This document shows, piece by piece, positions 1-64,000 of a DNA stretch of 64,000 bases. The DNA is from Thermoplasmata archaeon (GTDB lineage: Archaea; Thermoplasmatota; Thermoplasmata; Lutacidiplasmatales; UBA184). A program made the translations under genes and the position numbers. Under the pieces are notes generated by a model. That model saw only the letters and a program-made list of their open reading frames with translations, made no database searches and had not been told where the DNA came from. The stretch lies in assembly GCA_028864975.1 (NCBI GenBank), contig JAGWLG010000005.1, positions 1 through 64,000 on the forward strand, in the 5' to 3' direction. The number at the start of each line of letters is the position of its first letter. Position 1 is the stretch's first letter.

Positions 1-107
1 GGGTCCGGGTGACCGACGAGCAGATGGCCACGCTACGACTCGTGCCCCATCGGTTCCACGCTGACTGGAACTACACCATTCGCCCGCGCTCCAAGCGGAC
101 GAAATGA
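1..107 (+). CDS. ISAzo13-type transposase, C-terminal end (cut by window edge)
   Basis: The frame ending at the TGA at 105-107 reads VRVTDEQMATLRLVPHRF followed by HADWNYTIRPRSKRTK. The pattern DxxMAxL...FHxxWNYTIxP is the characteristic tail of ISAzo13 (Rhodopirellula-type, DDE) transposases. The catalytic part lies upstream of the window, so I cannot tell whether the element is intact. The AT-rich stretch just after the stop fits the end of the element. It lies tail to tail with proC, 43 bases away. Confidence 0.72.
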   Translation, partial: VRVTDEQMATLRLVPHRFHADWNYTIRPRSKRTK

Positions 108-131
108 GTCAATTATTTAGTAGCGACACCT
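108..131. mobile_element. Possible right end of the ISAzo13-type element
   Basis: The bases from the transposase stop to about 131 (AATTATTTAGTAGCGACACC and neighbours) are much more AT-rich than their surroundings and sit where the terminal inverted repeat should be. The matching left end is outside the window, so the boundary is a guess. Confidence 0.3.
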
Positions 132-150
132 TATGGGACTTCTGGCCCCC

Positions 151-1080
151 CTAGTGACCCGGTAGCTCCCCGGGCGGGCGGGGACGCCACTTGGCCCCCA
201 GCTCCTGCGAGCGCTTCGTGGCCGCTTCGACGGCGTCGAGGAGCATGGCCTTGAGGCCGCTCTTCTCGAGAGAGTGCAAGGCGGTGATCGCGGTCCCTCC
301 GGGACTTGTGACCAGGTCCCGCAGCTTGGCGGGATGCTCTCCGGTCGCCCGGACGAGCTGAGCCGCACCGACCAGCGTCTGGATCGCGAGTTCCGTGGAG
401 GTCGCGCGGGAGAGCCCCACTTTGACGCCGGCGTCGGAAAGGCCTTCCAGGATCAGGAAGAGGTAGAGCGGCCCGGTGCCCGAGAGCCCGGTCACCGCGT
501 CCATGAGCTCCTCGTCGACCTCGACGACCATCCCGACCGTGGAGAGCAGTGAGCGGGCACGCTCGAGGTCGACCGGACGCGTGGTCTTCCCGCGTGCGAT
601 CGCGGTCGCGCTCGCCTGCACAGATGCGGCGACGTTGGGCATCGCGCGCACAACCCCGATGCCGGGACCGAGCCCCTCCTCGAGGACGGTCGTCGGAACG
701 CCCGCGGCGATCGAGACCACGGTCGTACCCGGGGCGAGTGCGTCCTTCACCTGGGCAAGGACGGAGGGGAGGATCTGGGGTTTGACGGCGAGCACCACGA
801 GCTGGGCCCCCTTGACGGCCTCGAGGTTGGTCTCGGCCACCCGGACGTCCAGTCCGCGGATCCTTTCGCGGAGGCTCCCGGCCTCTCGAGAGCTGACGAC
901 GAGGTGCGGAGCGATCTCGGGCGCCACGGTGAGGATCCCCCGCACGAGCGCGAGCCCCATGTTCCCTCCTCCGAGGATTGCGAGGGTCCCCTCCGCAAAG
1001 GGTGGCGACGACGCACGGTCCCCTCGCTTCGGGCCCGGGGGACGGGCGGGCGAGAGACCTCGGACCGCGTGCCCGGTCAT
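151..1080 (-). CDS. proC: Pyrroline-5-carboxylate reductase
   Basis: Reduces 1-pyrroline-5-carboxylate to L-proline with NAD(P)H, the last step of proline synthesis, in the cytoplasm. The 309-residue product has an N-terminal tail of about 30 residues, then the Rossmann motif LAILGGGNMGLALVRGIL, LAVKPQ, a VVRAMPNVAA segment, and the ProC C-terminal helical domain with LSGTGPLYLF and SPGGTAITALHSLE. All are family hallmarks. The ATG at 1080 is favoured because a TATA-like TTTAAG lies 23-28 nt before it, fitting a leaderless transcript. The TATA box is embedded in a perfect inverted repeat that may be an operator. The divergent neighbour at 1208 has no evident link to proline. Confidence 0.93.
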   Translation of the reverse strand: MTGHAVRGLSPARPPGPKRGDRASSPPFAEGTLAILGGGNMGLALVRGILTVAPEIAPHLVVSSREAGSLRERIRGLDVRVAETNLEAVKGAQLVVLAVKPQILPSVLAQVKDALAPGTTVVSIAAGVPTTVLEEGLGPGIGVVRAMPNVAASVQASATAIARGKTTRPVDLERARSLLSTVGMVVEVDEELMDAVTGLSGTGPLYLFLILEGLSDAGVKVGLSRATSTELAIQTLVGAAQLVRATGEHPAKLRDLVTSPGGTAITALHSLEKSGLKAMLLDAVEAATKRSQELGAKWRPRPPGELPGH

Positions 1081-1096
1081 GGTCGGACCACCGGAA

Positions 1097-1113
1097 GAGC
1101 GTCTTAAACGCTC
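1097..1113 (-). promoter_or_regulatory. proC promoter with palindrome over the TATA box
   Basis: GAGCGT-CTTAA-ACGCTC is a perfect 6-bp inverted repeat. Its centre contains the minus-strand TTTAAG (1103-1108), at TATA distance from the proC ATG. A protein bound here would block TBP/TFB. Confidence 0.5.
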
Positions 1114-1172
1114 CCCGGAACCGGGGCCCCTGCTCGTCGGAAGGCCGGCGAACTTCGCTTGAACCCTTGACC

Positions 1173-1180
1173 TTTATCTA
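1173..1180 (+). promoter_or_regulatory. TATA-like box for the gene at 1208
   Basis: TTTATCTA ends 28 nt before the ATG at 1208, the spacing expected for a leaderless archaeal transcript. Confidence 0.5.
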
Positions 1181-1207
1181 CAAGGCCGACCAAGCCCTGT
1201 CGGACGA

Positions 1208-1819
1208 ATGTCCGACGTACCCTCCGAGGGCACAACGGAGGCCCCTCCCGGCAAGAAGCCGACCCCGTGGTCGGTCCGGAAGATCGTTGAACAGGTGACA
1301 GGGCGCCCCCTGGAGTCGATGCAGGACCCACCGGGGACCCGCCGCGCTCCCCGTCCGGCCCCACCTCCCCGGTCCGAGCCGCCGTTGGAACGGTTCCACG
1401 AGGAGGACGGCCCGGCCCTCTCGGTCCTCGTCGACCCTGACCTTGAGCGAGAGGAGCGCCCCCGTTCCGTTCATGTTGAGGCCGCAGGGGTCGACGAGCT
1501 CGAGAAGGGCCCCGGGCTCCGGGCGTTCCTGCCTGGAGCTCCAAACCCCCCGGTCAGCGGACGAGCGCCCCGGCCCGCTTCCCTACCGTTGACCCGCCCC
1601 CTTCCACGTCAGGTGATCGAGGAGGTGGAGCGAATGCGCGAGGATGAGGGGGAGGCCCCCCTGGGGAGCCCTTCCGCCCACGCGCACGGGTCTCGCGAGC
1701 TCGAACGCGTCTATCTTTCCTACCTGTTGATGCACATGGACCGACTGACCGAACCGGCGCTCAAGTACCTCCGACACGCCGTGGAAGAGGAATGCGAGGA
1801 GCGCGGGATCCGTCCGTAG
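1208..1819 (+). CDS. Hypothetical proline-rich protein
   Basis: I do not recognise this 203-residue protein. Residues 1-140 are rich in Pro, Arg, Glu and Ser and look disordered. The last 60 or so residues (VIEEVERMRED, then LERVYLSYLLMHMDRL and LKYLRHAVEEECEERG) would form amphipathic helices and probably the only folded part. There is no signal peptide or membrane segment, so it is likely cytoplasmic. The start is supported by the TATA-like box 28 nt upstream. It is divergent from proC and convergent with the small membrane gene after it. Codon usage is like the neighbours, so I think it is a real gene of unknown role. Confidence 0.6.
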   Translation: MSDVPSEGTTEAPPGKKPTPWSVRKIVEQVTGRPLESMQDPPGTRRAPRPAPPPRSEPPLERFHEEDGPALSVLVDPDLEREERPRSVHVEAAGVDELEKGPGLRAFLPGAPNPPVSGRAPRPASLPLTRPLPRQVIEEVERMREDEGEAPLGSPSAHAHGSRELERVYLSYLLMHMDRLTEPALKYLRHAVEEECEERGIRP

Positions 1820-1870
1820 TTCGACCGTGAGCGGTCCGCCTATCGCCGGGTCGGGCCGTTCATCCGATGC

Positions 1871-2101
1871 TCAAGGTCGAGCGAAGAGCCCGACGAGGGC
1901 GTGCTCGAGCACGTAGGGGGGCTCGATAGGGGTTGCCCCCGTTTGATGCACGAACAAGAATCGGTAGACTAGCATCCCACCGATCATGAGCGCGATGATG
2001 AGGGCGAAGAGGATCCCGAACGCGATGGGGTTGTCCGAGTACGGGTCCATCCACCACGGCCACCCGCTCTCGCGCGAGGGAGCGTAGGTCAGGTCCTCCA
2101 T
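1871..2101 (-). CDS. Small single-span membrane protein
   Basis: A 76-residue product starting MEDLTYAPSRESGWPWWMDP, with one strong membrane segment (IAFGILFALIIALMIGGMLVYRFLF, about residues 25-50) and a short tail. I chose the ATG at 2101 rather than an upstream start because a purine-rich GGAGGGG lies a few bases before it and the upstream extension is basic and unlike a protein N-terminus. The aromatic, acidic N-terminus followed by a single span suggests a small accessory subunit or anchor. The family is not recognised. Confidence 0.55.
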   Translation of the reverse strand: MEDLTYAPSRESGWPWWMDPYSDNPIAFGILFALIIALMIGGMLVYRFLFVHQTGATPIEPPYVLEHALVGLFARP

Positions 2102-2230
2102 CGGCGGTGTCCCACCCCTCCGGGGAAGATAACGCTCGCGTGGGAGCGCGCCTCTCCGTGAGGGTGCAGCGTGGGGCACGCTTTTACAGGGGACCAGGGT
2201 ACGGCCCCCGTCGTGTCTGGCGCATCCGGG

Positions 2231-3745
2231 ATGACCGTCACCTGCCCCAAATGCAAGCAGGGCGAGATGGTGAAGCTCTCCACGGGTTGGACCTGCAATG
2301 CCTGCGGATATGCCCCCTTCAGCAAGGGTTCCGGCTCCTCCGGGACGAGCTCATCCTCCTCGGGCCCGATCATTGGGGTCCCCGCGAGCACCCCATCGAC
2401 CTCTGCCCCCGTAGGGACCGCGAGCAGCGAGGCGCTCCCGGCGACGCCGCCCGCGAACTCGCCAATGGACCCGGGGGCGCCCGCTCCTTCATCGCCTTCG
2501 TTCGCCCCCCCCACGTCGTTCGCCCCGAACCCCGTCCCGCCTCCCGGTCCTCCGCCGGCGACCGCGCCAGGCTACACGAGTTACGCTCCTCCCCCGCGCC
2601 CGCTCTCGCCCCCTTACCTGCCGCCACCCCCGAACGCCTACCCGTCGGGTCCGGGGGGGGTGGCGCCGGGCTATGCCCCCCTTCCCCCCTCCTCCGCGGG
2701 GTACGGAGCGGGAGCTGCAACCTCAGCCGCCGATCCCACCTCGAATCCGCTGGCAGGGCCGTCATCCATCTCCCGTTCGCGCATGGGCTTCGCTCCGCGA
2801 CCTGCGGTCCCCCCACCTCCCACAAATCCAACGTTCTCACCTCCACCAGCTGCTCCCACGCCGCCACCACCACCGCCGCCGAGCGCGCCACCTGTTGGGG
2901 CGGGGTCGCCGTATCCCCCGGTCGCTCCTTCCCCCTCCTCCTCGATGGGTGGCTACCTCGCCCCGTCAGCGCCCCCCATGATGCCGCCCCCTCCGTCAGC
3001 ACCCGCAGCCCCTCCGGGCCCTCCGGGGATCCCGCCCCCGTCGCCCATCGCTTTTCCCCCTCCTCCCTCCTCGCCTCCGACGGGGACCCCCCCTCCCTCC
3101 ACGTTCTCGCCTCCCTCCGATCTCGGAGGGGTCGCGGCCCCCACCTTCGCTCCGCCAGCGCCCCCCGTCGGGGGTCCCTCCAAGTCCCTCTTCCTCTACG
3201 TCGAGCGGCAGGCGCTGTACGAGACGCTCACCTGGCGCCCGGCAGGAGGGGGGGTGCGCTTCTCGCGCGACATCCCCCTGCGCATCCTGCCCCCGGGGGA
3301 ACCGATCGCGGTCGAGTTCTTCGCGCAGAACCAAGGCGCGGCCCCGTTGTCGGTCACCTACTACGTCGTCCTGACCAACGTCAACCTCCAGGGCACCCGG
3401 CTGCAAGCGGATTCGCTCGACATCCCCGTCGGGAGCGTCCTGGACGTCACGCACACGCTCGCGGCGAAGCTCCAACCGGGAGAGTACTCGATCACCGTCT
3501 TCTGCGTCCCGCGTGCCGGGGCGGGTCGAACGCAGGACCCTGCCTCCTTCCCGGCCCTCGCCCCTGTGGACGGGACCATCCCCCCTGGGCTCCCTTCCCT
3601 CTACGACGTGATCAAGGTCCGGGAGGAGGTCCCCTGCCCGAGCTGCGGCGGGCGGCTCCTGTGGACCCCCGCGAGCATGGGGGGACGGCCGCGGGCCTGG
3701 GTCTGCGGTCGCTGTGCGCACCGGGTCGAGACCGGGATCCTCTAA
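2231..3745 (+). CDS. Double zinc-ribbon protein with long proline-rich linker
   Basis: A 504-residue product. The N-terminal zinc ribbon has C5xxC8 and C22xxC25 (TCPKCKQG, then WTCNACGYAPF). A very Pro/Ser/Ala-rich, surely disordered linker of roughly 290 residues follows. Next comes a beta-rich domain of about 110 residues starting SLFLYVERQALYETLTWRP, and last a second zinc ribbon (CPSCGGRLLW...WVCGRCAHRVETG). There is no membrane segment, so it is probably cytoplasmic. A shorter paralogue with the same order of domains is at 34918-35697. The ATG at 2231 directly precedes the first ribbon, and a TATA-like CTTTTA lies about 50 nt upstream. Function unknown; two ribbons around a beta domain suggest a scaffold or nucleic-acid/protein binder. 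Confidence 0.7.
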   Translation: MTVTCPKCKQGEMVKLSTGWTCNACGYAPFSKGSGSSGTSSSSSGPIIGVPASTPSTSAPVGTASSEALPATPPANSPMDPGAPAPSSPSFAPPTSFAPNPVPPPGPPPATAPGYTSYAPPPRPLSPPYLPPPPNAYPSGPGGVAPGYAPLPPSSAGYGAGAATSAADPTSNPLAGPSSISRSRMGFAPRPAVPPPPTNPTFSPPPAAPTPPPPPPPSAPPVGAGSPYPPVAPSPSSSMGGYLAPSAPPMMPPPPSAPAAPPGPPGIPPPSPIAFPPPPSSPPTGTPPPSTFSPPSDLGGVAAPTFAPPAPPVGGPSKSLFLYVERQALYETLTWRPAGGGVRFSRDIPLRILPPGEPIAVEFFAQNQGAAPLSVTYYVVLTNVNLQGTRLQADSLDIPVGSVLDVTHTLAAKLQPGEYSITVFCVPRAGAGRTQDPASFPALAPVDGTIPPGLPSLYDVIKVREEVPCPSCGGRLLWTPASMGGRPRAWVCGRCAHRVETGIL

Positions 3746-4728
3746 GGAACGGCGGTCGAGGTGGTCCCCTCGTGCCCTCCGCTGGAGGGAGGTAGTGGGA
3801 GATGGAAGTCCTTCCGTTGCAGCCCCTCGACGAGGCCGATCTTGGGTGAGAAGCCGAGAGATGCCCGAGCCGCACGGAGGTCCGCGAACGCGTTGACGGA
3901 GGGGCCGGGGGGCGGGTCGACCGAGACCGGTTCCAGGTCCAGGCGTCCCAGCGCGGCCGCGACGGCCTCGGCCGCCGTTCGAAGGGAAGTGCCGACCCCC
4001 GTTCCCACGTTGGCTACGGTCCAGTTCGCGACCTTGCGCTCGAGGGCGAGGCGCAGCGCCTCGACCCCATCCTCCACGTGCACGAAGTCCCGCAGGAGCT
4101 CCCCGCTCCCGTGGACCTGCGGAGGGCGGCCGGAAGCGACCTCACGTCCGAAGAGGGCGAGCACCCCCGGGGTCCGGCTCGTGATGCGACCGGGTCCGTA
4201 GACGTGGAAGAAGCGAAGGACCACCGCATGGAGGGCCCCTTGCTCCGCGAACACGCGGACGAGCGCCTCGGCCGAGGCCTTCGAAGCACCGACGAGGCTC
4301 ACGGGTCCCGGCGGTCGCCCCTCGGAGAGCGGCGGCGCCCCCGTCGATCCGTAGACCGAGCAGGAGGAGGCGAGCACGACCCTTGGGACCTTGAGGTCCT
4401 GACAGGCGCGCATGAGCGCCAGCGTGCCTTGCGTGTTCACGCCGAACCCTTCCGTCGGATCGTTCGCCGAAACTGGTCGGTCGGCGAGGTGGACCACCGC
4501 TTCGCAATCGCGCACCGCACGGCGCAGAAGGGCCTCATCACGAACATCGCCTCGGAAGAGGAGCTCGGGGGCGAGCTCGCGGGGGAGGTTCCCCTCCGGG
4601 GCGCCGGAGAGGTCGTCGAGGAGACGGACCTCCACGCCAAGGGTCCGCAATCGCCGAGCGAGGTGCGACCCAAGGAATCCGGCCCCTCCCGTGATGAGGA
4701 CACGACCCGGTCGCGGCACGAGCACCAC
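3742..4728 (-). CDS. NAD-dependent epimerase/dehydratase-like protein, catalytic Tyr replaced
   Basis: An extended short-chain dehydrogenase (GalE-like) of about 328 residues. The Rossmann motif ITGGAGFLGSHL is at residues 13-24, an acidic pair LLDDLSG follows, and the SCS of the active site is at 123-125. The YxxxK motif reads VGASK: Val147 stands where the catalytic Tyr should be and Lys151 is kept. Changing a Tyr codon to this GTC needs two substitutions. The RDFVHVEDGVEALRLAL and VANVGTG segments are those of nucleotide-sugar epimerases. It starts with a run of GTG codons next to the divergent flippase gene, so the exact start is uncertain. The glycan context suggests a role in sugar-nucleotide handling, but the missing Tyr argues against normal epimerase chemistry. 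Confidence 0.8.
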   Translation of the reverse strand: MVLVPRPGRVLITGGAGFLGSHLARRLRTLGVEVRLLDDLSGAPEGNLPRELAPELLFRGDVRDEALLRRAVRDCEAVVHLADRPVSANDPTEGFGVNTQGTLALMRACQDLKVPRVVLASSCSVYGSTGAPPLSEGRPPGPVSLVGASKASAEALVRVFAEQGALHAVVLRFFHVYGPGRITSRTPGVLALFGREVASGRPPQVHGSGELLRDFVHVEDGVEALRLALERKVANWTVANVGTGVGTSLRTAAEAVAAALGRLDLEPVSVDPPPGPSVNAFADLRAARASLGFSPKIGLVEGLQRKDFHLPLPPSSGGHEGTTSTAVP

Positions 4729-4798
4729 CACGGGCCGTGACGGAAAACTCTGATGCGGAAAGCGTCAGGTCCTGCCGCCCACCGGTCGGGTCCTCGAG

Positions 4799-4805
4799 TT
4801 TAAGG
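4799..4805 (+). promoter_or_regulatory. TATA-like box for the flippase gene
   Basis: TTTAAGG, 22-28 nt before an in-frame GTG at 4827. This favours that GTG over the GTG at 4737 as the start of the flippase. Confidence 0.45.
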
Positions 4806-4826
4806 TGGGGCACCTCTGAGCCGGCC

Positions 4827-6767
4827 GTGCCCTCTGCGCCCGCCACGTCCTCCGAGGCCCCCAAGACCCCCGGTGGGCCGAACGGCCGGAACGGAGGGCC
4901 CAACGACCGACATCCGCTCCAAAGCCTGGGGCACGGCTCGGTCGTGACCCTGATCGGTCAGATCATCCTAGTCGGAGCCACCTTCGGCGCTCGGGTCCTG
5001 ACGGTCACTCCCCTGGGCTCGACGTTGTACGGAGACCTCGCGCTCGGTCTGGCCCTGAGCGGTCTCCTCTCGAACCTAGGGTCGCTGGGCGTCCCCACGG
5101 CGGTCGCCCGACAGCTCGCCCATACCACCGACCTCAAGGAGCGACGCGCGCTCGTGGCCCATGCGCTGGGCCTGGTCCTCCCCGCGGCCCTGATCACCGC
5201 GGCGGTCATCTTCCTCGCCGCGGACGCGCTCTCCCCCCTCGTAACGAAGGGGCAACGCGTGCCCATCGTCTACCAGTTCCTGGCGGCCTACATCGGCTTC
5301 GGCCTCCTCACCCAGACGTTCACCTCCTTCTTCCAGGGGAACGAGGACGCCCTCCCGAACTCCATCTTCAACCAGGTCCTCAATCCCTGCCTCGCCCTCG
5401 CGTTCCTCTTCCTCTTCTTCGGCCCTCCGACCGCGGTGGGGGCTTCCGCCCTCGCCCTGCTCCACCTCCAGCGGATGTCGCTCCAGTCCGCGCTCACCGC
5501 CTACGTCATCGCGGCGGGTTTCACGCTCGTGGCCACGGTCGCTTACACGCTCTCCCCCTTGGGGCATCCGTGGCGGCGCGGCGACCGGGCGCAGGAGGCT
5601 CACCCCACCGAGCGAAAGCCCTCGACCTACGCCGCGCTTCTCAGCTTCTCCCTCCCCCTCGCACTCGTTGGGCTCGCGACCTCGGCGGTGGGGACGGCGG
5701 ACACTCTGGTGCTGGGGGCGCTCTCCGGAGCGAGCCCGGCGGGCGCCTACGGGGCGGTCCTCCCGCTCTCCCGGCTCGTGGCGCTCGCGGTCGCGGCCCT
5801 GGGCTACATCATGATCCCCGTGGCCTCGCGCCTCCACCGCGTCGGCGACACGGTCGAGCTCGGACGGAGCTACGCCACGATCACGAAGTGGATCATGCTC
5901 GCCTCGCTCCCGTTCTTCCTGATCTTCTTCCTGCTCCCCGCCGCCTCCCTGACCTTCGTTTTCGGTCCCAATTTCCTCTCGCTATCCGGGTACGGCCAAG
6001 CCCCGCTCCTGCTCCAGATCACCTGCATCGGGGGGTTCGCGGTCACGTTGCTTGGGCCGGCCTCGTCGGTGCTCGTGGGGCTTGGGAAGCTGCGTCTCCT
6101 GGTCATCGACACCTTCGTCAGCGCCGCGGTCGATGTCGGGGTCTCCCTGGCCCTCGTGCCGATCTGGGGCTCGGTGGGCGCGGCCATCGCCTTCTCGGTC
6201 GCGACGGTCCTGCTGCCCGCCCTCTGTGTCCTCCAGACCTACTACATGGCCCGGGTACACCCCTTCACGCTCGCCGTGGCCAAGCCCGTCCTCGCGACGC
6301 TCGTTCCCGGGGTGCTCCTGGTCGAGCTCCTGGTGGGCCCCTTGGGGGTGCACCCGCACGGGGTGGAGCTCATGGCGCTCTTCGCCCTGTTCTTCGGGGG
6401 CTACCTGCTCGCGGTCCCGCTCACACGAAGCATCGAAGCCGGGGACCACCATCTTCTGCTGGTCGTCGAAGGGTACCTGGGCCGGCCCCTGTCATTTGTG
6501 CGCCGCTTCGGAAGGCGCTTCATCCCACCCGAGCCCGCACCGTCCTGCCCCCTTCCCATGGCCGGGACGAGCACGCTATCCGATTCCAGCACCGGGGGCG
6601 GGGCCGTACCCGATCGAGCACCCCTGGATCCGACGGCGAACGAGGAATCGCTTTCAACCGACCTGACCTGGGGTCCTCACCGGTATGGCGACGGAGCTGG
6701 GCCCGGAAGAGGTCGCGCAGCGGTTGAAGGAAGGTTCGACGGTCCCCCTCCTCCTGGACGTTCGTGA
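4827..6767 (+). CDS. Wzx-type polysaccharide flippase (MATE/MVF superfamily)
   Basis: A membrane protein of about 646 residues with 12-14 predicted spans, beginning near GSVVTLIGQIILVGATFGAR and followed by the gated repeats typical of lipid-linked oligosaccharide flippases (DLALGLALSGLLSNLGSLG; TADTLVLGALSG). It would move lipid-carried glycan units across the membrane, matching the glycosyltransferases downstream. The N-terminal 40 and the C-terminal 90 residues are Pro/Ser/Gly-rich and probably disordered. I prefer the GTG at 4827 (TATA 22 nt before it); an earlier GTG at 4737 would add 30 residues. The 3' end overlaps the rhodanese gene by 83 bases in another frame, so the end of the tail is less certain. 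Confidence 0.82.
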   Translation: MPSAPATSSEAPKTPGGPNGRNGGPNDRHPLQSLGHGSVVTLIGQIILVGATFGARVLTVTPLGSTLYGDLALGLALSGLLSNLGSLGVPTAVARQLAHTTDLKERRALVAHALGLVLPAALITAAVIFLAADALSPLVTKGQRVPIVYQFLAAYIGFGLLTQTFTSFFQGNEDALPNSIFNQVLNPCLALAFLFLFFGPPTAVGASALALLHLQRMSLQSALTAYVIAAGFTLVATVAYTLSPLGHPWRRGDRAQEAHPTERKPSTYAALLSFSLPLALVGLATSAVGTADTLVLGALSGASPAGAYGAVLPLSRLVALAVAALGYIMIPVASRLHRVGDTVELGRSYATITKWIMLASLPFFLIFFLLPAASLTFVFGPNFLSLSGYGQAPLLLQITCIGGFAVTLLGPASSVLVGLGKLRLLVIDTFVSAAVDVGVSLALVPIWGSVGAAIAFSVATVLLPALCVLQTYYMARVHPFTLAVAKPVLATLVPGVLLVELLVGPLGVHPHGVELMALFALFFGGYLLAVPLTRSIEAGDHHLLLVVEGYLGRPLSFVRRFGRRFIPPEPAPSCPLPMAGTSTLSDSSTGGGAVPDRAPLDPTANEESLSTDLTWGPHRYGDGAGPGRGRAAVEGRFDGPPPPGRS

Positions 6768-7011
6768 GACCTGGGAGCGCGAGATCTCCTGCATCGAACC
6801 TTCGGTCCATATCCCGATGAACTCGGTGCCGGAGCGACTCCATGAGCTTCCCCGCGACCGGACGGTCATCGTCTACTGCCATCACGGGTCTCGCTCCGCG
6901 ATGGTCGCGGCGTATCTGGAGACGGAAGGGTTCTCCCGGGTCGTCAATCTGCGGGGCGGGATCGACGCCTGGTCGGCGTGCGTGGACCCCCGTGTCGTGC
7001 GCTACGGCTGA
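6685..7011 (+). CDS. Single-domain rhodanese-like protein
   Basis: A 108-residue rhodanese fold: VPLLLDVRETWEREISCI near the N-terminus, then VIVYCHHGSRSAMVAAYLE with the active-site Cys65 at the start of the six-residue loop, then VVNLRGGIDAW. This is the normal size for a free-standing domain that carries sulfane sulfur. It begins inside the 3' end of the flippase gene (83-base overlap), so the two may be co-transcribed, but a metabolic link is not obvious. The partner that donates or accepts sulfur is not visible here. Confidence 0.88.
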   Translation: MATELGPEEVAQRLKEGSTVPLLLDVRETWEREISCIEPSVHIPMNSVPERLHELPRDRTVIVYCHHGSRSAMVAAYLETEGFSRVVNLRGGIDAWSACVDPRVVRYG

Positions 7012-7107
7012 GCCGTTCTCCGTCCCAGCCGCCCCGCCGTTCGGCCCGACGGTGCCCGAGGGTATTAGAAAGTCCTCCGAAGAAGGCCCGCCTCAGTGGC
7101 CGGTTCC

Positions 7108-7117
7108 TTTATGTATA
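7108..7117 (+). promoter_or_regulatory. TATA-like box for the PKD protein at 7141
   Basis: TTTATGTATA, the most AT-rich stretch in the region, ends 23 nt before the ATG at 7141 and points to a leaderless mRNA. Confidence 0.6.
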
Positions 7118-7140
7118 GGTGCGCCCCATCGACTCCTACT

Positions 7141-7962
7141 ATGTCCCGCCCGATCCTTCACCGGAACTCGGAGCGTCCGATCTGGGGAGCTCGTCTCATC
7201 GCGGGGGGGGGACTTCTTGTCGCCCTGCTGGCCGCGAGCATCGTCGGGTATGGTCATGCCATCCCCGGCGTGAACTTCTGCTACACGAGCTGCCAGATCA
7301 CGGTCTCCGCGGGGGTCGCGAACGGCGGGAGCACGAGCTCCTCGAACGCGCCCTTCACCGTGTCCTTCGCAGGATCGGCCTCCGGCGGAACGGCTCCGTA
7401 CAGCTGGTCGTGGAACTTCGGCGACGGCTCTAGTTCGACCCAGCAGAACCCAACCCATACCTTTGCCCAGACCGGGTCGTTCAACGTGGTGCTGACGGTC
7501 CAGGATGCGGGGGGGAACACCGGGCACTCCACGACCGTATCGATCCAAGTCGGGGTCCAGCAGAACAGTAACCCCACCACCGACACCGGCACCCTCGCGA
7601 TTCTAGTGGCGGGGGTTGTGATTGCGGCCGTGGTGGCGATCGCGGTGGTCCTCCTGATCCTCCAGAAGCGCAAGCGCGCCCAGATGGCCGCCGCGGACTC
7701 CGGGGCGATGGCGCCCTCCGCTTACGAGGCCCCACCCGTTGGAGGTTATGCGTACTCGCCTCAGCCCCCAGCGCAGGACCCGACCTCTATGGAACCTTCC
7801 GCTGGTGCCGGGGCCGACGGGGCCGTCCTCCCCCCTCCTCCCTCCTCGGACGATATCCCGGCGACTGGGGCCACCCAACCTCCTATGTCACCACCGCCTC
7901 CTCCGTCCTCGGATGATATCCCGGCGAGTCCGCCGTCCACCGCGCCGTCGCTCCCGCAATGA
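7141..7962 (+). CDS. Membrane-anchored single-PKD surface protein
   Basis: A 273-residue protein. An N-terminal hydrophobic signal/anchor (ARLIAGGGLLVALLAASIVG) comes first. One PKD domain follows (APFTVSFAGSASGGTAPYSW, WNFGDGSSSTQQNPTHTF, VVLTVQDAGGN). A transmembrane helix (LAILVAGVVIAAVVAIAVVLLIL) is next, and then a cytoplasmic tail full of Pro with a repeated PPPPSSDDIPA unit. PKD domains mediate protein or carbohydrate contacts outside the cell. I chose the ATG at 7141 because of the TATA-like box directly upstream. The repeated acidic-proline motif in the tail (at least twice) could dock an intracellular partner; that part is inference. Confidence 0.75.
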   Translation: MSRPILHRNSERPIWGARLIAGGGLLVALLAASIVGYGHAIPGVNFCYTSCQITVSAGVANGGSTSSSNAPFTVSFAGSASGGTAPYSWSWNFGDGSSSTQQNPTHTFAQTGSFNVVLTVQDAGGNTGHSTTVSIQVGVQQNSNPTTDTGTLAILVAGVVIAAVVAIAVVLLILQKRKRAQMAAADSGAMAPSAYEAPPVGGYAYSPQPPAQDPTSMEPSAGAGADGAVLPPPPSSDDIPATGATQPPMSPPPPPSSDDIPASPPSTAPSLPQ

Positions 7963-8135
7963 CCTTGCCTCGGGGTGCACTCCCGGGCGAGTTCAAGTGA
8001 CGCCAGAGGTCTGGCGGCCTGAGAAGGGCATCCCACGAGCTCTTGGTCTAATACGGGCTCGGCCTTTCCCCGGCCAGGCCGTGGAGACCCTCCTGTGCCA
8101 ACTCCCTTCTGCTGAGGAGGAACGCCGCCCCTAAC

Positions 8136-10520
8136 ATGGTGGCGTCGCCGACCTCCCCGTCCCCTGAACGAGCGAAGTCGCTAGGGGAGAATGCCACGGA
8201 GGGCAGCACCGCGGGCCAGGCCGTCAAGGGAGCCCCCCCCGTGGCCCCGCCCTGGGCAGTCGGCGGCCTCGTTCGGGAAAGGATCCGACGCGCGACCGTG
8301 ATCCTCGGCGGTGCACGAACGCGGCTCCTCGGTCTCCTTCACCATCCCCGCCGGACCCTGCGGAGCGCCCTCCGTGAGCCCAAGACATGGCTCGCGATTA
8401 TGGTCCTTGGATGGACCCTCCTCTTCGGAGCGATTGGGGATCTTCGTTACCAGACGTTCCAGACCTACGCGTGGGACCTGGGGGACTACAACCAGGCGCT
8501 CTTCACCACGCTCTTCTCCCACCGGTTCCTCTACTACACCGCGGACGTTCCGGCCGGCACCGGGGGAAACCTCCTTGCCGTGCACTTCTCGCCCTTCCTG
8601 GTACTCCTCCTTCCGGTCTACCTTCTCGCGCCAGGGCCGGAGATCCTCCTATGGGTCCAGGCTGCGGCCGTCGCGCTCGCCGCGCTTCCGACCTTCGGGA
8701 TCGCACGCCGCCGCCTGGGCTCCGACCAGTGGGGGCTTCTGCTCGCGGGCGTGTACCTGCTCTGGCCGGTGACCCAAGGGCTCAGCTGGTACGACTTCCA
8801 CCCCGAATCGTTCCTCCCGCTCACCGTCCTGCTCTCCCTCTACTTCCTCGAGGTCGGCCGCCCACGCGCCTTCCTCCTCACCTGGGTCCTCGCCATGAGC
8901 GTGATCGAGACGATTGTGCCGCTCCTTGCCCTCTGCGCCCTTCTGAGCGTGGTGAGCATCTACCTCGGACCCCGGTTACTGAGGGCCCCCGCCGCCGGTG
9001 GCGTCCGACACCGGGAAGCGGGGAGGTGGTGGCTCGCCGCCCTCGTCCTTTCCGTGCTCTGGCTTGGACTCGCCGCTTTCGCGATCTCCTCGTTCGCCCC
9101 ATCGTACGGGGGAGCCTTCGGGCCAAACTACGCCGTGAACTGGTCGATCCTGGGAGCTCCAAGCGCCCTCTGGGTCTTCCCGCAGGCGGTCCTCCACCCC
9201 GCGAGGGCGTTCGCCGCTCTCGCCTTCGCTCCGGCCCCGAAGCTGCTGTACATCGGGCTCCTATTCGGCCCGCTGCTGTTCCTACCGTGGTTGGGGGAGG
9301 ATCGCTACCTCCTCCCGGCGCTCGCCTGGGTGTGGCTCGCCGTGCTCTCGGACGCCCCGGCGTACTTCCAGATAGGGGACCAGTTCCCCTCCTACGCCGC
9401 TCCGTTCCTCATCGCCGGCGCGATTGGTGGGCTCGTACGCCTGCTCCGGGTTGTGCGGGCCCGAGGGGAGCACCCCGCCCCAAGAACCACGCCCTCCGTT
9501 CTGGCCGGGACGGGCCGGTCGAAGTGGAGGGCGCACGGACGGACGGCGACGCTTCCGCTGACCCTGGTCGTGGCCGCCCTGGCGGGGGCCGCTGTCGCGA
9601 GCCCTTTGCTGCCGATGCCCACGGGGAGCTTCGACGAGATCACCTACGGGATCCCGACCCTGGGTCCCCATGACCGGGCCCTCCAGCAGGTGCTCGACCT
9701 GGTCCCTCCTCACGCGAGCATCTTCACCACCTCCCATCTCTTCCCCGAGGTCTCGAGCCGGCTCAACGCCTACGTCCTTCCGGTGGCGAGCTACTTCGCG
9801 GGGAACAGCACGTTCGGAGCCTGGGTCGATCGCGACACCAACCTCTCGCAATTCGTTCTCGTCGACTACGTGGTCGACCCTTACGTCACGGTCATCTTTG
9901 CGAGCTACGTCAACCTCTCCGGATTCGGGATCTATGCGTCGGCCGACCAGGCTTACCTCTACGAGCGGGGATGGTCGGGGGCCCCGGTCCTCTTCTCCCC
10001 CTCTCCGCCCCTCGTCGTGGACCTCTCCTCGCTCCCCCTGGGGGACGCGACCATTAGCCCCTCACCGGGAGGAGCCCCAGGTAGCGTAGCGGTCCACCAT
10101 GCTCCGGGGGAGGAGAACGGCACCCTGCTCTGGGGGGGGCTCGTGTTCGGCGGGATGGGACCGGGAACGTACCGACTGGACCTTCGGACGGCGGTCCGCG
10201 CGGGGGGCCCGGAGCCCGGGGTTGCGCTCAAGGTCGCGAGAACTCCGCTCGTGGCCTCGGCATTCCCGATCAACTACTCGCCTCGGGGGCACGATTATGG
10301 CTTCTCTGAGACGCTCGATACCTCGCGGACCACCGACGTGGGGCTCCTCCAAGTCAACGGGAGCACGGACCCTCGCTCTCTCGTCAACACGACGGAGACC
10401 TTCCGCATCCCATGGGAAGGCCCCGGTCTCATCGTGTGCCAGGGATGGTTGCTCGACGATCAGATCGACTTCTGGCTCGAAGCAGCCTCGTTGACGCAGG
10501 TCGCTCCTTCCGTCAGCTGA
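8136..10520 (+). CDS. DUF2079 multi-span membrane protein (GT-C-like), copy 1
   Basis: A 794-residue protein with a roughly 80-residue polar N-terminus and then about 10 membrane spans. The block AWDLGDYNQALFTT, LAVHFSPFLVLLLPVYLLAPG and WYDFHPESFLPL is typical of DUF2079, a family resembling GT-C glycosyltransferases that use lipid-linked sugars. The conserved acidic and His residues in the first outer loop (DLGDYNQ, HFSPF, DFHPE) fit an active site facing outward. The C-terminal 250 residues form a predicted extracellular beta-rich domain. A paralogue with the same layout is at 20784-23012. Both stand in the glycan region, so transfer of sugars to surface lipids or proteins is the likely role. 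Confidence 0.82.
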   Translation: MVASPTSPSPERAKSLGENATEGSTAGQAVKGAPPVAPPWAVGGLVRERIRRATVILGGARTRLLGLLHHPRRTLRSALREPKTWLAIMVLGWTLLFGAIGDLRYQTFQTYAWDLGDYNQALFTTLFSHRFLYYTADVPAGTGGNLLAVHFSPFLVLLLPVYLLAPGPEILLWVQAAAVALAALPTFGIARRRLGSDQWGLLLAGVYLLWPVTQGLSWYDFHPESFLPLTVLLSLYFLEVGRPRAFLLTWVLAMSVIETIVPLLALCALLSVVSIYLGPRLLRAPAAGGVRHREAGRWWLAALVLSVLWLGLAAFAISSFAPSYGGAFGPNYAVNWSILGAPSALWVFPQAVLHPARAFAALAFAPAPKLLYIGLLFGPLLFLPWLGEDRYLLPALAWVWLAVLSDAPAYFQIGDQFPSYAAPFLIAGAIGGLVRLLRVVRARGEHPAPRTTPSVLAGTGRSKWRAHGRTATLPLTLVVAALAGAAVASPLLPMPTGSFDEITYGIPTLGPHDRALQQVLDLVPPHASIFTTSHLFPEVSSRLNAYVLPVASYFAGNSTFGAWVDRDTNLSQFVLVDYVVDPYVTVIFASYVNLSGFGIYASADQAYLYERGWSGAPVLFSPSPPLVVDLSSLPLGDATISPSPGGAPGSVAVHHAPGEENGTLLWGGLVFGGMGPGTYRLDLRTAVRAGGPEPGVALKVARTPLVASAFPINYSPRGHDYGFSETLDTSRTTDVGLLQVNGSTDPRSLVNTTETFRIPWEGPGLIVCQGWLLDDQIDFWLEAASLTQVAPSVS

Positions 10521-10607
10521 TCCCGTGCTCGCCTATTGAATCAAAGCCCCGCGCTCTTCGGAAGCGAAGCCTCTTGGCACGGCAGGGTCAGGGGGAGGGA
10601 GGTAGTG

Positions 10608-11795
10608 ATGTGCGTGGAGTCGCAGACGACCCCTCCCGCCGACCTCCGGTCGCGGGACGGGAAGCCGCTTCGGATCCTGTTCGTCGCGTCGCGCGACAGC
10701 CAACATCCGGTCGCTGCCGGGGGGGAGAGGCTCCTCCAACTCCTGGCCGAAGAACTCGCCGCCCGCGGCCACGCGGTCTCTTTTTGGAGCGCGGGACACG
10801 CATCCCTCCCCCGCCGAGAGACTCATCGCGGTGTCCGGGTGGAGCGGATCGGCCGGACACGATTCTTCGCCCCCTTCGTGTGGGTCCGCTTCGTCCTTCT
10901 CCCCCGCGGGCACTTCGACGTCGTCATCGAGGAGGGGATGGGGGGTGAGCGTGTCCCGTTCCTGGCGGTCTTCCTCTTCCGAGGTCCCACGGTCGGGGCG
11001 CTCTTCCAGGACCACCGACCCCTCATCCGCACGATGTACGGGGGCTCCTCGCTCGTCGTTCGGACCGGGCTCATGCTCCAGAAGGTCCTCCTTTGGGCCT
11101 ACCAAGACGGCCCTCTCCTCACCTGCTCGAAGGCCACCCGCGACTGGCTGGTGAGCGAGGGGGTCCCCGGGGCGCGCGTCGGCGTCATCTACCCCCGGGT
11201 GCGCCTGCCTCCAGGGGTCCTCGCCCGCCCTTGGAGCGAGCGGGAGAACGCCATCGTCTCCATCGGGAACTTTCGGCCTACGAAACGCTTCGAGGAGGCG
11301 ATCGAGGTCGTGGGACGCCTGCGCCAGGAGGTCCCCAGCGCCACGCTCCATCTTGTGGGGCGTCCCTATCATCAGGAGTATCTCTCCCACCTCGAGCGGC
11401 GGGCGGCCGCGGCCGAGCTTCAGGGCGCGGTCCGGTTCCACCTCTCCGCGACGGAGGAAGAGAAGTACTCCCTGCTCGCGAGAGCCAAGGCGCTGGTCGT
11501 CCACAGTCCGGTGGAGGGGTTTGGTTGGACGATTCCTGAGGCCGGCCTAGTGGGTACCCCGACCGTCGCCAACCCCGGGGTCCCGAAGGATGCCCTCGAT
11601 CCGGGGGTCTCGGGCGAGGTGGTCCCCTTCGGCGACGTGGCGGAGTACGTGCGGGTCCTCTCGCGATGGATGTGCTCGGAGGAGGCGTGGCGGCCCTTCT
11701 CGGAAGGAGCGCGGCATTCTGCGCAGCGGTTCACCGCACCGGTGCTTCGGCCGGGCATGGAAGCGTGGCTCAACGAGCAGCTCCGGCGCCGCTGA
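10608..11795 (+). CDS. GT4-family (group 1) glycosyltransferase
   Basis: A retaining GT-B glycosyltransferase of about 395 residues. The N-terminal Rossmann half has LRILFVASRDSQHPVAAGGERLLQLLAEELAARGH. The C-terminal half has IVSIGNFRPTKRFEEAIEV, LHLVGRPYHQEYL and the donor-binding E-x7-E motif in SPVEGFGWTIPEAGL. Such enzymes add sugars from nucleotide donors at the cytoplasmic face of the membrane. The ATG at 10608 is preferred because the purine-rich GGGAGGGAGG lies just before it; an earlier ATG at 10536 would add 24 residues that look unlike the family. It lies 87 bases after the DUF2079 gene on the same strand, probably in one transcript. Confidence 0.9.
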   Translation: MCVESQTTPPADLRSRDGKPLRILFVASRDSQHPVAAGGERLLQLLAEELAARGHAVSFWSAGHASLPRRETHRGVRVERIGRTRFFAPFVWVRFVLLPRGHFDVVIEEGMGGERVPFLAVFLFRGPTVGALFQDHRPLIRTMYGGSSLVVRTGLMLQKVLLWAYQDGPLLTCSKATRDWLVSEGVPGARVGVIYPRVRLPPGVLARPWSERENAIVSIGNFRPTKRFEEAIEVVGRLRQEVPSATLHLVGRPYHQEYLSHLERRAAAAELQGAVRFHLSATEEEKYSLLARAKALVVHSPVEGFGWTIPEAGLVGTPTVANPGVPKDALDPGVSGEVVPFGDVAEYVRVLSRWMCSEEAWRPFSEGARHSAQRFTAPVLRPGMEAWLNEQLRRR

Positions 11796-11819
11796 CGATC
11801 CTCGCGTCGCTCGTCCGGT

Positions 11820-12839
11820 TCATCTCCAGGCGATCTCGGCCCACATGCCGATCCCCACGCTGAAGGCCTTCTTCCGCGAGGAGCTCGAGTACTTCGACTG
11901 CCCCAGGCGCCGTCGGAACCGGATCGGGACCTCGACCACGGTCTGGTTCTGGTCCAGGACCCGCATGATCATGTGCGAGCAGAAGTGTGGGCCCCCCTCT
12001 TTCAGCGTCGGGAGGACCGGGACGAGCGCCTCTCGGCGCAGCGCCCGGAATGTGCACCCCCCGTCGGTGAGCCGGACCCTGCCAAAGAAGACGGCATTCC
12101 AGTACCGCAGTCGGATGAGGAGGCCCATGAACATGTTCCCCCACGAGATGAACCAGTCCATGAATGCGCCGGGCTGGACCAGCACGTGCGTGGTCCTGTT
12201 GCCGATGACCATGTCGGCCTCCGAGAGGTAGGGGAGGAGCTTTCCCAGGTCCCCCCCGATGTAACTCCCGTCGCCTTCGCAAAGGACGATCATTCGGGCC
12301 CAGGGGCGCGCGAGCCCCTCGGTGAGGCCGCGGATGCACGCGTGTCCGTACCCTTGCTGGCGCTCAGGGACGACCGTAGCTCCGTGAGCGCGCGCCCGCT
12401 CGGCCGTTCGGTCGGTGGAGTTGTTGTCGACGACGACGACCTCTCGCACCTGGGGGCAGGCGAGGAACTCGTCGACGACCATCCCCACCGCCTGCTCCTC
12501 GTTGTAGGCGGTGAGCGCCACAAGGACGTCCTTCCCTTCGGGGTTGAAGGGAGGTGGGGTCCGGTCCGCCGCCGCGTTCGTCTTGTCGACGGCCGGATAG
12601 AGCAGGACCAGAAGGAAGAGCGGGACCAGGAGGAAGAAGACGATCTGAGCGACCGCGAGCCAGAAGGTCGTAAAGGGGCCGTTGATGTCCAGGATGTTGA
12701 CCGGGTGAAGATGCCCGTCGCGGAGAACCTCGTAGAGATAGGCCGTGACGGCCAGCAGCGCACGCGCGAGCATGACAAAGAAGGTGAGGACGGCGAAGGC
12801 TGCTCCTCCTAGGAACAGGTTCACGAGCAGCTTGCCCAT
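11820..12839 (-). CDS. GT2-family glycosyltransferase with N-terminal membrane spans
   Basis: About 339 residues. Two membrane spans open the protein (LLVNLFLGGAAFAVLTFFVM and FWLAVAQIVFFLLVPLFLLVLL). The GT-A catalytic domain follows: VLVALTAYNEEQAVGMVVDEF, VVVDNNSTDRT, LCEGDGSYIGGDL (metal-binding acidic motif), and VIGNRT, as in dolichyl-phosphate sugar synthases. The spans tether it to the membrane, so a polyprenyl-phosphate acceptor is likely. The ATG at 12839 begins the first span; an ATG at 12944 would add a basic, non-conserved 35 residues. It runs against the GT4 gene (convergent, 24-base gap) and is divergent from the epimerase gene at 12974. Confidence 0.85.
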   Translation of the reverse strand: MGKLLVNLFLGGAAFAVLTFFVMLARALLAVTAYLYEVLRDGHLHPVNILDINGPFTTFWLAVAQIVFFLLVPLFLLVLLYPAVDKTNAAADRTPPPFNPEGKDVLVALTAYNEEQAVGMVVDEFLACPQVREVVVVDNNSTDRTAERARAHGATVVPERQQGYGHACIRGLTEGLARPWARMIVLCEGDGSYIGGDLGKLLPYLSEADMVIGNRTTHVLVQPGAFMDWFISWGNMFMGLLIRLRYWNAVFFGRVRLTDGGCTFRALRREALVPVLPTLKEGGPHFCSHMIMRVLDQNQTVVEVPIRFRRRLGQSKYSSSSRKKAFSVGIGMWAEIAWR

Positions 12840-12942
12840 CGCGGTCCTCGTCCCGAATTGAGGGGTCCCTCGCCGAGCGCCGACCCTACGGGTCCCGCGT
12901 CGCTCCCATCTTCCGAGGTCAAGAGCTCTCCGGGCGATAAGC

Positions 12943-12948
12943 ATATAT
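12943..12948 (+). promoter_or_regulatory. TATA box for the epimerase gene at 12974
   Basis: ATATAT inside GCATATATCG, ending 25 nt before the ATG at 12974. The same AT-rich patch could also serve the divergent GT2 gene. Confidence 0.55.
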
Positions 12949-12973
12949 CGACACCTCCCCCAGCGTTCCTGGC

Positions 12974-14035
12974 ATGAGGGCCCTGGTCACCGGGGCCGCG
13001 GGGTTGGTCGGGTCCTCGATGGTCCGGCTGCTCTCGAAGCAGGGGTTCGAGCTCATCACCGTCGACAACTACCTGCGAGGGCAGATCTTCGGCCCGGAAG
13101 GTGACACACGCCCGACGATGGATGCGCTCCGGAAGGAGGCGCGTGTCGATCACCACGTCATGGATGTCCGGGACCCAAAGGTGGGCGAGCTCGTCGAAGG
13201 GGTGGACCTCGTGGTCCACACCGCGGCCCAGCCATCCCACCCACGCTCGATCGAGATTCCGGTGGAGGACTTCGAGATCAATGCTCGGGCGACGCTCCTC
13301 CTCCTGGAGGCGGTCCGCCGTAGGGCCCCCCAGGCGGTCTTCGTCTACTGTTCAACGAACAAAGTGTACGGGGACGTGCCGAACTCCTTTACCTATGAGC
13401 GCGTCGGCAGGCGCTACACGCCCGTGGACCCGACCCTCCGCAACGGGTTCGACGAAGGGCTACGGATCGACCAGTGTCTCCATACGCCCTTCGGCGTCTC
13501 CAAGGCGGCCGCTGACCTCTACGTTCAGGAGTTCGGTCGGCTCTACGGCCTCCGGACGGGGGTGTTCCGGATGGGGTGCATCACCGGGGGAGCGGCCATG
13601 GCGGTCGAGCAGCACAACTGGGAACCCTACTTCGTTCGCAAGGCTCTCAACGGGGAACGGCTCACGATCTTCGGATACGAGGGCTACCAGGTCCGGGACG
13701 TGATTCACGCGGACGACCTCTCCCGCCTCTTCCTAGAATTCTTCCGCCACCCGCACCCCGGAGAGGTCTACAACGCCGGCGGGGGCCCCACCAACTCCAC
13801 CTCCCTCCTGGAGGCTATCGAGCTCATCGAGGGGATCGTAGGAAGAAAGATGCTCGTCGACCACGGGCCGGCCCGAGAGGGGGACCATATGTGGTACGTG
13901 AGCAATCTGGCCAAGGCCCAGCGCCACCATCCTGGTTGGGGGATCACGATCGGTCTCCCGGAGATCTTCCGAGGGATCTACCAGGCCCAGATGGGCCGAC
14001 CCGTCGCTGCACCTCCCCATGGCTCGGCCCGTTGA
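12974..14035 (+). CDS. CDP-paratose 2-epimerase-like SDR (Phe in place of Tyr)
   Basis: A 353-residue extended short-chain dehydrogenase. VTGAAGLVGSSMV is the NAD site at 5-17. YCSTNKVYGD at 125-134 and IDQCLHTPFGVSKAAADLYVQ at 165-185 resemble the CDP-paratose/tyvelose 2-epimerase group, as does FGYEGYQVRDVIHADDL. The YxxxK motif is F173-GVS-K177. Some relatives in this group also have Phe there, so this may be a subfamily trait rather than damage. Probable job: changing a nucleotide sugar for the surface glycan. The stop codon overlaps the ATG of the kelch protein (TGATG at 14033-14037), so translation of the two is coupled. Confidence 0.83.
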   Translation: MRALVTGAAGLVGSSMVRLLSKQGFELITVDNYLRGQIFGPEGDTRPTMDALRKEARVDHHVMDVRDPKVGELVEGVDLVVHTAAQPSHPRSIEIPVEDFEINARATLLLLEAVRRRAPQAVFVYCSTNKVYGDVPNSFTYERVGRRYTPVDPTLRNGFDEGLRIDQCLHTPFGVSKAAADLYVQEFGRLYGLRTGVFRMGCITGGAAMAVEQHNWEPYFVRKALNGERLTIFGYEGYQVRDVIHADDLSRLFLEFFRHPHPGEVYNAGGGPTNSTSLLEAIELIEGIVGRKMLVDHGPAREGDHMWYVSNLAKAQRHHPGWGITIGLPEIFRGIYQAQMGRPVAAPPHGSAR

Positions 14036-15783
14036 TGCGGTCGCTCGAGAGGGGCCTCCCGCCCGGCCCCCGCGTGCGGAGCGGGACCAGGTCACTCGGC
14101 CGCGGGGGGCTGTGGACCCTTCCCCCTCTCAGCCTCACCTTGGCCATACTTCTCCTTGTGACCGGCGGCGGGTGGGGCCCCCATCCGTCGTCCCCGGCGT
14201 CACGACCCGTCGGTCTTCTGGAGCCCACGGCCCGCGCCGCCCATACTTCTTCCAAGACCTTGGTGGGTACCTCGAGAGACGCGGCAAGTGCCGGCCCTGA
14301 GACCTGGACCAACCGTACGCCAATGATCCCGCTCCTACCCCCCGGGCGCTGCTGCGGCGCCATGGCGTACGATGCGCGCGACGGCTACACCCTGCTCTTC
14401 GGGGGAGGCAACGGACCCTGCGGTGTGTTCTGCAACGATACGTGGGCGTTCAACGGGACCGACTGGGTGAGGATCGCGACCCCCGTCGCCCCCTCGCCAC
14501 GCCAATGGCCGATGATGACCTACGATCCCTTCGACGGTTATGTCCTGCTATTCGGGGGCGTAGCTTCCGATGGCGTCACCCCTCTCGCTGATACCTGGGC
14601 GTTCTCGGGGGGCCGCTGGCAGCTCATCTCGGAGCAGGGGGGTCCGGCTCCTCGCTGGGCCGGTGGGATGGCCGCGGATCTCAACGATGGATACGTGCTC
14701 CTCTTCGGAGGCTTCGCCGGCGCGCCCCAGTTCTACCGAGATAGCTGGGGTTACTCCCACGGCCACTGGACCTCGCTCGTCCCCCTCCGCTCGCCTCCCC
14801 CACGCTGGACCCCTCTCCTCGCCACCGATCCCGCCGAGGGAGGGGTCATCCTTTACGGGGGATTCAACCAGAACGAGGGGTTCCTCGCGGACACGTGGGA
14901 CTTCTCCAACGGCAGCTGGACCCAGACCTATCCTGCGAACTACCCTCCGCCCCGGGAGAAGGGGATGATCGCCTTTGATCCAGTGGTCGGGGGACCTGTC
15001 CTCTTCGGAGGCGACGTCTGTCCCACCGGCTGCACCAACGCAAGCTCAGTCCGTTCGCTCAACGACACTTGGGTCCTCGTGAACGGGTCGTGGAGCTCCG
15101 TCTCTTCTCCCGGGTATCCGGAGGCTCAGTGGGGGGAGATGTTGTCGTTCGACTGGACGCTCGGCTCTGCGGTCCTCCTTGGAGAGGATGGCACGCATGG
15201 GCGCAACTCCACGGTTTGGCTCCTAAGCCCCGCCCATGCGCCCCCACGGCTCCAGGTGGTCGCGGCGTCGGCGGTTCCCCTCATCGTCGCGCTCGGGACC
15301 CCGGCGACCTTCGTGGCCGCAGGAGTGCCAGAGGTGGGGAAGCTCTCCTTTACCTACCGCGACCTCCCGAGCGGCTGCCTGAACCTCTCGATCCCTCTCC
15401 TTTCGTGTTCGCCCTCGGTGCTCGGGATCTACACGGTCAGGCTCGCAATCGAGGACGGCGCAAGCTCCTCAGGATGGCTGAACGTCACCTTCTCGGTCGT
15501 GCCCTCGCGTCCCCCCCCGCCCTCTCCGCCTCCGACGGGTCCGGGGTTCCCTTGGGACGGAGCGGCCCTCCTGGTCCTCTCGGTCGCGGTCATTCTGGTG
15601 ATTCTCCTCCACCCCCGGACCCGGAGACGCCTACGGGGTTCCGGCAGAAGGCCCAGCTCCGAGAGGAAGGACCCGCACGACGGCCGCGTAGGGTCCGCGC
15701 CCCCCTCCGGAACTCAGGGAGGTCTCGCGGACCCTCCGACCCCCGCAAGACCCCCAGCGGACCCGGGAACGTCGGAGCCCTGA
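14035..15783 (+). CDS. Six-bladed kelch surface protein with C-terminal anchor (tandem copy 1)
   Basis: About 582 residues. A basic N-terminus and signal segment (LSLTLAILLLVTGGGW) are followed by six kelch repeats of the pattern AYDxxDGYxLLFGG...NDTWxFxxGxW, predicting one closed beta-propeller. One Ig-like module with a Cys pair (LPSGCLNLSIPLLSCSP), a Pro-rich stalk, a membrane helix (WDGAALLVLSVAVILVILL) and a polar tail complete it. Outside the cell such propellers bind sugars or proteins. The ATG overlaps the stop of the epimerase gene, which ties it to the glycan genes. The next gene, at 15864, has the same architecture. No enzymatic residues are recognised. Confidence 0.8.
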   Translation: MRSLERGLPPGPRVRSGTRSLGRGGLWTLPPLSLTLAILLLVTGGGWGPHPSSPASRPVGLLEPTARAAHTSSKTLVGTSRDAASAGPETWTNRTPMIPLLPPGRCCGAMAYDARDGYTLLFGGGNGPCGVFCNDTWAFNGTDWVRIATPVAPSPRQWPMMTYDPFDGYVLLFGGVASDGVTPLADTWAFSGGRWQLISEQGGPAPRWAGGMAADLNDGYVLLFGGFAGAPQFYRDSWGYSHGHWTSLVPLRSPPPRWTPLLATDPAEGGVILYGGFNQNEGFLADTWDFSNGSWTQTYPANYPPPREKGMIAFDPVVGGPVLFGGDVCPTGCTNASSVRSLNDTWVLVNGSWSSVSSPGYPEAQWGEMLSFDWTLGSAVLLGEDGTHGRNSTVWLLSPAHAPPRLQVVAASAVPLIVALGTPATFVAAGVPEVGKLSFTYRDLPSGCLNLSIPLLSCSPSVLGIYTVRLAIEDGASSSGWLNVTFSVVPSRPPPPSPPPTGPGFPWDGAALLVLSVAVILVILLHPRTRRRLRGSGRRPSSERKDPHDGRVGSAPPSGTQGGLADPPTPARPPADPGTSEP

Positions 15784-15834
15784 GAAGGACGGGCTGGGAC
15801 CCGTCCGAAGGGCCCCCGAGGGGGGCATCAAGCC

Positions 15835-15840
15835 CTATAC
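15835..15840 (+). promoter_or_regulatory. TATA-like box for the kelch gene at 15864
   Basis: CTATAC ends 23 nt before the ATG at 15864; leaderless spacing. It gives the second kelch gene its own promoter. Confidence 0.4.
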
Positions 15841-15863
15841 GCTCGCTCTTCTCGGCAGGACTC

Positions 15864-17720
15864 ATGACCTTTCCCTCGCCCAGCGTGGGGGCACGGTCCT
15901 GCTCCGGCCTCAGAGCGAAAGAGCTCCGAACCCTGCCGGTCCGGTCGCTCGTGGTCGTGCTCCCCGTCATGCTCATGGCGAGCGGGTTCCTCCAGGGCTT
16001 GTCCATCTCCGGTCCCCGGCCAGCGATTGCCTCCAGTACAATCGGCCAGCTCGCCCCGGAGGATTGCGCCCGCGCGGCCGCGATAACCGCGGGTGCCTCA
16101 CTGGCCCACCCTTGCACGGCGGGACGCCACTCCTCGCCAGTGGTTTCCGGTTCGGACATGAATTGGACCAGCATCTCGGCCCTCTCCACCGCGACGCCCC
16201 CGGCCCGTTGCTGCTCGGCGATGGCGTACGACGCGTTCGACGGATACGAGGTACTCTTCGGGGGTGTGGGAGCTTGCGGAGGGGTCTGCAACGACACGTG
16301 GATCCTGCGCGGCTCTCAGTGGACCCACCTCGACCCATCGCACGCACCAAGCCCTCGGGATTGGGCGTCCATGGCCTACGACCCGTTCGACAGGGCCGTC
16401 CTCCTGTTCGGCGGGACGCCGGATGGGAACATCGCCCTCGCAGACACGTGGTCCTTTTCGTCGGGCGTTTGGACCCAGCTTGACCCTTCCACGGCTCCAC
16501 CTGGCCGTTGGGCTAGCGGGCTGTCGATGGACCCTCAAGACGGGTACATGGTCCTCTTCGGAGGATACCAAGGCGGTTCCTCATTCCTGCAGGACACCTG
16601 GACCTTCGTGAACGGGACATGGTCGGAGGTCTTGACCGCGCACCTCCCGCCCCCACGATGGACCCCGCTCCTTGCCTTCGACGACCAGGAGGAAGGGGTC
16701 CTCTTGTTCGGGGGTTACGCCTACACGCTGGGGTTCTTGGGCGACACCTGGGTCTACGCCAAGGGCGATTGGTCCCAGGTGGGGGCCGGCTCGGCTCCCC
16801 CCGCGCGGGACAAGGGGATGATGGCCTACGATGCTTGGGACCAGAGGATGGTCCTGTTCGCAGGAGAGTTCTGCCTCCTCAGCTGCTCCACCGGCGGTTA
16901 CGTGCGCCACCTCAACGACACCTGGTCCTTCGAGAACGGAACTTGGAAGAACATCAGCGGCTCTCGAAACCCTCCGCAGCAATGCTGCGGGGCGATGACC
17001 TTCGACTGGGGTTCCGGTCAACTGGTGGTCCTGAGCGCCAACTCCTCCGGTGGGAGGAACGCCACCACCTGGGTGGGCTCGCTCTCCCCCCCATCCACCG
17101 GTGGGCCGGAGATCTCTTCGTTGCGGGCGTGGCCCTCGAGCCCCACAGTAGGCTCGGGTGTCCTCTTGACCGTGGCCGCGCGCCCCTCGCTCGGGACCCT
17201 TACCTATCTCTACACCTCGCTGCCGCCTGGGTGCGCCACGCTCGACAGTCCCCTCTTGGCCTGTGCTCCCCGACAACCGGGAAGCTACGTCGTTTCCGTC
17301 GAAGTGACCGATGCGAGCGGACGCACGGTCGCAGGGACGCTCGCGCTCACCGTCACCCTCGGTGGTGCTTCGCCTCCCCCACCTTCCCCCGTCCCCGGTT
17401 ATCTGACGTGGGTCGTCGCGGGCGGGATGGTATTCTCAGCGGTGGTCGTCCTCCTTTGGGTCCGAGCTGGGCGTAAGCGAACCACCGGCGCGCCCTCTCC
17501 CCGGGAGCCACCCGATTCCACCCGAGGAGCTTCCGAGGCCAAGGAACCTATCGTCCCTGAGCACACCCTTGACAAGGGGTCCACCACGCTCCGACACGGG
17601 CCCGAGGATCCCCGTTCACCCGAACCCTCGTCCACGGAGGAGGTCGCAGGACCGAGAGATCCGCCGCAAGGACGCGAGGCTTCGGCTCCCGTCGAGGCCG
17701 GCAGACCCCCCACAGAGTGA
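15864..17720 (+). CDS. Six-bladed kelch surface protein with C-terminal anchor (tandem copy 2)
   Basis: About 618 residues, same plan as its neighbour upstream. A signal segment (VRSLVVVLPVMLMASGFLQG) leads into six kelch repeats (for example MAYDAFDGYEVLFGGVG and MAYDPFDRAVLLFGG). One Ig-like module with the Cys pair LPPGCATLDSPLLACAP follows, then a Pro-rich stalk, a membrane helix (LTWVVAGGMVFSAVVVLLW) and a charged cytoplasmic tail of about 85 residues. The shared order and repeat sequence indicate tandem duplication followed by divergence. The ATG at 15864 is supported by the TATA-like box. The ligand is unknown; glycan or protein binding at the surface is the family expectation. Confidence 0.8.
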   Translation: MTFPSPSVGARSCSGLRAKELRTLPVRSLVVVLPVMLMASGFLQGLSISGPRPAIASSTIGQLAPEDCARAAAITAGASLAHPCTAGRHSSPVVSGSDMNWTSISALSTATPPARCCSAMAYDAFDGYEVLFGGVGACGGVCNDTWILRGSQWTHLDPSHAPSPRDWASMAYDPFDRAVLLFGGTPDGNIALADTWSFSSGVWTQLDPSTAPPGRWASGLSMDPQDGYMVLFGGYQGGSSFLQDTWTFVNGTWSEVLTAHLPPPRWTPLLAFDDQEEGVLLFGGYAYTLGFLGDTWVYAKGDWSQVGAGSAPPARDKGMMAYDAWDQRMVLFAGEFCLLSCSTGGYVRHLNDTWSFENGTWKNISGSRNPPQQCCGAMTFDWGSGQLVVLSANSSGGRNATTWVGSLSPPSTGGPEISSLRAWPSSPTVGSGVLLTVAARPSLGTLTYLYTSLPPGCATLDSPLLACAPRQPGSYVVSVEVTDASGRTVAGTLALTVTLGGASPPPPSPVPGYLTWVVAGGMVFSAVVVLLWVRAGRKRTTGAPSPREPPDSTRGASEAKEPIVPEHTLDKGSTTLRHGPEDPRSPEPSSTEEVAGPRDPPQGREASAPVEAGRPPTE

Positions 17721-17892
17721 CTTTGGAGGCGGTCAAAGCTCCGCCCCCCTCCTCCCTCCTTCAGGACCTCCAGCGCGCCAAGTTCCTTCCGCAGAGGTTG
17801 GACCCTCCGCTCCGGGGCGCGCGTGGCCCCAACGCCCTCGGGGCCGGAAGAAAGGAGATATCCCCCCGCGCCGATCCCCTGCCCGAGGAGAC

Positions 17893-18858
17893 ATGCCGAA
17901 CCTTGGAGAGTACCGACAACAGGTCATGGCCCTCTGGCAGCAGAAGAACCTGTCGGCCGCCCTTGAGGTCGCCCAGCAAGCCGCGGTGTCGCTCCCAGGT
18001 GCTGACTACGAGACACGTTGGTGGCAGGTCCAGCTCCTCGCCGGTCTGGGGCGAGCGGAAGAGGCTATGGCCCAGCTGGAAAGCGCCTCCTCCTCCGGCC
18101 TCCATTGGCCTCCCAACATCCTCGAGGGGGAGCCCACCCTGAGCACGCTCCGTTCGGATCCGCGGTTCGCGAACCTCCTCGCGGCCTCCGCCCAGTACTG
18201 GCAGCAACGCATGAGGACCGACCGAGGGACCCTCCGGGTAATCCCGCCCGCCACGCCCAGGCCACCCCGGGGCTATCCGGCGATCCTGGTCTGCCACGGC
18301 CGCGGCCAGGGAGAGCCGATCACGACCGCGCATTGGTCGGCCGCGGCTCAGTCAGGATTCTTGGTGGGTGTCCTCCAATCCTCGCAGCAGGTCGCTCCGT
18401 CCATCTTCTGCTGGGACTACGTCCCGCTCGCTCAACAAGAGCTGGTCCAGGCCTACCGCGAGATGATCGAGGTCCACGGAGCGGACCCCGCCCGCCTGGT
18501 CCTGGGAGGGTTCTCGCAGGGCACCGACGTCTCGGTCCGCTCGATCCTCGAGGGGAAGGTCCCGGCCCGGACCTTCGTGGTCATGGCCCCCACCACGCAG
18601 ATCTACGCCGGGGACCCCTATCCCTTGGTCCAACTCGCGAAGACCTGCGACGTCACCTCCCTCAGAGCCTGGATGTTCTCCGGCCAGCAGGACAAGTGGC
18701 TAGGCGCAGCCCAGCAGCTCCACGGGACGCTCCTCGGACGAAAGGTCGACAGCCGCCTCGAGATCGTGCCGAACATCGGGCACGACTATCCCGCCGACTT
18801 CGCTCAGCGCCTCGGGGCGCGTCTCGCCCAGGTCCAGGCGACCTTCCCCGCGGGCTGA
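17893..18858 (+). CDS. TPR-alpha/beta hydrolase (esterase/dienelactone hydrolase-like)
   Basis: A 321-residue protein. Residues 1-75 form TPR-like helices (LWQQKNLSAALEVAQQAAV; LGRAEEAMAQLESA). Residues 125-320 are an alpha/beta hydrolase with YPAILVCHGRGQG (oxyanion loop), the nucleophile elbow GGFSQG with Ser208, and a likely catalytic His in NIGHDYP near the end. This arrangement is found in cytoplasmic carboxylesterases. The ATG at 17893 follows a purine-rich GAGGAG. It has no signal peptide despite lying between surface genes. The substrate cannot be predicted. Confidence 0.8.
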   Translation: MPNLGEYRQQVMALWQQKNLSAALEVAQQAAVSLPGADYETRWWQVQLLAGLGRAEEAMAQLESASSSGLHWPPNILEGEPTLSTLRSDPRFANLLAASAQYWQQRMRTDRGTLRVIPPATPRPPRGYPAILVCHGRGQGEPITTAHWSAAAQSGFLVGVLQSSQQVAPSIFCWDYVPLAQQELVQAYREMIEVHGADPARLVLGGFSQGTDVSVRSILEGKVPARTFVVMAPTTQIYAGDPYPLVQLAKTCDVTSLRAWMFSGQQDKWLGAAQQLHGTLLGRKVDSRLEIVPNIGHDYPADFAQRLGARLAQVQATFPAG

Positions 18859-18955
18859 AACTACTGCTCACCATCGTTCGGAGTATCCCGATAGCGGGGG
18901 AGGGGACATCCCAGCGGAATCCCCTCATACGTCCGGCTCTCTTTCGGGCGTTCGC

Positions 18956-19729
18956 ATGTCCACTGCGGAGGGCGTTTCGGTCCCCGAGGGGGAAGCCCTT
19001 CGATCAAAGATCCAGGGACTGAAGTGGGCGCACCACATCGCGCTGGGGCCGTACACGACCCCCGGGATGTGGAGCAAGCGGCACCAGGACTGGGTCAGGG
19101 ACAATCTCCCTCAGGACCTGAGTGGCCGAACAGTTCTCGACATCGGGGCGTGGGACGGATACTTCAGCTTCCTCGCAGAGGAGCGCCACGCCTCCCGTGT
19201 GGTCGCGATCGACTCGTTCCTGAGCCCCGAGCATCACAAGGATACCCTCGCGGCCTTCGAGCTCGCGAAGGGGGTGCGTGGGTCCAAGGTGGAGTACCGG
19301 GTCATGGACCTCTTCGACGCGGAAGAGCTCGCGGAGTCCTTCGATGTGATCCTGTTCCTTGGGGTGTACTACCACCTTCGGGACCCCATCCACGCCTTAG
19401 AGCGGCTCCGATCGGTCCTGCGGCCGCACGGTCGCCTCTTCATGGAGGGTCTGGTGGCCGCAGGGTCCGCGCCGGTATTGCGCTTCTGTGAGCCGGGGGA
19501 GATCGACCCCTTTACGTTCTCGATCGCCACCGTCCGCGGCGTAGTCCAGATGGCCCACGCGGCCGGCTTCCGAGAAGCGAAGCTCCTGGGGCTCAGCGAA
19601 TCGCTCTGGAAGGCGTGGCTCCACGCGACGGTGCCACGCTCGCTCCGACCGCGGGTGGCCGCGTTCGTTCGGAGACGGACGGGCCGGGGAAGGGGGTTGC
19701 CGAGGGCGATCTTCGAACTCGGGCTCTGA
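18956..19729 (+). CDS. SAM-dependent methyltransferase, CmoB/DUF1698-like
   Basis: A 257-residue class I methyltransferase. The SAM-binding motif VLDIGAWDGYFSFLAEE is near residues 58-74, the ribose-binding acidic residue is in VVAIDSF, and LFLGVYYHLRDPIHALERL is motif IV. The N-terminal WAHHIALGPYTTPGMWSKRHQDW block resembles the CmoB/DUF1698 group. In glycan clusters such proteins often methylate sugars rather than tRNA, and the surrounding transferase genes favour that here (inference). A TCATAC at 18925-18930 lies at leaderless distance from the ATG. The gene is followed by a GT2 gene on the same strand. Confidence 0.82.
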   Translation: MSTAEGVSVPEGEALRSKIQGLKWAHHIALGPYTTPGMWSKRHQDWVRDNLPQDLSGRTVLDIGAWDGYFSFLAEERHASRVVAIDSFLSPEHHKDTLAAFELAKGVRGSKVEYRVMDLFDAEELAESFDVILFLGVYYHLRDPIHALERLRSVLRPHGRLFMEGLVAAGSAPVLRFCEPGEIDPFTFSIATVRGVVQMAHAAGFREAKLLGLSESLWKAWLHATVPRSLRPRVAAFVRRRTGRGRGLPRAIFELGL

Positions 19730-19908
19730 CATGCACCGGTCGCTGGAACTCTGTGGTCGCCGAGGGCGCCCCCTGGCATCCGACCCCTGCTTCACGGAGT
19801 CCCGCGAACCGTGTCTCGCTGAGAGTTGGCGAGGGTTCTTCCACCTCTTTGACCATATGTCATGGACGCGGCAGGGCTCCTGGGCGAGGGGGCCCTCAAG
19901 TCGAGAAC

Positions 19909-20787
19909 ATGGAAGGCCCGACAGGAAGCTCCCCCTACCTCTCCGTGATCGTGGTGGCCCGTATCCGCCGTGAATTCTTGGAGGAGTGCATCGGGTCCAT
20001 CGTGAACTCGAGTCTGGACCGGTCTCATTACGAGGTCATCCTGGTCTGGGCGTTCGATGCCCCGGAGTGGGAGGCGCGTTTCCGAGCGCTGGGAGTGCAG
20101 GTCCTACGTCGGCCCCCCGAGATGCGGGTGGGCGCTCTGCTGATGGAGGCCCTCAGGATCGCCCGGGGGGAGGTCATGGTCTTCATGGAGGACGACGACG
20201 CTTTCTACCCGGAGAAGCTCCAACACATCGAGGAGGAGTTCCGCTCCCACCCCAAGCTCGGGTTCTTTCACCACGACCAGCTCGCGGTGGACGCCCGCGG
20301 GAAGACCCTGGGATGGATCCACGCCGTCGAAGGGTTCAACCTGAGTTCGATCGCCGTCCGCCGCTCTTTCCTGCGACCCTTCGACGATATCCTACGGAGG
20401 ACGGTCATCTGTTGCGACCGTCTCCTCTACTTTGTGGCCCGACTGGCCGGCACAGGAATGGTGCACGAGGGACGCTTGCTCACCCGTTACCGACTGCACC
20501 AGGGGAATGTGCACGTCGGATTGGACCCCACGAACGACTACGGCCGGATGGTCGAAGCGGCGCGGACCGAGCTCAGGGCGGGCCGCCCCGTTCACCGCCT
20601 CGCTTACTACATGCTACTGACCTACCTTGTGCTGTACGGCACGAGAGCCTTGCTGGGGCACGCTCGTGCGGTCCGCCTGTTCCGCCTCTACAGCACGATG
20701 CTCTGGAGGCGTGAGGTCAGGAGGGTCCTCGAGGAGGAACCGCGACGAACCCATCCCGACGGGACGTCGCTCATCGTGACCGTATGA
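19909..20787 (+). CDS. GT2-family glycosyltransferase (soluble)
   Basis: About 292 residues. LSVIVVARIRREFLEECIGSI and the acidic motif VMVFMEDDDAFYPEKL mark a GT-A, family 2 enzyme. The later VICCDRLLYFVAR and LTRYRLHQGNVHV segments match the C-terminal half of such transferases. There are no clear spans apart from a weakly hydrophobic helix near the end (LAYYMLLTYLVLYGTRALLG), which could touch the membrane. I chose the ATG at 19909; an AT-rich CCATATGT lies about 50 nt upstream. Its end overlaps the start of the second DUF2079 gene by four bases (ATGA), so the two are translated together and probably act in one pathway. Confidence 0.85.
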   Translation: MEGPTGSSPYLSVIVVARIRREFLEECIGSIVNSSLDRSHYEVILVWAFDAPEWEARFRALGVQVLRRPPEMRVGALLMEALRIARGEVMVFMEDDDAFYPEKLQHIEEEFRSHPKLGFFHHDQLAVDARGKTLGWIHAVEGFNLSSIAVRRSFLRPFDDILRRTVICCDRLLYFVARLAGTGMVHEGRLLTRYRLHQGNVHVGLDPTNDYGRMVEAARTELRAGRPVHRLAYYMLLTYLVLYGTRALLGHARAVRLFRLYSTMLWRREVRRVLEEEPRRTHPDGTSLIVTV

Positions 20788-23012
20788 GGTCGTTCTCGTT
20801 CACGTCGCTCCTGCCCCGGGCCCGCCGGGCCCAGCAGCAGCTGCGGGCACGTCTCCAAGCGTGGCCGACCCCGCTGCGGTTGCTGATGCTCCTCGTGGCC
20901 TCCTTCTCGATCCTGGTCGCCTACGTGAGCGAGGTGCGGTACTGGGCGCTCGCGGACCCCGTGGTGGACACAGGGCAGTCCAACCAGATCCTCTACACGA
21001 CGATCTTCGACCACCGTCTGTTCTACTATCCCTGGGGATGGCTGAGTACCCAGGGCTCCTACTTCGGCGGGCACTTCGCTCCGTTCCTGTTCGTGCTCTT
21101 GCCGCTTTACGCCCCCTTCCCCACGCCGGAAACCCTGCTCGCCCTGCAGGCGGTGGCCTTGGGCCTCGCGGCGTTCCCGCTCTACGGGTTCGCCCGCCGC
21201 CGCCTCGGGTCGGACCGGCAGGCCTTGGGCATCGCGGCCATCTACCTCGCCGCCCCGCTGACCCTGGCGGGGACCTGGGACGGCTTCCACCTCGAAGCGT
21301 TCCTGCCGTTCTTCTTCTTCTCGGCGTTCTACGAGGCCGAGCGGAAGGAATGGAGACGCTTCCTGCTCTTCTACATCGCAGGGCTCTGCGTCATCGAGAC
21401 GGTCCTTCCCTTCGCCTTGGTCTACCTTTCGATCTGGGGTCTTCAGCTCTGGCTGAAACGGCCGTTCCGGTTTCGGATCGGGGGAGATCCGGAACGGCGA
21501 ACCGTCCTCGCCGCGTTCGGGATCACCGTGGGTTGGGTGATCGCCTCCCAGGTGGTCATCGAGCACTTCACCCCCTACGGCGGCTTCCTGGGGGGCACCG
21601 TCTCCTTCGCGTGGGTAATCCTGGGCTCGCATTCCGGCGCGGGGATCTTTACCCAGGCCGCCCTCCACCCCGGCCGAGCGCTCCTCGCTCTCAGCTTCGA
21701 CGCCGGAACCAAGGTGCTCTACCTCCTGGTCCTCTTGGGCTGCCTGTCGTTCTTCCCGTTGTTCGGGCAGTGGAAGTACCTCTTCGCCGCCGGGACCTGG
21801 CTCGCGATGTCGCTCCTTTCCGACTGGAACGCCTTCTACACCCTGGGGGTCCAGTACCTGTACTATCCCCTGGTGTTCCTGATCGGAGGGCTGCCCGGCG
21901 GAATCAATCAACTCGCTCGCGTGGCCAACAAGGTCAGGGAACTTTGGAGGTCCCAGAAGTGGGCGGTCCGCTCCACTTCCGCGCTTCGGCCCCCCCCTGC
22001 TTCGTCCCGAGGCGCGCTCGTCGCCGTCGGGGTGGCTGTCGCCCTTGGAAGCTCCTCGGTCATGGGGGTATTTGTGACGCCGACCCCTTCGTACTATTTT
22101 CCGTCCGTTCCGACCGGATGGCCGACCCCTTCCCAGCACGAGGCGTACCTGGAGGAGGTTCTCCACATGATCCCCCGGAACGCTTTCGTCGCCACGACGC
22201 AGGACCTTCTCGCTCCGATCTCAGACAGCGACCATGCCTACCTCATCCCGGTCCGTCCGCCGCCGGGGGCGAACGATTCGAACCTGAACTTCACGGTGAT
22301 GCCGCTCGTCCGGCACGACGTGGACGCCGCAAAATACATCCTTCTCGACTACAGCAACGTGAGCTCGCTCCTCTCCGCGACGTTCCTGTTCCAGTACGCA
22401 GACCTGTCGGGATTCGGCATACGGGCCGCGGTGCAGGGGATCTACCTCTATGAGAAGGGATGGACCGGCCCTCCCGAGCGCTGGGTCCCCATGCAGTTAA
22501 CGCTCGGGGCCCGCTCGGTCATTCCAGGCGATGCGGGGGTGGTACCCGGGTCGTCCCCCGGTGGGCCACCAGTCCTCTACCATCCCGCGGGGGAACAGAA
22601 CGGCACCCTCATCTGGAGGGACGCGTGGCCCCAGTCGCCGATCCTCCTGGCTCCCGGGCTCTATCAGCTCACCTATGTCCTCGCGTACAGCTCCTCCGTC
22701 CGGGGACTCCAAGCCCACGTGGCTTTGAGCGCCGCCCGGGGGGTCCTCGGGGTCGGACCGCTGTCGATCGGCGGCGTGCCGGTCCCGTCGTGGCGTTCCG
22801 AGTTCTTCCAGGAGCGGGGCTACTACGATCCCCTCGGTTCCTTGGCGCTTGATGTTCCACCCGGTGGGGCGCTGAGCGGCTGGGGGAACCTCTCGGTGAG
22901 CCTCTCCTGGGCCCAGCCGGGGTTCCTGCAGGACCAGGGGTGGGTCGACAACCCCGACGTGGCCCTCGCCCTCACCTCGATCACACTGGTCCAGTCCCAG
23001 GTGTACCCCTGA
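20784..23012 (+). CDS. DUF2079 multi-span membrane protein (GT-C-like), copy 2
   Basis: A 742-residue paralogue of the protein at 8136, with a shorter N-terminus. It keeps the family signatures: DTGQSNQILYTTIFDHRLFYY, FGGHFAPFLFVLLPLYAPFP, RRRLGSDRQALGIAAIYL and WDGFHLEAFLPFFF. About ten spans precede a C-terminal outer beta domain. The role is probably lipid-linked sugar transfer on the outer side of the membrane. The ATGA overlap with the GT2 gene gives a likely donor-synthesis/transfer pair. It ends tail to tail with the nucleotidyltransferase gene, 38 bases apart. Confidence 0.82.
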   Translation: MRSFSFTSLLPRARRAQQQLRARLQAWPTPLRLLMLLVASFSILVAYVSEVRYWALADPVVDTGQSNQILYTTIFDHRLFYYPWGWLSTQGSYFGGHFAPFLFVLLPLYAPFPTPETLLALQAVALGLAAFPLYGFARRRLGSDRQALGIAAIYLAAPLTLAGTWDGFHLEAFLPFFFFSAFYEAERKEWRRFLLFYIAGLCVIETVLPFALVYLSIWGLQLWLKRPFRFRIGGDPERRTVLAAFGITVGWVIASQVVIEHFTPYGGFLGGTVSFAWVILGSHSGAGIFTQAALHPGRALLALSFDAGTKVLYLLVLLGCLSFFPLFGQWKYLFAAGTWLAMSLLSDWNAFYTLGVQYLYYPLVFLIGGLPGGINQLARVANKVRELWRSQKWAVRSTSALRPPPASSRGALVAVGVAVALGSSSVMGVFVTPTPSYYFPSVPTGWPTPSQHEAYLEEVLHMIPRNAFVATTQDLLAPISDSDHAYLIPVRPPPGANDSNLNFTVMPLVRHDVDAAKYILLDYSNVSSLLSATFLFQYADLSGFGIRAAVQGIYLYEKGWTGPPERWVPMQLTLGARSVIPGDAGVVPGSSPGGPPVLYHPAGEQNGTLIWRDAWPQSPILLAPGLYQLTYVLAYSSSVRGLQAHVALSAARGVLGVGPLSIGGVPVPSWRSEFFQERGYYDPLGSLALDVPPGGALSGWGNLSVSLSWAQPGFLQDQGWVDNPDVALALTSITLVQSQVYP

Positions 23013-23050
23013 GACCCTACCTCAAGGCATGCCTAGGGGCCGGACGTAGG

Positions 23051-23797
23051 TCAGAGCGCTTCTGAAAGAGAGGACGGGACCCGCCCCCAGGCGGAAATGA
23101 GGTCGCCCACCGTGTTCACGTTGATGTCCCAGCCCTTCAAGCGGAATCCGATCGCGGACTTTCGCCGAACGCCGGCCCCGATGAGGTCGGTCATGCTCGT
23201 GACGGGCCCCCGCTCGATGGCGTCCCGATAGAGCGAACGCAGTTCTCCTTCCCCGAAGAGGTAGGTGCCGCACCCACGGTACCCGGGGGTCGGGCTCGAA
23301 GGCTTCTCCCGGATCGAGAGCATGCGGCCGTCGCGCGCGAGCCGAACCTCGCAGGTCCGACGGAGCACACGTCGGTCGTTCTCCCACGCGACGGTCTGGC
23401 CCACAGCAGCGCCTCGCCGATGGAGCTCCCGGGGGAAGTCCGACAGGTTCCGCGCGATCACGAACCCGTCACCCAGGGCGACCCCGATCTCTCCGCTGTA
23501 CCCGCCGACCGCTTCCCTCAGCGTGGCGACGGGGCTGGTCGTGGGCGCGCGAAGGAGATGGACCTTGAGCCGGGAGATCCCGAGCTCGGAGGGAGAGAGT
23601 CTCCGGAGGTACCTCACGACCGTCTCGGAGGGCGCCAGGGCGGCCACGGTCACCTCGCTGGCGTCCATCGCGGCCAGCGATCGGAGGGCGTACCAAAGGA
23701 GCGGGTGGCCCTGGACCGGGACCATGCTCTTCGGGAGGAGGCCACCGAGGTAGCCGAGCCTGCTCCCGACGCCGCCCGCCAGTACAACCCCTCGCAC
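23051..23797 (-). CDS. Sugar-nucleotidyltransferase (NTP_transferase family)
   Basis: A 248-residue protein that would join a sugar 1-phosphate to a nucleotide. It has the signature VVLAGGVGSRLGYLGGLLPKSMVPVQGHPLLWYAL at residues 4-38, the metal-binding Asp in VALGDGFV, and the sugar-binding IREKPSS. It is shorter than full glucose-1-phosphate thymidylyltransferases (about 290-350 residues) and lacks the C-terminal beta-helix of the bifunctional archaeal forms. It probably supplies the activated sugar used by this region. It is divergent from the carbamoyltransferase gene; a minus-strand CTATAG near 23905-23910 is a possible TATA but lies far from the start. Confidence 0.85.
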   Translation of the reverse strand: MRGVVLAGGVGSRLGYLGGLLPKSMVPVQGHPLLWYALRSLAAMDASEVTVAALAPSETVVRYLRRLSPSELGISRLKVHLLRAPTTSPVATLREAVGGYSGEIGVALGDGFVIARNLSDFPRELHRRGAAVGQTVAWENDRRVLRRTCEVRLARDGRMLSIREKPSSPTPGYRGCGTYLFGEGELRSLYRDAIERGPVTSMTDLIGAGVRRKSAIGFRLKGWDINVNTVGDLISAWGRVPSSLSEAL

Positions 23798-23954
23798 GCT
23801 CTACCTCCCTCGACCCCTGCTAGTGCGCCCCTCTCGGGGCACGTGCCGGACCCCTTGGTTGCCCATCAATGTGATGCCAGACCTGACCGACGTGAGGCAG
23901 CTCGCTATAGGGGGGTCGGGCGACGCGCACGGAAGCTGGGGGGAACGAAAGGTG

Positions 23955-23990
23955 CTTTAGCTCGGCGCGCACGCCTCCCGGGAGGGTGGG
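23955..23990 (+). promoter_or_regulatory. Promoter and ribosome-binding site of the carbamoyltransferase gene
   Basis: CTTTAG at 23955-23960 is TATA-like and GGAGGGTGGG at 23981-23990 is a strong purine-rich site before the ATG at 24000. This gene therefore has a leader of about 15-20 nt, unlike the leaderless genes nearby. Confidence 0.45.
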
Positions 23991-23999
23991 ACCGAGCGC

Positions 24000-25814
24000 A
24001 TGGGGTGCGTCATTGGGTTCAGCTGGCCCACACCCCACGACAATGCGGTCTCCGTCCTTCTCGACGGAAAGCTGGTCTTCTCCTCGGAGGAGGAGCGCTT
24101 CACCCGCCACAAGCACGCCCACCTGGAGCCCCCCCTCAGGGCCATGGTGGCCGCGTTCCGGTACCTGAGGGAGCGGCACGGGCTCAAGCCCACCGACGTC
24201 GACGCCTTCGCTCTGAACTACGACCCGTCGCTCGCACCGTGGTCGATGCGGCGGGACCTCTACTTCTTCGCCGCGTTCGCTTCCACGCAGGCCGCGCTCA
24301 CGGTCCCGACCGGACAGGACATGCCCGAGGTCGTACGGCGGACCGCGGGCGGGGTGCTCGGCGGGTTCCGCAACTCGGCCCTACACGCCAGGATCTTCTT
24401 GCGGCATGCGTTCCAGAAGGCCGGCTCGCTCGAGGAGCCCCGAGCCCCGATCATCCCGGTGGAGCACCATCTCGCCCATGCCGCCTCCGCCTACTACTTC
24501 TCGGGGTTCGCGAACGCCGCGGTCCTCACTCTGGACGGCGTGGGCGAGGTCGACGCCACGGTCCTGTGGAAGGTCAGGGGCGGAGAGTTCGAAAAACTGG
24601 GAGCCGTCCCGGCGAACCGGGGGTCGCTGGGGTTCCTCTACGACTTCGTGTGCATGCAGATGGGGTTCGAGACCCTGGAAGGGCCGGGGAAGGTCATGGG
24701 ACTTGCTCCGTACGGTCGCCCGACCGAGAAGGGGGACCAATCGTTCCAGGGGATGCTCGAGGTCGGCTCTGACCCGCTCCGACCCTACCGGCTCGTCGGG
24801 GGCCATCCTCCCCGTGGCGTCTCGGTCCAGAAACTGGGGCGGTGGTACAGGGAGCTCGCGGGTTCGGTCGTCCCCGAGAGCGTCGGTCGTTGGGACCCTC
24901 GGGGGGAGGTCGACGCGAGGGCGGCCGGGCTCGCCTGGTCGCTCCAGCACCTCCTCGAAGTGGCGGTACTCCACCTCGCCCAATTGCTCCGTGAGCGCAG
25001 CGGGGAGTCCGACCTCGCGTTGGCCGGGGGGGTCGCGCTCAATGCGAAGGCCAACATGGAGGTGTACTACGCCAAGATCTTCCACGACCTCTTCGTCTTC
25101 CCTGCGGCCTCGGACTCAGGGGCCACCGCGGGGGCGGCGGCATGGGTTGCCCACCACCATCTGGGTGAGCGGATCCCACAGGAGCGGATCCGGACGATCT
25201 ACCTGGGCCCGGAGTATGACGAGGCCGCCGTAAAGCGCGCGGCCGAGCGCGGGAAGTGGACGGCCTCGTTCGTCGGAGACGACGTCGCTCCGCTGGCCGA
25301 CCTCGTTGCGAAGGGGGGGGTCATCACTTTCTACCAGGGCCGGGCCGAGCTCGGCCCTCGCGCCCTTGGGAACCGGAGCATCGTCGCGGACCCGAGGAAC
25401 GCTGCCACCTGGAAGGCGCTCAATGCCATCAAGGGCCGTGAGTGGTGGCGTCCCCTCGCCCCTTCGCTCCTGGAGAGCCGGCTCCAGGACTACTTCGAAT
25501 CGCCCGTGCCCCACCCGTTCATGGTGTTGATGCTCCGATTGAAACAGGAAGCCTCGACTCGAGTACCGGCCGTCGCCCATGTCGACCGGACCGCGCGTCC
25601 TCAGAGCGTACGGCCGGAGGACAACCCTCGTTGGTACGCGCTCCTCCGGGCGTTCGAAGAGCGCACCGGGGAAGGGCTCGTCGTCAATACCAGCTTCAAC
25701 CTCGCCGGCGAACCCTTGGTCGAGACCCCCGAGGAGGCGATCCGGAGCTTCGCGCTCGGAGGGTTCGACGCGCTCTACCTCCAAGGGTGGTTGATCCGCA
25801 AGCGCTCGGCCTGA
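24000..25814 (+). CDS. NodU/CmcH-family carbamoyltransferase
   Basis: A 604-residue protein of the usual family length. It transfers the carbamoyl group of carbamoyl phosphate, through carbamoyl-AMP, to a hydroxyl on a sugar or metabolite. The N-terminal Kae1/TobZ-like half contains GFSWPTPHDNAVSVLLDGKL, EHHLAHAASAYYFSG (metal-binding His residues), LTLDGVGE, GKVMGLAPYGR and LAGGVALNAKANM. The C-terminal half contains QGRAELGPRALGNRSIVADPR and NTSFNLAGEPLVETPEEA. The flanking sugar nucleotidyltransferase and sulfatase-fold genes suggest that a surface sugar is carbamoylated. It has no membrane segment. Confidence 0.92.
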   Translation: MGCVIGFSWPTPHDNAVSVLLDGKLVFSSEEERFTRHKHAHLEPPLRAMVAAFRYLRERHGLKPTDVDAFALNYDPSLAPWSMRRDLYFFAAFASTQAALTVPTGQDMPEVVRRTAGGVLGGFRNSALHARIFLRHAFQKAGSLEEPRAPIIPVEHHLAHAASAYYFSGFANAAVLTLDGVGEVDATVLWKVRGGEFEKLGAVPANRGSLGFLYDFVCMQMGFETLEGPGKVMGLAPYGRPTEKGDQSFQGMLEVGSDPLRPYRLVGGHPPRGVSVQKLGRWYRELAGSVVPESVGRWDPRGEVDARAAGLAWSLQHLLEVAVLHLAQLLRERSGESDLALAGGVALNAKANMEVYYAKIFHDLFVFPAASDSGATAGAAAWVAHHHLGERIPQERIRTIYLGPEYDEAAVKRAAERGKWTASFVGDDVAPLADLVAKGGVITFYQGRAELGPRALGNRSIVADPRNAATWKALNAIKGREWWRPLAPSLLESRLQDYFESPVPHPFMVLMLRLKQEASTRVPAVAHVDRTARPQSVRPEDNPRWYALLRAFEERTGEGLVVNTSFNLAGEPLVETPEEAIRSFALGGFDALYLQGWLIRKRSA

Positions 25815-25835
25815 TTCCCCCGGGCCCCCGAAGGA

Positions 25836-27347
25836 CTACACATAGCCCCACGAGCGGAGCCGTCGCTCGTCCGCGCCCATGGCGCCTGAAACGGACCTCG
25901 TCAGACGGGAGAGCACCTCCCGCGCGGCTCGTTCCATCTCCCCCGCCATCGGTTCGCTCCCGGGCCGGATCGAAGCAGGGTGGAGCGGGTCCCGGTCCAC
26001 GTCGTCGACCTGCGGCGCGGATCCTCCTTCGGCCACGACCACCCGCAAGCGTCCCCTGTAGGCGGCGACACGCGCTCGGTCGAACTCCACCCGGTCGCTG
26101 GGACGGACCCATCGGAACATGTGGTCCCAGACCAGGCCGTCGTCCACGCAGTAGACCGGCCCATCTCGATCGCGATCGAGGAGTCCGCCCAGGTCCACGG
26201 CCGAGGCGAACCGGGCCGTGCTCGGAGCTCCGGCCGCCTGGAGTAGCGTGGGGGCGACATCGACCAAGCTCGCAAGCCCCCTTGACGCCCGGCCGTCGCC
26301 GGTCCCGTCGGCCGGTCGGACCCAGAGCGGGACACGGACCAGCCCCTCGGAAATCCCATGGAAGTGGAAGTAGTTCCCTTCCTCTCCGAAACCCTGGCCG
26401 TGGTCGCTCGTGATCACGAGCCAGGTCCGGTCCCATTTGCGGGACCGCCGAAGCGCCTCGACCACGCGCTCCAGGCGCCGGTCCATGAGGCGGACCATCC
26501 CCCGGTACATCGTGTGAAGACGGTCCATCTCCTCCGAAGAGGGTCGCCAGCGGTCAGCGAACTGGCTCACGCCATCCTGCCGGACCGAGAGGGCCCGCCA
26601 CCAGTCCGCGAGACCTCCAAGCCCCGTAGGGTCGGGGAAGTAAGGCTCGTGGGTCTCGAGCAGGTTCAATACTGCGAAGAACGGGGTCTCCGCAGGTCCC
26701 TCGGATATCCACCGCTCCAGCGTGGGCTCGATCCACGGGGAGATCTGCAGGCCCCAGGGCGTGGCCGGTCGGCGGACCTTGAGCGCGAGCCTCCCGCCGG
26801 CGTCGAGCATGAAGGGAAAGCGGTCCAGGTGATGATTGATCCGGGGGAGGAGCGGTCCGAGGGTCCTTCTCAGGGGGTCGACGGAGATGTCCCGACCGAC
26901 GGGGCGAGCGCCCGCGGTGGCCTGTGTCTTCATGAATGGTGGGGTCTCGGAGGGCCAACGGAGGAGGTGCTCCCACCAGCTTCCCCAGGCCGCTCGTTCA
27001 AACCCTCGAGCGAGCCCGTAGTCGTCACCCAGAAAGGGATTTGCCGAGAAGATGCCGGTTCGGTACCCCTCCCGGCCGAGCATCGAGCTCAGCGTCGGTA
27101 CCTCCGAGGGGAGGCGCAGGGTCCCCTTGCCGTGCGTTCCGTGCTCCCACGGGTAGAGCCCGGTGAAGAGGGAAGCGTGGGAAGGGATCGTCCACGTGGC
27201 GGGACTCACGGCCCGGGGGAAGACCCAACACTCTCGTCGCAAGCCCCGGAGGAACGGCATTCCCTCGACCGCCTGGCTCCCCCCCGGGAAGTCCGAGGCA
27301 CGCTGGGCGTCGAGGACCACGATCAGGAGGTTTGGTCTCCCCGGCAC
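25836..27347 (-). CDS. Sulfatase/alkaline-phosphatase-fold hydrolase with Thr nucleophile site
   Basis: A 503-residue protein of the sulfatase superfamily. RPNLLIVVLDAQR holds the first metal-binding Asp13, TWTIPSHASLFTGLYPWEHG is the active-site helix at 51-70, and WLVITSDHGQGFGEEGNYFHFHG is the second metal site. Sulfatases need Cys or Ser in C/SxPxR to make formylglycine; here the position is Thr53 and the Arg is His57 (T-I-P-S-H). Such members act more like phosphatases or phosphodiesterases, or use Thr directly. There is no signal peptide. It ends 22 bases from the convergent carbamoyltransferase gene. The likely substrate is a phosphorylated or sulfated surface glycan (inference). Confidence 0.82.
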   Translation of the reverse strand: MPGRPNLLIVVLDAQRASDFPGGSQAVEGMPFLRGLRRECWVFPRAVSPATWTIPSHASLFTGLYPWEHGTHGKGTLRLPSEVPTLSSMLGREGYRTGIFSANPFLGDDYGLARGFERAAWGSWWEHLLRWPSETPPFMKTQATAGARPVGRDISVDPLRRTLGPLLPRINHHLDRFPFMLDAGGRLALKVRRPATPWGLQISPWIEPTLERWISEGPAETPFFAVLNLLETHEPYFPDPTGLGGLADWWRALSVRQDGVSQFADRWRPSSEEMDRLHTMYRGMVRLMDRRLERVVEALRRSRKWDRTWLVITSDHGQGFGEEGNYFHFHGISEGLVRVPLWVRPADGTGDGRASRGLASLVDVAPTLLQAAGAPSTARFASAVDLGGLLDRDRDGPVYCVDDGLVWDHMFRWVRPSDRVEFDRARVAAYRGRLRVVVAEGGSAPQVDDVDRDPLHPASIRPGSEPMAGEMERAAREVLSRLTRSVSGAMGADERRLRSWGYV

Positions 27348-27436
27348 AGTGGATCTCCCGATGGCGCTTCGTCCACGGGGGGAGACGACTGGGGAGCCAT
27401 CAAGACCTCGGTCCGGGGCGCGCTCCCTCAGTGAAC

Positions 27437-27446
27437 GCTTAATCTA
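27437..27446 (+). promoter_or_regulatory. TATA-like box for the kelch/PKD/DUF835 gene
   Basis: GCTTAATCTA ends 23 nt before the ATG at 27470. Confidence 0.4.
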
Positions 27447-27469
27447 GGCGTGGTCAGGTGCTCGAGGAG

Positions 27470-30400
27470 ATGGCACCGATGTCCCTGACCCGCCGCCCGG
27501 GCTCCCCCTCCTGGGTCCTCGGCACGCTCTCGCTGGTCTTCCTTGCCTCGATGATCACGACCTCCCTCCCGCTCCCCGCTCGCGCCGCACCTTCAGGTGG
27601 GACCTTCCCCGGTGCCTCTCTGGTCGTCGCGCACGCTCCCTCGCCCGCGGGAGCGGGGCCTGGCTGGTCCCAGGCCCTCTCTGTCCCCCGGAACTGGACC
27701 AACATCACCACGACGTCCGGGGTCGGGCCCTCCGCCCGTATGTGGACGGGGATGACCTACGACGCCGCCGACGGGTACCTCCTCCTCTTCGGGGGGTACG
27801 CACCGCTGACGAACAACGCCTACGGGGACACCTGGGGCTTCTTCGCGGGCCACTGGCACCTGCTCTCGAACACGGGACCCTCTCCCCGCGAGGCCGCGGC
27901 CGTCATCTACGACGCGCTCGATCGGTACGTCGTGCTCTTTGGAGGGGCCTTCAACTACGCCGGCAAGACGTTCTTCTACAACGACACGTGGGTCTGGTCG
28001 CACGGATCCTGGACCAACATTTCCGCGTCCCAGACCGTTTCACCGCCGCCTCGCCGGACGCCGGGGGTGGCCTACGACCCTCTCGAAGGCCGCGTCATCA
28101 TGTTCGGGGGCCGCGGAAGCTTGACCTCTTTCCTAGGCGATACATGGGCCTTCACCCGAGGTCTCTGGTCTCTCGTCAACGCCAGCACGCCGCTGCTAGG
28201 CTCGCGGGCGGGGCCAGGGTTCGACTACGACGCCTCCCTTGGGGGGATCCTCCTCTTCGGGGGCCAATCCGGGGGAGCGGCCCAGAACGACACCTGGCTC
28301 TTCCGCGGACAAACCTGGATGCAGCTTTCGCCCAGCCGGGCCCCGTCCATCCGAGGGAACTCCATGGACGCCTACGACCCCGGCGACGGCGTCTCGCTCC
28401 TCTTTGGAGGGAACGCGAACAATCTCGATCACAGCGACCTCTGGGCTTTCGGGGGGGGCGAGTGGACCAACCTCACCTCCCAGCTCGCTCTCCCGCTGCC
28501 CGGGCCCCGCGACACCGGGAGCATCGCCTTCGATCCCGTGAACGGAACCGTCCTCCTCTTCGGAGGCGAGTGGCAGCACAGCCCCGGGAACATCCTCGAG
28601 TACAGCGACACGTGGACGCTCGGAGGGGGACCCCTCCGCGCGGGTGCCCTCTCCGACCCGTACCGGGTCGACGCGGGGCAGCAGCCGACCACATCTGTCG
28701 CTTCCGAGATCGGTGGCACGCCGCCGTTCAACTACACCTGGAACCCCGGCGACGGGACCGGGACCGAATACGGTCAGGCCCCCACCCACATCTATGCGAC
28801 ACCGGGAACCTTCCACGAGAACCTCACCGTGACCGACGCCGTTGGGGCGGTCAGCTGGGCGCCCGCGACTGCCATGGTGGTGGGTGGGCCCCTCGTCGTC
28901 CCCACTCCTTGGATCTCACCCACCCCTGCCGAGGTGGGAGTCCCGCTCACCCTCCAGGTAAACGTCAGTGGGGGTTACGGTCCTGCCTCCCTCCAGTGGT
29001 CCGGCCTTCCCGTGGGGTGTGTGAGCCGCAACGCCACCGTCCTGAGCTGCGTCCCATCGGCGGCGGGGAACTCGACGCTCGTCGTCGCAGCCCAAGACAT
29101 CGACCTGAACTTGCGGTCGTCCTCGACTCGTCTATCGGTCTTCCCTGCCCTCGGGGCCGGCGCCGTCGGGGTCGCCCCCTTCGCGCCGGCCGTGGGACAA
29201 GTGGTCGCGTTCACGGTCTCCGGCGCTTCGGGCGCCCCTCCCTACGCGGTCCGCTGGACGTTCGACGACGGGGGCAGGGGGTCCGGCTCCCCCTACTACC
29301 GCTCCTTCCCCACCAGCGGGACGTTCTCGACCCATGTGTTCGTCAACGATAGCGCGGGGGCTTCGGTGGGCGTGTCGCGTGCCATCACGGTCCTGCCGCC
29401 TCTCGCCGGAGCGCCCACGGTGGCACGCGACCCCTCGGACAGCGGGGTCCCCGAGACCCTCTTCCTCTCCCCGAGTGGTGGGACCGATGTCTACACCGTC
29501 TCGTGGCGCGGGCTTCCTTCCGGTTGCCTGACGGCGAACCTCACCATCCTCTCCTGTACCCCGACCGCCTCCGGGACCTACACCGTTCGCGCCTGGGTGA
29601 ACGACACTGGGGGCACCTCCACACTGACCTCGGCGCTCATCTGGAGTGTCGCACCGAGGCTGAGCGTGACCGCGCATGCCTCGACGTCAACCGGACCCGC
29701 GCCGTTGTCCGTCCAGTTCACGGCGGGATACCAGGGGGGTGTGGGACCCGTGGCGACGGCGTGGTACCTTGGTGACGGCAGCTCGAACACACAGGAGAAC
29801 CTGACACACACCTATCTCGTCGCCGGGAGCTTCCTCCCCACCTTTTGGGCGAACGACAGCGGGGGAGGCTCGGTCTTCCAGTCCCTTCCGCTGCAGATCC
29901 TCGGGCCTCTATCGGTCTCAGTTACCCTGAGCGCGACCTCCGTCCTCGTAGGCACATCGGTCACCGTTACTGCGTCTCCCTCCGGCGGTGGCTCCGTCTC
30001 CTCGGTGGCGGCCTGGACGTTGAACGGAGCCCCATATTCGGCGACGGGGCTCTCGTTCAGCTACACCCCGTCAGGTGCCGGGGACGACGTCTTCTCCGTC
30101 CAGGTCCGCGACTCCTACGGGGAGCTCGCGAGCGGGTCGACAACGCTCCATGTAAGCTCTCCCTCGCCGGGACCGGGAGAGCGGACGGCGGGTCTGACCG
30201 GCCTCTCTCTCGTCCTTCTCGTCGCGGGAGTGGCAGGGGCCGCGGTAGCGCTTCTGGTGCTCGTCTCGTCCCTGCGCCGCCGTAGGACCTCGAAGGACCA
30301 GGGTCCCTTCTCGCGGAAGACCACCCCACTCGGCAGCGGCGATGGGGGTCCACGTTCCTTGCCGCCCTGGCCGATGAACCCCGTGACCCTGATCGAATCC

Positions 30401-30916
30401 TCCCACTCGGAGGACATCTGGAAGATGGCCTCCACCTCCGGAGTCGACCGGGCGAAGATGCTCATCCTCACCCCGTCACCGTCGGCCGCGCTCATGGCTC
30501 AGTATGGGCTCTCAGGGTCCTCGGTCTACCAGTTGTCACGGATGGAGGGGGAGTCGAACGTCTCTCCAGGAGACGTGGACCGGATCGGAAACCTCATCGA
30601 GACCCACATGCAGAAAGGGAATGGCAGGACCGTGCTCTTCGAAGGGATCGAACGGGTCGTGGACCAGGCCTCGATTCGATCCACCCGGCGCCTTCTAGAG
30701 TACGTCCAAGAGGTCTCGACGAGCACGCGGGGAGCAGTGCTGATCGCGCTCAACCCGACCATCCTCTCGCTCGCGGAACGGCGCCAGCTCGAAGGGCAAG
30801 GCACGGTGCTCCGAGTAGATGGAGGGGACTCGGGAGGAGAAGGCCGGTCCGACCGGGAACCCTCCCCATCCCCAGGGCGGGCCGCGGATCTGCCCGAGGG
30901 GCGTAGCGGGAAGTAG
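27470..30916 (+). CDS. Kelch-PKD transmembrane protein with cytoplasmic DUF835 domain
   Basis: About 1148 residues. Signal segment (WVLGTLSLVFLASMITTSLP), then six kelch repeats (MTYDAADGYLLLFGGY and later blades) to about residue 390. Several PKD/Ig-like modules follow, two with the Cys pair LPxGC...LxCxP. A membrane helix (LTGLSLVLLVAGVAGAAVALLVLV, near 930) comes next. The cytoplasmic part of about 190 residues has DUF835 features: WKMASTSGVDRAKMLILTPSP, RTVLFEGIERVVDQAS, LLEYVQEVS and AVLIALNPTIL. DUF835 occurs in archaeal signalling proteins. An outside propeller joined to an inside signalling domain looks like a surface receptor. The ATG at 27470 is preferred; a GTG at 27458 would add four residues. 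A helix-turn-helix gene lies convergently next to it. Confidence 0.8.
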   Translation: MAPMSLTRRPGSPSWVLGTLSLVFLASMITTSLPLPARAAPSGGTFPGASLVVAHAPSPAGAGPGWSQALSVPRNWTNITTTSGVGPSARMWTGMTYDAADGYLLLFGGYAPLTNNAYGDTWGFFAGHWHLLSNTGPSPREAAAVIYDALDRYVVLFGGAFNYAGKTFFYNDTWVWSHGSWTNISASQTVSPPPRRTPGVAYDPLEGRVIMFGGRGSLTSFLGDTWAFTRGLWSLVNASTPLLGSRAGPGFDYDASLGGILLFGGQSGGAAQNDTWLFRGQTWMQLSPSRAPSIRGNSMDAYDPGDGVSLLFGGNANNLDHSDLWAFGGGEWTNLTSQLALPLPGPRDTGSIAFDPVNGTVLLFGGEWQHSPGNILEYSDTWTLGGGPLRAGALSDPYRVDAGQQPTTSVASEIGGTPPFNYTWNPGDGTGTEYGQAPTHIYATPGTFHENLTVTDAVGAVSWAPATAMVVGGPLVVPTPWISPTPAEVGVPLTLQVNVSGGYGPASLQWSGLPVGCVSRNATVLSCVPSAAGNSTLVVAAQDIDLNLRSSSTRLSVFPALGAGAVGVAPFAPAVGQVVAFTVSGASGAPPYAVRWTFDDGGRGSGSPYYRSFPTSGTFSTHVFVNDSAGASVGVSRAITVLPPLAGAPTVARDPSDSGVPETLFLSPSGGTDVYTVSWRGLPSGCLTANLTILSCTPTASGTYTVRAWVNDTGGTSTLTSALIWSVAPRLSVTAHASTSTGPAPLSVQFTAGYQGGVGPVATAWYLGDGSSNTQENLTHTYLVAGSFLPTFWANDSGGGSVFQSLPLQILGPLSVSVTLSATSVLVGTSVTVTASPSGGGSVSSVAAWTLNGAPYSATGLSFSYTPSGAGDDVFSVQVRDSYGELASGSTTLHVSSPSPGPGERTAGLTGLSLVLLVAGVAGAAVALLVLVSSLRRRRTSKDQGPFSRKTTPLGSGDGGPRSLPPWPMNPVTLIESSHSEDIWKMASTSGVDRAKMLILTPSPSAALMAQYGLSGSSVYQLSRMEGESNVSPGDVDRIGNLIETHMQKGNGRTVLFEGIERVVDQASIRSTRRLLEYVQEVSTSTRGAVLIALNPTILSLAERRQLEGQGTVLRVDGGDSGGEGRSDREPSPSPGRAADLPEGRSGK

Positions 30917-31039
30917 GGCAGGTCGCGGGGCAGCCGGGTACCCCAAGAACTCTCCCTCGTCTTCCGCGGTGGGGCTTTCTCCCAAGCAGATACACGTGTT
31001 GAGCGCTGGTGAGAAAAGTGACCCGACGAACTTCCCGCC

Positions 31040-32167
31040 TCACATCACAGGGCTCGGAGGAGGATTTCCAGGGGAGTTGGGAGGAGATGAGGGAGCGAGC
31101 ACGAGAAGGCGATCATATCGATGGTCAAGCCAGATCGTCGTCTCCGCGGCTCTCACTTGCGTGACCTCGATGCTCTTGAGATGCTCCTGCAAGGTCAACA
31201 GAACAGGCCGCCGTGAGGGGATTGTGATGACGGTTTCGCTAGGGCCGGCGGCGGACTGACCCTGCGCGCCCAAGAGCATCTTCCCTTGGTGTTCCACGAG
31301 AAGGAAGGGGTAAACCCTGCACTGTTCGGTCAGCACGGGCAGGAGGGTCGACACGGTCTTGCCCGGAAGGAACTCCCCGCGAACGAAGACCGTCAGATCC
31401 GCGAGACGCCCCTGGAACTGGGGTATCCGCGCCGGGTCGGGCATCACGCGCCGCTCCACCCAGGCCTGCTCGACTAGCCGTCGCTGCGAGCGTGGGAGGC
31501 CGACCGGCCCCAAGAGGTGGCCCGGCCGACCATCCTCAGGGGCGGTGAACGGTCGGAGCAGTAGCTCCTGCGTCGTCCTTCGGAGGCCGTCAGAACTTAT
31601 GGCGGAGCCGCGGCGCGCTCCGACAGAGGCCGGACCTCCGAGTCCCCGAGGGTATGAGGTGGTCCCCGCGATGCCCGCCATGTTGGCGAAGAGCCCCTCG
31701 TAGTCGAAGTAGACCGGGAAGTTCGGCTCCTTGAGCGAAGGGGTGAGCAGGAGCGACTCGGAAGCGAGGTCTGTCCGCTGCAACCTCTCGGCAGTCTTCG
31801 TGGCCTGGGCGATCGAGGAGTGGAGGATGACCTCGAAGAGCAGGGCCGCCGATTGCCACAGCACCACAGCTCCCGGCTCCATCGACCAGGCGCGCCCCAG
31901 GTCCTGGGCCTTGTCCGCGTAAGGTCGGGCGAGCGCCACCGTCGCGTGCGTGAACCCGTAGAGGAGGGGGTCGGGGAGGTAGCGGTCCCGCACCCACCCC
32001 TCCTCGTAAGCGCGCTTGCGGACCGCGTGGTAAGTGGAGCGGGGAAGCTGGGTCTGGCGAAGCCGTTCACGCTCGTTCTCCTGCCCTGCCGCGAGGAGCG
32101 CACGGAGGACCCGCACCTCGGCATCCGTCAGGTCGCGCACACGAGCTCCGAGCGATGCCGGAGACAC
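31040..32167 (-). CDS. Helix-turn-helix protein with a large unknown C-terminal region
   Basis: A 375-residue protein. Residues 10-65 (LTDAEVRVLRALLAAGQENERERLRQTQLPRSTYHAVRKRAYEEGW) look like a winged helix. Residues 70-140 (YGFTHATVALARPYADKAQDLG, VLWQSAALLFEVILHSS) loosely resemble the Lrp/AsnC ligand-binding arrangement. The remainder includes VYFDYEGLFANMAG and a beta-rich segment of no recognised family. There is no membrane span, so it is a cytoplasmic DNA-binding regulator in all likelihood. It is convergent with the kelch/PKD/DUF835 gene (123 bases apart) and divergent from the secreted protein at 32275, whose promoter region holds an inverted repeat it might bind. Confidence 0.6.
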   Translation of the reverse strand: MSPASLGARVRDLTDAEVRVLRALLAAGQENERERLRQTQLPRSTYHAVRKRAYEEGWVRDRYLPDPLLYGFTHATVALARPYADKAQDLGRAWSMEPGAVVLWQSAALLFEVILHSSIAQATKTAERLQRTDLASESLLLTPSLKEPNFPVYFDYEGLFANMAGIAGTTSYPRGLGGPASVGARRGSAISSDGLRRTTQELLLRPFTAPEDGRPGHLLGPVGLPRSQRRLVEQAWVERRVMPDPARIPQFQGRLADLTVFVRGEFLPGKTVSTLLPVLTEQCRVYPFLLVEHQGKMLLGAQGQSAAGPSETVITIPSRRPVLLTLQEHLKSIEVTQVRAAETTIWLDHRYDRLLVLAPSSPPNSPGNPPPSPVM

Positions 32168-32235
32168 CGTAGCACGGTGTCCAGCCCTTCCGGCGCGGCA
32201 TGGGACGGGGCTTCTTGTAAGGGTATCGGAGTTCC

Positions 32236-32274
32236 AGAATAGGGGAACGGAGGCAAGTTCCCACCGGTGTTCCC
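32236..32274 (+). promoter_or_regulatory. Promoter and operator-like repeats of the gene at 32275
   Basis: AGAATA (32236-32241) is TATA-like. It is followed by GGGAAC (32243-32248) and GTTCCC (32257-32262), a 6-bp inverted repeat with an 8-nt spacer, and a further GTTCCC at 32269-32274 touching the ATG. The expected transcription start lies inside this array. Confidence 0.45.
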
Positions 32275-33795
32275 ATGCGTTCGCGTTTTGGATCCCTCTC
32301 CTGCTCGATCTGGATGGTCGCTGGTCTGCTCGCGCTTTCGATGCTCCTGCCGTTCACGACGGCCGCTCCGACGACGGGTTTCACCTCACCGAGTCCCGGG
32401 GCACCCGCGGAATCTTGGGCGTGGGGAGCGACCTTCGCTAAGACCGACCAGGGCACGTTCTCCGGGACCACTCAGAGCGGGGTCCCCTGGTCGCTCTCCT
32501 TCAGTATCCATGGTTTCCTTTCCTGGAACACCGTCCTCACCCAGACCAACACGTCCACCACATCCTTCGAACTGGAGGCGCAGCGGGTCATCCTCGGCGC
32601 TTACTTCCTTTCGGCCACCGGGACCCAGGGACCCACGACAGGCTCGGTGAATATCACGGTCCTGGCCTGGGAACAGGACCACTCCTTCTCCAATTTCACG
32701 ACCACCGGCACGGTGCTGCTGAACGGCACCACCTCCGTCCCCGCGGTCGCGATCGAGTCCGTCCACGCCCTCGTGAACTCCAACCTCACCGCGAGGGTCA
32801 ACGCGAGCCTCACCGGGGGCCAGACCGGCGCGATGCAGGGCTACGCGAGCGGGGCGGTCCACGCGGACGCGACGCTCAACTTCGCTCCGGCCCTGGGCCT
32901 CGTCCCGGTGACCCCCGTACCCGACAGTTGGTGGAACTCCACGAGCACCTACACTGCCCAGGGGACCTACGCCGACGCCTGCCACTTCCAGTTCTCCGCG
33001 ACGAACCCGATGGGGGCGTCCACCTCCGGAACCGGCACCTGCGGGGGCAGCGGGTCGCTGGATGCGACGAACACGGTCTGGCTCCGGGGAACGGATGCGG
33101 GCGACGACTACCTCGCGGGTTTCGGTCACTACCGCAGCACGCTCTTGGAGCTTGGGGGAAACCTCGACTTCAACATCCATGACGGCCTGATCTTCGTTCC
33201 CGGTCACCTCGACGTCTTTGGAGGAACGGGACTGGGCGGGACCAGTCCCGCGAGTCCCCAGGGCACCGAGGTCATCACGGGCCACGTGGACCTGGACCCC
33301 CACGCGTCGCACTTCGGCATGATCGCCTCGAGCTCACAGTTCTCTCCTCAAGCGACCGCGACCGGCGCCCTCCCGAGCGGGCTCGCCGCGACGTACGACG
33401 GGACGCAGGCTACGGCCTCGTCCTCCCCCGCGGTGAGCGGGCTCCCCTCCTACAATGTGCAGGGCAAGCCAGAAAGCGCGCAATCTGCGCTCACGGCGAA
33501 CGGCTGCCTGCTGAACCCCACCGGCTCGCAGTGCAAGACCTCGGCCCCCGCGCACACGTTCCTCCTGCTCCTCGTAGTCGTGGCAGCGGTCGCGGTCGTA
33601 GTGGCCGTGCTCGTGGCCCGACGTGAACGCGGCCCCAAGGGTGGAGTCGCTTCCCGTCCGGGCGTCTACATCCCCTCCCGCTCTGACGCCGGAGCTGGAT
33701 CCCGGAGTGGGGTCGCGGCGCCCACACCCCCGGGCACTCCTCCAGGATCCCAGCGCCCGACGCCGAGCCAGGACCCGCTGAGCAATCTCTGGTGA
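32275..33795 (+). CDS. Secreted, C-terminally anchored surface protein of unknown family
   Basis: A 506-residue protein. The signal peptide (SIWMVAGLLALSMLLPFTTA, cleaved after about residue 30) leads into a Thr/Ser/Asn-rich, beta-rich ectodomain with many N-glycosylation sequons, for example QTNTSTTSFE and SVNITVLAWE. A C-terminal helix (HTFLLLLVVVAAVAVVVAVLVAR) anchors it, and a Gly/Pro tail stays inside. Two cysteine pairs are visible (CHFQFS...CGGSG and GCLLNPTGSQC). I recognise no enzyme or binding family. The layout is that of a surface-layer-type or adhesive protein. Confidence 0.65.
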   Translation: MRSRFGSLSCSIWMVAGLLALSMLLPFTTAAPTTGFTSPSPGAPAESWAWGATFAKTDQGTFSGTTQSGVPWSLSFSIHGFLSWNTVLTQTNTSTTSFELEAQRVILGAYFLSATGTQGPTTGSVNITVLAWEQDHSFSNFTTTGTVLLNGTTSVPAVAIESVHALVNSNLTARVNASLTGGQTGAMQGYASGAVHADATLNFAPALGLVPVTPVPDSWWNSTSTYTAQGTYADACHFQFSATNPMGASTSGTGTCGGSGSLDATNTVWLRGTDAGDDYLAGFGHYRSTLLELGGNLDFNIHDGLIFVPGHLDVFGGTGLGGTSPASPQGTEVITGHVDLDPHASHFGMIASSSQFSPQATATGALPSGLAATYDGTQATASSSPAVSGLPSYNVQGKPESAQSALTANGCLLNPTGSQCKTSAPAHTFLLLLVVVAAVAVVVAVLVARRERGPKGGVASRPGVYIPSRSDAGAGSRSGVAAPTPPGTPPGSQRPTPSQDPLSNLW

Positions 33796-33834
33796 GCTCG
33801 GCTCGCGCCCCTCTCATCGAGGGGGAGCAACGGA

Positions 33835-33978
33835 TCACCCGCCGGCGACGGAGGCGGCCCACATCACGGTGAGCCAGACGATAAGCACGAGGACGAGCGC
33901 CGAGCCGGCCAGCGCGAAGCCAAGCTTCACCCATCGTGCGGGAAACTCGTACACGTCCGGAACGACGGACCCGCGCAC
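33835..33978 (-). CDS. Very small single-span membrane protein
   Basis: Reading the minus strand from a GTG at 33978 to the TGA at 33835 gives 47 residues: VRGSVVPDVYEFPARWVKLG, then a strong membrane helix (FALAGSALVLVLIVWLTVMW) and the end AASVAGG. An in-frame stop (TAA, 33979-33981) directly precedes the GTG, so the protein cannot start earlier. An acidic/aromatic N-terminus plus one span resembles the 76-residue protein at 1871. It fills the only gap in this area and is divergent from the SDR gene at 34022. Family unknown; a small membrane-complex subunit is one possibility. Confidence 0.5.
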   Translation of the reverse strand: MRGSVVPDVYEFPARWVKLGFALAGSALVLVLIVWLTVMWAASVAGG

Positions 33979-34021
33979 TTAAGCCTCGCGGGGGGCCGAC
34001 CTTTTCGGGGGGCGACTCGGA

Positions 34022-34900
34022 ATGCCTGCGCACAAGGTCCTCCTGATGGGTGGTGGTGCGGGGGTCGTCGGGAGCGGGGTCCTCGCCGAGATCGCCGGAC
34101 GCTACGAGATCCGGTCCTACCACCGGACCCCGGCGCCCTCCGAGCGAGGGAAGGTCGAGTTCGTTTCCGGGGACGTGGGCGAGGTCGGGCGCTTCCCAGA
34201 GCTGGTCCGCGGCGTCGACTCCATCGTGAACGTCGTATGGTACCGCCAACCGGGGCCTGACCGGCTGTTCGCCAGGACGGAGGCCTCGCTACGAGCCCTC
34301 GTCTCTGCGGCGCAAGCCGCCGGGGTCGAGCGCTTCGTGCAGATCTCGCTCCCCCCCGCGACTTCTCGCCTCGAGTCCCGTACTCCGTATCTCTACCACA
34401 AGCGGGCCTTCGAGAAGGAGATGGGGGCGAGCGGTCTCAAGGTCACCTTGCTCCAACCTTCCGCGATCTTCGCTCCCCAGGACCGGTTGATCCATGTCAT
34501 GTTGGACCTCATGCAGCGCCACCGACGATTCCCGCTGTTCGGGGACGGGGGCTACCATCTCTCTCCCATCTGGCACCAGGACGTCGGATGGCTCGTCGGC
34601 GAGGCGCTCGAGGACCGGCTCTCCGGGACCGTCCTCGCGGGAGGTCCGCAACGCTACACCTACCTTGAGCTTCTCGAGCTCCTCCAGCGATACGTGCCTC
34701 AGAGGGTGAAGCTCGTACGCGTGTCGCTCCCCACCGGCCGTCTCGCGGTCCAGTTCTTCAATGCTCTCGGGTGGCACGTGCTCTACACCTACGAGTACGA
34801 TTGGCTCGTGTCCGATCTGCTCGGGTTCGCAGCTCCGAGCCACCCCGGACGGGAGTTCCGAACGCTCGAGAGCTTCCTCGAGGAAGGTAGGCACGCCTGA
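34022..34900 (+). CDS. Atypical SDR / NAD(P)-binding protein (NDUFA9/NmrA-like)
   Basis: A 292-residue protein with a Rossmann start (KVLLMGGGAGVVGSGVLAEIAGRYEI), DVGEVGRFPELVRGVDSIVN, and AAGVERFVQISLPPA followed by YLYHKRAFEKEM (Tyr-x3-Lys-like Y-H-K). The C-terminal half has SPIWHQDVGWLVGEAL and TYLELLELLQRY. This is the plan of atypical SDRs (complex I NDUFA9-like, NmrA-like), many of which bind NADPH as quinone or sugar reductases or as structural subunits. It has no glycan gene directly adjacent. It is convergent with the zinc-ribbon gene, with a gap of 17 bases. Confidence 0.75.
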   Translation: MPAHKVLLMGGGAGVVGSGVLAEIAGRYEIRSYHRTPAPSERGKVEFVSGDVGEVGRFPELVRGVDSIVNVVWYRQPGPDRLFARTEASLRALVSAAQAAGVERFVQISLPPATSRLESRTPYLYHKRAFEKEMGASGLKVTLLQPSAIFAPQDRLIHVMLDLMQRHRRFPLFGDGGYHLSPIWHQDVGWLVGEALEDRLSGTVLAGGPQRYTYLELLELLQRYVPQRVKLVRVSLPTGRLAVQFFNALGWHVLYTYEYDWLVSDLLGFAAPSHPGREFRTLESFLEEGRHA

Positions 34901-34917
34901 CGGCGCGGGAACGGAAC

Positions 34918-35697
34918 TCAGGCGAGGGTCCCGCTCTCGATACGGTGTTCGCACGCCCCGCAGACCCATGCGCGCGTTCGGGTGAGGTTTCCCGGCGACC
35001 AGGACATGCCGCGTGCGCAGCGAGGGCACTCCAGCGAGCTGCGGAAGCTCACGTCCCCGGAGGGGCGAGGAGGGGGCATGGGGGCCGAGGGGGGCGCGTG
35101 GGCCTCCTGGAGCTGAGGTGCCGCCGCGGGGTCCTGAGGCTGACCCGTGGTGGGGATCGCTCGGCAGGTCGCCAGGACCGTGCACTCCTCGGGACCTGGG
35201 GTCCCTCGGACCGGATAGGTCGCGTCCAGCAGGCAGTTGGGGGGAATGTCCCCGCTCCGCATCTCATAGAGCCGGAAACCACCCAGCTTGGAGCGGACGA
35301 CAACGCGGTACTCGAGGGCGAGGGGTGTGGGGGTAGGGTTGTAGGCCACGACCTGCACGGGGATAGGTTCCCCCGGGGGTACGACTGGGAGCGGCACTCT
35401 GGAAGCGAAGTACGCGCCGCCGCCGGTCTCGCCCCAATCCACCTGCAACGACTCGAGCTTGCGTTCCCAAGTCGAGAAGAGCACGCGAGGCGGGGTTTCG
35501 GTCCCGGCGTCGGCAAGAGTGGGGGGCAAGGAGGTAGGACCGTTCGGTGCCGCCGCGCTGGGCACGAGGGGCTTCTCGCGGTAACGGTCCGCGAACGGGG
35601 CGAAGCCGCAGCTCTCGCAGGTCCATCCCAAGGCCTGCTTGCTCATCGCACCCTGCTTGCATCGAGGACATTGTGGGGAGTAGCTCGCTTCGGCCAT
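34918..35697 (-). CDS. Double zinc-ribbon protein, short paralogue of 2231-3745
   Basis: About 259 residues. The N-terminal ribbon is CPRCKQGAMSKQALGWTCES and CGFAPF. A short linker leads to the beta domain (RVLFSTWERKLESLQVDWGE, VVPPGEPIPVQVVAYNPTPT), and the C-terminal ribbon is CPRCARGMSW...WVCGACEHRIESG. The two ribbons and the central domain match the larger protein at 2231 closely, but the proline-rich linker is almost absent. The ATG at 35697 sits 10 residues before the first Cys; an ATG at 35715 is also possible. It lies downstream of moaA on the same strand, separated by 140 bases that contain a palindrome. Confidence 0.72.
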   Translation of the reverse strand: MAEASYSPQCPRCKQGAMSKQALGWTCESCGFAPFADRYREKPLVPSAAAPNGPTSLPPTLADAGTETPPRVLFSTWERKLESLQVDWGETGGGAYFASRVPLPVVPPGEPIPVQVVAYNPTPTPLALEYRVVVRSKLGGFRLYEMRSGDIPPNCLLDATYPVRGTPGPEECTVLATCRAIPTTGQPQDPAAAPQLQEAHAPPSAPMPPPRPSGDVSFRSSLECPRCARGMSWSPGNLTRTRAWVCGACEHRIESGTLA

Positions 35698-35730
35698 GGT
35701 GGTGCTGGAGACCATGCGGAAACCGGCACG

Positions 35731-35748
35731 CCACGCATCAATGCGTGG
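35731..35748. promoter_or_regulatory. Palindrome upstream of the short zinc-ribbon gene
   Basis: CCACGCATCAATGCGTGG has perfect 8-bp arms around two bases. It begins 34 bp upstream of the zinc-ribbon ATG at 35697 and is within the moaA-zinc-ribbon gap. It is either an operator for the zinc-ribbon gene or a short hairpin in a moaA readthrough transcript. Confidence 0.45.
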
Positions 35749-35837
35749 TCGCACCGCGGACAATTCGCCAGATTGCTGCGAAATTCGTCGCCCTTTGTGC
35801 CGGTATTGGAAGGTAGCCTTCGGGGACGACCTTAGGG

Positions 35838-36902
35838 TCATCCCCCGATCGCGTGCATCGCGCGAGGCTTCACCCAGGTCTTCCTCAGGTCGCCCAGGTA
35901 CTGGACCCCGGGGGGTTTGCGGTCGTAGCATGCCCGGACCGTTTCCGCCAGCTCCTCGTCCGTGGCCCCCGCCCGCAAGGGCGCGCGGAGGTCGTGGAGC
36001 GCTCGATCGAACAGACAGGTCAAGAACTGCCCATCCGCCGTCAGGCGGATCCGATCACAGTCATCGCAGAAGGGCTCGGTGATCGGGGTGATGAGTCCCA
36101 CCTCCCCCTTGCCGTCTTCGAACCCCCACCTCTGGGCGGTCTCGCCGTCGCCGCGTCCGCGGGGGAGAAGCTCGTAACGGGAGCCGATCCTGGCCCGAAG
36201 GTCGTGGCCGCTCACGACCTTCTCCGGGTCCCAGGTGCCACGACCGTCGAGCGGCATGAACTCGATGAAGCGCAGGGCGATGTCGCGCTCGCGCGCGAAC
36301 TCGACGAGGTCGAGGACCTCGTCTTCGTTGTACCCTCGAATAGCGACGGAGTTGACCTTGAGCGGGGTGAGCCCTTCGCGGCGGGCGGCCTCGATGCCCT
36401 CCAGGACGCGCGGAAGGGCGTCCATCCCCGCGATCTGGTGGAAGCGGTCGCGACGCAGACTGTGAAGGCTGACCGTGACCCCATGCAGCCCGGCCGCCCT
36501 TAGGGCGGAGGCCTTCTCCGCGAGGAACCACGCGTTGGTCGTCATGTCCACCTCTTCGAGCCCCGGTATCCGGGTGAGGCGCCCCACGAGCTCCTCGACC
36601 TTCGGACGGAGGAGGGGTTCCCCTCCCGTGAGGCGAACCTTGCGGACCCCCATCGAGACCAGGACGCGGGTCAGGCGCTCGACCTCGTCAAACGAGAGGA
36701 GCTCCTGCCGCGGCAGCCAGTGGACCTTTCCTTTCGAGGGCATGCAGAACAGACAGGCGAAATTGCAGCGGTCGGTGAGGGAGATGCGAACCTTCCTAGC
36801 GACCCTTCCTCGGCGGTCGACCAGGGGGGCGCGCAACGCCGCTCCCACAAGAGGCCCTGAGGTCGAGCGGGCATCGCCTCCGCCAAGCGTGGGTGTCTCC
36901 AT
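35838..36902 (-). CDS. moaA: GTP 3',8-cyclase, molybdenum cofactor synthesis
   Basis: A radical-SAM enzyme that converts GTP to 3',8-cyclo-GTP in the first step of molybdopterin synthesis. About 354 residues. The N-terminal [4Fe-4S] motif is C46xxxC50xxC53 (DRCNFACLFC), followed by RLTGGEPLLRP, TTNAWFLAEKA and VSLHSL. The C-terminal cluster has CDDCDRIRLTADGQFLTCLF, and the protein ends in Gly-Gly as MoaA does. The ATG at 36902 gives an N-terminus of normal length plus about 20 residues; upstream starts would add a non-conserved tail. No other molybdopterin gene is in the window. Confidence 0.93.
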   Translation of the reverse strand: METPTLGGGDARSTSGPLVGAALRAPLVDRRGRVARKVRISLTDRCNFACLFCMPSKGKVHWLPRQELLSFDEVERLTRVLVSMGVRKVRLTGGEPLLRPKVEELVGRLTRIPGLEEVDMTTNAWFLAEKASALRAAGLHGVTVSLHSLRRDRFHQIAGMDALPRVLEGIEAARREGLTPLKVNSVAIRGYNEDEVLDLVEFARERDIALRFIEFMPLDGRGTWDPEKVVSGHDLRARIGSRYELLPRGRGDGETAQRWGFEDGKGEVGLITPITEPFCDDCDRIRLTADGQFLTCLFDRALHDLRAPLRAGATDEELAETVRACYDRKPPGVQYLGDLRKTWVKPRAMHAIGG

Positions 36903-36961
36903 GGGGCCCCGAGGTGAGACGAACCGGTTAGGGCGTGAAGAGGCTTGCGGGAGCCCTTTCG

Positions 36962-37414
36962 TTACGGTGAGGGGGGGACGAAAACTGTTCGGAGCTCCTG
37001 GACGAAGGACATCAGGCGTTCCTCGGTGTCGGGGGACCTGGCCCTCGCCCAGAGAAGGATACGAGGGGGACCTGCGCCAAGCTCGAAGCCTTGGAGCTCC
37101 GAGGTGGAGGGGCCCTCGAGGGTCGGCAGCATCTCGCTGTCCGGTCGAAGCATGACCCGTCGGCGGCCATCTCGGAGCGCCACGATCCAGAGATGTCCCC
37201 AGGACTCGGCCCCAGCGCCTGGGAGCCTGCGGAGCACCGAACGTTTCCAAGCTCGAGAGCGACCGGGGTCGGAGGTCTTCTCCTCCCATAGGGGGCTGAC
37301 GTAGACCCCCTCCAGGCCATCAGCCCGCAGCGCCGATGCACAGGCTTCGTCGAAAGCGCGAGCGATGTCCGCGCAGGCCGCCTCGAACGGACGGGGCGCC
37401 TTGCCTTCGACCAT
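36962..37414 (-). CDS. Hypothetical soluble protein
   Basis: A 150-residue protein with an alpha-beta look: ACADIARAFDEACASALRAD helix, GVYVSPLWEEKT, WGHLWIVALRDGRRRVMLRPD strands, and a final helix LMSFVQELRTVFV. There are no Cys, no membrane span and no known motif. It starts 22 bases after the Cas4-like nuclease gene and ends 60 bases before moaA, all on the minus strand, so the three may be co-transcribed. Function unknown. Confidence 0.55.
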   Translation of the reverse strand: MVEGKAPRPFEAACADIARAFDEACASALRADGLEGVYVSPLWEEKTSDPGRSRAWKRSVLRRLPGAGAESWGHLWIVALRDGRRRVMLRPDSEMLPTLEGPSTSELQGFELGAGPPRILLWARARSPDTEERLMSFVQELRTVFVPPSP

Positions 37415-37435
37415 CGGGGGTCCATCCCCCGGCCT

Positions 37436-38290
37436 TCAATAGAATCGCCGACGCGAGAACGGCTCCTGCCGTTCGTTACGGTGGAGCTCCTCGAACCCCT
37501 TGCACGCGTAGCGGCACAGCCCGTCGCGGTTGGGCTCGCAGTGCTGACAGTTCCTCTCGGCGGGGACGGGGGCCCGGACCTTGTCGGCTCGGATGAGCGT
37601 CATCGCCTGCTGGAGCCAGTTCCTCTGCAGGTCCCCGTAAGGGACCTCGACGTATCCCTCTCGTTCGCCCCCACCTTGCGCGTCCCCGTAGTAGACCACG
37701 CCGAAACGAGGGGCGCTTCCCCACGTGGCTTCGACGAGCCGACACTCGGCGATGACCTGGAGCACGTCGAAGAAGCGGCCGTGGTGCTCGTGGTACCCTT
37801 CCCAGAGGTGGGTCTCCTTGTACTCCACGGGGAACACCTGTCCGTCGCCGCGCCGAACGACGAGGTCCGGCCGGCCGGAGAGCCCCCACAGCTGGTCGAT
37901 CAGGGTCGAGCCGTGCTGCCGGACAAAGGCATGGGCGTGGCTCTGTTCCGGCGGGAAGAGGATCGGGAGCCCGCTCTCGTCGGGGTCCTGGTAGAGGAGC
38001 AGGTCATGGGGCCCAACGATGAGCCGGCCCGGCTGGGCGTCCGAACTCTCCCCCGGAGGAGGTGGGAGGGGCGAATGCCCGAGGGGGGTCGTCCCGGTGG
38101 GGGTGAGGGGCATGACCTTCTGGCCGGTCCTCCAGGAGAGGTGCTGGGCGCGATGGAGCTCCATCTCGAAGGGGCAACGGAAGTAGGTCACGATGTCGTG
38201 AGGGGAGAGGTGCTCGACGGGTGGCGGCGACGGAACTGACGTTCCCGGCGTGGGAGCGACCCCTGCCACCGAGGGAGTAGCGGCCTCCAT
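37436..38290 (-). CDS. Cas4/RecB-like PD-(D/E)XK nuclease with iron-sulfur cluster
   Basis: A 284-residue nuclease. The active-site residues are visible in GRPDLVVRRGD (Asp142) and VEYKETH (Glu156-x-Lys158). Four cysteines fit a Cas4-type [4Fe-4S] cluster plus one extra: Cys39 in YFRCPFEMEL, and Cys248, 251, 259 and 263 in NCQHCEPNRDGLCRYACKG. Cas4 enzymes trim DNA ends. No CRISPR array or other cas gene lies in the window, so a repair or defence role independent of CRISPR is equally likely. The N-terminal 25 residues are Pro/Ser-rich. The ATG at 38290 is favoured over upstream frame extensions of basic, low-complexity sequence. Confidence 0.78.
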   Translation of the reverse strand: MEAATPSVAGVAPTPGTSVPSPPPVEHLSPHDIVTYFRCPFEMELHRAQHLSWRTGQKVMPLTPTGTTPLGHSPLPPPPGESSDAQPGRLIVGPHDLLLYQDPDESGLPILFPPEQSHAHAFVRQHGSTLIDQLWGLSGRPDLVVRRGDGQVFPVEYKETHLWEGYHEHHGRFFDVLQVIAECRLVEATWGSAPRFGVVYYGDAQGGGEREGYVEVPYGDLQRNWLQQAMTLIRADKVRAPVPAERNCQHCEPNRDGLCRYACKGFEELHRNERQEPFSRRRFY

Positions 38291-38354
38291 GAGAGAAGTG
38301 GGGCGTGTAGGGGGTAATGAAGACCCCCTTCGAGTCGCGCGTGGGGGCCAAGGC

Positions 38355-41300
38355 TCACGGAAGCACGGAGGCGGGAGGGGGCGGAGGTCTCCGTGCGTCC
38401 CGTTCCATCGCGGAGGCGATGGCACGGCCCTGTTCCTCGAGCCGTGATCGCTGCCTCCGTTGAAGCCGAACGAAGGCCACCGCCAGCGCCATCCCGACCA
38501 AGGCGGCCCCTCCACCCAGGGCGCCGACTTCCAAGGGGGATAGCGTGGTCGATCGCGTCTGCGCAGTGCCGTTGACAGTGATGAGGAGGCTCGACGCGAC
38601 ATTCCTTCCGCCGCCGTCGCTGACCTCTCCGTAGACCGTGTAGACCCCGGGCCTGGCGTAGCTGTGCCCCACCGACGCCGAGGGGCAGCCCTGGCACGAG
38701 GGGGAGGGGAAGGCCTGAGAGAAGCCCGTCGAGCCATCCCCAAAGGAGAGGTTCAGGTGACGCGTCCCTACGCCACCCGACACGTCGTAATAGACCATCG
38801 TGGAGAGAGGCGCGGGTCCCCACCGTGGTGTCGCAGAGAGGTCGAGCACGAGGGCGGGTATCGTGCAGTTGCAGCCAACCTGCACCGACTCGGAGAGCTG
38901 CGCCACTACCTCGTGACCCGCACTGTCGAAGACTTCGACGGTCGCAGTGTACGAGCCCGTAGAGGCGTACGAATGCGATGCGACCATGCCCGTCCCGTTG
39001 GTCCCGTCGCCAAAGGACCAGGAAGCCACGTAGGGGGAGGTCCCTCCCGACGCATTCGCCCAGAAGGTCACCGGGTGGCCAGCAGGCGCAGGGTTGGGCG
39101 AAGATGCCACGGTTGTCGACATCGGACACCCCGTGCAACCTCCACGGACCTGGACGGTGATCGACGCGTTCGACGTCCCTCCCGTCGAATCGGTGAGGAA
39201 GACCGCGGCCGCGAAGGCGCCGGCAAGCGAATAGAGGTGGGTCACGTTGAGCCCGTTCTGACTTCCTCCGTCCCCGAAGTACCACACGGCCGCGTACCCA
39301 CCGGAACCCCCGGTGGGGTTGCTCTGGAAGGCGACGGAAAGGGGGGCGACCCCTGAGCTCGGGTTCGCGGACGGATTCGCGGTGAGCTTGGCACCGCCAC
39401 CGGTCACCGTGATCGTGAGCCCTGCGATCGACCATGCGCCCCGACTGTCGGTGACGTTCAAGGTGACCAGGAACGACCGGACGGCGGTGAAGGTGTGTGT
39501 CGGGTCCTGAACCACGGAGGTGCTTCCGTCCCCAAAGGACCAAGCGTAGGCGACGTACGTGCCGCTCCCACCGGTGGCTCCTCCTGTGAAGGAAACCGCC
39601 AGGGGTGCGGCCCCCGACATCGGTGTGGCCGAAGGGTGGGCGAGCAGGGAGGCGTTACTGTTCGAGACCGTGACCCACACCCAGGAGGACGCAAAGTGCC
39701 CAAGCCGATCCTCCACCACGACCGTCGAATTGTACGTCCCGCTGGCATTGTAGGTGTGCCGAGGGTTCTCGGCGTACGAGTGGGGGGTCAGGTCCCCATA
39801 GCTCCAGTTCCAGGTGTATGGGGGTGCACCGCCGAAGGCGGTCGCATTGAACAGGACCTTGAGTGGAACCGCGCCGGAGCTGGGGGTGGCGGAGGGAGTG
39901 ACCGCGAGCATCGGTGGGGAGAGCGCGGTGATCGTCAGGGACGCGTTGGACGTGGCTCCGCGCGAATCGGTGACCTCCAGCGTCGCGGGGAAGGTCCCCG
40001 GGGTCGTGTAGGCGTGGGCGGGGTTCTGGACGGCGGAGGTCCCCCCGTCGCCGAAGTTCCAGCCCCACGAGTAGGGGGTGCTCCCTCCGCTCGCACCGCC
40101 CGAGAAGGTGACGGTGAGGGGCACCGCACCGGACAAGGGTGTCGCGGAGGCCGAGGCCTGGAGCGTCGAGTTGGAGTTGCGGACGTAGACCCAGACCTCG
40201 GTCGAGCCCAAGCGACCGAGTGCGTCGGTCACCTGAAGCCCTGCAAGATAGGTTCCACTCGCGTTGTACGTGTGCACCGGATCCTGTGCGAGGGACTCCG
40301 CGCTGCCATCCCCATACACCCAGCGCCAGGTGTACGGAGCGCTACCTCCCCGCACCGTGCCGGAGAAGCTCACCGTCAAAGGTACGGCTCCCGAGGGGGG
40401 TGAGGCGACGGCGGAGGCCACCATCCCTGCCGAAACGTTCGACCAAATCCCTGCCCGATAGGTCCACGTGTCGTTGAGCTGGCTCCACAGGTAGTTCGCC
40501 CCTCCAAAGAGCACCACGTACCCGTCGGACCAATCGAACGTGGTCGCCTCCGCCATGCGGTTCAGAGGGTACTCCCAGGCGCAGGGACTGCCGCGCTGAC
40601 ACCAGATCCGGTCATTGTTCTGGGGATTGGTCCAGTTCCCGCTGTGGAAGGTCCACCAGATCTCCGGGTCGCATCCACCCCTCAGGCAGTTGGTCGCGTT
40701 GTCGTCGGCGTTCGTGAAGAAGGGTACGGCATCCGCTGCGTCGTACGTGAATCCATCGTCGTACGGCTCGGGTGGCACGGGCCCGGAGGGATGCAGGAGG
40801 ACCCACGAGCCCCCACGCCAGGCCCACGTGTCCTGTAGCATGTTCACCCAGAACCCGCCGGGCTCCGGATTGACCACCGTGGTGCCGCCGAAGAGCACGA
40901 CTTCATGGTCCGCCGCGTCGTAGGTGAGCCCCGCTCCGGCGCGCGCGGAGGGCGAGGTCGGCGGGAAGAGCTCCGTCCAGGCGCCCCCGACGAACGTCCA
41001 GGTGTCACCGCAGACCGTCCCACAGCCTCCATTCCCCCCTCCGAACAGGAGCATGTAGCCGTCCGCGGAGTCGTTCGTGAAGGCAGCGGCCTCTCTCGAT
41101 GGAGGCGAGACGGGGGGGTGGAGCTGGCTCCAGACCCCGGCTCGGAAGGTCCAGGTCTGTCCTGCCGCAGCGCAGGTCCCTCCGGGGGCGCTCCCTGTCC
41201 CGGCGAAATAGACCACCTCGCTGTCGAAAGGGTCGAACGCCATCGAGGAGGCGACGCAGCTCTCTGGAAAGGACGAGGGGAAGAGCTCGGTCCAGACCCC

Positions 41301-41774
41301 CGCGTGGTACGTCCAGGTCTCGGTCCCGTTCTCCGGCCCTGACCCCGTGGCCCCCAAGAGCAGAACATAGCCGTCCGCGGCGTCGTAGGTCATCGCACTG
41401 TCATAGATCACGAAGCCTGGAGGAGAAGCGCCCCCTGTCGTGGACAGGGCTCGTCCAAGCTCCCCCTCCGGGGGAAGCGGTCCCAACACGCTTTGCGAAC
41501 ACCGAAGGTTGTTCGAGAGTTCAAGGGGGCGCAGGGGGAACATCATCGCGGGATGGGTCTGGTCGCAGGAGCGGCCACCTGCACCGGCCCCGATGGGACC
41601 GAACGAAGCGAGCCCGGTGGGGCCTGGCATCGGGGGGCGGAGAGGGGCTGCCCTCGCACCGACGGGAGGGATGGCCACGAGCACGGCGAGACCGACCGTC
41701 ATGACGAGCAAGAGTGCGCTCGTCGAGGGAAGGGGCGGACGGCCCCTACATGAGCGTGCCGAGCAGGTGTTCAT
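38355..41774 (-). CDS. Giant kelch-PKD surface protein with C-terminal anchor
   Basis: About 1139 residues. Signal segment (STSALLLVMTVGLAVLVAIPPVGARA), then six kelch repeats (MTYDAADGYVLLLGA to ATTFDWSDGYVVLFGGA) to about residue 470. About seven PKD-type modules follow, with the hallmark WxFGDG (WGWNFGDGG, YAWSFGDGS, AVWYFGDGG, ASWSFGDGT). A membrane helix (LGGGAALVGMALAVAFVRLQ) and a short basic tail end it. There is no intracellular domain. The ATG at 41774 is preferred because TTTTTG on the minus strand (41801-41806) lies at TATA distance. The gene's 5' side faces the PKD-winged-helix regulator gene on the same strand, 135 bases away. Confidence 0.8.
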   Translation of the reverse strand: MNTCSARSCRGRPPLPSTSALLLVMTVGLAVLVAIPPVGARAAPLRPPMPGPTGLASFGPIGAGAGGRSCDQTHPAMMFPLRPLELSNNLRCSQSVLGPLPPEGELGRALSTTGGASPPGFVIYDSAMTYDAADGYVLLLGATGSGPENGTETWTYHAGVWTELFPSSFPESCVASSMAFDPFDSEVVYFAGTGSAPGGTCAAAGQTWTFRAGVWSQLHPPVSPPSREAAAFTNDSADGYMLLFGGGNGGCGTVCGDTWTFVGGAWTELFPPTSPSARAGAGLTYDAADHEVVLFGGTTVVNPEPGGFWVNMLQDTWAWRGGSWVLLHPSGPVPPEPYDDGFTYDAADAVPFFTNADDNATNCLRGGCDPEIWWTFHSGNWTNPQNNDRIWCQRGSPCAWEYPLNRMAEATTFDWSDGYVVLFGGANYLWSQLNDTWTYRAGIWSNVSAGMVASAVASPPSGAVPLTVSFSGTVRGGSAPYTWRWVYGDGSAESLAQDPVHTYNASGTYLAGLQVTDALGRLGSTEVWVYVRNSNSTLQASASATPLSGAVPLTVTFSGGASGGSTPYSWGWNFGDGGTSAVQNPAHAYTTPGTFPATLEVTDSRGATSNASLTITALSPPMLAVTPSATPSSGAVPLKVLFNATAFGGAPPYTWNWSYGDLTPHSYAENPRHTYNASGTYNSTVVVEDRLGHFASSWVWVTVSNSNASLLAHPSATPMSGAAPLAVSFTGGATGGSGTYVAYAWSFGDGSTSVVQDPTHTFTAVRSFLVTLNVTDSRGAWSIAGLTITVTGGGAKLTANPSANPSSGVAPLSVAFQSNPTGGSGGYAAVWYFGDGGSQNGLNVTHLYSLAGAFAAAVFLTDSTGGTSNASITVQVRGGCTGCPMSTTVASSPNPAPAGHPVTFWANASGGTSPYVASWSFGDGTNGTGMVASHSYASTGSYTATVEVFDSAGHEVVAQLSESVQVGCNCTIPALVLDLSATPRWGPAPLSTMVYYDVSGGVGTRHLNLSFGDGSTGFSQAFPSPSCQGCPSASVGHSYARPGVYTVYGEVSDGGGRNVASSLLITVNGTAQTRSTTLSPLEVGALGGGAALVGMALAVAFVRLQRRQRSRLEEQGRAIASAMERDARRPPPPPASVLP

Positions 41775-41800
41775 CGCCCATCCACTCGGTCGTCGAGGGA

Positions 41801-41806
41801 CAAAAA
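41801..41806 (-). promoter_or_regulatory. TATA-like box of the giant kelch-PKD gene
   Basis: Minus-strand TTTTTG (within CCTTTTTGTC), about 27-32 nt before the ATG at 41774. Confidence 0.4.
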
Positions 41807-41908
41807 GGCCTCTCGGAGATACGCCCGAGATACGCCGTTCCGGGGTCGCAACACGGCGCGGGGAGCCTCCCACCCGCGTCGAAGGAGGGAGCCGAACGGT
41901 CCTCGTCC

Positions 41909-43327
41909 TCATTCCTGCGGGGCCGCCTCCTTGGCCGCTCCTCGACCAGGATCGAGGGTCGCACCCTTCCGTCGAAGCTCCTTGGCCAGGGCCTCTCCGC
42001 GGCCGGTCAATCGGTAGACCTTCATGCGACGTGGTCGGCCGCGCACGTGGCGAACGTCGACCAGAAGGATCCCTCCGGCCTCCAGACGTCGTAGGACATT
42101 GGTCAGCGCGTTCTGACGGACCCCGAGGGTCTCGGCCATGCCCTGCTGGGTGAACGCAACCGGTGCGACATCGTCCGCGTGAAGCGCCCCTTGCAAGGCC
42201 AGGTGGACGACGACCCTCTCGGAGACGCGAAGGGCGTCCCGGGACGGAGGTGTCGCCTTCGGACGCGAAGGCCGGGCCGGCCTCGCGGTCACGCCCTGGG
42301 TCGCTCCGGAAACCTCTGGGGGCTTCGGAGGGGATATCGGAACCGTTCCAGGGACGGCCACGGCAACCACGGCCTCGACCGAAGAGCTCGCAGTGGGGGG
42401 GCTCGTGATGGCCGTGGGGGTCGTGGCCACGCTTCCGTCAGTCGTGGCCTGGGTATCAGCGACCTCTCTGCGAGCCTTCGTTTCCCGGCTCTCCTGACCC
42501 GTTCGTATCCCCCCAAGTCGCAGCAGGGCGTAGAGCGCGAGCCCTCCCGAGGCCGCTCCCAGGCCTAGCGCCCAGAACAGAGGCGTGATCTCCAGCGAAG
42601 AGGGAGAAGCCGCCGCGGCGGTGACGTTGACCCACGTCGTGGCTGACGCCGGGGTGCCTTTGGAATCGGTGACCGTGAACGTGACCAGATACGTTCCCGC
42701 ATCTCGGTACGAATGATCGAGCGCGATCCCCGTTCCGCTCGATGCGTCCCCGAAGGTCCAGGAGTAGGAAGCGTACGTGCCGGTGCCTCCCGTCACGCGG
42801 CCCTCGAAGGAGACCGTCAGCGGCGCTTCCCCTCCCAGAGGCGAGGCCACGATCGAGACCTCTAACGCCGAAGGCACGACATGGATGGTGATGTTGGCGC
42901 TCGAGGTCCTGAGGCCCTCGTGCACCGTAACGGTCGTGTCGAAGTACCCCGCGTGGCCGTAGGTGTGGTATCTGGGGTCCCAGGGCGCATGGCTCGAGAC
43001 GTTGACATCGGGAGTTCCGTCGCCGAAGCTCCAGTTGTAGCTTGTCGGTACCCCCGAGATCGCGGTCGCGTTCAACAAGACGACCAGGGGAACCCCGCCG
43101 TAGCTAGGGGTCGCGGAAAGCGCGACGAGGAAGAGGGGCTCCGGGGAAGTCGAGGCCTCCTCCGGCGCCGTCCCCGCCCCAGGGGTCCCTGAGAAGAAGA
43201 GGAGGAGGACCCCGAGGAGCAGGGTGATGACCAGGCGCCGAACGTGGCGTACGTAGCACCTCAAGGCGAATGTCGGCACCCTGTAGGAGCGATATGGGCA
43301 TTTGCTCCCGGGGCCGGTACCCCACAC
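41909..43327 (-). CDS. PKD-ectodomain transmembrane protein with cytoplasmic winged-helix domain
   Basis: Up to 472 residues. Signal/anchor (VRRLVITLLLGVLLLFFSG, about 29-47). Two PKD modules outside the cell (YNWSFGDGTPDVNVSS; YSWTFGDASSGTGIALDHSY). A membrane helix (TPLFWALGLGAASGGLALYALL, about 248-272), then a disordered 90-residue linker. The C-terminal winged helix is at 363-455 (VVVHLALQGALHADDVAPVA, FTQQGMAETLGVRQNALTNV, then GRPRRMKVYRLTGRG). This is a one-component membrane regulator: ligand outside, DNA binding inside. The start is uncertain: GTG at 43327 (7 bases after the HIT stop) or GTG at 43279. The winged helix is clearly related to the one ending the STAND ATPase at 47735. 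Confidence 0.78.
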   Translation of the reverse strand: MWGTGPGSKCPYRSYRVPTFALRCYVRHVRRLVITLLLGVLLLFFSGTPGAGTAPEEASTSPEPLFLVALSATPSYGGVPLVVLLNATAISGVPTSYNWSFGDGTPDVNVSSHAPWDPRYHTYGHAGYFDTTVTVHEGLRTSSANITIHVVPSALEVSIVASPLGGEAPLTVSFEGRVTGGTGTYASYSWTFGDASSGTGIALDHSYRDAGTYLVTFTVTDSKGTPASATTWVNVTAAAASPSSLEITPLFWALGLGAASGGLALYALLRLGGIRTGQESRETKARREVADTQATTDGSVATTPTAITSPPTASSSVEAVVAVAVPGTVPISPPKPPEVSGATQGVTARPARPSRPKATPPSRDALRVSERVVVHLALQGALHADDVAPVAFTQQGMAETLGVRQNALTNVLRRLEAGGILLVDVRHVRGRPRRMKVYRLTGRGEALAKELRRKGATLDPGRGAAKEAAPQE

Positions 43328-43333
43328 CGGCGA

Positions 43334-43765
43334 TCAGGCCTTCTCTCTGAGGACGGCCGCCGTCTTGCTGAGCTCATCAGGGCTCGTAGGTTGGACCTTC
43401 ATCTCCCACCATTCCTGGAGTGCGAGGTCGTCCCCCTCCCGCCGGGGGACAACGTGGATGTGGAGGTGCCTCACGCTCTGCTCCGCCGATCTGCCACTCG
43501 AGACGAACAGATTGTTGCCCGTGACCTCGAGGACCTTGCGAAGGCGAAGAGCGGTCCACCGCGCGAGCTCGGCCACCTCCGCCCAATCCTCGGGAGTCAC
43601 CTCTGTGAGGTCCGCCGCATGGGCCTTCGGGATGACCAGCGAGTGTCCCCAGCTTATCGGGTTGACATCGAGGAAGGCGAGGGCGCGGGGCGACTCGCGG
43701 ATCCGGTGGGAAGGGATCTCTCCCTTGGCGATGGCGCAGAAGACGCAGGGGGGTCCGCTACCCAT
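43334..43765 (-). CDS. HIT-family nucleotide hydrolase/transferase
   Basis: A 143-residue protein. The N-terminal CVFCAIAKGEIPSHRI has a zinc-binding C7xxC10, LDVNPISWGHSLVIPKAHAADL follows, and the catalytic triad HLHIHVVPR has His100, 102 and 104. HIT proteins hydrolyse nucleoside phosphoramidates or dinucleoside polyphosphates. It ends 6 bases before the earliest start of the membrane regulator on the same strand, so the two probably share a transcript. Whether the link is functional is not known. Confidence 0.92.
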   Translation of the reverse strand: MGSGPPCVFCAIAKGEIPSHRIRESPRALAFLDVNPISWGHSLVIPKAHAADLTEVTPEDWAEVAELARWTALRLRKVLEVTGNNLFVSSGRSAEQSVRHLHIHVVPRREGDDLALQEWWEMKVQPTSPDELSKTAAVLREKA

Positions 43766-43828
43766 GCAACCAAGAGCGAGCGGGGTGGCTTTGAACCTAC
43801 CGACATGGGCTCCTAAGCGAAGCTCGGC

Positions 43829-46800
43829 TCACCGCGCGCCAAACGGAGGCATCTCGAGACTCCTCTGACGGAGGGCGATCGCCCCGCTCTGAGGGTCGAA
43901 CTCGATCCTCTCGGAAAGGATCGTGGGGGGGTGTCGGACCTGTGTCGCCCCCCCTGCTGGGGTCGATGGCGACGGTTTCGAAGTGTCGCCCGGAGCCGGA
44001 GACGCGCCGGACGCAACAAGGCCCCCGGACGCTCTCCTTCGAGGGGGGCGAAGGAGGAGGAAACCCGCCAGAGCCGTGATCCCCACCGTACCAAGGACCA
44101 GTCCCGCCACGATGGCCGGGTCCCCAAGGGCCGAGCCCGACCTGGCCCCACCTGGCGCACTGACCTGGACGTACAGCACGCTGCTGATACCCCGTCGCCC
44201 CGATGCATCGGTCACCAGGACGAAGACCGCATACTCGCCCGTCATCGCGAACGTGTGCGTGGTGGAGAGCGAGGTCGAGCTGAACGTGGTCCCATCTCCG
44301 AAGTTCCAGAGAACCTGATACGGCACAGCTCCGCCCTGTACGACCGCCGTGAACTGCGTCGGACTGCCCTCTCGCGGGAAGGACGAGCTCCAGAAGCTGA
44401 CGTTCAGAGGAAGGTCCCCTCCCCCGCAGGATGTCGCGTTGACGATGGCGATCGCGGGAAGGGTCGCCGAGTCCCCCACTTGGTCCTCCACGGTGAGACG
44501 GGGATGATAGGTTCCCGGGACCGAGTAGTTGTACGAGATGGTCGCGGGGCCCTGGACCGTGCCCGCTCCGGTGAAGTTCCAGAGGAAGGTGTACGGGGGG
44601 ACTCCCCCCGTCGCGGAAGCCTGAAAGACGACGTTGACCGGCGCGCAGGCGCTGACGCTGGTCGCCGTGGCCGATCCCACGAGGACGGTGCCGTTCCCTC
44701 CCCCGCCGCTCTCGTTGACCTGGATGCGCAGCGACGCGATGGCGCTGTTCCCCCCGCTGTCGTTGACGAGAACGGTGGCCTCGTAGGTACCGGGGGTCGG
44801 GTAGGTATAGGCCGGGCAGGCCTCGGAAGACGCTCCCCCGTTCCCGAAGGTCCACGCATAGGTGTAGGGCGCGAGCCCTCCCGCGACCTGGGCACAGAAC
44901 TGGACCGCGAGCGGCGCCGTACCGCTCGTAGGCTCGCCCGAGACCTGGATCAGGACCGACGAGGAGCCGTTAGGGTCGACCGTGACCATCAACGCGGCGC
45001 TTGTCGCAGAGTTCCCGCGGGCATCCGTGACGAGAAGCTGGACAGTGAAAGTTCCGGTCGCGTAGATGGTGCAACTGAAGCTCGCGTTCCTGGGAGCGGT
45101 GCAGGGGACCCCCGTCCAAGCGAAGGCATAGGGGGGAGCGCCGCCGGAGGCCGCTCCGGTGAACTGGACGAGCAAAGGCGCGACCCCGGTCGTCGGATCC
45201 GCGGAAGCCGTGGCCGAGAGCGCTGGGGGTGAGGTGACGACGACGGTCACGCTGGTCGATGCGGAAGCGCCCGTCGAGTCGGTGGCCACGACGGTGGCGG
45301 TGAAGGTTCCTGGCGTCGAATAGATGTGACTCACCGTGGCCCCCGTGGCCGTCGAACCGTCGCCGAGGTCCCAGCTCCAAGAGTAGGGGGGCGATCCCCC
45401 CGCCGTGGCGGCGTCCAGGGTGCAGGGAGTTCCAAAGCCGACGGGGTCCGGCGTGGCGCTCGCCGCTACATGGAGCGTGGTCGAACTGGTCACGTTCAGC
45501 GTCCAGGTGTCACCAAAGAGGGTGGTCGACGTGCCGCCCCCGAAGTAGAGGACGTACCCCTCGGCGGGGTCGTAGGCCATGGCGGCGCCGGCACGGCCGT
45601 CGGGCATCGCCGTGAGCAGACTCGTCAAGTTCGTCCAGTTCGCTCCCGACAGGCTCCACAGCTCTACACAGCTGGTCGGGCCGCTGCAGGAATGCCGCGG
45701 CCACGTGTCCGTGAAAGGGAGGAGGACCCCTTGAGCGGCCGGATCGTCGACCATCTGCTCCCACCCCCCGAAGGGCGGCTCTGGGCTCCACGTATCGACC
45801 TTCCATGCCCCGTTCTGGTACAGACAGGTCCCGTAGGTGTCGTTCCCCCCTACGGAGACCAAGTAGGCGTCGGTCGAGTCGAAGGTGAGAGGGTCAAGGA
45901 GGGTGCAAGAGTCGACCGCAGCATCCTGCCACCAGGTCCCCGCGTGGTAGAAATCGAGCGGGCTCGCTGACGGGGTAGGGTTCGGGTAGCGCCCGATCAA
46001 GGCTACCGCAGCCGCGACCGGGTCGTAGGTAAGGTCCGGGGCGTACGACCATGACCCGAGGGACGAGGGAAGGGTCCCTTCCAGCTGCCACTGGTCATTG
46101 GAGAAGACCCAGACATCGTTCAGACCACGGACCGAGCTGTTGGACCCGCCCACGAGGAGGAGGTACCCGTCCGCAGCGTCGTACGTCATCATCGCGCCGT
46201 AGCGCGGTGAGGGGGCGGTCGAGAGTCCCGCCGAGAGGTTGGTCCAGACCCCGTGCTCGAAGGCCCACGTGTCGCCGAGGGGGGCGCTCCTCGCGCCCGC
46301 TCCCCCGAAGAGGAGCACGGCCTGCATGGCCGGGTCGTAGGCGGCCGCCGCCCCCGTCCGAGCCGAAGGGGAGGCAGGGGTGGTGAGGAGGGTCCAGGCA
46401 GCGGATACCGTCGGAGGCGTCACCGTGATGGTGAGATTGACGAACGCATGCCAAGGCTGGGCCTGGGTATCGATCGCCTCGAAGGTCACGAGATAGGTCC
46501 CTGGGGCTGTGAACGTGTGGGCACCGAAGGTCCAGGTGCCGGTCCGGGCGTAGCAGTAACTGTTGCTCGGCCCCGCCCTCGCCCCATCGCCGTAGTCGAA
46601 GCTGCAGTCATAGTAGTAGTAACCGGCGGGGTCCCCCCTCACGGAGGTCTCAAACCCGACGGTGAGCGGCGCGGGACCCGCCGTCCTCGAGGCGTTCGCC
46701 CAGGCTTGCAGAACGAAGGAGGGCGACACTCCCGCCGGAGCGCCGTCGGTTTGAGGACCCGATGGGCCCTCTACCACGCTGCCGCGCGCGAGCGTTTCTG

Positions 46801-47095
46801 CCCAAGGGGGTGCGAGCTGCGGTCCGAGCCGTTGACCCGGGAGCTGCCAGTGGTCGACCGGCTCCCACAGGTGGGCCATGGCGTCCGATCGGACCTCCGT
46901 GGGGGTCGGCGAGTGGGCAGCCAACGACAGCGCCCCCGACACCGGGTCCGATAGCGGGCGTCCTGCATGGACAGCAAGCCCCGCTGGGAGGATGCTCAGA
47001 AGGAGCATCATGACCAAGAGGAGCACCATCGCCGTATCGGTCGAGCTCCTGGAGGGTCTGGGGCAGCAGCCCATTGACGGGCGCGATGCATTCAT
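43829..47095 (-). CDS. Giant PKD-kelch-PKD surface protein with C-terminal anchor
   Basis: A 1088-residue protein. Signal/anchor (MVLLLVMMLLLSILPAGLAV), a first PKD-type module with CSFDYGDGARAGPSNSYC (about 120-230), six kelch-like repeats (for example AYDPAMQAVLLFGGAG, MTYDAADGYLLLVGGS, MAYDPAEGYVLYFGGG), then about five PKD-type modules (WSWDLGDGS, YAWTFGNGG, VLWNFGDGT). A membrane helix (PAIVAGLVLGTVGITALAGFLLL) and a cytoplasmic tail of about 80 residues follow. One module carries a Cys pair (GVPCTAPRNASFSC). It differs from the other kelch proteins by having a PKD module in front. It is transcribed away from a promoter region rich in repeats (47147-47209). Confidence 0.8.
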   Translation of the reverse strand: MNASRPSMGCCPRPSRSSTDTAMVLLLVMMLLLSILPAGLAVHAGRPLSDPVSGALSLAAHSPTPTEVRSDAMAHLWEPVDHWQLPGQRLGPQLAPPWAETLARGSVVEGPSGPQTDGAPAGVSPSFVLQAWANASRTAGPAPLTVGFETSVRGDPAGYYYYDCSFDYGDGARAGPSNSYCYARTGTWTFGAHTFTAPGTYLVTFEAIDTQAQPWHAFVNLTITVTPPTVSAAWTLLTTPASPSARTGAAAAYDPAMQAVLLFGGAGARSAPLGDTWAFEHGVWTNLSAGLSTAPSPRYGAMMTYDAADGYLLLVGGSNSSVRGLNDVWVFSNDQWQLEGTLPSSLGSWSYAPDLTYDPVAAAVALIGRYPNPTPSASPLDFYHAGTWWQDAAVDSCTLLDPLTFDSTDAYLVSVGGNDTYGTCLYQNGAWKVDTWSPEPPFGGWEQMVDDPAAQGVLLPFTDTWPRHSCSGPTSCVELWSLSGANWTNLTSLLTAMPDGRAGAAMAYDPAEGYVLYFGGGTSTTLFGDTWTLNVTSSTTLHVAASATPDPVGFGTPCTLDAATAGGSPPYSWSWDLGDGSTATGATVSHIYSTPGTFTATVVATDSTGASASTSVTVVVTSPPALSATASADPTTGVAPLLVQFTGAASGGAPPYAFAWTGVPCTAPRNASFSCTIYATGTFTVQLLVTDARGNSATSAALMVTVDPNGSSSVLIQVSGEPTSGTAPLAVQFCAQVAGGLAPYTYAWTFGNGGASSEACPAYTYPTPGTYEATVLVNDSGGNSAIASLRIQVNESGGGGNGTVLVGSATATSVSACAPVNVVFQASATGGVPPYTFLWNFTGAGTVQGPATISYNYSVPGTYHPRLTVEDQVGDSATLPAIAIVNATSCGGGDLPLNVSFWSSSFPREGSPTQFTAVVQGGAVPYQVLWNFGDGTTFSSTSLSTTHTFAMTGEYAVFVLVTDASGRRGISSVLYVQVSAPGGARSGSALGDPAIVAGLVLGTVGITALAGFLLLRPPRRRASGGLVASGASPAPGDTSKPSPSTPAGGATQVRHPPTILSERIEFDPQSGAIALRQRSLEMPPFGAR

Positions 47096-47146
47096 GGTGG
47101 CACCGCGATGAATCTGTGTTCTCTCCGTTCAAATATCGAACTCAAA

Positions 47147-47209
47147 GATACGCTGAGGATACGCCACGAACAGGACGCCCGTAGCGTATCCGGGTCGTAG
47201 CTCGCTACG
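47147..47209. promoter_or_regulatory. Cluster of inverted and direct repeats between divergent genes
   Basis: GATACGCT (47147-47154) and GATACGCC (47158-47165) are direct repeats. AGCGTATC (47183-47190) is the inverted form of the first. A perfect hairpin CGTAGC-TC-GCTACG follows at 47196-47209. The cluster lies between the giant surface protein (start 47095, minus) and the small Cys protein (start 47283, plus). Confidence 0.55.
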
Positions 47210-47253
47210 GATCCTTGGCGACCTCCCCACTCATCATCGGCGCGGGAGGAGAT

Positions 47254-47260
47254 GTTTTAG
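47254..47260 (+). promoter_or_regulatory. TATA-like box for the small Cys protein
   Basis: GTTTTAG ends 22 nt before the ATG at 47283. Confidence 0.45.
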
Positions 47261-47282
47261 GCGCCACCTATTCGCGCCCCCC

Positions 47283-47522
47283 ATGACCCTCACTCGGCGT
47301 TCGGCCATGGCTCCGAAAGGGGCCTACTGCTTCGGATGCAACCAGGCCATCGACGGCGGGGCACCTTCGGTCCGCTTCGAGAGCGACCTTGTCCCCGCCC
47401 CGGACCGCCCCGAGCTGGCAAACCTCTACTTCCACCCTGGCCATCTCCTTCGCTATGCTCGTCGCCGGAACTGGACCGAGCTTGCCTCTTTCCTTGAAGC
47501 TAATACTCCGTCGAGCTGGTGA
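47283..47522 (+). CDS. Small CxxC protein
   Basis: A 79-residue protein with CFGC at residues 16-19 (GAYCFGCNQAIDGG) and later His (YFHPGHLLRYARRR), so one possible metal site of Cys-Cys-His-His type. There is no membrane span. An internal ATG at 47307 would give a 71-residue form, but the TATA-like box supports 47283. It precedes the STAND ATPase gene (212-base gap) on the same strand. Possibly a small zinc-binding adaptor; not assigned. Confidence 0.5.
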   Translation: MTLTRRSAMAPKGAYCFGCNQAIDGGAPSVRFESDLVPAPDRPELANLYFHPGHLLRYARRRNWTELASFLEANTPSSW

Positions 47523-47734
47523 TCCTGTTCCGGGCTCTCGGGCACCGAGGGTCCGTGGTCTGCGATGACGAGGAGGGCCCCGGGACCCTGAGTCGTTGTG
47601 TCGTCCTCCACGGGGACGGGAGAGGTGGAGCACCCGAACCCCACTCGAAGAGATGCTGCTCCTCGGTCGGGCCCTTCTTCGGGGAGCATCTCCTCCCGTG
47701 AACACCTAATGCCCCTCAAGATTCTCCTACGAAC
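47523..47734. other. Gap between the small Cys gene and the STAND gene
   Basis: A 212-base stretch with no convincing gene. Short open frames run in both directions but have no family or start signal. A CTAATG at about 47707-47712, some 23-27 nt before the STAND GTG, is the only promoter-like sequence. Confidence 0.4.
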
Positions 47735-50700
47735 GTGGGGCATTCCCCGTCAAGTTCCCGAGCGATGAAGACCGGGACCCCGAGCTCGGACATCCCAGGA
47801 CTCTCGAGGTCTGCCCAGCTCGTGGGCCGGCGAGAGGTCATGGCCGAGCTCCGACGGATCCTTCTGGCCGCGAAGGAGGGGACCGGCTCCACGGTCGCGC
47901 TCACAGGCCCCGGTGGGATCGGGAAGACGAGCCTCCTCCGGTGGCTGGACGAGGAAGCGCGGGGCGAGGGCTTTGCAGTGCGGATGGGTTTCTGCTTGCA
48001 GGGGATCGACGCGCCTTTCTTTGCCTTCGAGCAGGTCTGGGGAGCATCGTCAGCCATACGTGACCCACCGGAGAGCCCGGCCGGGTCTAGTGCCGCGGCC
48101 GCGGCGGACGACGACGGGGCCCGGCTCGCGGCCGGGCCTGCGCAGCACGCCTCCATGGAACTCCGGCCGCAAGAGACGGGAGCCCTCCCGGGACGTCCTC
48201 TCCCTTTCCTCGGGCAGGCCGATGACGAGATCCCCCCGTCGGTCACGCTCCTACGATACCGGGAAGAGCTCGCGCAGGCCTCGAGCCAACGCCCGTTCCT
48301 CCTCCTGCTTGACGACCTGCAGTGGGCGGATCCCCAGTCCCTTCAGGCGCTGCAGTTCCTCGCTCGAAACCTGAGCGAGCTCCGCGCGTTCGTGGTCGTC
48401 GCCTTACGCGACGACCCGCACTCCCTCCAGGGGACCGACCCGGCCGAGGGACCGACGGTCGGGGAGACCATCGACCAACTGGTACGGGAGCGGACCCTTC
48501 GCCGCTTCTCCCTCTCCCCCTTCACTCGCGGAGAGGTCCGCCGTCTGGTCGCCAACGCGCTCGGGGGGGGCGTAGTCTCCGGAGAAAGCGAAGCGATGCT
48601 CCAGATCCTGACCGAACGAAGCGGAGGGATCCCCTACTACGTCGAGGAGCTCCTCCAGCAGCTGCGTTCGGAGGGCTACGTCGAGCGCGTCCGTGGAGGT
48701 TGGAAGCTCCGGCCCCCGGAGTCCTGGAAGGGTGCGCGTCGCTCGGGGGAAGGGCCCCGAGCGCCCATCCCCCTCTCGCTCCAGCGCCTGCTCAGGGCCA
48801 AGGTCTCGCCGCTCTCCCCGTCGGAGCGACGCGTTCTCGAGGTCGGGGCGGTGGTGGGGCTCCGCTTCGACCTTGAAGCCGTTGCCGCCGTCACGGGGCT
48901 CGGGGGTGCCGAGACCGAGTCGGTCTCCCGAAAGCTCTCGGAGGGGAGCCCGCTCCTGGTCCCCCCGGGAGGGGGTGGGGCTTCCTGGTCGTTCGTCCAC
49001 CCTCTGCTGTGGGAATACCTCCTCCACGAGCTGGCCCCGGGGTCCTTGCGGCGCATCTCTCAGGACCTCGCGACGTGGTGGGAGGTCCATCGCCCTCAGG
49101 AGATCGGGCGGATCGCGGGGTTCTACCATGCCGCTGGCGATGCGCGACGGGGACCGCCATCGATCCGTCGGGCGCTCGAGCATGCCCGACGGTCCCTCGC
49201 CTTGGACCAGGTCGAGACCTACCTGGGGTGGCTGCGGGAGCTGCTCCTGGAGCAGGGAACTTCGACGGCCCTCGTCGTCGAGGAGCAGTTGTTCATCGTC
49301 GACGCCCTGCGCTCGCTGGGAGGCTTCGAACATGGTCGTCGGGTCCTCGAGGGCCTCACCGACCTTCCGATCCCTCCCCCCCTGCGAGGCGAGGTCCTGG
49401 TCCGTCTGGCGGATCTGGTCAAGAACTACGATCCAGAGCGGAGCCAGCGACTCCTGACCGACCTCGAGCAGGGGACTTCGGTCGCCGGGCTGGTGCCCTA
49501 CGGGACCCTGCTGGGACGGATCCGCGTCGCCCAGGCCTATCTCCGAAACGAACAGATGGACTACTCCAAGAGCCTGGAGCTCGGCAGCGAGGCGCTCTCC
49601 CTCCTCGGGCCGAAGGGCGACCCGTACGAACGATCTCGTGTGCTCTCGTACCGCGCGTCCGCCCTGGCCAATCTCGGCCGGTTCGAGGAGGCGGCCGCCG
49701 CCTCAGGGGGGGCCCAGGAGATCGCCGAGAACGCGGGGTTGATGGGGATCCTCGAGCAGGCCAAGGTGGGCGCCGCCTATGCTCAGCTCGCCCGGGGCCA
49801 CGTTCGAGAGGCCCACGAGGACTTCCTTGCCGCCACCTCGCTCGCCCGACGGTCCGGCCACATCCCCCTCGTAGTGCACGGGCTGCTCTGCGACTGTCTT
49901 TCCCTCCTCGAGTTGGGTCGGTCCGACGAAGCGCGAAGCTTCGCGGAAGAGGCGAAGCTCCTCGCACGGCAGTTCGGCATGCAACGGTACGTGGCCGAGG
50001 CGGAGGGCACTTTGGCCGCTATCGCCCTTCGTCGTGGTGACACCATCAACGCGGTCCGGCACGGGAAGATCGCGCTGGGCTTGTCCAGTGGCATGGGGGA
50101 GGGCCAGCGGGTCAGCTTCCGTCTGACCCTGATCCGCGCTTACGCCGCCAGGGGGGAGGGGGCGGCGGCGCTGCGGGAGCTCTCCGAGGTCCTTCCCCCC
50201 GGGACGGACCCGAAAAGCGCCAGCTATCCGGACATCGCGCTCACGGGCGCTGAGGCCCTTGAGGCCAACGGACGGTCGGAGGAGGCCCGGGCGTTCCTGG
50301 AGGCCTCCCTCTCAAGGTCGCGCGAGATGCGGCTGCCCCTCATCGAAGCGGACTCGCTCCTCGCGCTCGCGGTCTGGGAGGAGCGCCACGGGGGGGCGGC
50401 GGCCTCGAGTCGACGCCGAAAGGAGGCTGAAGCTATGCTGGCACCGCTCTCGCTCTCCCTCCATGGGCGCCCACCGCCCCTCCTCTCCACCCTGCATGCC
50501 TCCCGCCGCCCTCGCCCCTCCCGGAGCGAGCGAAGGACCCCCGGCCTCTCCACGGGAGACCTCGTCCTCCTGCATCTCCAGCGCAACCTCCGCCACAGCG
50601 CCCTCCTGAGCGACGGAGGGGCCGCACCGGTGGCCCTCACGCAGGAAGGGATCGGAGAGGAACTCGGGCTGTCTCAGGGACGTTTGGCCGCCCCGCTCCA

Positions 50701-50830
50701 ACGGCTCGTGCAACGAGGGCTCGTGAAGTGCGCGGTGTGCCACGTGCAAGGGTTCGAAAGGCGCCGAAAGGCCTACGCGCTCACTCGCAAAGGACTTCTT
50801 GTGGCGAAGGGGCTCCAACCCCGCCGTTGA
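47735..50830 (+). CDS. STAND/AAA ATPase with TPR-like repeats and C-terminal winged helix
   Basis: Up to 1031 residues. After a short N-terminus, SAQLVGRREVMAELRRILLAA opens an AAA_16-type ATPase. Walker A is GPGGIGKTS at 58-66 and Walker B is LLLLDDLQWADP with Asp193-Asp194. A helical sensor region and TPR-like repeats follow from about residue 450 to 900 (RLADLVKNYDPERSQRLLTD; LGRFEEAAAASGGAQEIAEN). The last 80 residues are a winged helix (APVALTQEGIGEELGLSQGR...HVQGFERRRKAYALTRKG). This is the plan of MalT-like STAND signal switches: ligand binding to the repeats drives ATP-dependent assembly, and the winged helix binds DNA. The GTG at 47735 or the ATG at 47765 could be the start. No membrane span. 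Confidence 0.85.
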   Translation: MGHSPSSSRAMKTGTPSSDIPGLSRSAQLVGRREVMAELRRILLAAKEGTGSTVALTGPGGIGKTSLLRWLDEEARGEGFAVRMGFCLQGIDAPFFAFEQVWGASSAIRDPPESPAGSSAAAAADDDGARLAAGPAQHASMELRPQETGALPGRPLPFLGQADDEIPPSVTLLRYREELAQASSQRPFLLLLDDLQWADPQSLQALQFLARNLSELRAFVVVALRDDPHSLQGTDPAEGPTVGETIDQLVRERTLRRFSLSPFTRGEVRRLVANALGGGVVSGESEAMLQILTERSGGIPYYVEELLQQLRSEGYVERVRGGWKLRPPESWKGARRSGEGPRAPIPLSLQRLLRAKVSPLSPSERRVLEVGAVVGLRFDLEAVAAVTGLGGAETESVSRKLSEGSPLLVPPGGGGASWSFVHPLLWEYLLHELAPGSLRRISQDLATWWEVHRPQEIGRIAGFYHAAGDARRGPPSIRRALEHARRSLALDQVETYLGWLRELLLEQGTSTALVVEEQLFIVDALRSLGGFEHGRRVLEGLTDLPIPPPLRGEVLVRLADLVKNYDPERSQRLLTDLEQGTSVAGLVPYGTLLGRIRVAQAYLRNEQMDYSKSLELGSEALSLLGPKGDPYERSRVLSYRASALANLGRFEEAAAASGGAQEIAENAGLMGILEQAKVGAAYAQLARGHVREAHEDFLAATSLARRSGHIPLVVHGLLCDCLSLLELGRSDEARSFAEEAKLLARQFGMQRYVAEAEGTLAAIALRRGDTINAVRHGKIALGLSSGMGEGQRVSFRLTLIRAYAARGEGAAALRELSEVLPPGTDPKSASYPDIALTGAEALEANGRSEEARAFLEASLSRSREMRLPLIEADSLLALAVWEERHGGAAASSRRRKEAEAMLAPLSLSLHGRPPPLLSTLHASRRPRPSRSERRTPGLSTGDLVLLHLQRNLRHSALLSDGGAAPVALTQEGIGEELGLSQGRLAAPLQRLVQRGLVKCAVCHVQGFERRRKAYALTRKGLLVAKGLQPRR

Positions 50831-50900
50831 GCGGTCCCCATTCCCCAAAACGGGGCCTGGGGCCGGACCTCCCCGGTCCGTGTCGGCTCGCCGATTCCGC

Positions 50901-50910
50901 GTATGTATAC
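50901..50910 (+). promoter_or_regulatory. TATA box of the LysM-GH18-amidase gene
   Basis: GTATGTATAC at 50901-50910, with the start of transcription expected near 50930 and a GAGGAG ribosome-binding site at 50942-50947, directly before the ATG at 50949. Confidence 0.55.
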
Positions 50911-50948
50911 AGTCAGGAATAATCCCCCGCCAAGGCGCCTTGAGGAGC

Positions 50949-53900
50949 ATGCGCTTCTCGACGGAACTCCGGTCGAACTCCCTGCCCGCGATCTCGCTCT
51001 TGCTCTTGATCATCGGGCTCCTTCTGGTCAGCGGGGCGCTGGTCGGCGGAACTTCCTCCCTCTTCAGCTCCCGGGAAAGCGCGGCGGTCCTCCCCACCGC
51101 GCTCCATCCCTCGACCGCGGCGGGGGCCTCGTCCCTCGCCGCGACCCCTTCCTACAGCAACGGCGCGACCTACCACTTCGACGGGAGCAACGGGAACGAT
51201 GGGCGGTCGGTCTGGGGGGTCAGCCCCTCGAGCTGCCAGTCCGTGGCGGGGTCGCGCCTGTGCATCCCCACCTCGGAAGGCTTCCTGGCCTACGATAACG
51301 GGGCTAAGGACCCCAACGGAGTCTCCGTCAACGCCCCGTGGTACATGGGCTCCTGCCGATGGAGCTGGGGAGGGAACGACTACGGGAGCGCCCCACCCTG
51401 TCTGGACATCTCGGGCACTTCCGGGCTGCCTCACGTCTGCATCCTCGCCAGCAATGGTCGCTCGGTCTCGGCCTACATCGATGACTCCGGCCCGGCCCCC
51501 TTCACGGGTCGCTACGGGGCCGGCGCGGCGACGATGAGCCATCTCGGGCTCTGGAACAATGCGGACCCCGACCCCGGTTACATCTATGCCGGGAGCTCCA
51601 AGGCCTTGGACGTCCACGATGGGAACGGCGCTTTCTGGGTCGATTTTCTAGGCTTCACAACGGCCGGTACGGGCCACTCCTGCACTGGGGGCGGCGGTAG
51701 CGGGGGAGGGAGTGGAGGAGGGAGCGGCGGGGGTGGAGGAAGCGGGGGACACTGCAACCTCTACGGCCCCCGGGTGTGCCATCCGCTAGATTCCAACCCG
51801 ACCCCAGGCGCGTGGTACCACATCCGGAGCGGCGACACGCTCTCGGGGATCGCATCCCGAGCGTACGGCCGTGCCAGCCTCTACACCATGATCGCGCACG
51901 TCGACCACATCGCCAATCCCGGTCTCATCTCGTCGGGATACTACCTCTGCATCCCTCATTCCAACGGCGGGGTCTGCCGGGCCGCGGGGAGCGGGGGTGG
52001 AGGTGGAGGCTCCGTCGCGTGCAACCTCTACGGCCCGCACAAGTGCACGCCCCTCTCCACCGCACCTTACCCGGGTGACTGGTACCGGGTCCACCGCGGA
52101 GACACACTCGGTTCGATCTCGCAGCATGCGTACGGGAACTCGAACAAGGCGTCGTTCATCGCCAACAAGGACCGGATCACCCACCCGAAAGTCCTGACCT
52201 CGGGCTGGTACCTCTGCATCCCCAAGACCAGTGGTGCCCTGTGCAAGGGTGGGCCGTCGGGCGGGGGCGGCGGGGGCGGGCACGGCGGTGGCGCGCACCC
52301 CACGTTCATGCCGTGGGTCTGCCAGTTCTGTTCCTGGTCGGGTTCGCGGCCCGCCTTCGCGAAGGAGTACGCGACCCTCGCCGGGGACATCCCGTCCATT
52401 TCCCAGGAGGGCTACTACCTCACGAGCTCTGGGGGGTTCGGCTCTCGCGGATACGCGGGGACGCTCAACGACCTGACGCCTTGGGCGAAGCAGCATCGCT
52501 CGGCGATGTTCCCGATGATCACCTCGTGCAACATATACGACCTGAACGCGTTCCTGACCTCCCCGTCGCTCTGGACCCCCTTCATCCACCTGGCGGTCGG
52601 CACGGCGAGCGCCAACGGCTACGCCGGCTACAACGTCGATTTCGAACCCGACCCCGGCTGCAACGGGGGGTCCGTCAACGGCAGGGATGCGGCCGCCTAT
52701 TCACAGTTCATGAGCTCGTTCGCGAGCGCCCTCCACGCCAAGGGGCTCAAGCTCCAGGGCGACTTCGCCCTCTGGAGCCCCAACTTCTGGTCCCTATCGA
52801 ACATGGGCCGCACCGGCGTGGACGACTGGGTCCTGATGGATTACACGTGCTCCGTGAGCTCGTTCCGAACGGCCGCGTCGACCGCCTTGCACTCGATCCA
52901 CGTCTCCCACTTGGGGCTGGGGCTGGACCCCGAGTACTGCGCCGGGTCTCCGCACGAGCTCTCCGACCTTCAGCAGGAGGTTCGTGCGGCCCAGCAGGAC
53001 AAGGTCAACTTCCTCGCCTACTGGGCGCTGGATGACGGCCCTGCCGCCATGCCCAGCGGGCTCTGGCCGACGATCCACGCCTTCCTCCTCGGCGGAAGCT
53101 CTGGGGGAGGGGGCGGTGGTGGCACGGGCGGCGGCCAGTGCGGAGGAAAGACGTACTGCCGCAGCGCGGTCGTAGCCTACGCCGACAAGTACTGGGACCG
53201 CGCGGTTTCGGACGGCTACTTCTTCTGGGACAGCTTGTGCCCGACGGGTCCCGGCTACCCGGCCCACCTAGGGAACGCGCACTACCTCTCCGGGTGCTTG
53301 CAGTACCACGGGGTCGACTGCGCCCACTTCGTCTCCAGCGCGATCGCGGCAGGTGGCATCTCCTTCTCGCGTGACTCGCACCGCTATGGAGGCTCGATCA
53401 CCGGTGACGTCAACGCCCAGGACCTGGTGAACTACCTCGTCTTCTCCGGCCTGGCCTACGTGGTCTCAAGCCCCTCCCATCTCCAGGTCGGCGATGTCGT
53501 CGGCTACTACGAGGGTTCGGGGGGCGGCTGGGGCATCGGTGGGACCGTGAACCACGTCGCGGTCGTGGACGCCACCGGTAGTGGCGGCCCGTGGGTGGAC
53601 GCCCACACGGGCTCCCAGCACCATGTCTACTGGAGCATGGGCGGCGGGATGGGTCCGTGGGTCCTGGTCCACATCAAGAGCCAGCGACCGTTCGTGAGCA
53701 GCGCGAGCTCGACCCCCACTTCGTCGGCCGCAGGGTCGGTCGCGACGAAGTCGGGTTCCGCACCGACCCATCTTTGGGCGATGGTCGAGGGCGGGGTCCT
53801 GACGACGCCGGTCAGCGTCCGTCTATCCTCCCCTTCCGAGGTCGTGAAGGTCGAGCAAGGGCCAAAGGGAGCTCCCACCGCTGTTCCTCTCCTGTGGGCG

Positions 53901-54080
53901 GAGCTCGCCGTGCTGGTCGGGTCTCCTTTCGGAGCGTTCCTGCTCAGCGTCGAGGTCGCAGCTCTCGCAGCCCTCGGGATGCTCGTGGTCATCTCTGGGA
54001 GAAAGAGTGGGACCACTTTGTCCTGTGCGCCTCGCGAGCTCGAGCCCAGGTCCGGGCGAAGTGCTCCCGGCGGGATTTGA
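50949..54080 (+). CDS. Predicted secreted LysM-LysM-GH18-amidase fusion (bacterial-type cell-wall hydrolase)
   Basis: 1043 residues. Signal/anchor (AISLLLLIIGLLLVSGALVG, 13-32), then a Cys-rich, Gly-rich N-terminal domain. LysM 1 is at about 288-335 (WYHIRSGDTLSGIASRAYG) and LysM 2 at about 377-424 (WYRVHRGDTLGSISQHAYG), each followed by a Gly-rich linker. A GH18-like TIM barrel (about 450-720) has Asp564-x-Glu566 in GYNVDFEPDPG. A Cys-His amidase/NlpC-like domain (about 735-900) has Cys791 in GVDCAHFVSSAIAAGG and His869 in VNHVAVVDA. A C-terminal membrane helix (AELAVLVGSPFGAFLL onward) ends it. LysM2-GH18 is the plan of bacterial spore-cortex enzymes. The last 18 bases overlap the tRNA gene. 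An archaeon of this kind should lack peptidoglycan, so an antibacterial role is possible. Confidence 0.82.
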   Translation: MRFSTELRSNSLPAISLLLLIIGLLLVSGALVGGTSSLFSSRESAAVLPTALHPSTAAGASSLAATPSYSNGATYHFDGSNGNDGRSVWGVSPSSCQSVAGSRLCIPTSEGFLAYDNGAKDPNGVSVNAPWYMGSCRWSWGGNDYGSAPPCLDISGTSGLPHVCILASNGRSVSAYIDDSGPAPFTGRYGAGAATMSHLGLWNNADPDPGYIYAGSSKALDVHDGNGAFWVDFLGFTTAGTGHSCTGGGGSGGGSGGGSGGGGGSGGHCNLYGPRVCHPLDSNPTPGAWYHIRSGDTLSGIASRAYGRASLYTMIAHVDHIANPGLISSGYYLCIPHSNGGVCRAAGSGGGGGGSVACNLYGPHKCTPLSTAPYPGDWYRVHRGDTLGSISQHAYGNSNKASFIANKDRITHPKVLTSGWYLCIPKTSGALCKGGPSGGGGGGGHGGGAHPTFMPWVCQFCSWSGSRPAFAKEYATLAGDIPSISQEGYYLTSSGGFGSRGYAGTLNDLTPWAKQHRSAMFPMITSCNIYDLNAFLTSPSLWTPFIHLAVGTASANGYAGYNVDFEPDPGCNGGSVNGRDAAAYSQFMSSFASALHAKGLKLQGDFALWSPNFWSLSNMGRTGVDDWVLMDYTCSVSSFRTAASTALHSIHVSHLGLGLDPEYCAGSPHELSDLQQEVRAAQQDKVNFLAYWALDDGPAAMPSGLWPTIHAFLLGGSSGGGGGGGTGGGQCGGKTYCRSAVVAYADKYWDRAVSDGYFFWDSLCPTGPGYPAHLGNAHYLSGCLQYHGVDCAHFVSSAIAAGGISFSRDSHRYGGSITGDVNAQDLVNYLVFSGLAYVVSSPSHLQVGDVVGYYEGSGGGWGIGGTVNHVAVVDATGSGGPWVDAHTGSQHHVYWSMGGGMGPWVLVHIKSQRPFVSSASSTPTSSAAGSVATKSGSAPTHLWAMVEGGVLTTPVSVRLSSPSEVVKVEQGPKGAPTAVPLLWAELAVLVGSPFGAFLLSVEVAALAALGMLVVISGRKSGTTLSCAPRELEPRSGRSAPGGI

Positions 54081-54164
54081 ACCCACGTTGGAGGGTTTCC
54101 TCGGCGGAGTACGTCGCTTCGCCTCGAAGGCCCTCTATCCTTGACCGGACTAGACTACGGGAGC
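54063..54164 (-). tRNA. tRNA-Glu(UUC) with a 28-nt intron, unusual base at position 33
   Basis: The minus strand folds as a tRNA. Acceptor arms are GCTCCCG/CGGGAGC. The D-stem is GTCT/GGAT with an 11-nt loop (AGTCCGGTCAA). The anticodon stem is GAGGG/CCCTC. The T-arm is GTGGG-TTCAAAT-CCCGC. The anticodon UUC (54126-54128) gives Glu, and the D-arm matches archaeal tRNA-Glu. Position 33 is C instead of the nearly universal U. A 28-nt insert (54097-54124) follows position 37, the standard archaeal intron site, with pairing GGCG/CGCC that fits a bulge-helix-bulge. The mature RNA is 74 nt. Its 3' end overlaps the end of the hydrolase gene on the other strand by 18 bases. Confidence 0.85.
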
Positions 54165-54190
54165 TTCGGGAGCGCGAACGGCGTCTCGGC

Positions 54191-54196
54191 CTTAAG
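54191..54196 (-). promoter_or_regulatory. TATA-like box of the tRNA gene
   Basis: CTTAAG (palindromic, within GGCCTTAAGGGC) is centred about 29 nt before the mature 5' end, the normal archaeal tRNA promoter position. Confidence 0.5.
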
Positions 54197-54226
54197 GGCG
54201 ACGCAGCCTCGGCCCTCGACCGAAGG

Positions 54227-54232
54227 CCTTAG
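54227..54232 (+). promoter_or_regulatory. TATA-like box of the gene at 54257
   Basis: CCTTAG ends 24 nt before the ATG at 54257; leaderless spacing. It is divergent from the tRNA promoter. Confidence 0.4.
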
Positions 54233-54256
54233 AGCGGGCTTACGCTCGGCTGGTCG

Positions 54257-54901
54257 ATGACCTCCAAGAAAAGGCCCAACGTGCCCCACAAGGATGCCCC
54301 CGCCGCAGATCCCCTGGCGGGATCGATGAACGCCGGGCTCGGGGACCTGGTGGGGGGCTTGGTCGGGGGGATCCTCGAGCAGGTGAAGCAGCTGGCAGGA
54401 TGGGTCGGCCATCCTCTGGCCCAGCCGCTCGACACGGCCGAGGCCCAACTCACGAAGGGGGCCACCGGCGGCTCGGTCTCTTCCGCCGAGATGGCGAAAG
54501 GCCTCGAGGTCCAGACCCGGGGATTGACGGGGGCCACGGTCCATGTGGTCGGGAGCGACACCTCCTCGGGGGTCAACGTGGGTCAGGGTGCGGACTGTGT
54601 CTGGGTCGTTCTCGTGGGGGATGAGGAAAGGTTGGACCACGCGTTCCAAGCTCTTAGGACCGAGATCTCTGAAGAGAACACGAAGTACCCGGCTTGCCAT
54701 GATGTGGTCTTCTGGACCCGCAAGTGGGACGCCACCGAGTGGTCGAAGGCCTTCGGGGCCGGCCTGGGCCCGCTCGCCGCCAAGCCGCTCTGGGCCAAGC
54801 TCTGGGATGCGAACGGCACCCTCGTGGGTCCGGTGGCGAGAGCACCCCCGGCGCTCGTGCCGATGGGAGACCTGAAGCTCGATCTCAGTGGCGGGGCCTA
54901 A
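54257..54901 (+). CDS. Hypothetical protein with glycine-rich hydrophobic helix
   Basis: A 214-residue protein. After a basic N-terminus (TSKKRPNVPHKDAPA) comes a glycine-rich amphipathic segment (GLGDLVGGLVGGILEQVKQLAGWVG), which could associate with membranes without being a full span. An alpha-beta region follows (VHVVGSDTSSGVNVGQGADCVWVVLVGDEERLDHAFQAL, YPACHDVVFWTRKWDATEW). I recognise no family. It ends overlapping the stop of the Hps-RraA gene on the other strand by four bases. Confidence 0.6.
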   Translation: MTSKKRPNVPHKDAPAADPLAGSMNAGLGDLVGGLVGGILEQVKQLAGWVGHPLAQPLDTAEAQLTKGATGGSVSSAEMAKGLEVQTRGLTGATVHVVGSDTSSGVNVGQGADCVWVVLVGDEERLDHAFQALRTEISEENTKYPACHDVVFWTRKWDATEWSKAFGAGLGPLAAKPLWAKLWDANGTLVGPVARAPPALVPMGDLKLDLSGGA

Positions 54902-56202
54902 CCCACCTTCTCCCATCGCTCGAGCTTCTGGACCGAGGAGAGGGTCGATCCTCGCTTGATCTCCTCTCTCACGCGGTTCTCGTGCTCGAGCACGTCGAGC
55001 GCACGGTTCGCGATCTCCTGGGCCCGTTCTCGGGGCACCACGACCACGCCGCTCGCGTCCCCGACGACCCAGTCGCCGGGTCGGACCTTCTGGCCCCCGC
55101 AGACGATCTCGACACCGATCTCCCCGTGCCCCTTCGCCTCCCCCGCATCTGGGGCGATGTTCCGTGAGAAAAGGGGGAACCCCAGGTCCATGATCGAGTC
55201 GATGTCCCGGGCGGCCCCGTCGATGACCACCCCCGCCAACCCGCGTCCGTGGGCCGACCAGCTCGCAAGCTCGCCCCACATCCCCGTGTGACCCCCTCCG
55301 GCGTCGACGACGATCACGTCACCCGGCTGGGCACGGTCGATGGCCTCCACGGGTTTCGCCCAGTCTCCGTCCATCGTCCGCACGGTGAGGGCGGGCCCCA
55401 CCATCTTCGTGCGGAAGTCCTTGAGGTGCGGAAGGATCCCATGCATCGCGCCCTTCCGCTGGAGGGCGTCGGTGACGTTCGGGGCCGAGACCTTGAGAAA
55501 GGCCTCGCGGATCTCGGTGGCCCCATACTTTCGGAAGAGCTCGGTCTTGACCGGGGTCAACGTGTCGAGGGCCTTCCGAACGTTCCGCGTCGCCTCGGTG
55601 ATCTTCTCGGCCTTCGTGATCGCCCCTCCCACGATCACCACGCGAGCCCCCGCTTCGGCGGCCTTCGCCGCGGTCTCCGAGTTCAGCCCCCCCGCGACGG
55701 CGACGGGGAGTGGGGAGGCCTTGCAAAGCTCACGCAGCGCTTCGAAGGGGTCGACCCCACGCATCTGCTGGTCGATGCCGATGTGGAGGCAGACATAGGC
55801 GGCCCCAAGCTCGTGGGCCCTCTTGGCGCGCGCGATGGGGTCGGCGACCGCCAGAAGGTCGACCACGACCTGGGCCCCGTACTTCTCCCCGCCGCGGACC
55901 GCGTCCGCGATGGTGTCGTCATCGCTGGCCCCCAGGACCGTCACCAGGTCGGCCCCCGCCTTGGCCGCGATCTCCACCTCGAAGGAGCCGGTGTCCATGA
56001 TCTTCATGTCGGCCACGACGCGCTTGTCTCGGAACGCCTTCTTGAGCTCTCGGACCGCGTTCAGGCCCTCGCTCTTGATGAGCGGAGTGCCGGCCTCCAC
56101 CCAGTCGGCGCCTCCCTCCACGGCCTCCTTCGCGGCCTGAAGGGCGCGGTGGAGGTTCTCGAAGTCCAGGGCCACTTGGAGGACCGGTCGATCGGCGGGC
56201 AT
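54898..56202 (-). CDS. 3-hexulose-6-phosphate synthase fused to an RraA-like domain
   Basis: A 434-residue fusion known in several archaea. Residues 1-210 are hexulose-6-phosphate synthase: QVALDFENLHRALQAAKEAV, DWVEAGTPLIKSEG, VVADMKIMDTG, LVTVLGASDDDTIADAV and VAVAGGLNSETAAKAAEAGA. This half joins formaldehyde and ribulose 5-phosphate, and in archaea lacking the oxidative pentose pathway it runs backwards to make ribulose 5-phosphate. Residues 220-434 are RraA-like (ATEIREAFLKVSAPNVTDAL; VVDAGGGHTGMWGELASWSA; VVIDGAARDIDSI; WVVGDASGVVVVP). RraA-like domains include metal-dependent aldolases, so the second half may act on a related sugar. No isomerase (Phi) gene is next to it. Confidence 0.9.
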   Translation of the reverse strand: MPADRPVLQVALDFENLHRALQAAKEAVEGGADWVEAGTPLIKSEGLNAVRELKKAFRDKRVVADMKIMDTGSFEVEIAAKAGADLVTVLGASDDDTIADAVRGGEKYGAQVVVDLLAVADPIARAKRAHELGAAYVCLHIGIDQQMRGVDPFEALRELCKASPLPVAVAGGLNSETAAKAAEAGARVVIVGGAITKAEKITEATRNVRKALDTLTPVKTELFRKYGATEIREAFLKVSAPNVTDALQRKGAMHGILPHLKDFRTKMVGPALTVRTMDGDWAKPVEAIDRAQPGDVIVVDAGGGHTGMWGELASWSAHGRGLAGVVIDGAARDIDSIMDLGFPLFSRNIAPDAGEAKGHGEIGVEIVCGGQKVRPGDWVVGDASGVVVVPRERAQEIANRALDVLEHENRVREEIKRGSTLSSVQKLERWEKVG

Positions 56203-56334
56203 GAGGAGCTTCTCACACCCCCTTGCCCAAAGACCTTTCCCGTGGCCCCGCCGCTGGCACCCCTTCGACGCTCGAAAGGTCTAAGCCTGGCCAGGAGCCG
56301 TACCGGGACGGCTCGCAAAGAGCCTGGCCAGGCC

Positions 56335-57063
56335 ATGGACAGACCGATCATCCTCGACGAACCCTCGCGGCTTCCTGTGGGTGGCCACGCGCTGTCGATG
56401 TTCGCGTCGGACCAGGAAGGAGCCGATCACGCGGCGTCGTTCCTCTCTGGCGGCAAGGAGCCCGCGTCCTCTTCGTTCTGGGTAGGAGAGGCGTCAGCGT
56501 TTGAGGTGTACCAGAGGGCGGTGGAACGTTCGGCGCCACGCTTTGTGGAGAGCCTCCACGCACTGAAGGGGGCTCACGTGGAGTGGGTGGGGACCGACCG
56601 CCGTGCGCTTCGTCCCATCCCCGAGGTGCTCCAGTTCCTGCAGGAGCATCCGCAAGGACTGAGCGCGGGGGCCAACACGCTCAGTCACTTCTGGAGTCCC
56701 ACCGACATGCCCGCCTTCCTCGAGTACGAGAACTGGATCCAACAGCTTCCCCACGCCGAGGCCCGGCTGCTCTGTCCCTACGACCTGCGTCGTATCCCTG
56801 TGGCCTCCGCTCCGACCGTTGTCTCGACCCTCGCACGTCGGCACGACCACCTCGTCCTTTCTCGTACCCAGGATCCTTTGCTGACGATGCTCGAGCTCTT
56901 CCTCTTTCGAAAGGAGGCGGAGGTGCCCCCCTCCCTTCGACCGGCCCTCGAACGTGGGCTCGAGGACCGTTGGGTCCAGAGCGCCCCCGAGGGAGGGTTC
57001 GAGTGGACCGCCCGAGGAGAGCACTTCGTCGAAGCACTGGCCCGTTCCAAGAGATGGAGATAG
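56335..57063 (+). CDS. MEDS-domain protein with possible C-terminal winged helix
   Basis: A 242-residue protein. Residues 15-160 look like the MEDS (methanogen/methylotroph, DcmR sensory) domain: GGHALSMFASDQEGADHAASFL, SSSFWVGEASAFEVYQRAVE, GANTLSHFWSPTDMPAFLEYENWIQQ and the end block ARLLCPYDLRRIP. The last 80 residues (LLTMLELFLFRKEAEV...FEWTARGEHFVEAL) may be a winged helix (low confidence). MEDS domains are small-molecule sensors in archaeal signalling. It is divergent from the Hps-RraA gene with 132 bases between; MEDS proteins have been tied to one-carbon regulation, so co-regulation is possible. Confidence 0.72.
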   Translation: MDRPIILDEPSRLPVGGHALSMFASDQEGADHAASFLSGGKEPASSSFWVGEASAFEVYQRAVERSAPRFVESLHALKGAHVEWVGTDRRALRPIPEVLQFLQEHPQGLSAGANTLSHFWSPTDMPAFLEYENWIQQLPHAEARLLCPYDLRRIPVASAPTVVSTLARRHDHLVLSRTQDPLLTMLELFLFRKEAEVPPSLRPALERGLEDRWVQSAPEGGFEWTARGEHFVEALARSKRWR

Positions 57064-57110
57064 GCTCGCGATCGTGCTCGTGGGCCGTCCCTCGCGCGCC
57101 AGGGTTCAAG

Positions 57111-57116
57111 TTTAAG
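57111..57116 (+). promoter_or_regulatory. TATA-like box of the MoxR/DUF58 operon
   Basis: TTTAAG at 57111-57116, in an AT-rich patch, about 65 nt before the first gene. An AGGAG at 57168-57172 lies 9 nt before the TTG start at 57182. Together they suggest a leader of about 40 nt. Confidence 0.45.
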
Positions 57117-57181
57117 CCGACAAGGTGAGTATCTTCTACTCCGGCAGAGCACGACCATCGCATTTCAGGAGCTGACCCCCC

Positions 57182-57688
57182 TTGTTCAATCGGGACTATT
57201 CGGGATCTCCCTACGTGATGGAGACCGTCCGGCCGATCGAGATCCCGGTGATCGCCCAGGTCAAGCGACGGCTGGCCGAGGGGCAGTTCGCCGAGGCGGT
57301 GACCCTCGCCTACCACACCGCGGTCCTGGACCTTCAACGGGCCTACCGGACCCAGTTCCCCGCACACTGGACCCACCTCGACGTGGTCCAGTGGACCCGT
57401 CGCAACAACCTCGGCATCGTCGCGGATTGCATCTCGAAGCTCTATCAGTCCTACGAGCCCGTCCGATACGGTCGCGCATCGGACGTGCAGAGGGCGGACA
57501 TCGTGAGCCCGCTCACCAGCCTGTACGCCCAGAGCCCCCTCTGGAGGCTCTACGCTCCGAGCAGCGTCGCCGGTTACGGGTACGGGAACGGCTACGGGAA
57601 CGGGGGGGGCGGTGCCTATGCGAACGCCCTAGGCTACTCCGGCTATGGTCGGTACGGGGAGGAGCGGTCGCTTCCGCCACCACCATGA
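57182..57688 (+). CDS. DUF4129-like protein of the MoxR operon (soluble)
   Basis: A 168-residue protein with a TTG start preceded by an AGGAG site. Residues 20-95 (IPVIAQVKRRLAEGQFAEAVTLAYHTAVLDLQRAYRTQFPAHWTHLDVVQWTR, then KLYQSYEPVRYGRASD) resemble the cytoplasmic half of DUF4129, the helical domain usual in MoxR operons, including the final LYxxYExVRYG. There is no membrane span, unlike most DUF4129 proteins. The C-terminal 40 residues are a Gly-Tyr-Asn repeat (GYGYGNGYGNGGGGAYANA). It overlaps the next gene by four bases (ATGA). Confidence 0.68.
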   Translation: MFNRDYSGSPYVMETVRPIEIPVIAQVKRRLAEGQFAEAVTLAYHTAVLDLQRAYRTQFPAHWTHLDVVQWTRRNNLGIVADCISKLYQSYEPVRYGRASDVQRADIVSPLTSLYAQSPLWRLYAPSSVAGYGYGNGYGNGGGGAYANALGYSGYGRYGEERSLPPPP

Positions 57689-58209
57689 GCGCCGACCTGG
57701 GTTCGTTCCTCACCGCGCTCTTCACCGACCCGGTCTACGGGCTGCCGCTCTTGATCTGGGCGATCGTGGGGATCGTCTGGCTCCTGTGGGGCCACGGCTC
57801 GCTCCCCCCCGCGCTCCTGCCGTATCGGGCCCACCGCGTCCGGTCCGTCGACCCGGTCTCGTCCATGTACTGGGCGCTCGCCGAGAAGCGATATTCCGAG
57901 ACCCTGCTCTTCGCCTACCAACGCCTCGACGCCGCCTTCCAGCGGCGCTACGGGATCAGCATCCGGTTCATCCCATGGCGACGCAAGCACCAGCTCCGCT
58001 ACGGCATCGAGGACCCCAAACCGTTCGAACGCGCGGTCCGCCTCATGGTCAAAACGCTCGATGGCGCGACGACGCTGGAGGGCAAGCCCGCCATCCGCGC
58101 GGTCGCGCACATGCTCCGACCCTACCGCGAGAGGAAGATGTTGGATCGCTTCCACCGGGTCATGAGCGACCTGGATTGGATGTTGCCCTTCCTGGAGGGT
58201 TCGGCATGA
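57685..58209 (+). CDS. MoxR-operon membrane protein, related to its upstream neighbour
   Basis: A 174-residue protein. One span near the N-terminus (YGLPLLIWAIVGIVWLLWGHG, about 18-38) is followed by a cytoplasmic helical domain with SVDPVSSMYWALAEKRYSETLLFAYQRLDAAF and LDRFHRVMSDLDWMLPFLEG. The helical domain resembles the DUF4129-like part of the protein before it, so the pair may be a split form. It overlaps both neighbours by four bases (ATGA), so the cluster is translationally coupled. Confidence 0.65.
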   Translation: MSADLGSFLTALFTDPVYGLPLLIWAIVGIVWLLWGHGSLPPALLPYRAHRVRSVDPVSSMYWALAEKRYSETLLFAYQRLDAAFQRRYGISIRFIPWRRKHQLRYGIEDPKPFERAVRLMVKTLDGATTLEGKPAIRAVAHMLRPYRERKMLDRFHRVMSDLDWMLPFLEGSA

Positions 58210-59846
58210 GCCCAAAGCCCGCCGCGCGGCCTCCGGACCCCCCTGCGAAGACGCAGCCCGCTCCCGACACTGCGAAAGCCCCTCCACCTCAGGCCCCCGC
58301 GCCGGTCTCTACCCCAACCCCTCCGACCGACCCCACGAACGAGGCGAAGTCCCCGTCCGCGAACCCTCCTAACGACGAGGAGGAGGAAGAGGCGGGGGAG
58401 GGCGATGCCTCCGAGGAGGCCGAGGAGGTGGAAGTGGAAGCTGAACCGTCGCCGACCGAGCGGCCGGGGTCCGCAGCGGCGGCCCCGACACACCAGGCTC
58501 GTGTGCCGATCCGCTCGGCCCACTGGGAGCTCCATCCGGTGGCCCCGCCCACCGTGTTCGTCGCGAAGCGCATCACCCCCCCAGGAAGCGCCGGTGCACC
58601 CGCATCCGAGGCTCCCCAGACCCCCTCTCCGGCGGTCGCCGCAACGGCCACTTCCCCACCGTCGTCCCCCGCTTCATCTCCCGCCCCCCCCTCCGCGTCC
58701 TCAGCGCGACCTCCCCCACCGCCTCCGGTCGCGCCGCCATCCTCGACGAGCGCGAGGCCCCCTGCGCAGTCCGCCTCCGCTGCCACCATATCGGCCGAAC
58801 TCGCGGTTCCGGCCGCCCCGTCGCGGGCCGGTGCGGCCACGCCGGGTCCCCGCGCGGCCCCTGCCTCTCCCTCGTCCGAGGCCGCGTCGGACGCCCAAGC
58901 CGTCCTCAAGCGGGTCCAGACGAACATCGGGAACGTCGTGATCGGCTACGAGGGGATCGTGCGCGCGATGCTCGTGGCCATCGCCGCCAACGGCCACATC
59001 CTCCTCGAAGGCGTTCCCGGTCTCGCGAAGACCTACCTGGTCCGAGCCTTCTCCCGGTCGCTGACCCTCACCTTCCGTCGCATCCAGTTCACCCCGGATA
59101 TGCTCCCCGCCGACATCCTGGGGACCGTCGTGCTGGACCCCCGGACGCAGATGTTCGAGTTCCGTCCCGGTCCCATCTTTGCGAACGTCATCCTGGCTGA
59201 CGAGATCAATCGGGCCCCGCCCAAGGTCCAATCCGCTCTGCTCGAGGCGATGCAAGAGCGGCAGGTGACGGTGGAAGGGGTGAGCTATCCGCTGCCGAGC
59301 CCGTTCGTCGTGATCGCGACGGAGAACCCCGTCGAGCTCGAAGGGACCTATCCCCTCCCGGAGGCCGAGCTCGACCGCTTCCTCTTCCGGATCCTTCTAG
59401 GTTATCCGAGCGCCGAGAACGAGCTGCGACTCCTCAAGCAGCGCACGGTGACCAACGACCCCACCTTGACCGAGGGGATCCTCGGGGCCCCCGCGCTCAT
59501 CGCGCTCCGGGACCAGGCCCAGGCGATCCATGTGCATGACGACATCTTGAGGTACATCGCCGCGCTCCTGCGAGAGACGAGGACCGACCCCCGGGTGCTA
59601 TCGGGTGCGTCGCCCCGCGCCGGGGTCCAACTGTTGCTGGCCGTGAAGGCCTCGGCGCTCTTCGCGGGCCGCCCGTTCGTCATCCCGGACGATGTGAAGG
59701 ATCTCGCCTTCGATGTCCTCAACCACCGGCTCGTTCTGCGACCCGAGGTCCTCGCTCTGCACTCCGGTGGAGGGAAGGACGATGGGGGTCGCACGCTCCA
59801 GGAAGTGGTCTTTTCCCTCATCAACAAGGTCGCCGTGCCCTGGTGA
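58206..59846 (+). CDS. MoxR-type AAA ATPase with proline-rich N-terminal extension
   Basis: 546 residues. The first 230 are Pro/Ala/Glu-rich and disordered, far longer than usual for MoxR. The AAA core has Walker A GVPGLAKT (269-276), Walker B and the MoxR signature VILADEINRAPPKVQSALLEAMQERQV, the sensor region VIATENPVELEGTYPLPEAELDRF, and the AAA lid domain to the C-terminus (GASPRAGVQLLLAVKASALF). MoxR ATPases act as chaperones with VWA and DUF58 partners, often to assemble or activate surface or metal enzymes. The partner DUF58 gene follows after 15 bases. The extension might contact the disordered tails of the neighbours (inference). Confidence 0.93.
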   Translation: MSPKPAARPPDPPAKTQPAPDTAKAPPPQAPAPVSTPTPPTDPTNEAKSPSANPPNDEEEEEAGEGDASEEAEEVEVEAEPSPTERPGSAAAAPTHQARVPIRSAHWELHPVAPPTVFVAKRITPPGSAGAPASEAPQTPSPAVAATATSPPSSPASSPAPPSASSARPPPPPPVAPPSSTSARPPAQSASAATISAELAVPAAPSRAGAATPGPRAAPASPSSEAASDAQAVLKRVQTNIGNVVIGYEGIVRAMLVAIAANGHILLEGVPGLAKTYLVRAFSRSLTLTFRRIQFTPDMLPADILGTVVLDPRTQMFEFRPGPIFANVILADEINRAPPKVQSALLEAMQERQVTVEGVSYPLPSPFVVIATENPVELEGTYPLPEAELDRFLFRILLGYPSAENELRLLKQRTVTNDPTLTEGILGAPALIALRDQAQAIHVHDDILRYIAALLRETRTDPRVLSGASPRAGVQLLLAVKASALFAGRPFVIPDDVKDLAFDVLNHRLVLRPEVLALHSGGGKDDGGRTLQEVVFSLINKVAVPW

Positions 59847-59861
59847 GGAGAGGGCGCGCGC

Positions 59862-61226
59862 ATGGCGTTCTCTCCCGAGTCGCTCACGTTCTACCGCGCG
59901 CGCTCTCGTAGCCACCTATCCACCCAGGGCGCGGGGATCGTCGGCGGAGGGCTCGCTATCCTCGGGCTCGCGCTCTACGCCCTCAACGTCCTGCTCTTCG
60001 TGGTCGCGCTGCTCGCGATCACCTTTGTCGCGGCGGAGTACCTCCTGTTCGTCTGGTCCACACGCGACTTCAGCCCGGAGTGGTTCGCCGCCCGGCGCGA
60101 TGGCACCTCCTCCCGGGTCGACGTGCATGGGACGGGGTCGGTCGGGGTCACGCTTGCGAACCAGGGCCCGCGCGGGTTCTATGCCGAGGTCTTCGACGGG
60201 TATCCCGAGGAGTTCGAGATGCTGGCGGGGTCCCCCCGGCTCCGGACCTTCTTCGCCCCGGGAGCGCAGCTCTCGCTGTTCTACGTCTTCCGACCCTCGA
60301 ACCGCGGGCTCTTCACGGTCGGTCCCACCACCGTGGTCGCCCACGACGCGCTCGGGCTGGCCTTTCGCACGCTGGAGCTGGACACCCGGACCAACCTGTT
60401 CGTAACGCCTCCCCGTCCCCCCCTGGGACTCGGGGCCTCCTTCGCCCGGCTCCGGACCCGCTTCCTGGGGACGCAGGCGCTGCGTCGGAGAGGGTATGGG
60501 ACAGAGTTCCGCTCGCTGAGGGAGTACCTCCCCACCGACGACTACCGAACGATCGCGTGGAAGCGCTCAGGGAAGGGGAAGCTCTACATCCGGGAGTTCG
60601 AGCAGGAGAACCGACAGGATTTCCTGGTCCTCCTGGACGCGAGCTCCCAGATGGCGGCGGGGATCCCGGGGAGCACCGCCCTCGACAAGGCGGTCGAAGC
60701 GACGCAGGTCCTTTCGGCCTACGTGGCACGGCGCGAGGACCGCTTGGGCCTTCTGGCCTGGGCGAACGGGCCGACGAGCTTCGTGCCCCTGGGACGTGGT
60801 CCGAACCACGTCTCCACGCTCGTCCGGGCCCTCGCGGCGGTCCAGCCGGAGAACCGACCCTTCCGTGGCGAGGCCGCGCTCGACTTCCTTCGGGAGAAGC
60901 TCAAGAGCCGGACCCATGTGTTCCTCTTCACGGGGCTCACCGACCCCACCGAACCGTTCCGGACCGCCTACGCACGGTTCACGGCGAAAGGGCACCACAT
61001 CTACGCGTTCACGCCCTCCGTCTCCAGCTTCTACCCTCCGCTCCCAGGGGAGCTTGACCAGCGCCTGCTCTTCCTGGCGCAGCAGCTCGATTCCCGGAGG
61101 ATGGCCCTCTCGACCACGGCGATCCGCAGCATGGGGATCCCCCTCTTCCCCTACGAACGACGAGGGGCGGTCGACCCGGTCGTGGAGCTCTACGCCGCGG
61201 TCCGCTCTTGGGGGTACGCTCGGTGA
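59862..61226 (+). CDS. DUF58 protein with two N-terminal membrane spans
   Basis: A 454-residue protein with two spans at 20-60 (GAGIVGGGLAILGLALYALNVLLFVVALLAITFVAAEYL), a beta-rich domain, then the DUF58 core: SLREYLPTDDYRTIAWKRSGKGKLYIREFEQENRQDFLVLLDASSQMAAG, which begins a von Willebrand A-like fold, and VARREDRLGLLAWANG. DUF58 proteins partner MoxR ATPases. It has a GGAGAGG ribosome-binding site. The end overlaps the start of the next membrane gene by four bases (GTGA). It is probably the membrane-fixed half of the MoxR complex. Confidence 0.88.
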   Translation: MAFSPESLTFYRARSRSHLSTQGAGIVGGGLAILGLALYALNVLLFVVALLAITFVAAEYLLFVWSTRDFSPEWFAARRDGTSSRVDVHGTGSVGVTLANQGPRGFYAEVFDGYPEEFEMLAGSPRLRTFFAPGAQLSLFYVFRPSNRGLFTVGPTTVVAHDALGLAFRTLELDTRTNLFVTPPRPPLGLGASFARLRTRFLGTQALRRRGYGTEFRSLREYLPTDDYRTIAWKRSGKGKLYIREFEQENRQDFLVLLDASSQMAAGIPGSTALDKAVEATQVLSAYVARREDRLGLLAWANGPTSFVPLGRGPNHVSTLVRALAAVQPENRPFRGEAALDFLREKLKSRTHVFLFTGLTDPTEPFRTAYARFTAKGHHIYAFTPSVSSFYPPLPGELDQRLLFLAQQLDSRRMALSTTAIRSMGIPLFPYERRGAVDPVVELYAAVRSWGYAR

Positions 61227-62284
61227 CGCTCTCGGCACGGGAGGAGCAAGCGCTCTCCCTGACCCTGGTCGCCCCCGCCTTCGCCTATCTGCTCATCCTT
61301 CTCCTCTCCGGCTACACGGGTTGGACCGGGGCCACCGTCGCAGGGTTCGTCCTCATTCCCCTCCTGATCCTCGTCGGATTGATCCCCCTCTGGGGCCCGT
61401 TCATCGAGCTGCTGGGGTTCACGGCTCTCACGTTGGGGATCCTCGACGTGGGGCTCTCGACCCCCGGCGCAGGTCCGCTGATCGACTTCGTCGCGGGCGT
61501 TCTTCTCGGCTCACCCTTCCTGCTCGGGACGTGGGCCTGGACCCCGCGGCGCTCGGCTCCCGCCCGCCTGCTGGGGCTCGGCGTGGCGTTGATGGAGGGC
61601 ATCATCCTCCTCGCGGCGCTCCGGCTCATCCAGGCCAACAACCTCGCGGAGACCTCCGCCTCGCTCTTCTACAACTACACCCTCGCGAACCTCTACCAGG
61701 CCTGCGGCATCGCGGGATTCCTGAACGTCGTCCCGAACGGGTGCCCTCTGGACCTGACCCACCTGCCCCTGCGCGACCTGGTCGACCCCGTCTTCGTGGT
61801 CCTCTCCGGCATTGCCCTGCTCGGGGTCCTGATGCCCGTGCTCTCGCCGAGGACCGGGCGCGGGGCCCCGGGGGAGACGGAGAGCTTCGACGAGTTCGAA
61901 TCCTCCTCCCGGGTCCGGGCGGCCCTCGCCCTCTCCCCCGAGATGATGCGTGGGCTCGCCCAGAGGACCCCCCCACGCCCTTCCCCCGGTCTCGCGCCAC
62001 CGGGCTCGGCGGCCCTTCTGCTCTCGGCGGTGATCGTCCTGCTCTTCGTGGCCTACGCGATCAGCGCGCCGAGCTCTCTGCTCCTCCCCACCATGCTCTC
62101 GCTCTTCTTCGCGCTCCTAGCGGTGCTCTACCTGGGGCGGGCGGCGCGCGCCCCTGCACGGCTGCCGCGCGAGGTCCTCGTCGCCGCACCCCAGGGGCCC
62201 CCGACGCCCCCCATCGTGCACGAGCGACCGCCGCCCTCGGTACCTTCGGGAGGATTCACGCCGGGTCCGGTCACGCTTCCGTGA
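61223..62284 (+). CDS. Multi-span membrane protein of the MoxR/DUF58 operon
   Basis: A 353-residue protein starting with GTG inside the DUF58 stop (GTGA). Eight or so hydrophobic spans are visible (LVAPAFAYLLILLLSGYTGW; ATVAGFVLIPLLILVGLIPLW; FIELLGFTALTLGILDVGL; FVAGVLLGSPFLLGTWAW; SAALLLSAVIVLLFVAYAISA), with the C-terminal tail rich in Pro. There is an acidic loop with many Ser/Glu (ETESFDEFESSS). No transglutaminase-like or other known domain is seen. It is presumably a membrane component of the MoxR machinery. Its last 157 bases overlap the convergent surface-protein gene. Confidence 0.65.
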   Translation: MTLSAREEQALSLTLVAPAFAYLLILLLSGYTGWTGATVAGFVLIPLLILVGLIPLWGPFIELLGFTALTLGILDVGLSTPGAGPLIDFVAGVLLGSPFLLGTWAWTPRRSAPARLLGLGVALMEGIILLAALRLIQANNLAETSASLFYNYTLANLYQACGIAGFLNVVPNGCPLDLTHLPLRDLVDPVFVVLSGIALLGVLMPVLSPRTGRGAPGETESFDEFESSSRVRAALALSPEMMRGLAQRTPPRPSPGLAPPGSAALLLSAVIVLLFVAYAISAPSSLLLPTMLSLFFALLAVLYLGRAARAPARLPREVLVAAPQGPPTPPIVHERPPPSVPSGGFTPGPVTLP

Positions 62285-64000
62285 GATGGCCCGAAGGACG
62301 GTCCTTCGGTCCGCTCAAGGCGGGAGGTCCTGTCCGAGATCCCCCGTCGGGGACCCATCGTCGGAGGGGCCGAGGGGAGCAGAACGACCCCCGGGGGTCG
62401 CCGCCCCTCCTCCCTCTTCCGTGTCACGACAAAGTAGGCCAAGGCCCCGAGCAGGAAGAGCGGGGGGAGTAGCAGGAAGGGCCACCACGGACCGGCAGCG
62501 AAGGGCAGGAGCGAGAAGTTCCCCTTGGTGTAGGTGCCGTTGTGGTCGATGATACACCCAGGTTCGGAGGGGGAGGTGCAGTTCCTCTTGGGCGCGGGGA
62601 GCAGCCAGATCGTGAGGTCGGTGTGGTGCCCTCCCGGGAAGTCCATCGCGCCGTTGGAATACCAGTCATAGTAGCCTCTCGCCGAGGCGATGACCTCGTA
62701 GAACCCCCCGGGGACGTCGGGGAGAGGGAAGGTGGCGTTGCCGGCGCTGTTGCTCAGGGACGAGTACGCGTCCCCGATGAGGACCAGGGCACCGCTGATC
62801 GGTGCCGAGGTATTCCGATCTCGGACCTCGGCGTAGATGGTCGCGTAGGGGAACGGCCAGAGCGAGACGTTCTCCCATGCCACTTGTCCCCACGTGAAGT
62901 TCCTCAGCACGATGGTGGGGGAGAGGTGGTAGCCGCTGTGGTAGGCGGTGAGCGTGTAGTTCCCCAGGCCCACGTCGGTGAAGTTCGCCCACCCGGAGCT
63001 CGGGGTGGGGAGGCTGCCCCCGGCGGTGGTCGGCGTGGGGTCGAAGTTCGTGAGGTTCACGGCCGCGGCCGGGACCGAGAGCCCGGTGTAGAGGTCCCGG
63101 AGGTGGACCCGCACCTGGCCGAACGTCTTCTCGAGAAGGAAGAAGCTCACGTTGAGCTGCCCGGTGTAGTTCAGCGCTTCGACCTTGGTCTCGGAGAAGT
63201 AGAGCAACGCGGAGGCCCGGATCACGCGGACCCCCCCGGAGAAAGAGCTCACATTGAGCCAACCATGCGCGTTGGTGAAGCCGACGAAGGTCCCGTTGAA
63301 CTGGACCTGGGCCCCGGAGAGGAGGTAGAGGCCCGAGGTCAGGTTGTACCCGTAGACCTTGATGTGGACCACGGGGAAGGGCACGAGGAAGAGCCGCAGC
63401 AGGACGCTGCGGTACTGGAGCAGCGTCGCGGTCCCCAGCGCCGGGTAGTAGTCGGGGACGTTCGCCGACGCGGAGGCCTTTCCGACGACGTCGGTCATGT
63501 TCCCGAACCCGTGGGCGTTCGCGCTCGTGCTGTTCGTCGTGCCATCGGGCATGTTGGCGAGGAGCAGGGCCCCCGCCAGCGGTCGGTCGTTGGAGCGGTC
63601 CAGCGCCTGCACGGTGAGGATGGCCCAGGGAAGGTGGACCAGGGTCAGGTTCGCCCACTGGTGGCCCGTGGCGTTCACCGTGAGGTTGAGCCAGCCCGGC
63701 CGGTAGTCCGGAAGGACCGCGTAGAACTGGACGGACCCGGCCCGGGCCGGGGTGAAGTTGAGGTAACCGTGGAGGTTCGTCAATCCGGAATAGGCCGCGT
63801 TCCAGAAGATGGTGACCCCGGAGAGGACAACGGTCCGGTTGTGGACGTCGAGCCCGTAGGTCCGCAGGGTAAGGCTGGGGAGGGGGACGAGCGAGACGTT
63901 CAGGAAGAGCGTCGGTCCAGGATAGAGGAAGACCCGGTAGTCCTTCTCGTAGTACCCCGGGGTCCAGACCGCGATCAGGTTGGGCCCCGCCCGGATCGCC
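62128..64000 (-). CDS. Surface protein with carboxypeptidase-regulatory-like repeats (5' end beyond window)
   Basis: The frame is open from the edge at 64000 (AIRAGPNLIAVWTPGYYEKD continues upstream) to the stop at 62128, at least 620 residues. It holds repeated beta-sandwich modules of the carboxypeptidase-regulatory/Cna-B type: VQALDRSNDRPLAGALLLAN, VKVYGYN-like strands (HIKVYGYNLTSGLYLLSGAQ), VRVHLRDLYTGLSVPAAAVN, and AEVRDRNTSAPISGALVLIG. Many N-glycosylation sequons are present. A membrane helix (WWPFLLLPPLFLLGALAYFVV) and a Pro/Ser-rich cytoplasmic tail follow. It runs convergent to the MoxR operon and overlaps its last gene by 157 bases. Probably a large adhesin or surface-layer-type protein. 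Confidence 0.7.
   Translation of the reverse strand, partial: AIRAGPNLIAVWTPGYYEKDYRVFLYPGPTLFLNVSLVPLPSLTLRTYGLDVHNRTVVLSGVTIFWNAAYSGLTNLHGYLNFTPARAGSVQFYAVLPDYRPGWLNLTVNATGHQWANLTLVHLPWAILTVQALDRSNDRPLAGALLLANMPDGTTNSTSANAHGFGNMTDVVGKASASANVPDYYPALGTATLLQYRSVLLRLFLVPFPVVHIKVYGYNLTSGLYLLSGAQVQFNGTFVGFTNAHGWLNVSSFSGGVRVIRASALLYFSETKVEALNYTGQLNVSFFLLEKTFGQVRVHLRDLYTGLSVPAAAVNLTNFDPTPTTAGGSLPTPSSGWANFTDVGLGNYTLTAYHSGYHLSPTIVLRNFTWGQVAWENVSLWPFPYATIYAEVRDRNTSAPISGALVLIGDAYSSLSNSAGNATFPLPDVPGGFYEVIASARGYYDWYSNGAMDFPGGHHTDLTIWLLPAPKRNCTSPSEPGCIIDHNGTYTKGNFSLLPFAAGPWWPFLLLPPLFLLGALAYFVVTRKREEGRRPPGVVLLPSAPPTMGPRRGISDRTSRLERTEGPSFGPSHGSVTGPGVNPPEGTEGGGRSCTMGGVGGPWGAATRTSRGSRAGARAARPR

Follow-up and report, generated by a model that had tools for sequence, protein, structure and literature searches.

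Local regulators paired with kelch/PKD surface-protein genes, one of them a predicted membrane-tethered transcription factor, in a Lutacidiplasmatales archaeon

The DNA analysed here (the window) comprises 64,000 nucleotides of contig JAGWLG010000005.1 from a Thermoplasmata archaeon of the order Lutacidiplasmatales. We consider it probable, with moderate confidence, that it contains an accessory island of surface genes lying among housekeeping genes and served by local regulators, one of which is a membrane-tethered transcription factor. The conserved unit is a local pair of a regulator gene and a surface-protein gene, not the whole 24 kb that these genes occupy. Such pairs and the promoter sites that recur with them suggest that conditions outside the cell may act directly on the genes for what it displays. 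The lineages are uncultured archaea of acid soils, and three types of regulator can now be tied to surface genes, together with a concrete promoter element.

Gene content of the window

The main features are collected in Table 1; genes were predicted with a home-made caller, and start positions are uncertain. All components named in the original prediction were recovered, including three kelch/PKD giants with K1 ending in a cytoplasmic DUF835 domain (Pfam and TM scan), a PKD-TM-winged-helix protein (PKD2-TM-wHTH) and a free helix-turn-helix protein (Pfam and models), as well as a STAND ATPase with a similar C-terminal winged helix (41% identity to that of PKD2-TM-wHTH over 91 residues, E = 3e-14 in a two-sequence blastp). 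Genes for an epimerase, MoaA, a PD-(D/E)XK nuclease and a HIT-family protein are interleaved among the surface genes. A Pfam scan of the proteins encoded between 25.8 and 57 kb gave no HisKA, HATPase or REC match, and thus no two-component system was recognised there. The window also contains a long open reading frame with a MEDS-domain match below the Pfam cut-off (55249-57063) and, between the K3 promoter and the STAND gene, a small unlisted frame of about 79 codons with a zinc-ribbon-like CFGCNQ motif (47282-47521, + strand).

Table 1. Positions of the features discussed in the text (window coordinates).
Feature	Position	Strand	Description and basis
K1	27458..30916	+	1152 aa; signal peptide, 6 kelch, 6 PKD, TM, cytoplasmic DUF835; Pfam, TM scan, profile repeat counts
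Double-Lrp regulator	31040..32167	-	375 aa; free HTH regulator, predicted tandem Lrp/AsnC-like fold; AlphaFold (pLDDT 89.8), Foldseek
Conserved element TAGCACGGTGTCCA	32170..32183	+	Between double-Lrp gene and surface gene
X506	32275..33795	+	506 aa; signal peptide, ectodomain without Pfam match, TM, short tail; divergent to double-Lrp gene in relatives
K2	38355..41912	-	Kelch/PKD/TM giant; probable true start Met47 at 41774; Pfam, sequence 41740-41940
K2 upstream element CGTATCTCGGGCGTATC	41818..41834	-	Perfect repeat; T-rich TATA-like element 11 bp downstream; pattern match 41800-41823 with one mismatch
PKD2-TM-wHTH	41909..43327	-	472 aa; PKD2-TM-linker-wHTH, predicted membrane-tethered transcription factor; Pfam, NCBIfam, full-length homologues, AlphaFold
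HIT-family housekeeping gene	43334..43765	-	Between K3 and PKD2-TM-wHTH gene; Pfam; syntenic homologue in G003 without surface genes
K3	43829..47095	-	1088 aa; kelch/PKD/TM giant; Pfam
K3 promoter element	47129..47163	-	CGTATCCTCAGCGTATC (47147-47163), N11, TATTTGAA
Imperfect inverted copy of CGTATC element, CGTATCCGGGTCGTAGC	47185..47201	+	On STAND-gene strand; no TATA-like element after it
STAND regulator	47735..50830	+	1031 aa; STAND (AAA_16), MalT-like TPR, winged helix; Pfam
LysM/Amidase_6 protein	50799..54080	+	Secreted; C-terminal hydrophobic segments; downstream neighbour of STAND gene; Pfam, TM scan

K1 is a candidate receptor, a separate kelch/PKD-TM-DUF835 protein that may signal through DUF835 to a partner. 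Its DUF835 domain (PF05763, E = 4.9e-9) scores 36.5 bits, above the Pfam cut-off of 33.1. Fused forms resembling K1 occur at three other loci (L169, L173, L174), and at a fourth (L177) the DUF835 protein is encoded by an adjacent gene. K2 and K3 have one TM each and short tails without a recognised domain, and they resemble regulated products more than receptors. As judged from the sequence, translation of K2 probably starts at Met47, which would make the apparent 4-bp overlap with the PKD2-TM-wHTH gene a start-codon artefact.

A predicted membrane-tethered transcription factor

In the AlphaFold model of PKD2-TM-wHTH, the PKD domains and the winged helix (residues 371-451) have pLDDT values mostly over 90, whereas the linker falls below 50 and is probably disordered. 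A hydrophobic segment at residues ~246-272 lies below the hydropathy cut-off used and aligns with a clear TM in relatives. The winged helix is modelled with high confidence as helices with a two-strand wing, and it finds Rv3488 (E = 3.6e-5) and SlyA in PDB sequence searches, with Pfam matches below cut-off; by these sequence and model predictions it is of the MarR/PadR type. Homologues in many genomes of the family, and in one order-level relative with 36% GC, align over the full length. In most loci, a same-strand gene for a protein with a signal peptide, a variable number of PKD domains and a TM, with or without kelch repeats, lies directly upstream. In the window, K3 is found upstream with the HIT gene intervening, and K2 lies downstream.

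A CGTATC element upstream of surface genes

A motif search upstream of PKD cassettes returned CGTATC, which by eye was part of a larger arrangement, CGTATC-N5-CGTATC-N11-TATA, present as a whole or in part at many of these cassettes. As some of the loci counted later had also served to define the element, only the remaining sites are independent. The 3.6-Mb genome contains only two perfect matches to YGTATCN5YGTATC, one before K3 and one before the likely start of K2, the giants on either side of the PKD2-TM-wHTH gene; with one mismatch allowed, this pattern is only about twice as frequent as its reversed control. The single-repeat pattern YGTATCN11TWTWTRA, with at most one mismatch, gave five sites in the same genome and none in the reversed control. 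K3 and K2 account for one site each, two more precede members of a single secreted family, and the fifth separates a PKD gene from an fn3-TM-wHTH gene. Members of that secreted family preceded by the element occur in this genome and in three genomes of the same genus (L267 6548-7663, L279 1-1476, L280 and L281), and a Pfam scan of the family gave no match.

Exact matches to the single-repeat pattern numbered 10 in 37 family genomes (reversed control, 1), and nine of the 10 precede genes for signal-peptide (secreted or surface) proteins, the exception being in genome G004. They occur in 7/12 family genomes with PKD-TM-wHTH vs 1/25 without it, presence of the protein having been assigned by hand in related and hence non-independent genomes. 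In the AT-rich 36%-GC relative (G026), the reversed pattern is common as well (10 vs 5), and we therefore consider only the three sites there that show extended similarity: before the PKD partner, before the gene following the wHTH gene and before a pro-kumamolisin-type secreted protein. That genome has a single strong wHTH match, with a CGTATC site on either side. Near-identical sites were seen there before the PKD partner, a GGGNGT-repeat membrane protein and the pro-kumamolisin-type protein (L083 = C27; L275 = C2:17653). Cassettes examined and found without the element are the same-genus orthologues L054, L084 and L085, as well as L073, L082, L101, L095, L102 and L106.

From these associations, we propose that K3, PKD2-TM-wHTH and K2 would make up a first unit, in which a single-pass factor exposes its PKD domains outside and holds its winged helix inside on a flexible linker. 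The winged helix probably binds the direct CGTATC repeats that immediately precede the TATA elements of both giants and would thereby control K3 and K2. The spacing of these repeats, one helical turn, and their place just before TATA would suit an activator. More tentatively, a control layer of this kind may extend across the Lutacidiplasmatales: a PKD surface protein and PKD2-TM-wHTH, produced from one operon, would touch outside the membrane, and coat assembly or cell contact would be read out at the CGTATC promoters of a surface regulon.

A serious but unlikely alternative is that a different soluble factor, either another wHTH protein or an unlinked regulator, reads CGTATC while PKD-TM-wHTH acts elsewhere, their linkage reflecting co-inherited surface islands. 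Several related wHTH proteins are encoded in the genome, no PKD-TM-wHTH gene was seen next to two element-bearing secreted genes (C97 and C38), and the cassettes devoid of the element would also fit. However, both perfect repeats of the genome flank the PKD-TM-wHTH gene, the sites of the 36%-GC relative flank its wHTH cassette, and the presence of the element across genomes follows that of PKD-TM-wHTH, all of which favours PKD2-TM-wHTH as the reader.

Conservation of the neighbourhood and exchange of modules

In a genome of the same genus (G003, locus L226), the flanking housekeeping genes are kept at 69-91% identity. The genes retained are those for the double-Lrp protein, the epimerase, MoaA and HIT, as well as those matching 54257, 54898 and 57182 of the window, whereas K1, K2, K3, PKD-TM-wHTH, the STAND gene and the LysM protein are absent from this locus. 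Between its epimerase and MoaA genes lies a different kelch/PKD giant, approximately 30% identical to K1. By this sequence comparison, the surface genes appear to have been inserted into a framework of housekeeping genes. The 24-kb block was therefore rejected as a single conserved cluster, G003 keeping the housekeeping genes without the giants and their regulators.

The winged helix was found at E <= 1e-12 in 191 of 400 genomes of the class, fused to three types of body (PKD-TM, fn3-TM and STAND). On a tree of the domain, which has few columns and many open forks, these labels change 10 times, compared to a minimum of 4 and to 32 with shuffled labels. Thus, exchange of modules on this winged helix has been occasional rather than free. 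The fn3-TM-wHTH proteins are giants of ~1570-1720 aa (L055 7464-12623, L086 and L087), and in L055 and L086 a PKD gene adjoins the giant on the opposite strand. The ectodomain of a 1087-aa TM-wHTH protein encoded at another locus (L109 3070-6333) has no match in Pfam. The genome of the window (G000) also has at least 12 STAND-TPR paralogues with DUF835 (e.g. L060 9264-12413). The idea that STAND bodies carry DUF835 as an exchangeable C-terminal output was considered and rejected, since in the one paralogue examined Pfam places the domain at residues 147-264, within the ATPase region.

These results bear on the idea, put forward in the original prediction, that the whole 24 kb forms one integrated surface-sensing network, which might detect neighbours, glycans or attachment, with the kelch/PKD giants as receptors signalling jointly through DUF835 and winged helices. 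The coupling of kelch/PKD to DUF835 in K1 and its relatives, fused or adjacent, and a winged helix common to PKD-TM, fn3-TM and STAND proteins are what such a network would show. Nevertheless, we judge it improbable, because the block is not kept in G003, K2 and K3 carry no output domain, the modules changed seldom on the tree, and STAND-DUF835 genes are not located beside surface genes (0/12). An outer module joined through a membrane helix to an inner output describes only two proteins of the window, K1 and PKD-TM-wHTH, and does not extend to K2 and K3. The modules are exchangeable to the extent that the winged helix sits on three bodies and DUF835 is fused or adjacent, but their changes are few and DUF835 is internal in the scanned STAND protein. 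Likewise, co-occurrence in related genomes holds for gene pairs, at rates far above control, and fails for the 24-kb neighbourhood. The island with local regulators is thus the reading we retain.

STAND and double-Lrp regulators

The STAND protein matches AAA_16 (1.2e-21), TPR_MalT (2e-10, below the curated cut-off) and MarR_2 (7.4e-5, below cut-off), and so combines a STAND NTPase with MalT-like TPR and a C-terminal DNA-binding domain. The LuxR-type HTH of the MalT family proper was not found by Pfam, the C-terminus matching MarR/PadR/Crp-type winged helices. In STAND-wHTH relatives, the next gene downstream is of PKD, kelch or X506 type in six of seven cases, some of them with GH25 or Amidase_6 domains. 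In the window, this position is occupied by a secreted LysM/Amidase_6 protein, here in an archaeon, whose start is likely internal. We suggest a second unit in which the STAND-TPR-wHTH regulator would probably act on this neighbouring gene in a MalT-like manner. Many STAND ATPases are defence proteins, and a role in anti-phage defence rather than surface-gene control would also accommodate a weak BrxD match (E = 3.5e-5, P-loop region only). With the MalT-like TPR, the C-terminal winged helix and the constant surface-gene neighbours, this appears very improbable; besides BrxD, PADLOC gave no convincing defence match among the proteins tested.

The free HTH protein was not recognised as Lrp in a Pfam sequence search, and the best Foldseek matches of its model are NirDL (1.2e-6) and Lrp/AsnC regulators (2e-5). 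It is best modelled as a predicted tandem (double) Lrp/AsnC-like protein with HTH and RAM-like folds. At 30 of 34 distinct loci, its relatives have a PKD/kelch or X506-type gene as neighbour, mostly in divergent orientation, and kelch/PKD giants adjoin the double-Lrp paralogues at four loci of the genome to which the window belongs. The third proposed unit would consist of this regulator, probably acting on the divergent surface gene X506. In most loci, CTAGCACGCNGTCCA is found ~20 bp from the start of the regulator gene, and the information content of this promoter motif is 12.5 bits, compared to 8.6-9.2 in mononucleotide shuffles of noncoding DNA. Genome-wide, the motif is not enriched over its reversed control and was rejected as a regulon marker; it is thus a conserved local element at divergent promoters.

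Pairing of regulators with surface genes

After deduplication of loci, a surface-gene neighbour was present for 17/19 PKD-TM-wHTH genes (the two loci without a PKD neighbour being L077 and L079), 7/8 STAND-wHTH genes and 18/21 double-Lrp genes. The corresponding values were 0/12 for STAND-DUF835 relatives and 4/128 for control genes from the STAND-DUF835 regions of the same genome (Fisher p ~1e-16, ~1e-4 and ~1e-16 for the three regulator types in the order given, with related genomes that are not independent samples). Chance clustering in a genome so rich in PKD and kelch that any regulator adjoins such a gene (78 PKD matches were counted, and 103/758 genes pooled from regulator-centred regions have such a neighbour) is hardly credible, as the regulators exceed even this pooled control (p = 8e-13 for PKD-TM-wHTH) and STAND relatives lacking the wHTH score zero.

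Comparison with known systems

In the literature searched, no paper connects kelch, PKD, winged helix and Thermoplasmatota, and we came across no closer match than the systems below and nothing on how such archaea control which giant surface proteins are displayed. The STAND protein resembles MalT/LAL-type regulators in its STAND NTPase, MalT-like TPR and C-terminal DNA-binding domain. Those regulators carry a LuxR-type HTH, whereas the STAND protein has a predicted MarR/PadR-type winged helix and a surface or secreted protein as neighbour. The free HTH protein shares predicted tandem HTH and Lrp/AsnC-like domains with the Lrp/AsnC (feast/famine) regulators, but has two copies per chain and occurs mostly at surface-protein loci. 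DUF835 proteins were described as iKaiC, with DUF835 fused to REC/PAS (PMC5847659). DUF835 is a cytoplasmic signalling domain in both cases, but in the K1 type it is fused to, or encoded beside, kelch/PKD-TM ectodomains. PKD and β-propeller surface proteins of acidophilic archaea (Mia14) are thought to serve in cell-cell interaction, and the part of that report consulted describes no regulators linked to them (PMC5498576), in contrast to the linked regulators found here.

In transmembrane transcription regulators (TTRs) of the bacterial ToxR/ToxS type, a DNA-binding domain and a sensor are joined by a membrane helix (PMC10269533). PKD2-TM-wHTH, with a DNA-binding domain and at least one predicted TM in one chain, conforms to this definition at the sequence level and often has an adjacent membrane-protein gene. 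It differs in its PKD ectodomain, its C-terminal MarR/PadR-type wHTH and its partner, a PKD surface protein usually encoded upstream; the main text of that survey mentions neither PKD nor MarR. The PKD-TM gene conserved beside PKD2-TM-wHTH recalls the ToxR/ToxS pair, and by analogy the partner may modulate the factor. ArnR and ArnR1 of Sulfolobus acidocaldarius are membrane-bound one-component regulators of surface structures that bind a 15-bp box recurring ahead of the core promoter (PMC6396743). PKD2-TM-wHTH is likewise archaeal, one-component, predicted to be membrane-bound and linked to surface genes with repeats upstream of the core promoter. However, the HTH of ArnR is N-terminal and its boxes are inverted repeats (TCGAC-N5-GTCGA), whereas PKD2-TM-wHTH combines a PKD ectodomain and a C-terminal wHTH with direct CGTATC repeats.

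Follow-up and report, generated by a model that had tools for sequence, protein, structure and literature searches.

The window, the first 64,000 nt of contig JAGWLG010000005.1 from a Thermoplasmata archaeon of the order Lutacidiplasmatales, contains an intact open reading frame of 1043 codons encoding a modular protein of 1043 aa (Table 1). A hydrophobic segment is followed by a domain of about residues 70–245, a Gly-rich linker, two LysM domains, another such linker, a GH18-like barrel, a third linker and an amidase-type domain. A Ser/Thr-rich stretch lies between the latter and a C-terminal helix. The main Gly-rich linkers, a feature claimed in the original prediction, were located at residues 247–268, 349–355, 438–448 and 719–729, and its numbering of D564, E566, C791 and H869 is correct in the translated ORF. 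The N-terminal domain and the C-terminal transmembrane helix had been overlooked.

Table 1. Features of the hydrolase gene and its product (positions in the window)
Feature	Position	Strand	Basis or remark
Whole gene: N-terminal domain, LysM2, GH18, Amidase_6, C-terminal membrane anchor	50949..54080	+	1043 aa; relatives under purifying selection
N-terminal hydrophobic segment, residues 7–33, export signal or signal anchor	50967..51047	+	Hydropathy up to 2.82
N-terminal domain, no assigned function, residues 70–245	51156..51683	+	49% identity with G006:C34 protein
LysM 1, residues 290–336	51816..51956	+	Pfam PF01476
LysM 2, residues about 379–425	52083..52223	+	PF01476, second stretch; NCBIfam PRK11198.1, 377–427; PHROG, 378–425
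GH18 (beta/alpha)8 barrel, residues 453–713	52305..53087	+	Profile against PDB, AlphaFold, Foldseek
D564-F-E566, predicted GH18 catalytic pair, end of strand 4	52638..52646	+	Family conservation; alignment with 4q6t and 5jh8
Amidase_6 (NlpC/P60-like), residues 736–899	53154..53645	+	Pfam and family profile
C791, predicted catalytic Cys of amidase	53319..53321	+	Invariant in eight relatives; aligned with CwlO Cys
H869, predicted catalytic His of amidase	53553..53555	+	Invariant in eight relatives
H886, candidate third residue of C-H-H triad	53604..53606	+	Invariant in eight relatives; role inferred
C-terminal transmembrane helix, residues 986–1018, with basic tail	53904..54002	+	Hydropathy up to 2.5; in all four LysM-GH18-amidase relatives

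Upstream on the same strand lies a gene (47735–50830, +) for a large regulator-like protein with AAA_16, MalT-like TPR and winged-helix domains, which ends 118 bp before the hydrolase gene. It is possibly a regulator of the hydrolase; it was not seen beside relatives of the hydrolase, and a search for a conserved gene neighbourhood among these relatives found none. Farther upstream, the gene at 43829–47095 (−) encodes 1088 aa with Kelch and PKD repeats and a hydrophobic segment at the C-terminus; the genome has several PKD surface proteins of this sort. On the other side, a tRNA-Arg(TCG) gene with a 26-nt intron (54062–54164, −) was detected by ARAGORN with introns enabled and missed by the default run. 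Its 3' end runs antisense into the end of the hydrolase gene, with an overlap of 19 bp. Beyond it, a gene at 54898–56202 (−) combines OMPdecase/HUMPS and RraA-like domains in an ordinary-looking metabolic fusion.

The gene resides in an archaeon, as originally proposed. It is carried by archaeal MAGs of the same genus and adjoins the intron-containing tRNA gene; on the same grounds, contamination by a bacterial contig was rejected. The promoter and ribosome-binding site first offered as evidence of archaeal residence are not diagnostic, because the upstream 'TATA box' amounts, by eye, to just TATGTATAC and the GAGGAG stands a single base from the ATG. Its high GC content and terrestrial habit are reminiscent of Lutacidiplasmatales (PMC9287336).

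Profile searches support all three kinds of domain that had been predicted, LysM and Amidase_6 directly by Pfam and GH18 through a family profile compared with PDB. The LysM pair is recognized in two stretches (PF01476, 30.2 bits versus a cut-off of 20.9, E=4.4e-7). Its best PDB match is Ecp6, a fungal chitin-binding effector, followed by the potassium sensor Kbp. LysM is found in five of the 106 genomes of the order, including all four members of the genus, and in these four every LysM match at E≤1e-4 belongs to the LysM-GH18-amidase gene family.

The barrel escapes the single-sequence models. Pfam GH18 (PF00704) has no match in the protein or elsewhere in the genome of the window, and NCBIfam is also blind to it. 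The GH18 assignment is thus based on the family profile and the predicted fold. A profile of 14 family members retrieved 4q6t (2.7e-16), 5jh8 (3.2e-8) and 4wiw (1.8e-6) as best PDB matches, with insect and human chitinases and Bacillus YdhD at lower ranks and YaaH/SleL only weakly (about 0.07–0.08). AlphaFold predicts a (beta/alpha)8 barrel with eight strands in order (mean pLDDT 88.9, pTM 0.90). Foldseek returned 438 PDB matches at E≤0.001. Those listed, 50 in number, comprise GH18 enzymes and chitinase-like proteins of the GH18 fold and are headed by a class V chitinase (3.4e-13) and the spore-cortex enzyme SleL (9.4e-13). A search of plasmids with the barrel gave a sole match, 29% identical to a Streptomyces GH18. 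In the predicted fold, D564-x-E566 is at the end of strand 4, the catalytic position of GH18 enzymes; 4q6t and 5jh8 have their own D-x-E at the aligned positions. Among 18 family barrels, D564 is conserved in all, E566 in 15, D631 in 16 (Asn in the other two) and Y632 in 14; all four residues are intact in the window protein and in four relatives from the same genus. The DxxDxDxE motif is incomplete, with A559 and N562 in place of the first two Asp residues. 4q6t and 5jh8 likewise have Asn at the second position, and the full motif is a frequent, non-obligatory feature of GH18. The barrel is of the GH18 fold, retains the acid/base Glu together with its partner Asp, and is predicted to be hydrolytic from sequence and model.

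The predicted Cys-His amidase domain is well supported. Pfam Amidase_6 (PF12671) matches with 44.4 bits versus a cut-off of 23.2 (E=2.4e-11), and in PDB a profile built from eight relatives picks up the peptidoglycan endopeptidases CwlO (2.8e-4) and MepS as well as Spr. C791, H869, H886 and a GD motif are invariant across these eight relatives, C791 being aligned with the Cys of CwlO. The GD motif is typical of the NlpC/P60-CHAP-amidase cluster, and Amidase_6 is listed among peptidoglycan-processing papain-like enzymes in a review (PMC10318531). The domain is of NlpC/P60 type with Cys and His in place, and cleavage is predicted.

A homologue of the N-terminal domain was found in one other protein only (G006:C34, 49% identical); Pfam searches gave no match, a profile search of PDB nothing credible and tblastn against plasmids chance matches only. 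AlphaFold, with a two-row alignment, reached a pLDDT of 30. A D-x-GP motif, which we take to be a mark of GH75 chitosanases, had hinted at such an identity; this was rejected since PF07335 is silent on both proteins (G000 and G006) even at E≤10. At the opposite end, hydropathy places a terminal helix in all four LysM-GH18-amidase relatives as well, and an anchor at the surface is a better fit than secretion. The protein, originally designated as secreted, is thus probably displayed at the surface and anchored in the membrane rather than freely released.

An exact peptide pattern scan of the genomes of 84,980 species, sensitive to close relatives only, gave five loci, all in Thermoplasmata. Within the order, 12 of 106 genomes have any relative of the hydrolase and 11 have Amidase_6. 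The LysM-GH18-amidase architecture occurs in the genome of the window and in the three other genomes of the genus that gave matches, that is, in all four sampled. The relatives named here come from MAGs, and the assembly of the window is itself fragmented (124 contigs, 90% complete). It encodes a second LysM-GH18-amidase copy (C64), a third Amidase_6 protein (C94) which combines an SH3-like segment, assigned by eye, with the amidase and PKDs, and two GH18-PKD surface proteins (C15 and C59). In the second copy and the relatives from the same genus, an SLT/lysozyme-like domain takes the place of the N-terminal domain. This label rests on E-S-x-F and A-x-G-I-L-Q motifs, because the Pfam SLT match is weak (E=0.11) and a profile search of PDB gave none. 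Elsewhere in the order Amidase_6 is joined to Glucosaminidase (1.3e-16) and SH3_3 (9.8e-22), to PPC and SH3_3, to an SLT-like domain and propeller-like repeats, and to GH18 and SLT-like domains. GH18 barrels of the same family are also found in Thermoplasmata PKD surface proteins devoid of murein domains. In the proteins L042 (4031–7594), L092 (3083–6472), L093 and L094, Amidase_6 precedes many 'GYWLVGADGGIFSFG' repeats. This part is probably beta-propeller-like; no Pfam model recognized it in the two proteins scanned. Two proteins of family f3 of the order (L090, 5384–10999; L091, 5816–11500) exceed 1870 aa and consist of repeated helical-looking units with a C-terminal Amidase_6.

Barrel and amidase evolve under purifying selection, with dN/dS of about 0.07–0.31 by a simple Nei-Gojobori count in which the larger distances are near saturation. 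In the barrel tree, where many forks lack firm support, the LysM-GH18-amidase barrels are near the GH18-SLT-amidase barrels of genus g2. Three proteins of the latter genus (L040, L043 and L044, about 1350 aa) have the acid Glu replaced by Thr, Thr and Ala, respectively, and have also lost the active-site Tyr. All three E566 losses and all four Y632F changes are confined to g2. The three proteins retain the SLT-like and amidase domains, so that the barrel may not be catalytic in every member of the family. Their barrels are still under purifying selection, and were probably converted into a binding module. Nothing was found in support of a viral origin of the family: profiles of the barrel, the amidase and the N-terminal domain led to no confirmed relative in IMG/VR. 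With the amidase, tblastn found no relative in phages or plasmids, and significant PHROGs matches are driven by LysM, except for one weak barrel match.

Taken together, the hydrolase is likely a cell-surface, membrane-anchored peptidoglycan hydrolase with two enzymatic activities, a reading in which we infer the substrate, the bonds cut, the topology and the ecological role. The N-terminal hydrophobic segment would export the protein, the C-terminal helix would anchor it in the archaeal membrane, and the domains would extend outward on the Gly-rich linkers. The LysM domains could grip a GlcNAc-containing glycan of a neighbouring cell, and the barrel would cut the glycan strand beside an N-acetyl sugar by substrate-assisted catalysis. 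E566 would serve as acid/base, and D564 and Y632 would hold the acetamido group in position. The stem peptide or one of its amides would be cleaved by the Cys-His(-His) domain. With both types of strand cut, a bacterial wall would give way on contact, which may serve to kill, to feed or to defend. The domains found together with the amidase (Glucosaminidase, SH3, LysM and SLT-like) point to murein as the substrate, and since Thermoplasmata are not known to make murein, the target is most likely bacterial. Bacterial walls, as proposed from the outset, are the favoured target.

LysM and GH18 by themselves do not distinguish murein from chitin, and chitin is a possible substrate of this half of the protein. 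An enzyme directed at chitin or fungal walls, with LysM binding chitin, GH18 acting as a chitinase and the cysteine domain trimming protein or amide-linked material, would fit an archaeon feeding on fungal or arthropod remains. The class V chitinases at the top of both the profile and fold searches, the match of LysM to Ecp6 and the related barrels of PKD surface proteins that carry no murein domain are consistent with it. However, it is hard to see what an NlpC/P60-type amidase would do on chitin, its partners in the order are Glucosaminidase, SH3_3 and SLT-like domains, SleL is the second-best fold match (among the 50 listed of 438), and the protein has no Pfam-detectable chitin-binding module. 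We therefore consider a dedicated chitin hydrolase unlikely.

Somewhat less likely still is a housekeeping enzyme that remodels the glycoproteins or glycolipids of its own envelope, with a barrel that cleaves N-glycans as an endoglycosidase and a cysteine domain that works as protease or transferase. The membrane tether would suit such a role, as would the presence of same-family barrels in further Thermoplasmata surface proteins with PKD domains and the weak score of one family barrel with GH85, an endoglycosidase clan relative (E=0.035). The near absence of LysM from the rest of the order and the association of the amidase with murein enzymes speak against it, and the patchy distribution of relatives is unlike that of a housekeeping gene. 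The Glu-less g2 barrels under purifying selection would suit a protein for binding or adhesion, in which LysM and a non-catalytic barrel bind sugar and the amidase alone, or nothing, is active. This we regard as very unlikely for the window protein, in which the four barrel residues, as in its four same-genus relatives, and C791, H869 and H886 are all intact.

Modular peptidoglycan hydrolases of archaea are already known. Woldo and Danwoldo of Halogranum salarium are of this kind; two hydrolases of one haloarchaeon were shown to kill bacteria, and Thermoplasmatota are named as one of the phyla rich in homologues (Strock et al. 2025, PMC12352652). The window protein resembles them in being archaeal and patchily distributed and in combining at least one murein-cleaving with at least one wall-binding domain; Amidase_6 and LysM agree with the domain definition of that study, the comparison being with the definition rather than with its curated Pfam list. 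The family dissected there, found by Pfam in haloarchaea, is M23 with PG_binding_1, whereas the window protein has LysM2, a GH18 barrel missed by Pfam, Amidase_6 and a probable membrane anchor. In domain order it resembles SleL/YaaH, where two LysM domains also precede the GH18 barrel. The spore-cortex precedent originally invoked thus holds, as SleL has a LysM pair (PMC4004799) and ranks second in fold among the matches listed, with sequence identity of only about 13% in the fold alignment. The window protein shares Cys-His-His and GD with CwlO and MepS. It differs from these in being archaeal and probably membrane-anchored, with the amidase fused to LysM2-GH18. SleL, which degrades the cortex of the cell's own spore, is not known to have an amidase domain or an anchor at the C-terminus. 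From the class V chitinases 4q6t and 5jh8, with which it shares the fold, D-x-E at strand 4 and M-x-Y at strand 6, the barrel differs in being shorter, below Pfam detection and with Ala for the first Asp of DxxDxDxE. A literature search covering few subscription journals found no publication on the LysM-GH18-amidase architecture. What sets the window protein apart within this known kind is the two-enzyme, probably tethered architecture from an uncultured Thermoplasmata lineage. Surveys based on Pfam would log such a protein as an amidase only, since both Pfam and NCBIfam miss the barrel.

The many combinations of LysM, SLT-like, GH18, amidase, SH3, PKD and propeller-like modules allow a broader, tentative reading, possible rather than probable: the genus may possess a set of membrane-tethered lysins, assembled from shuffled modules and directed at murein, for contact-dependent digestion of living bacteria, with some GH18 barrels of the sister genus recycled as non-catalytic wall-binders. 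The enzymology of the hydrolase can be tested with recombinant protein alone. If the proposed model is true, two complementary chemistries on a probable membrane tether would make the attack of this archaeon on bacteria contact-dependent.
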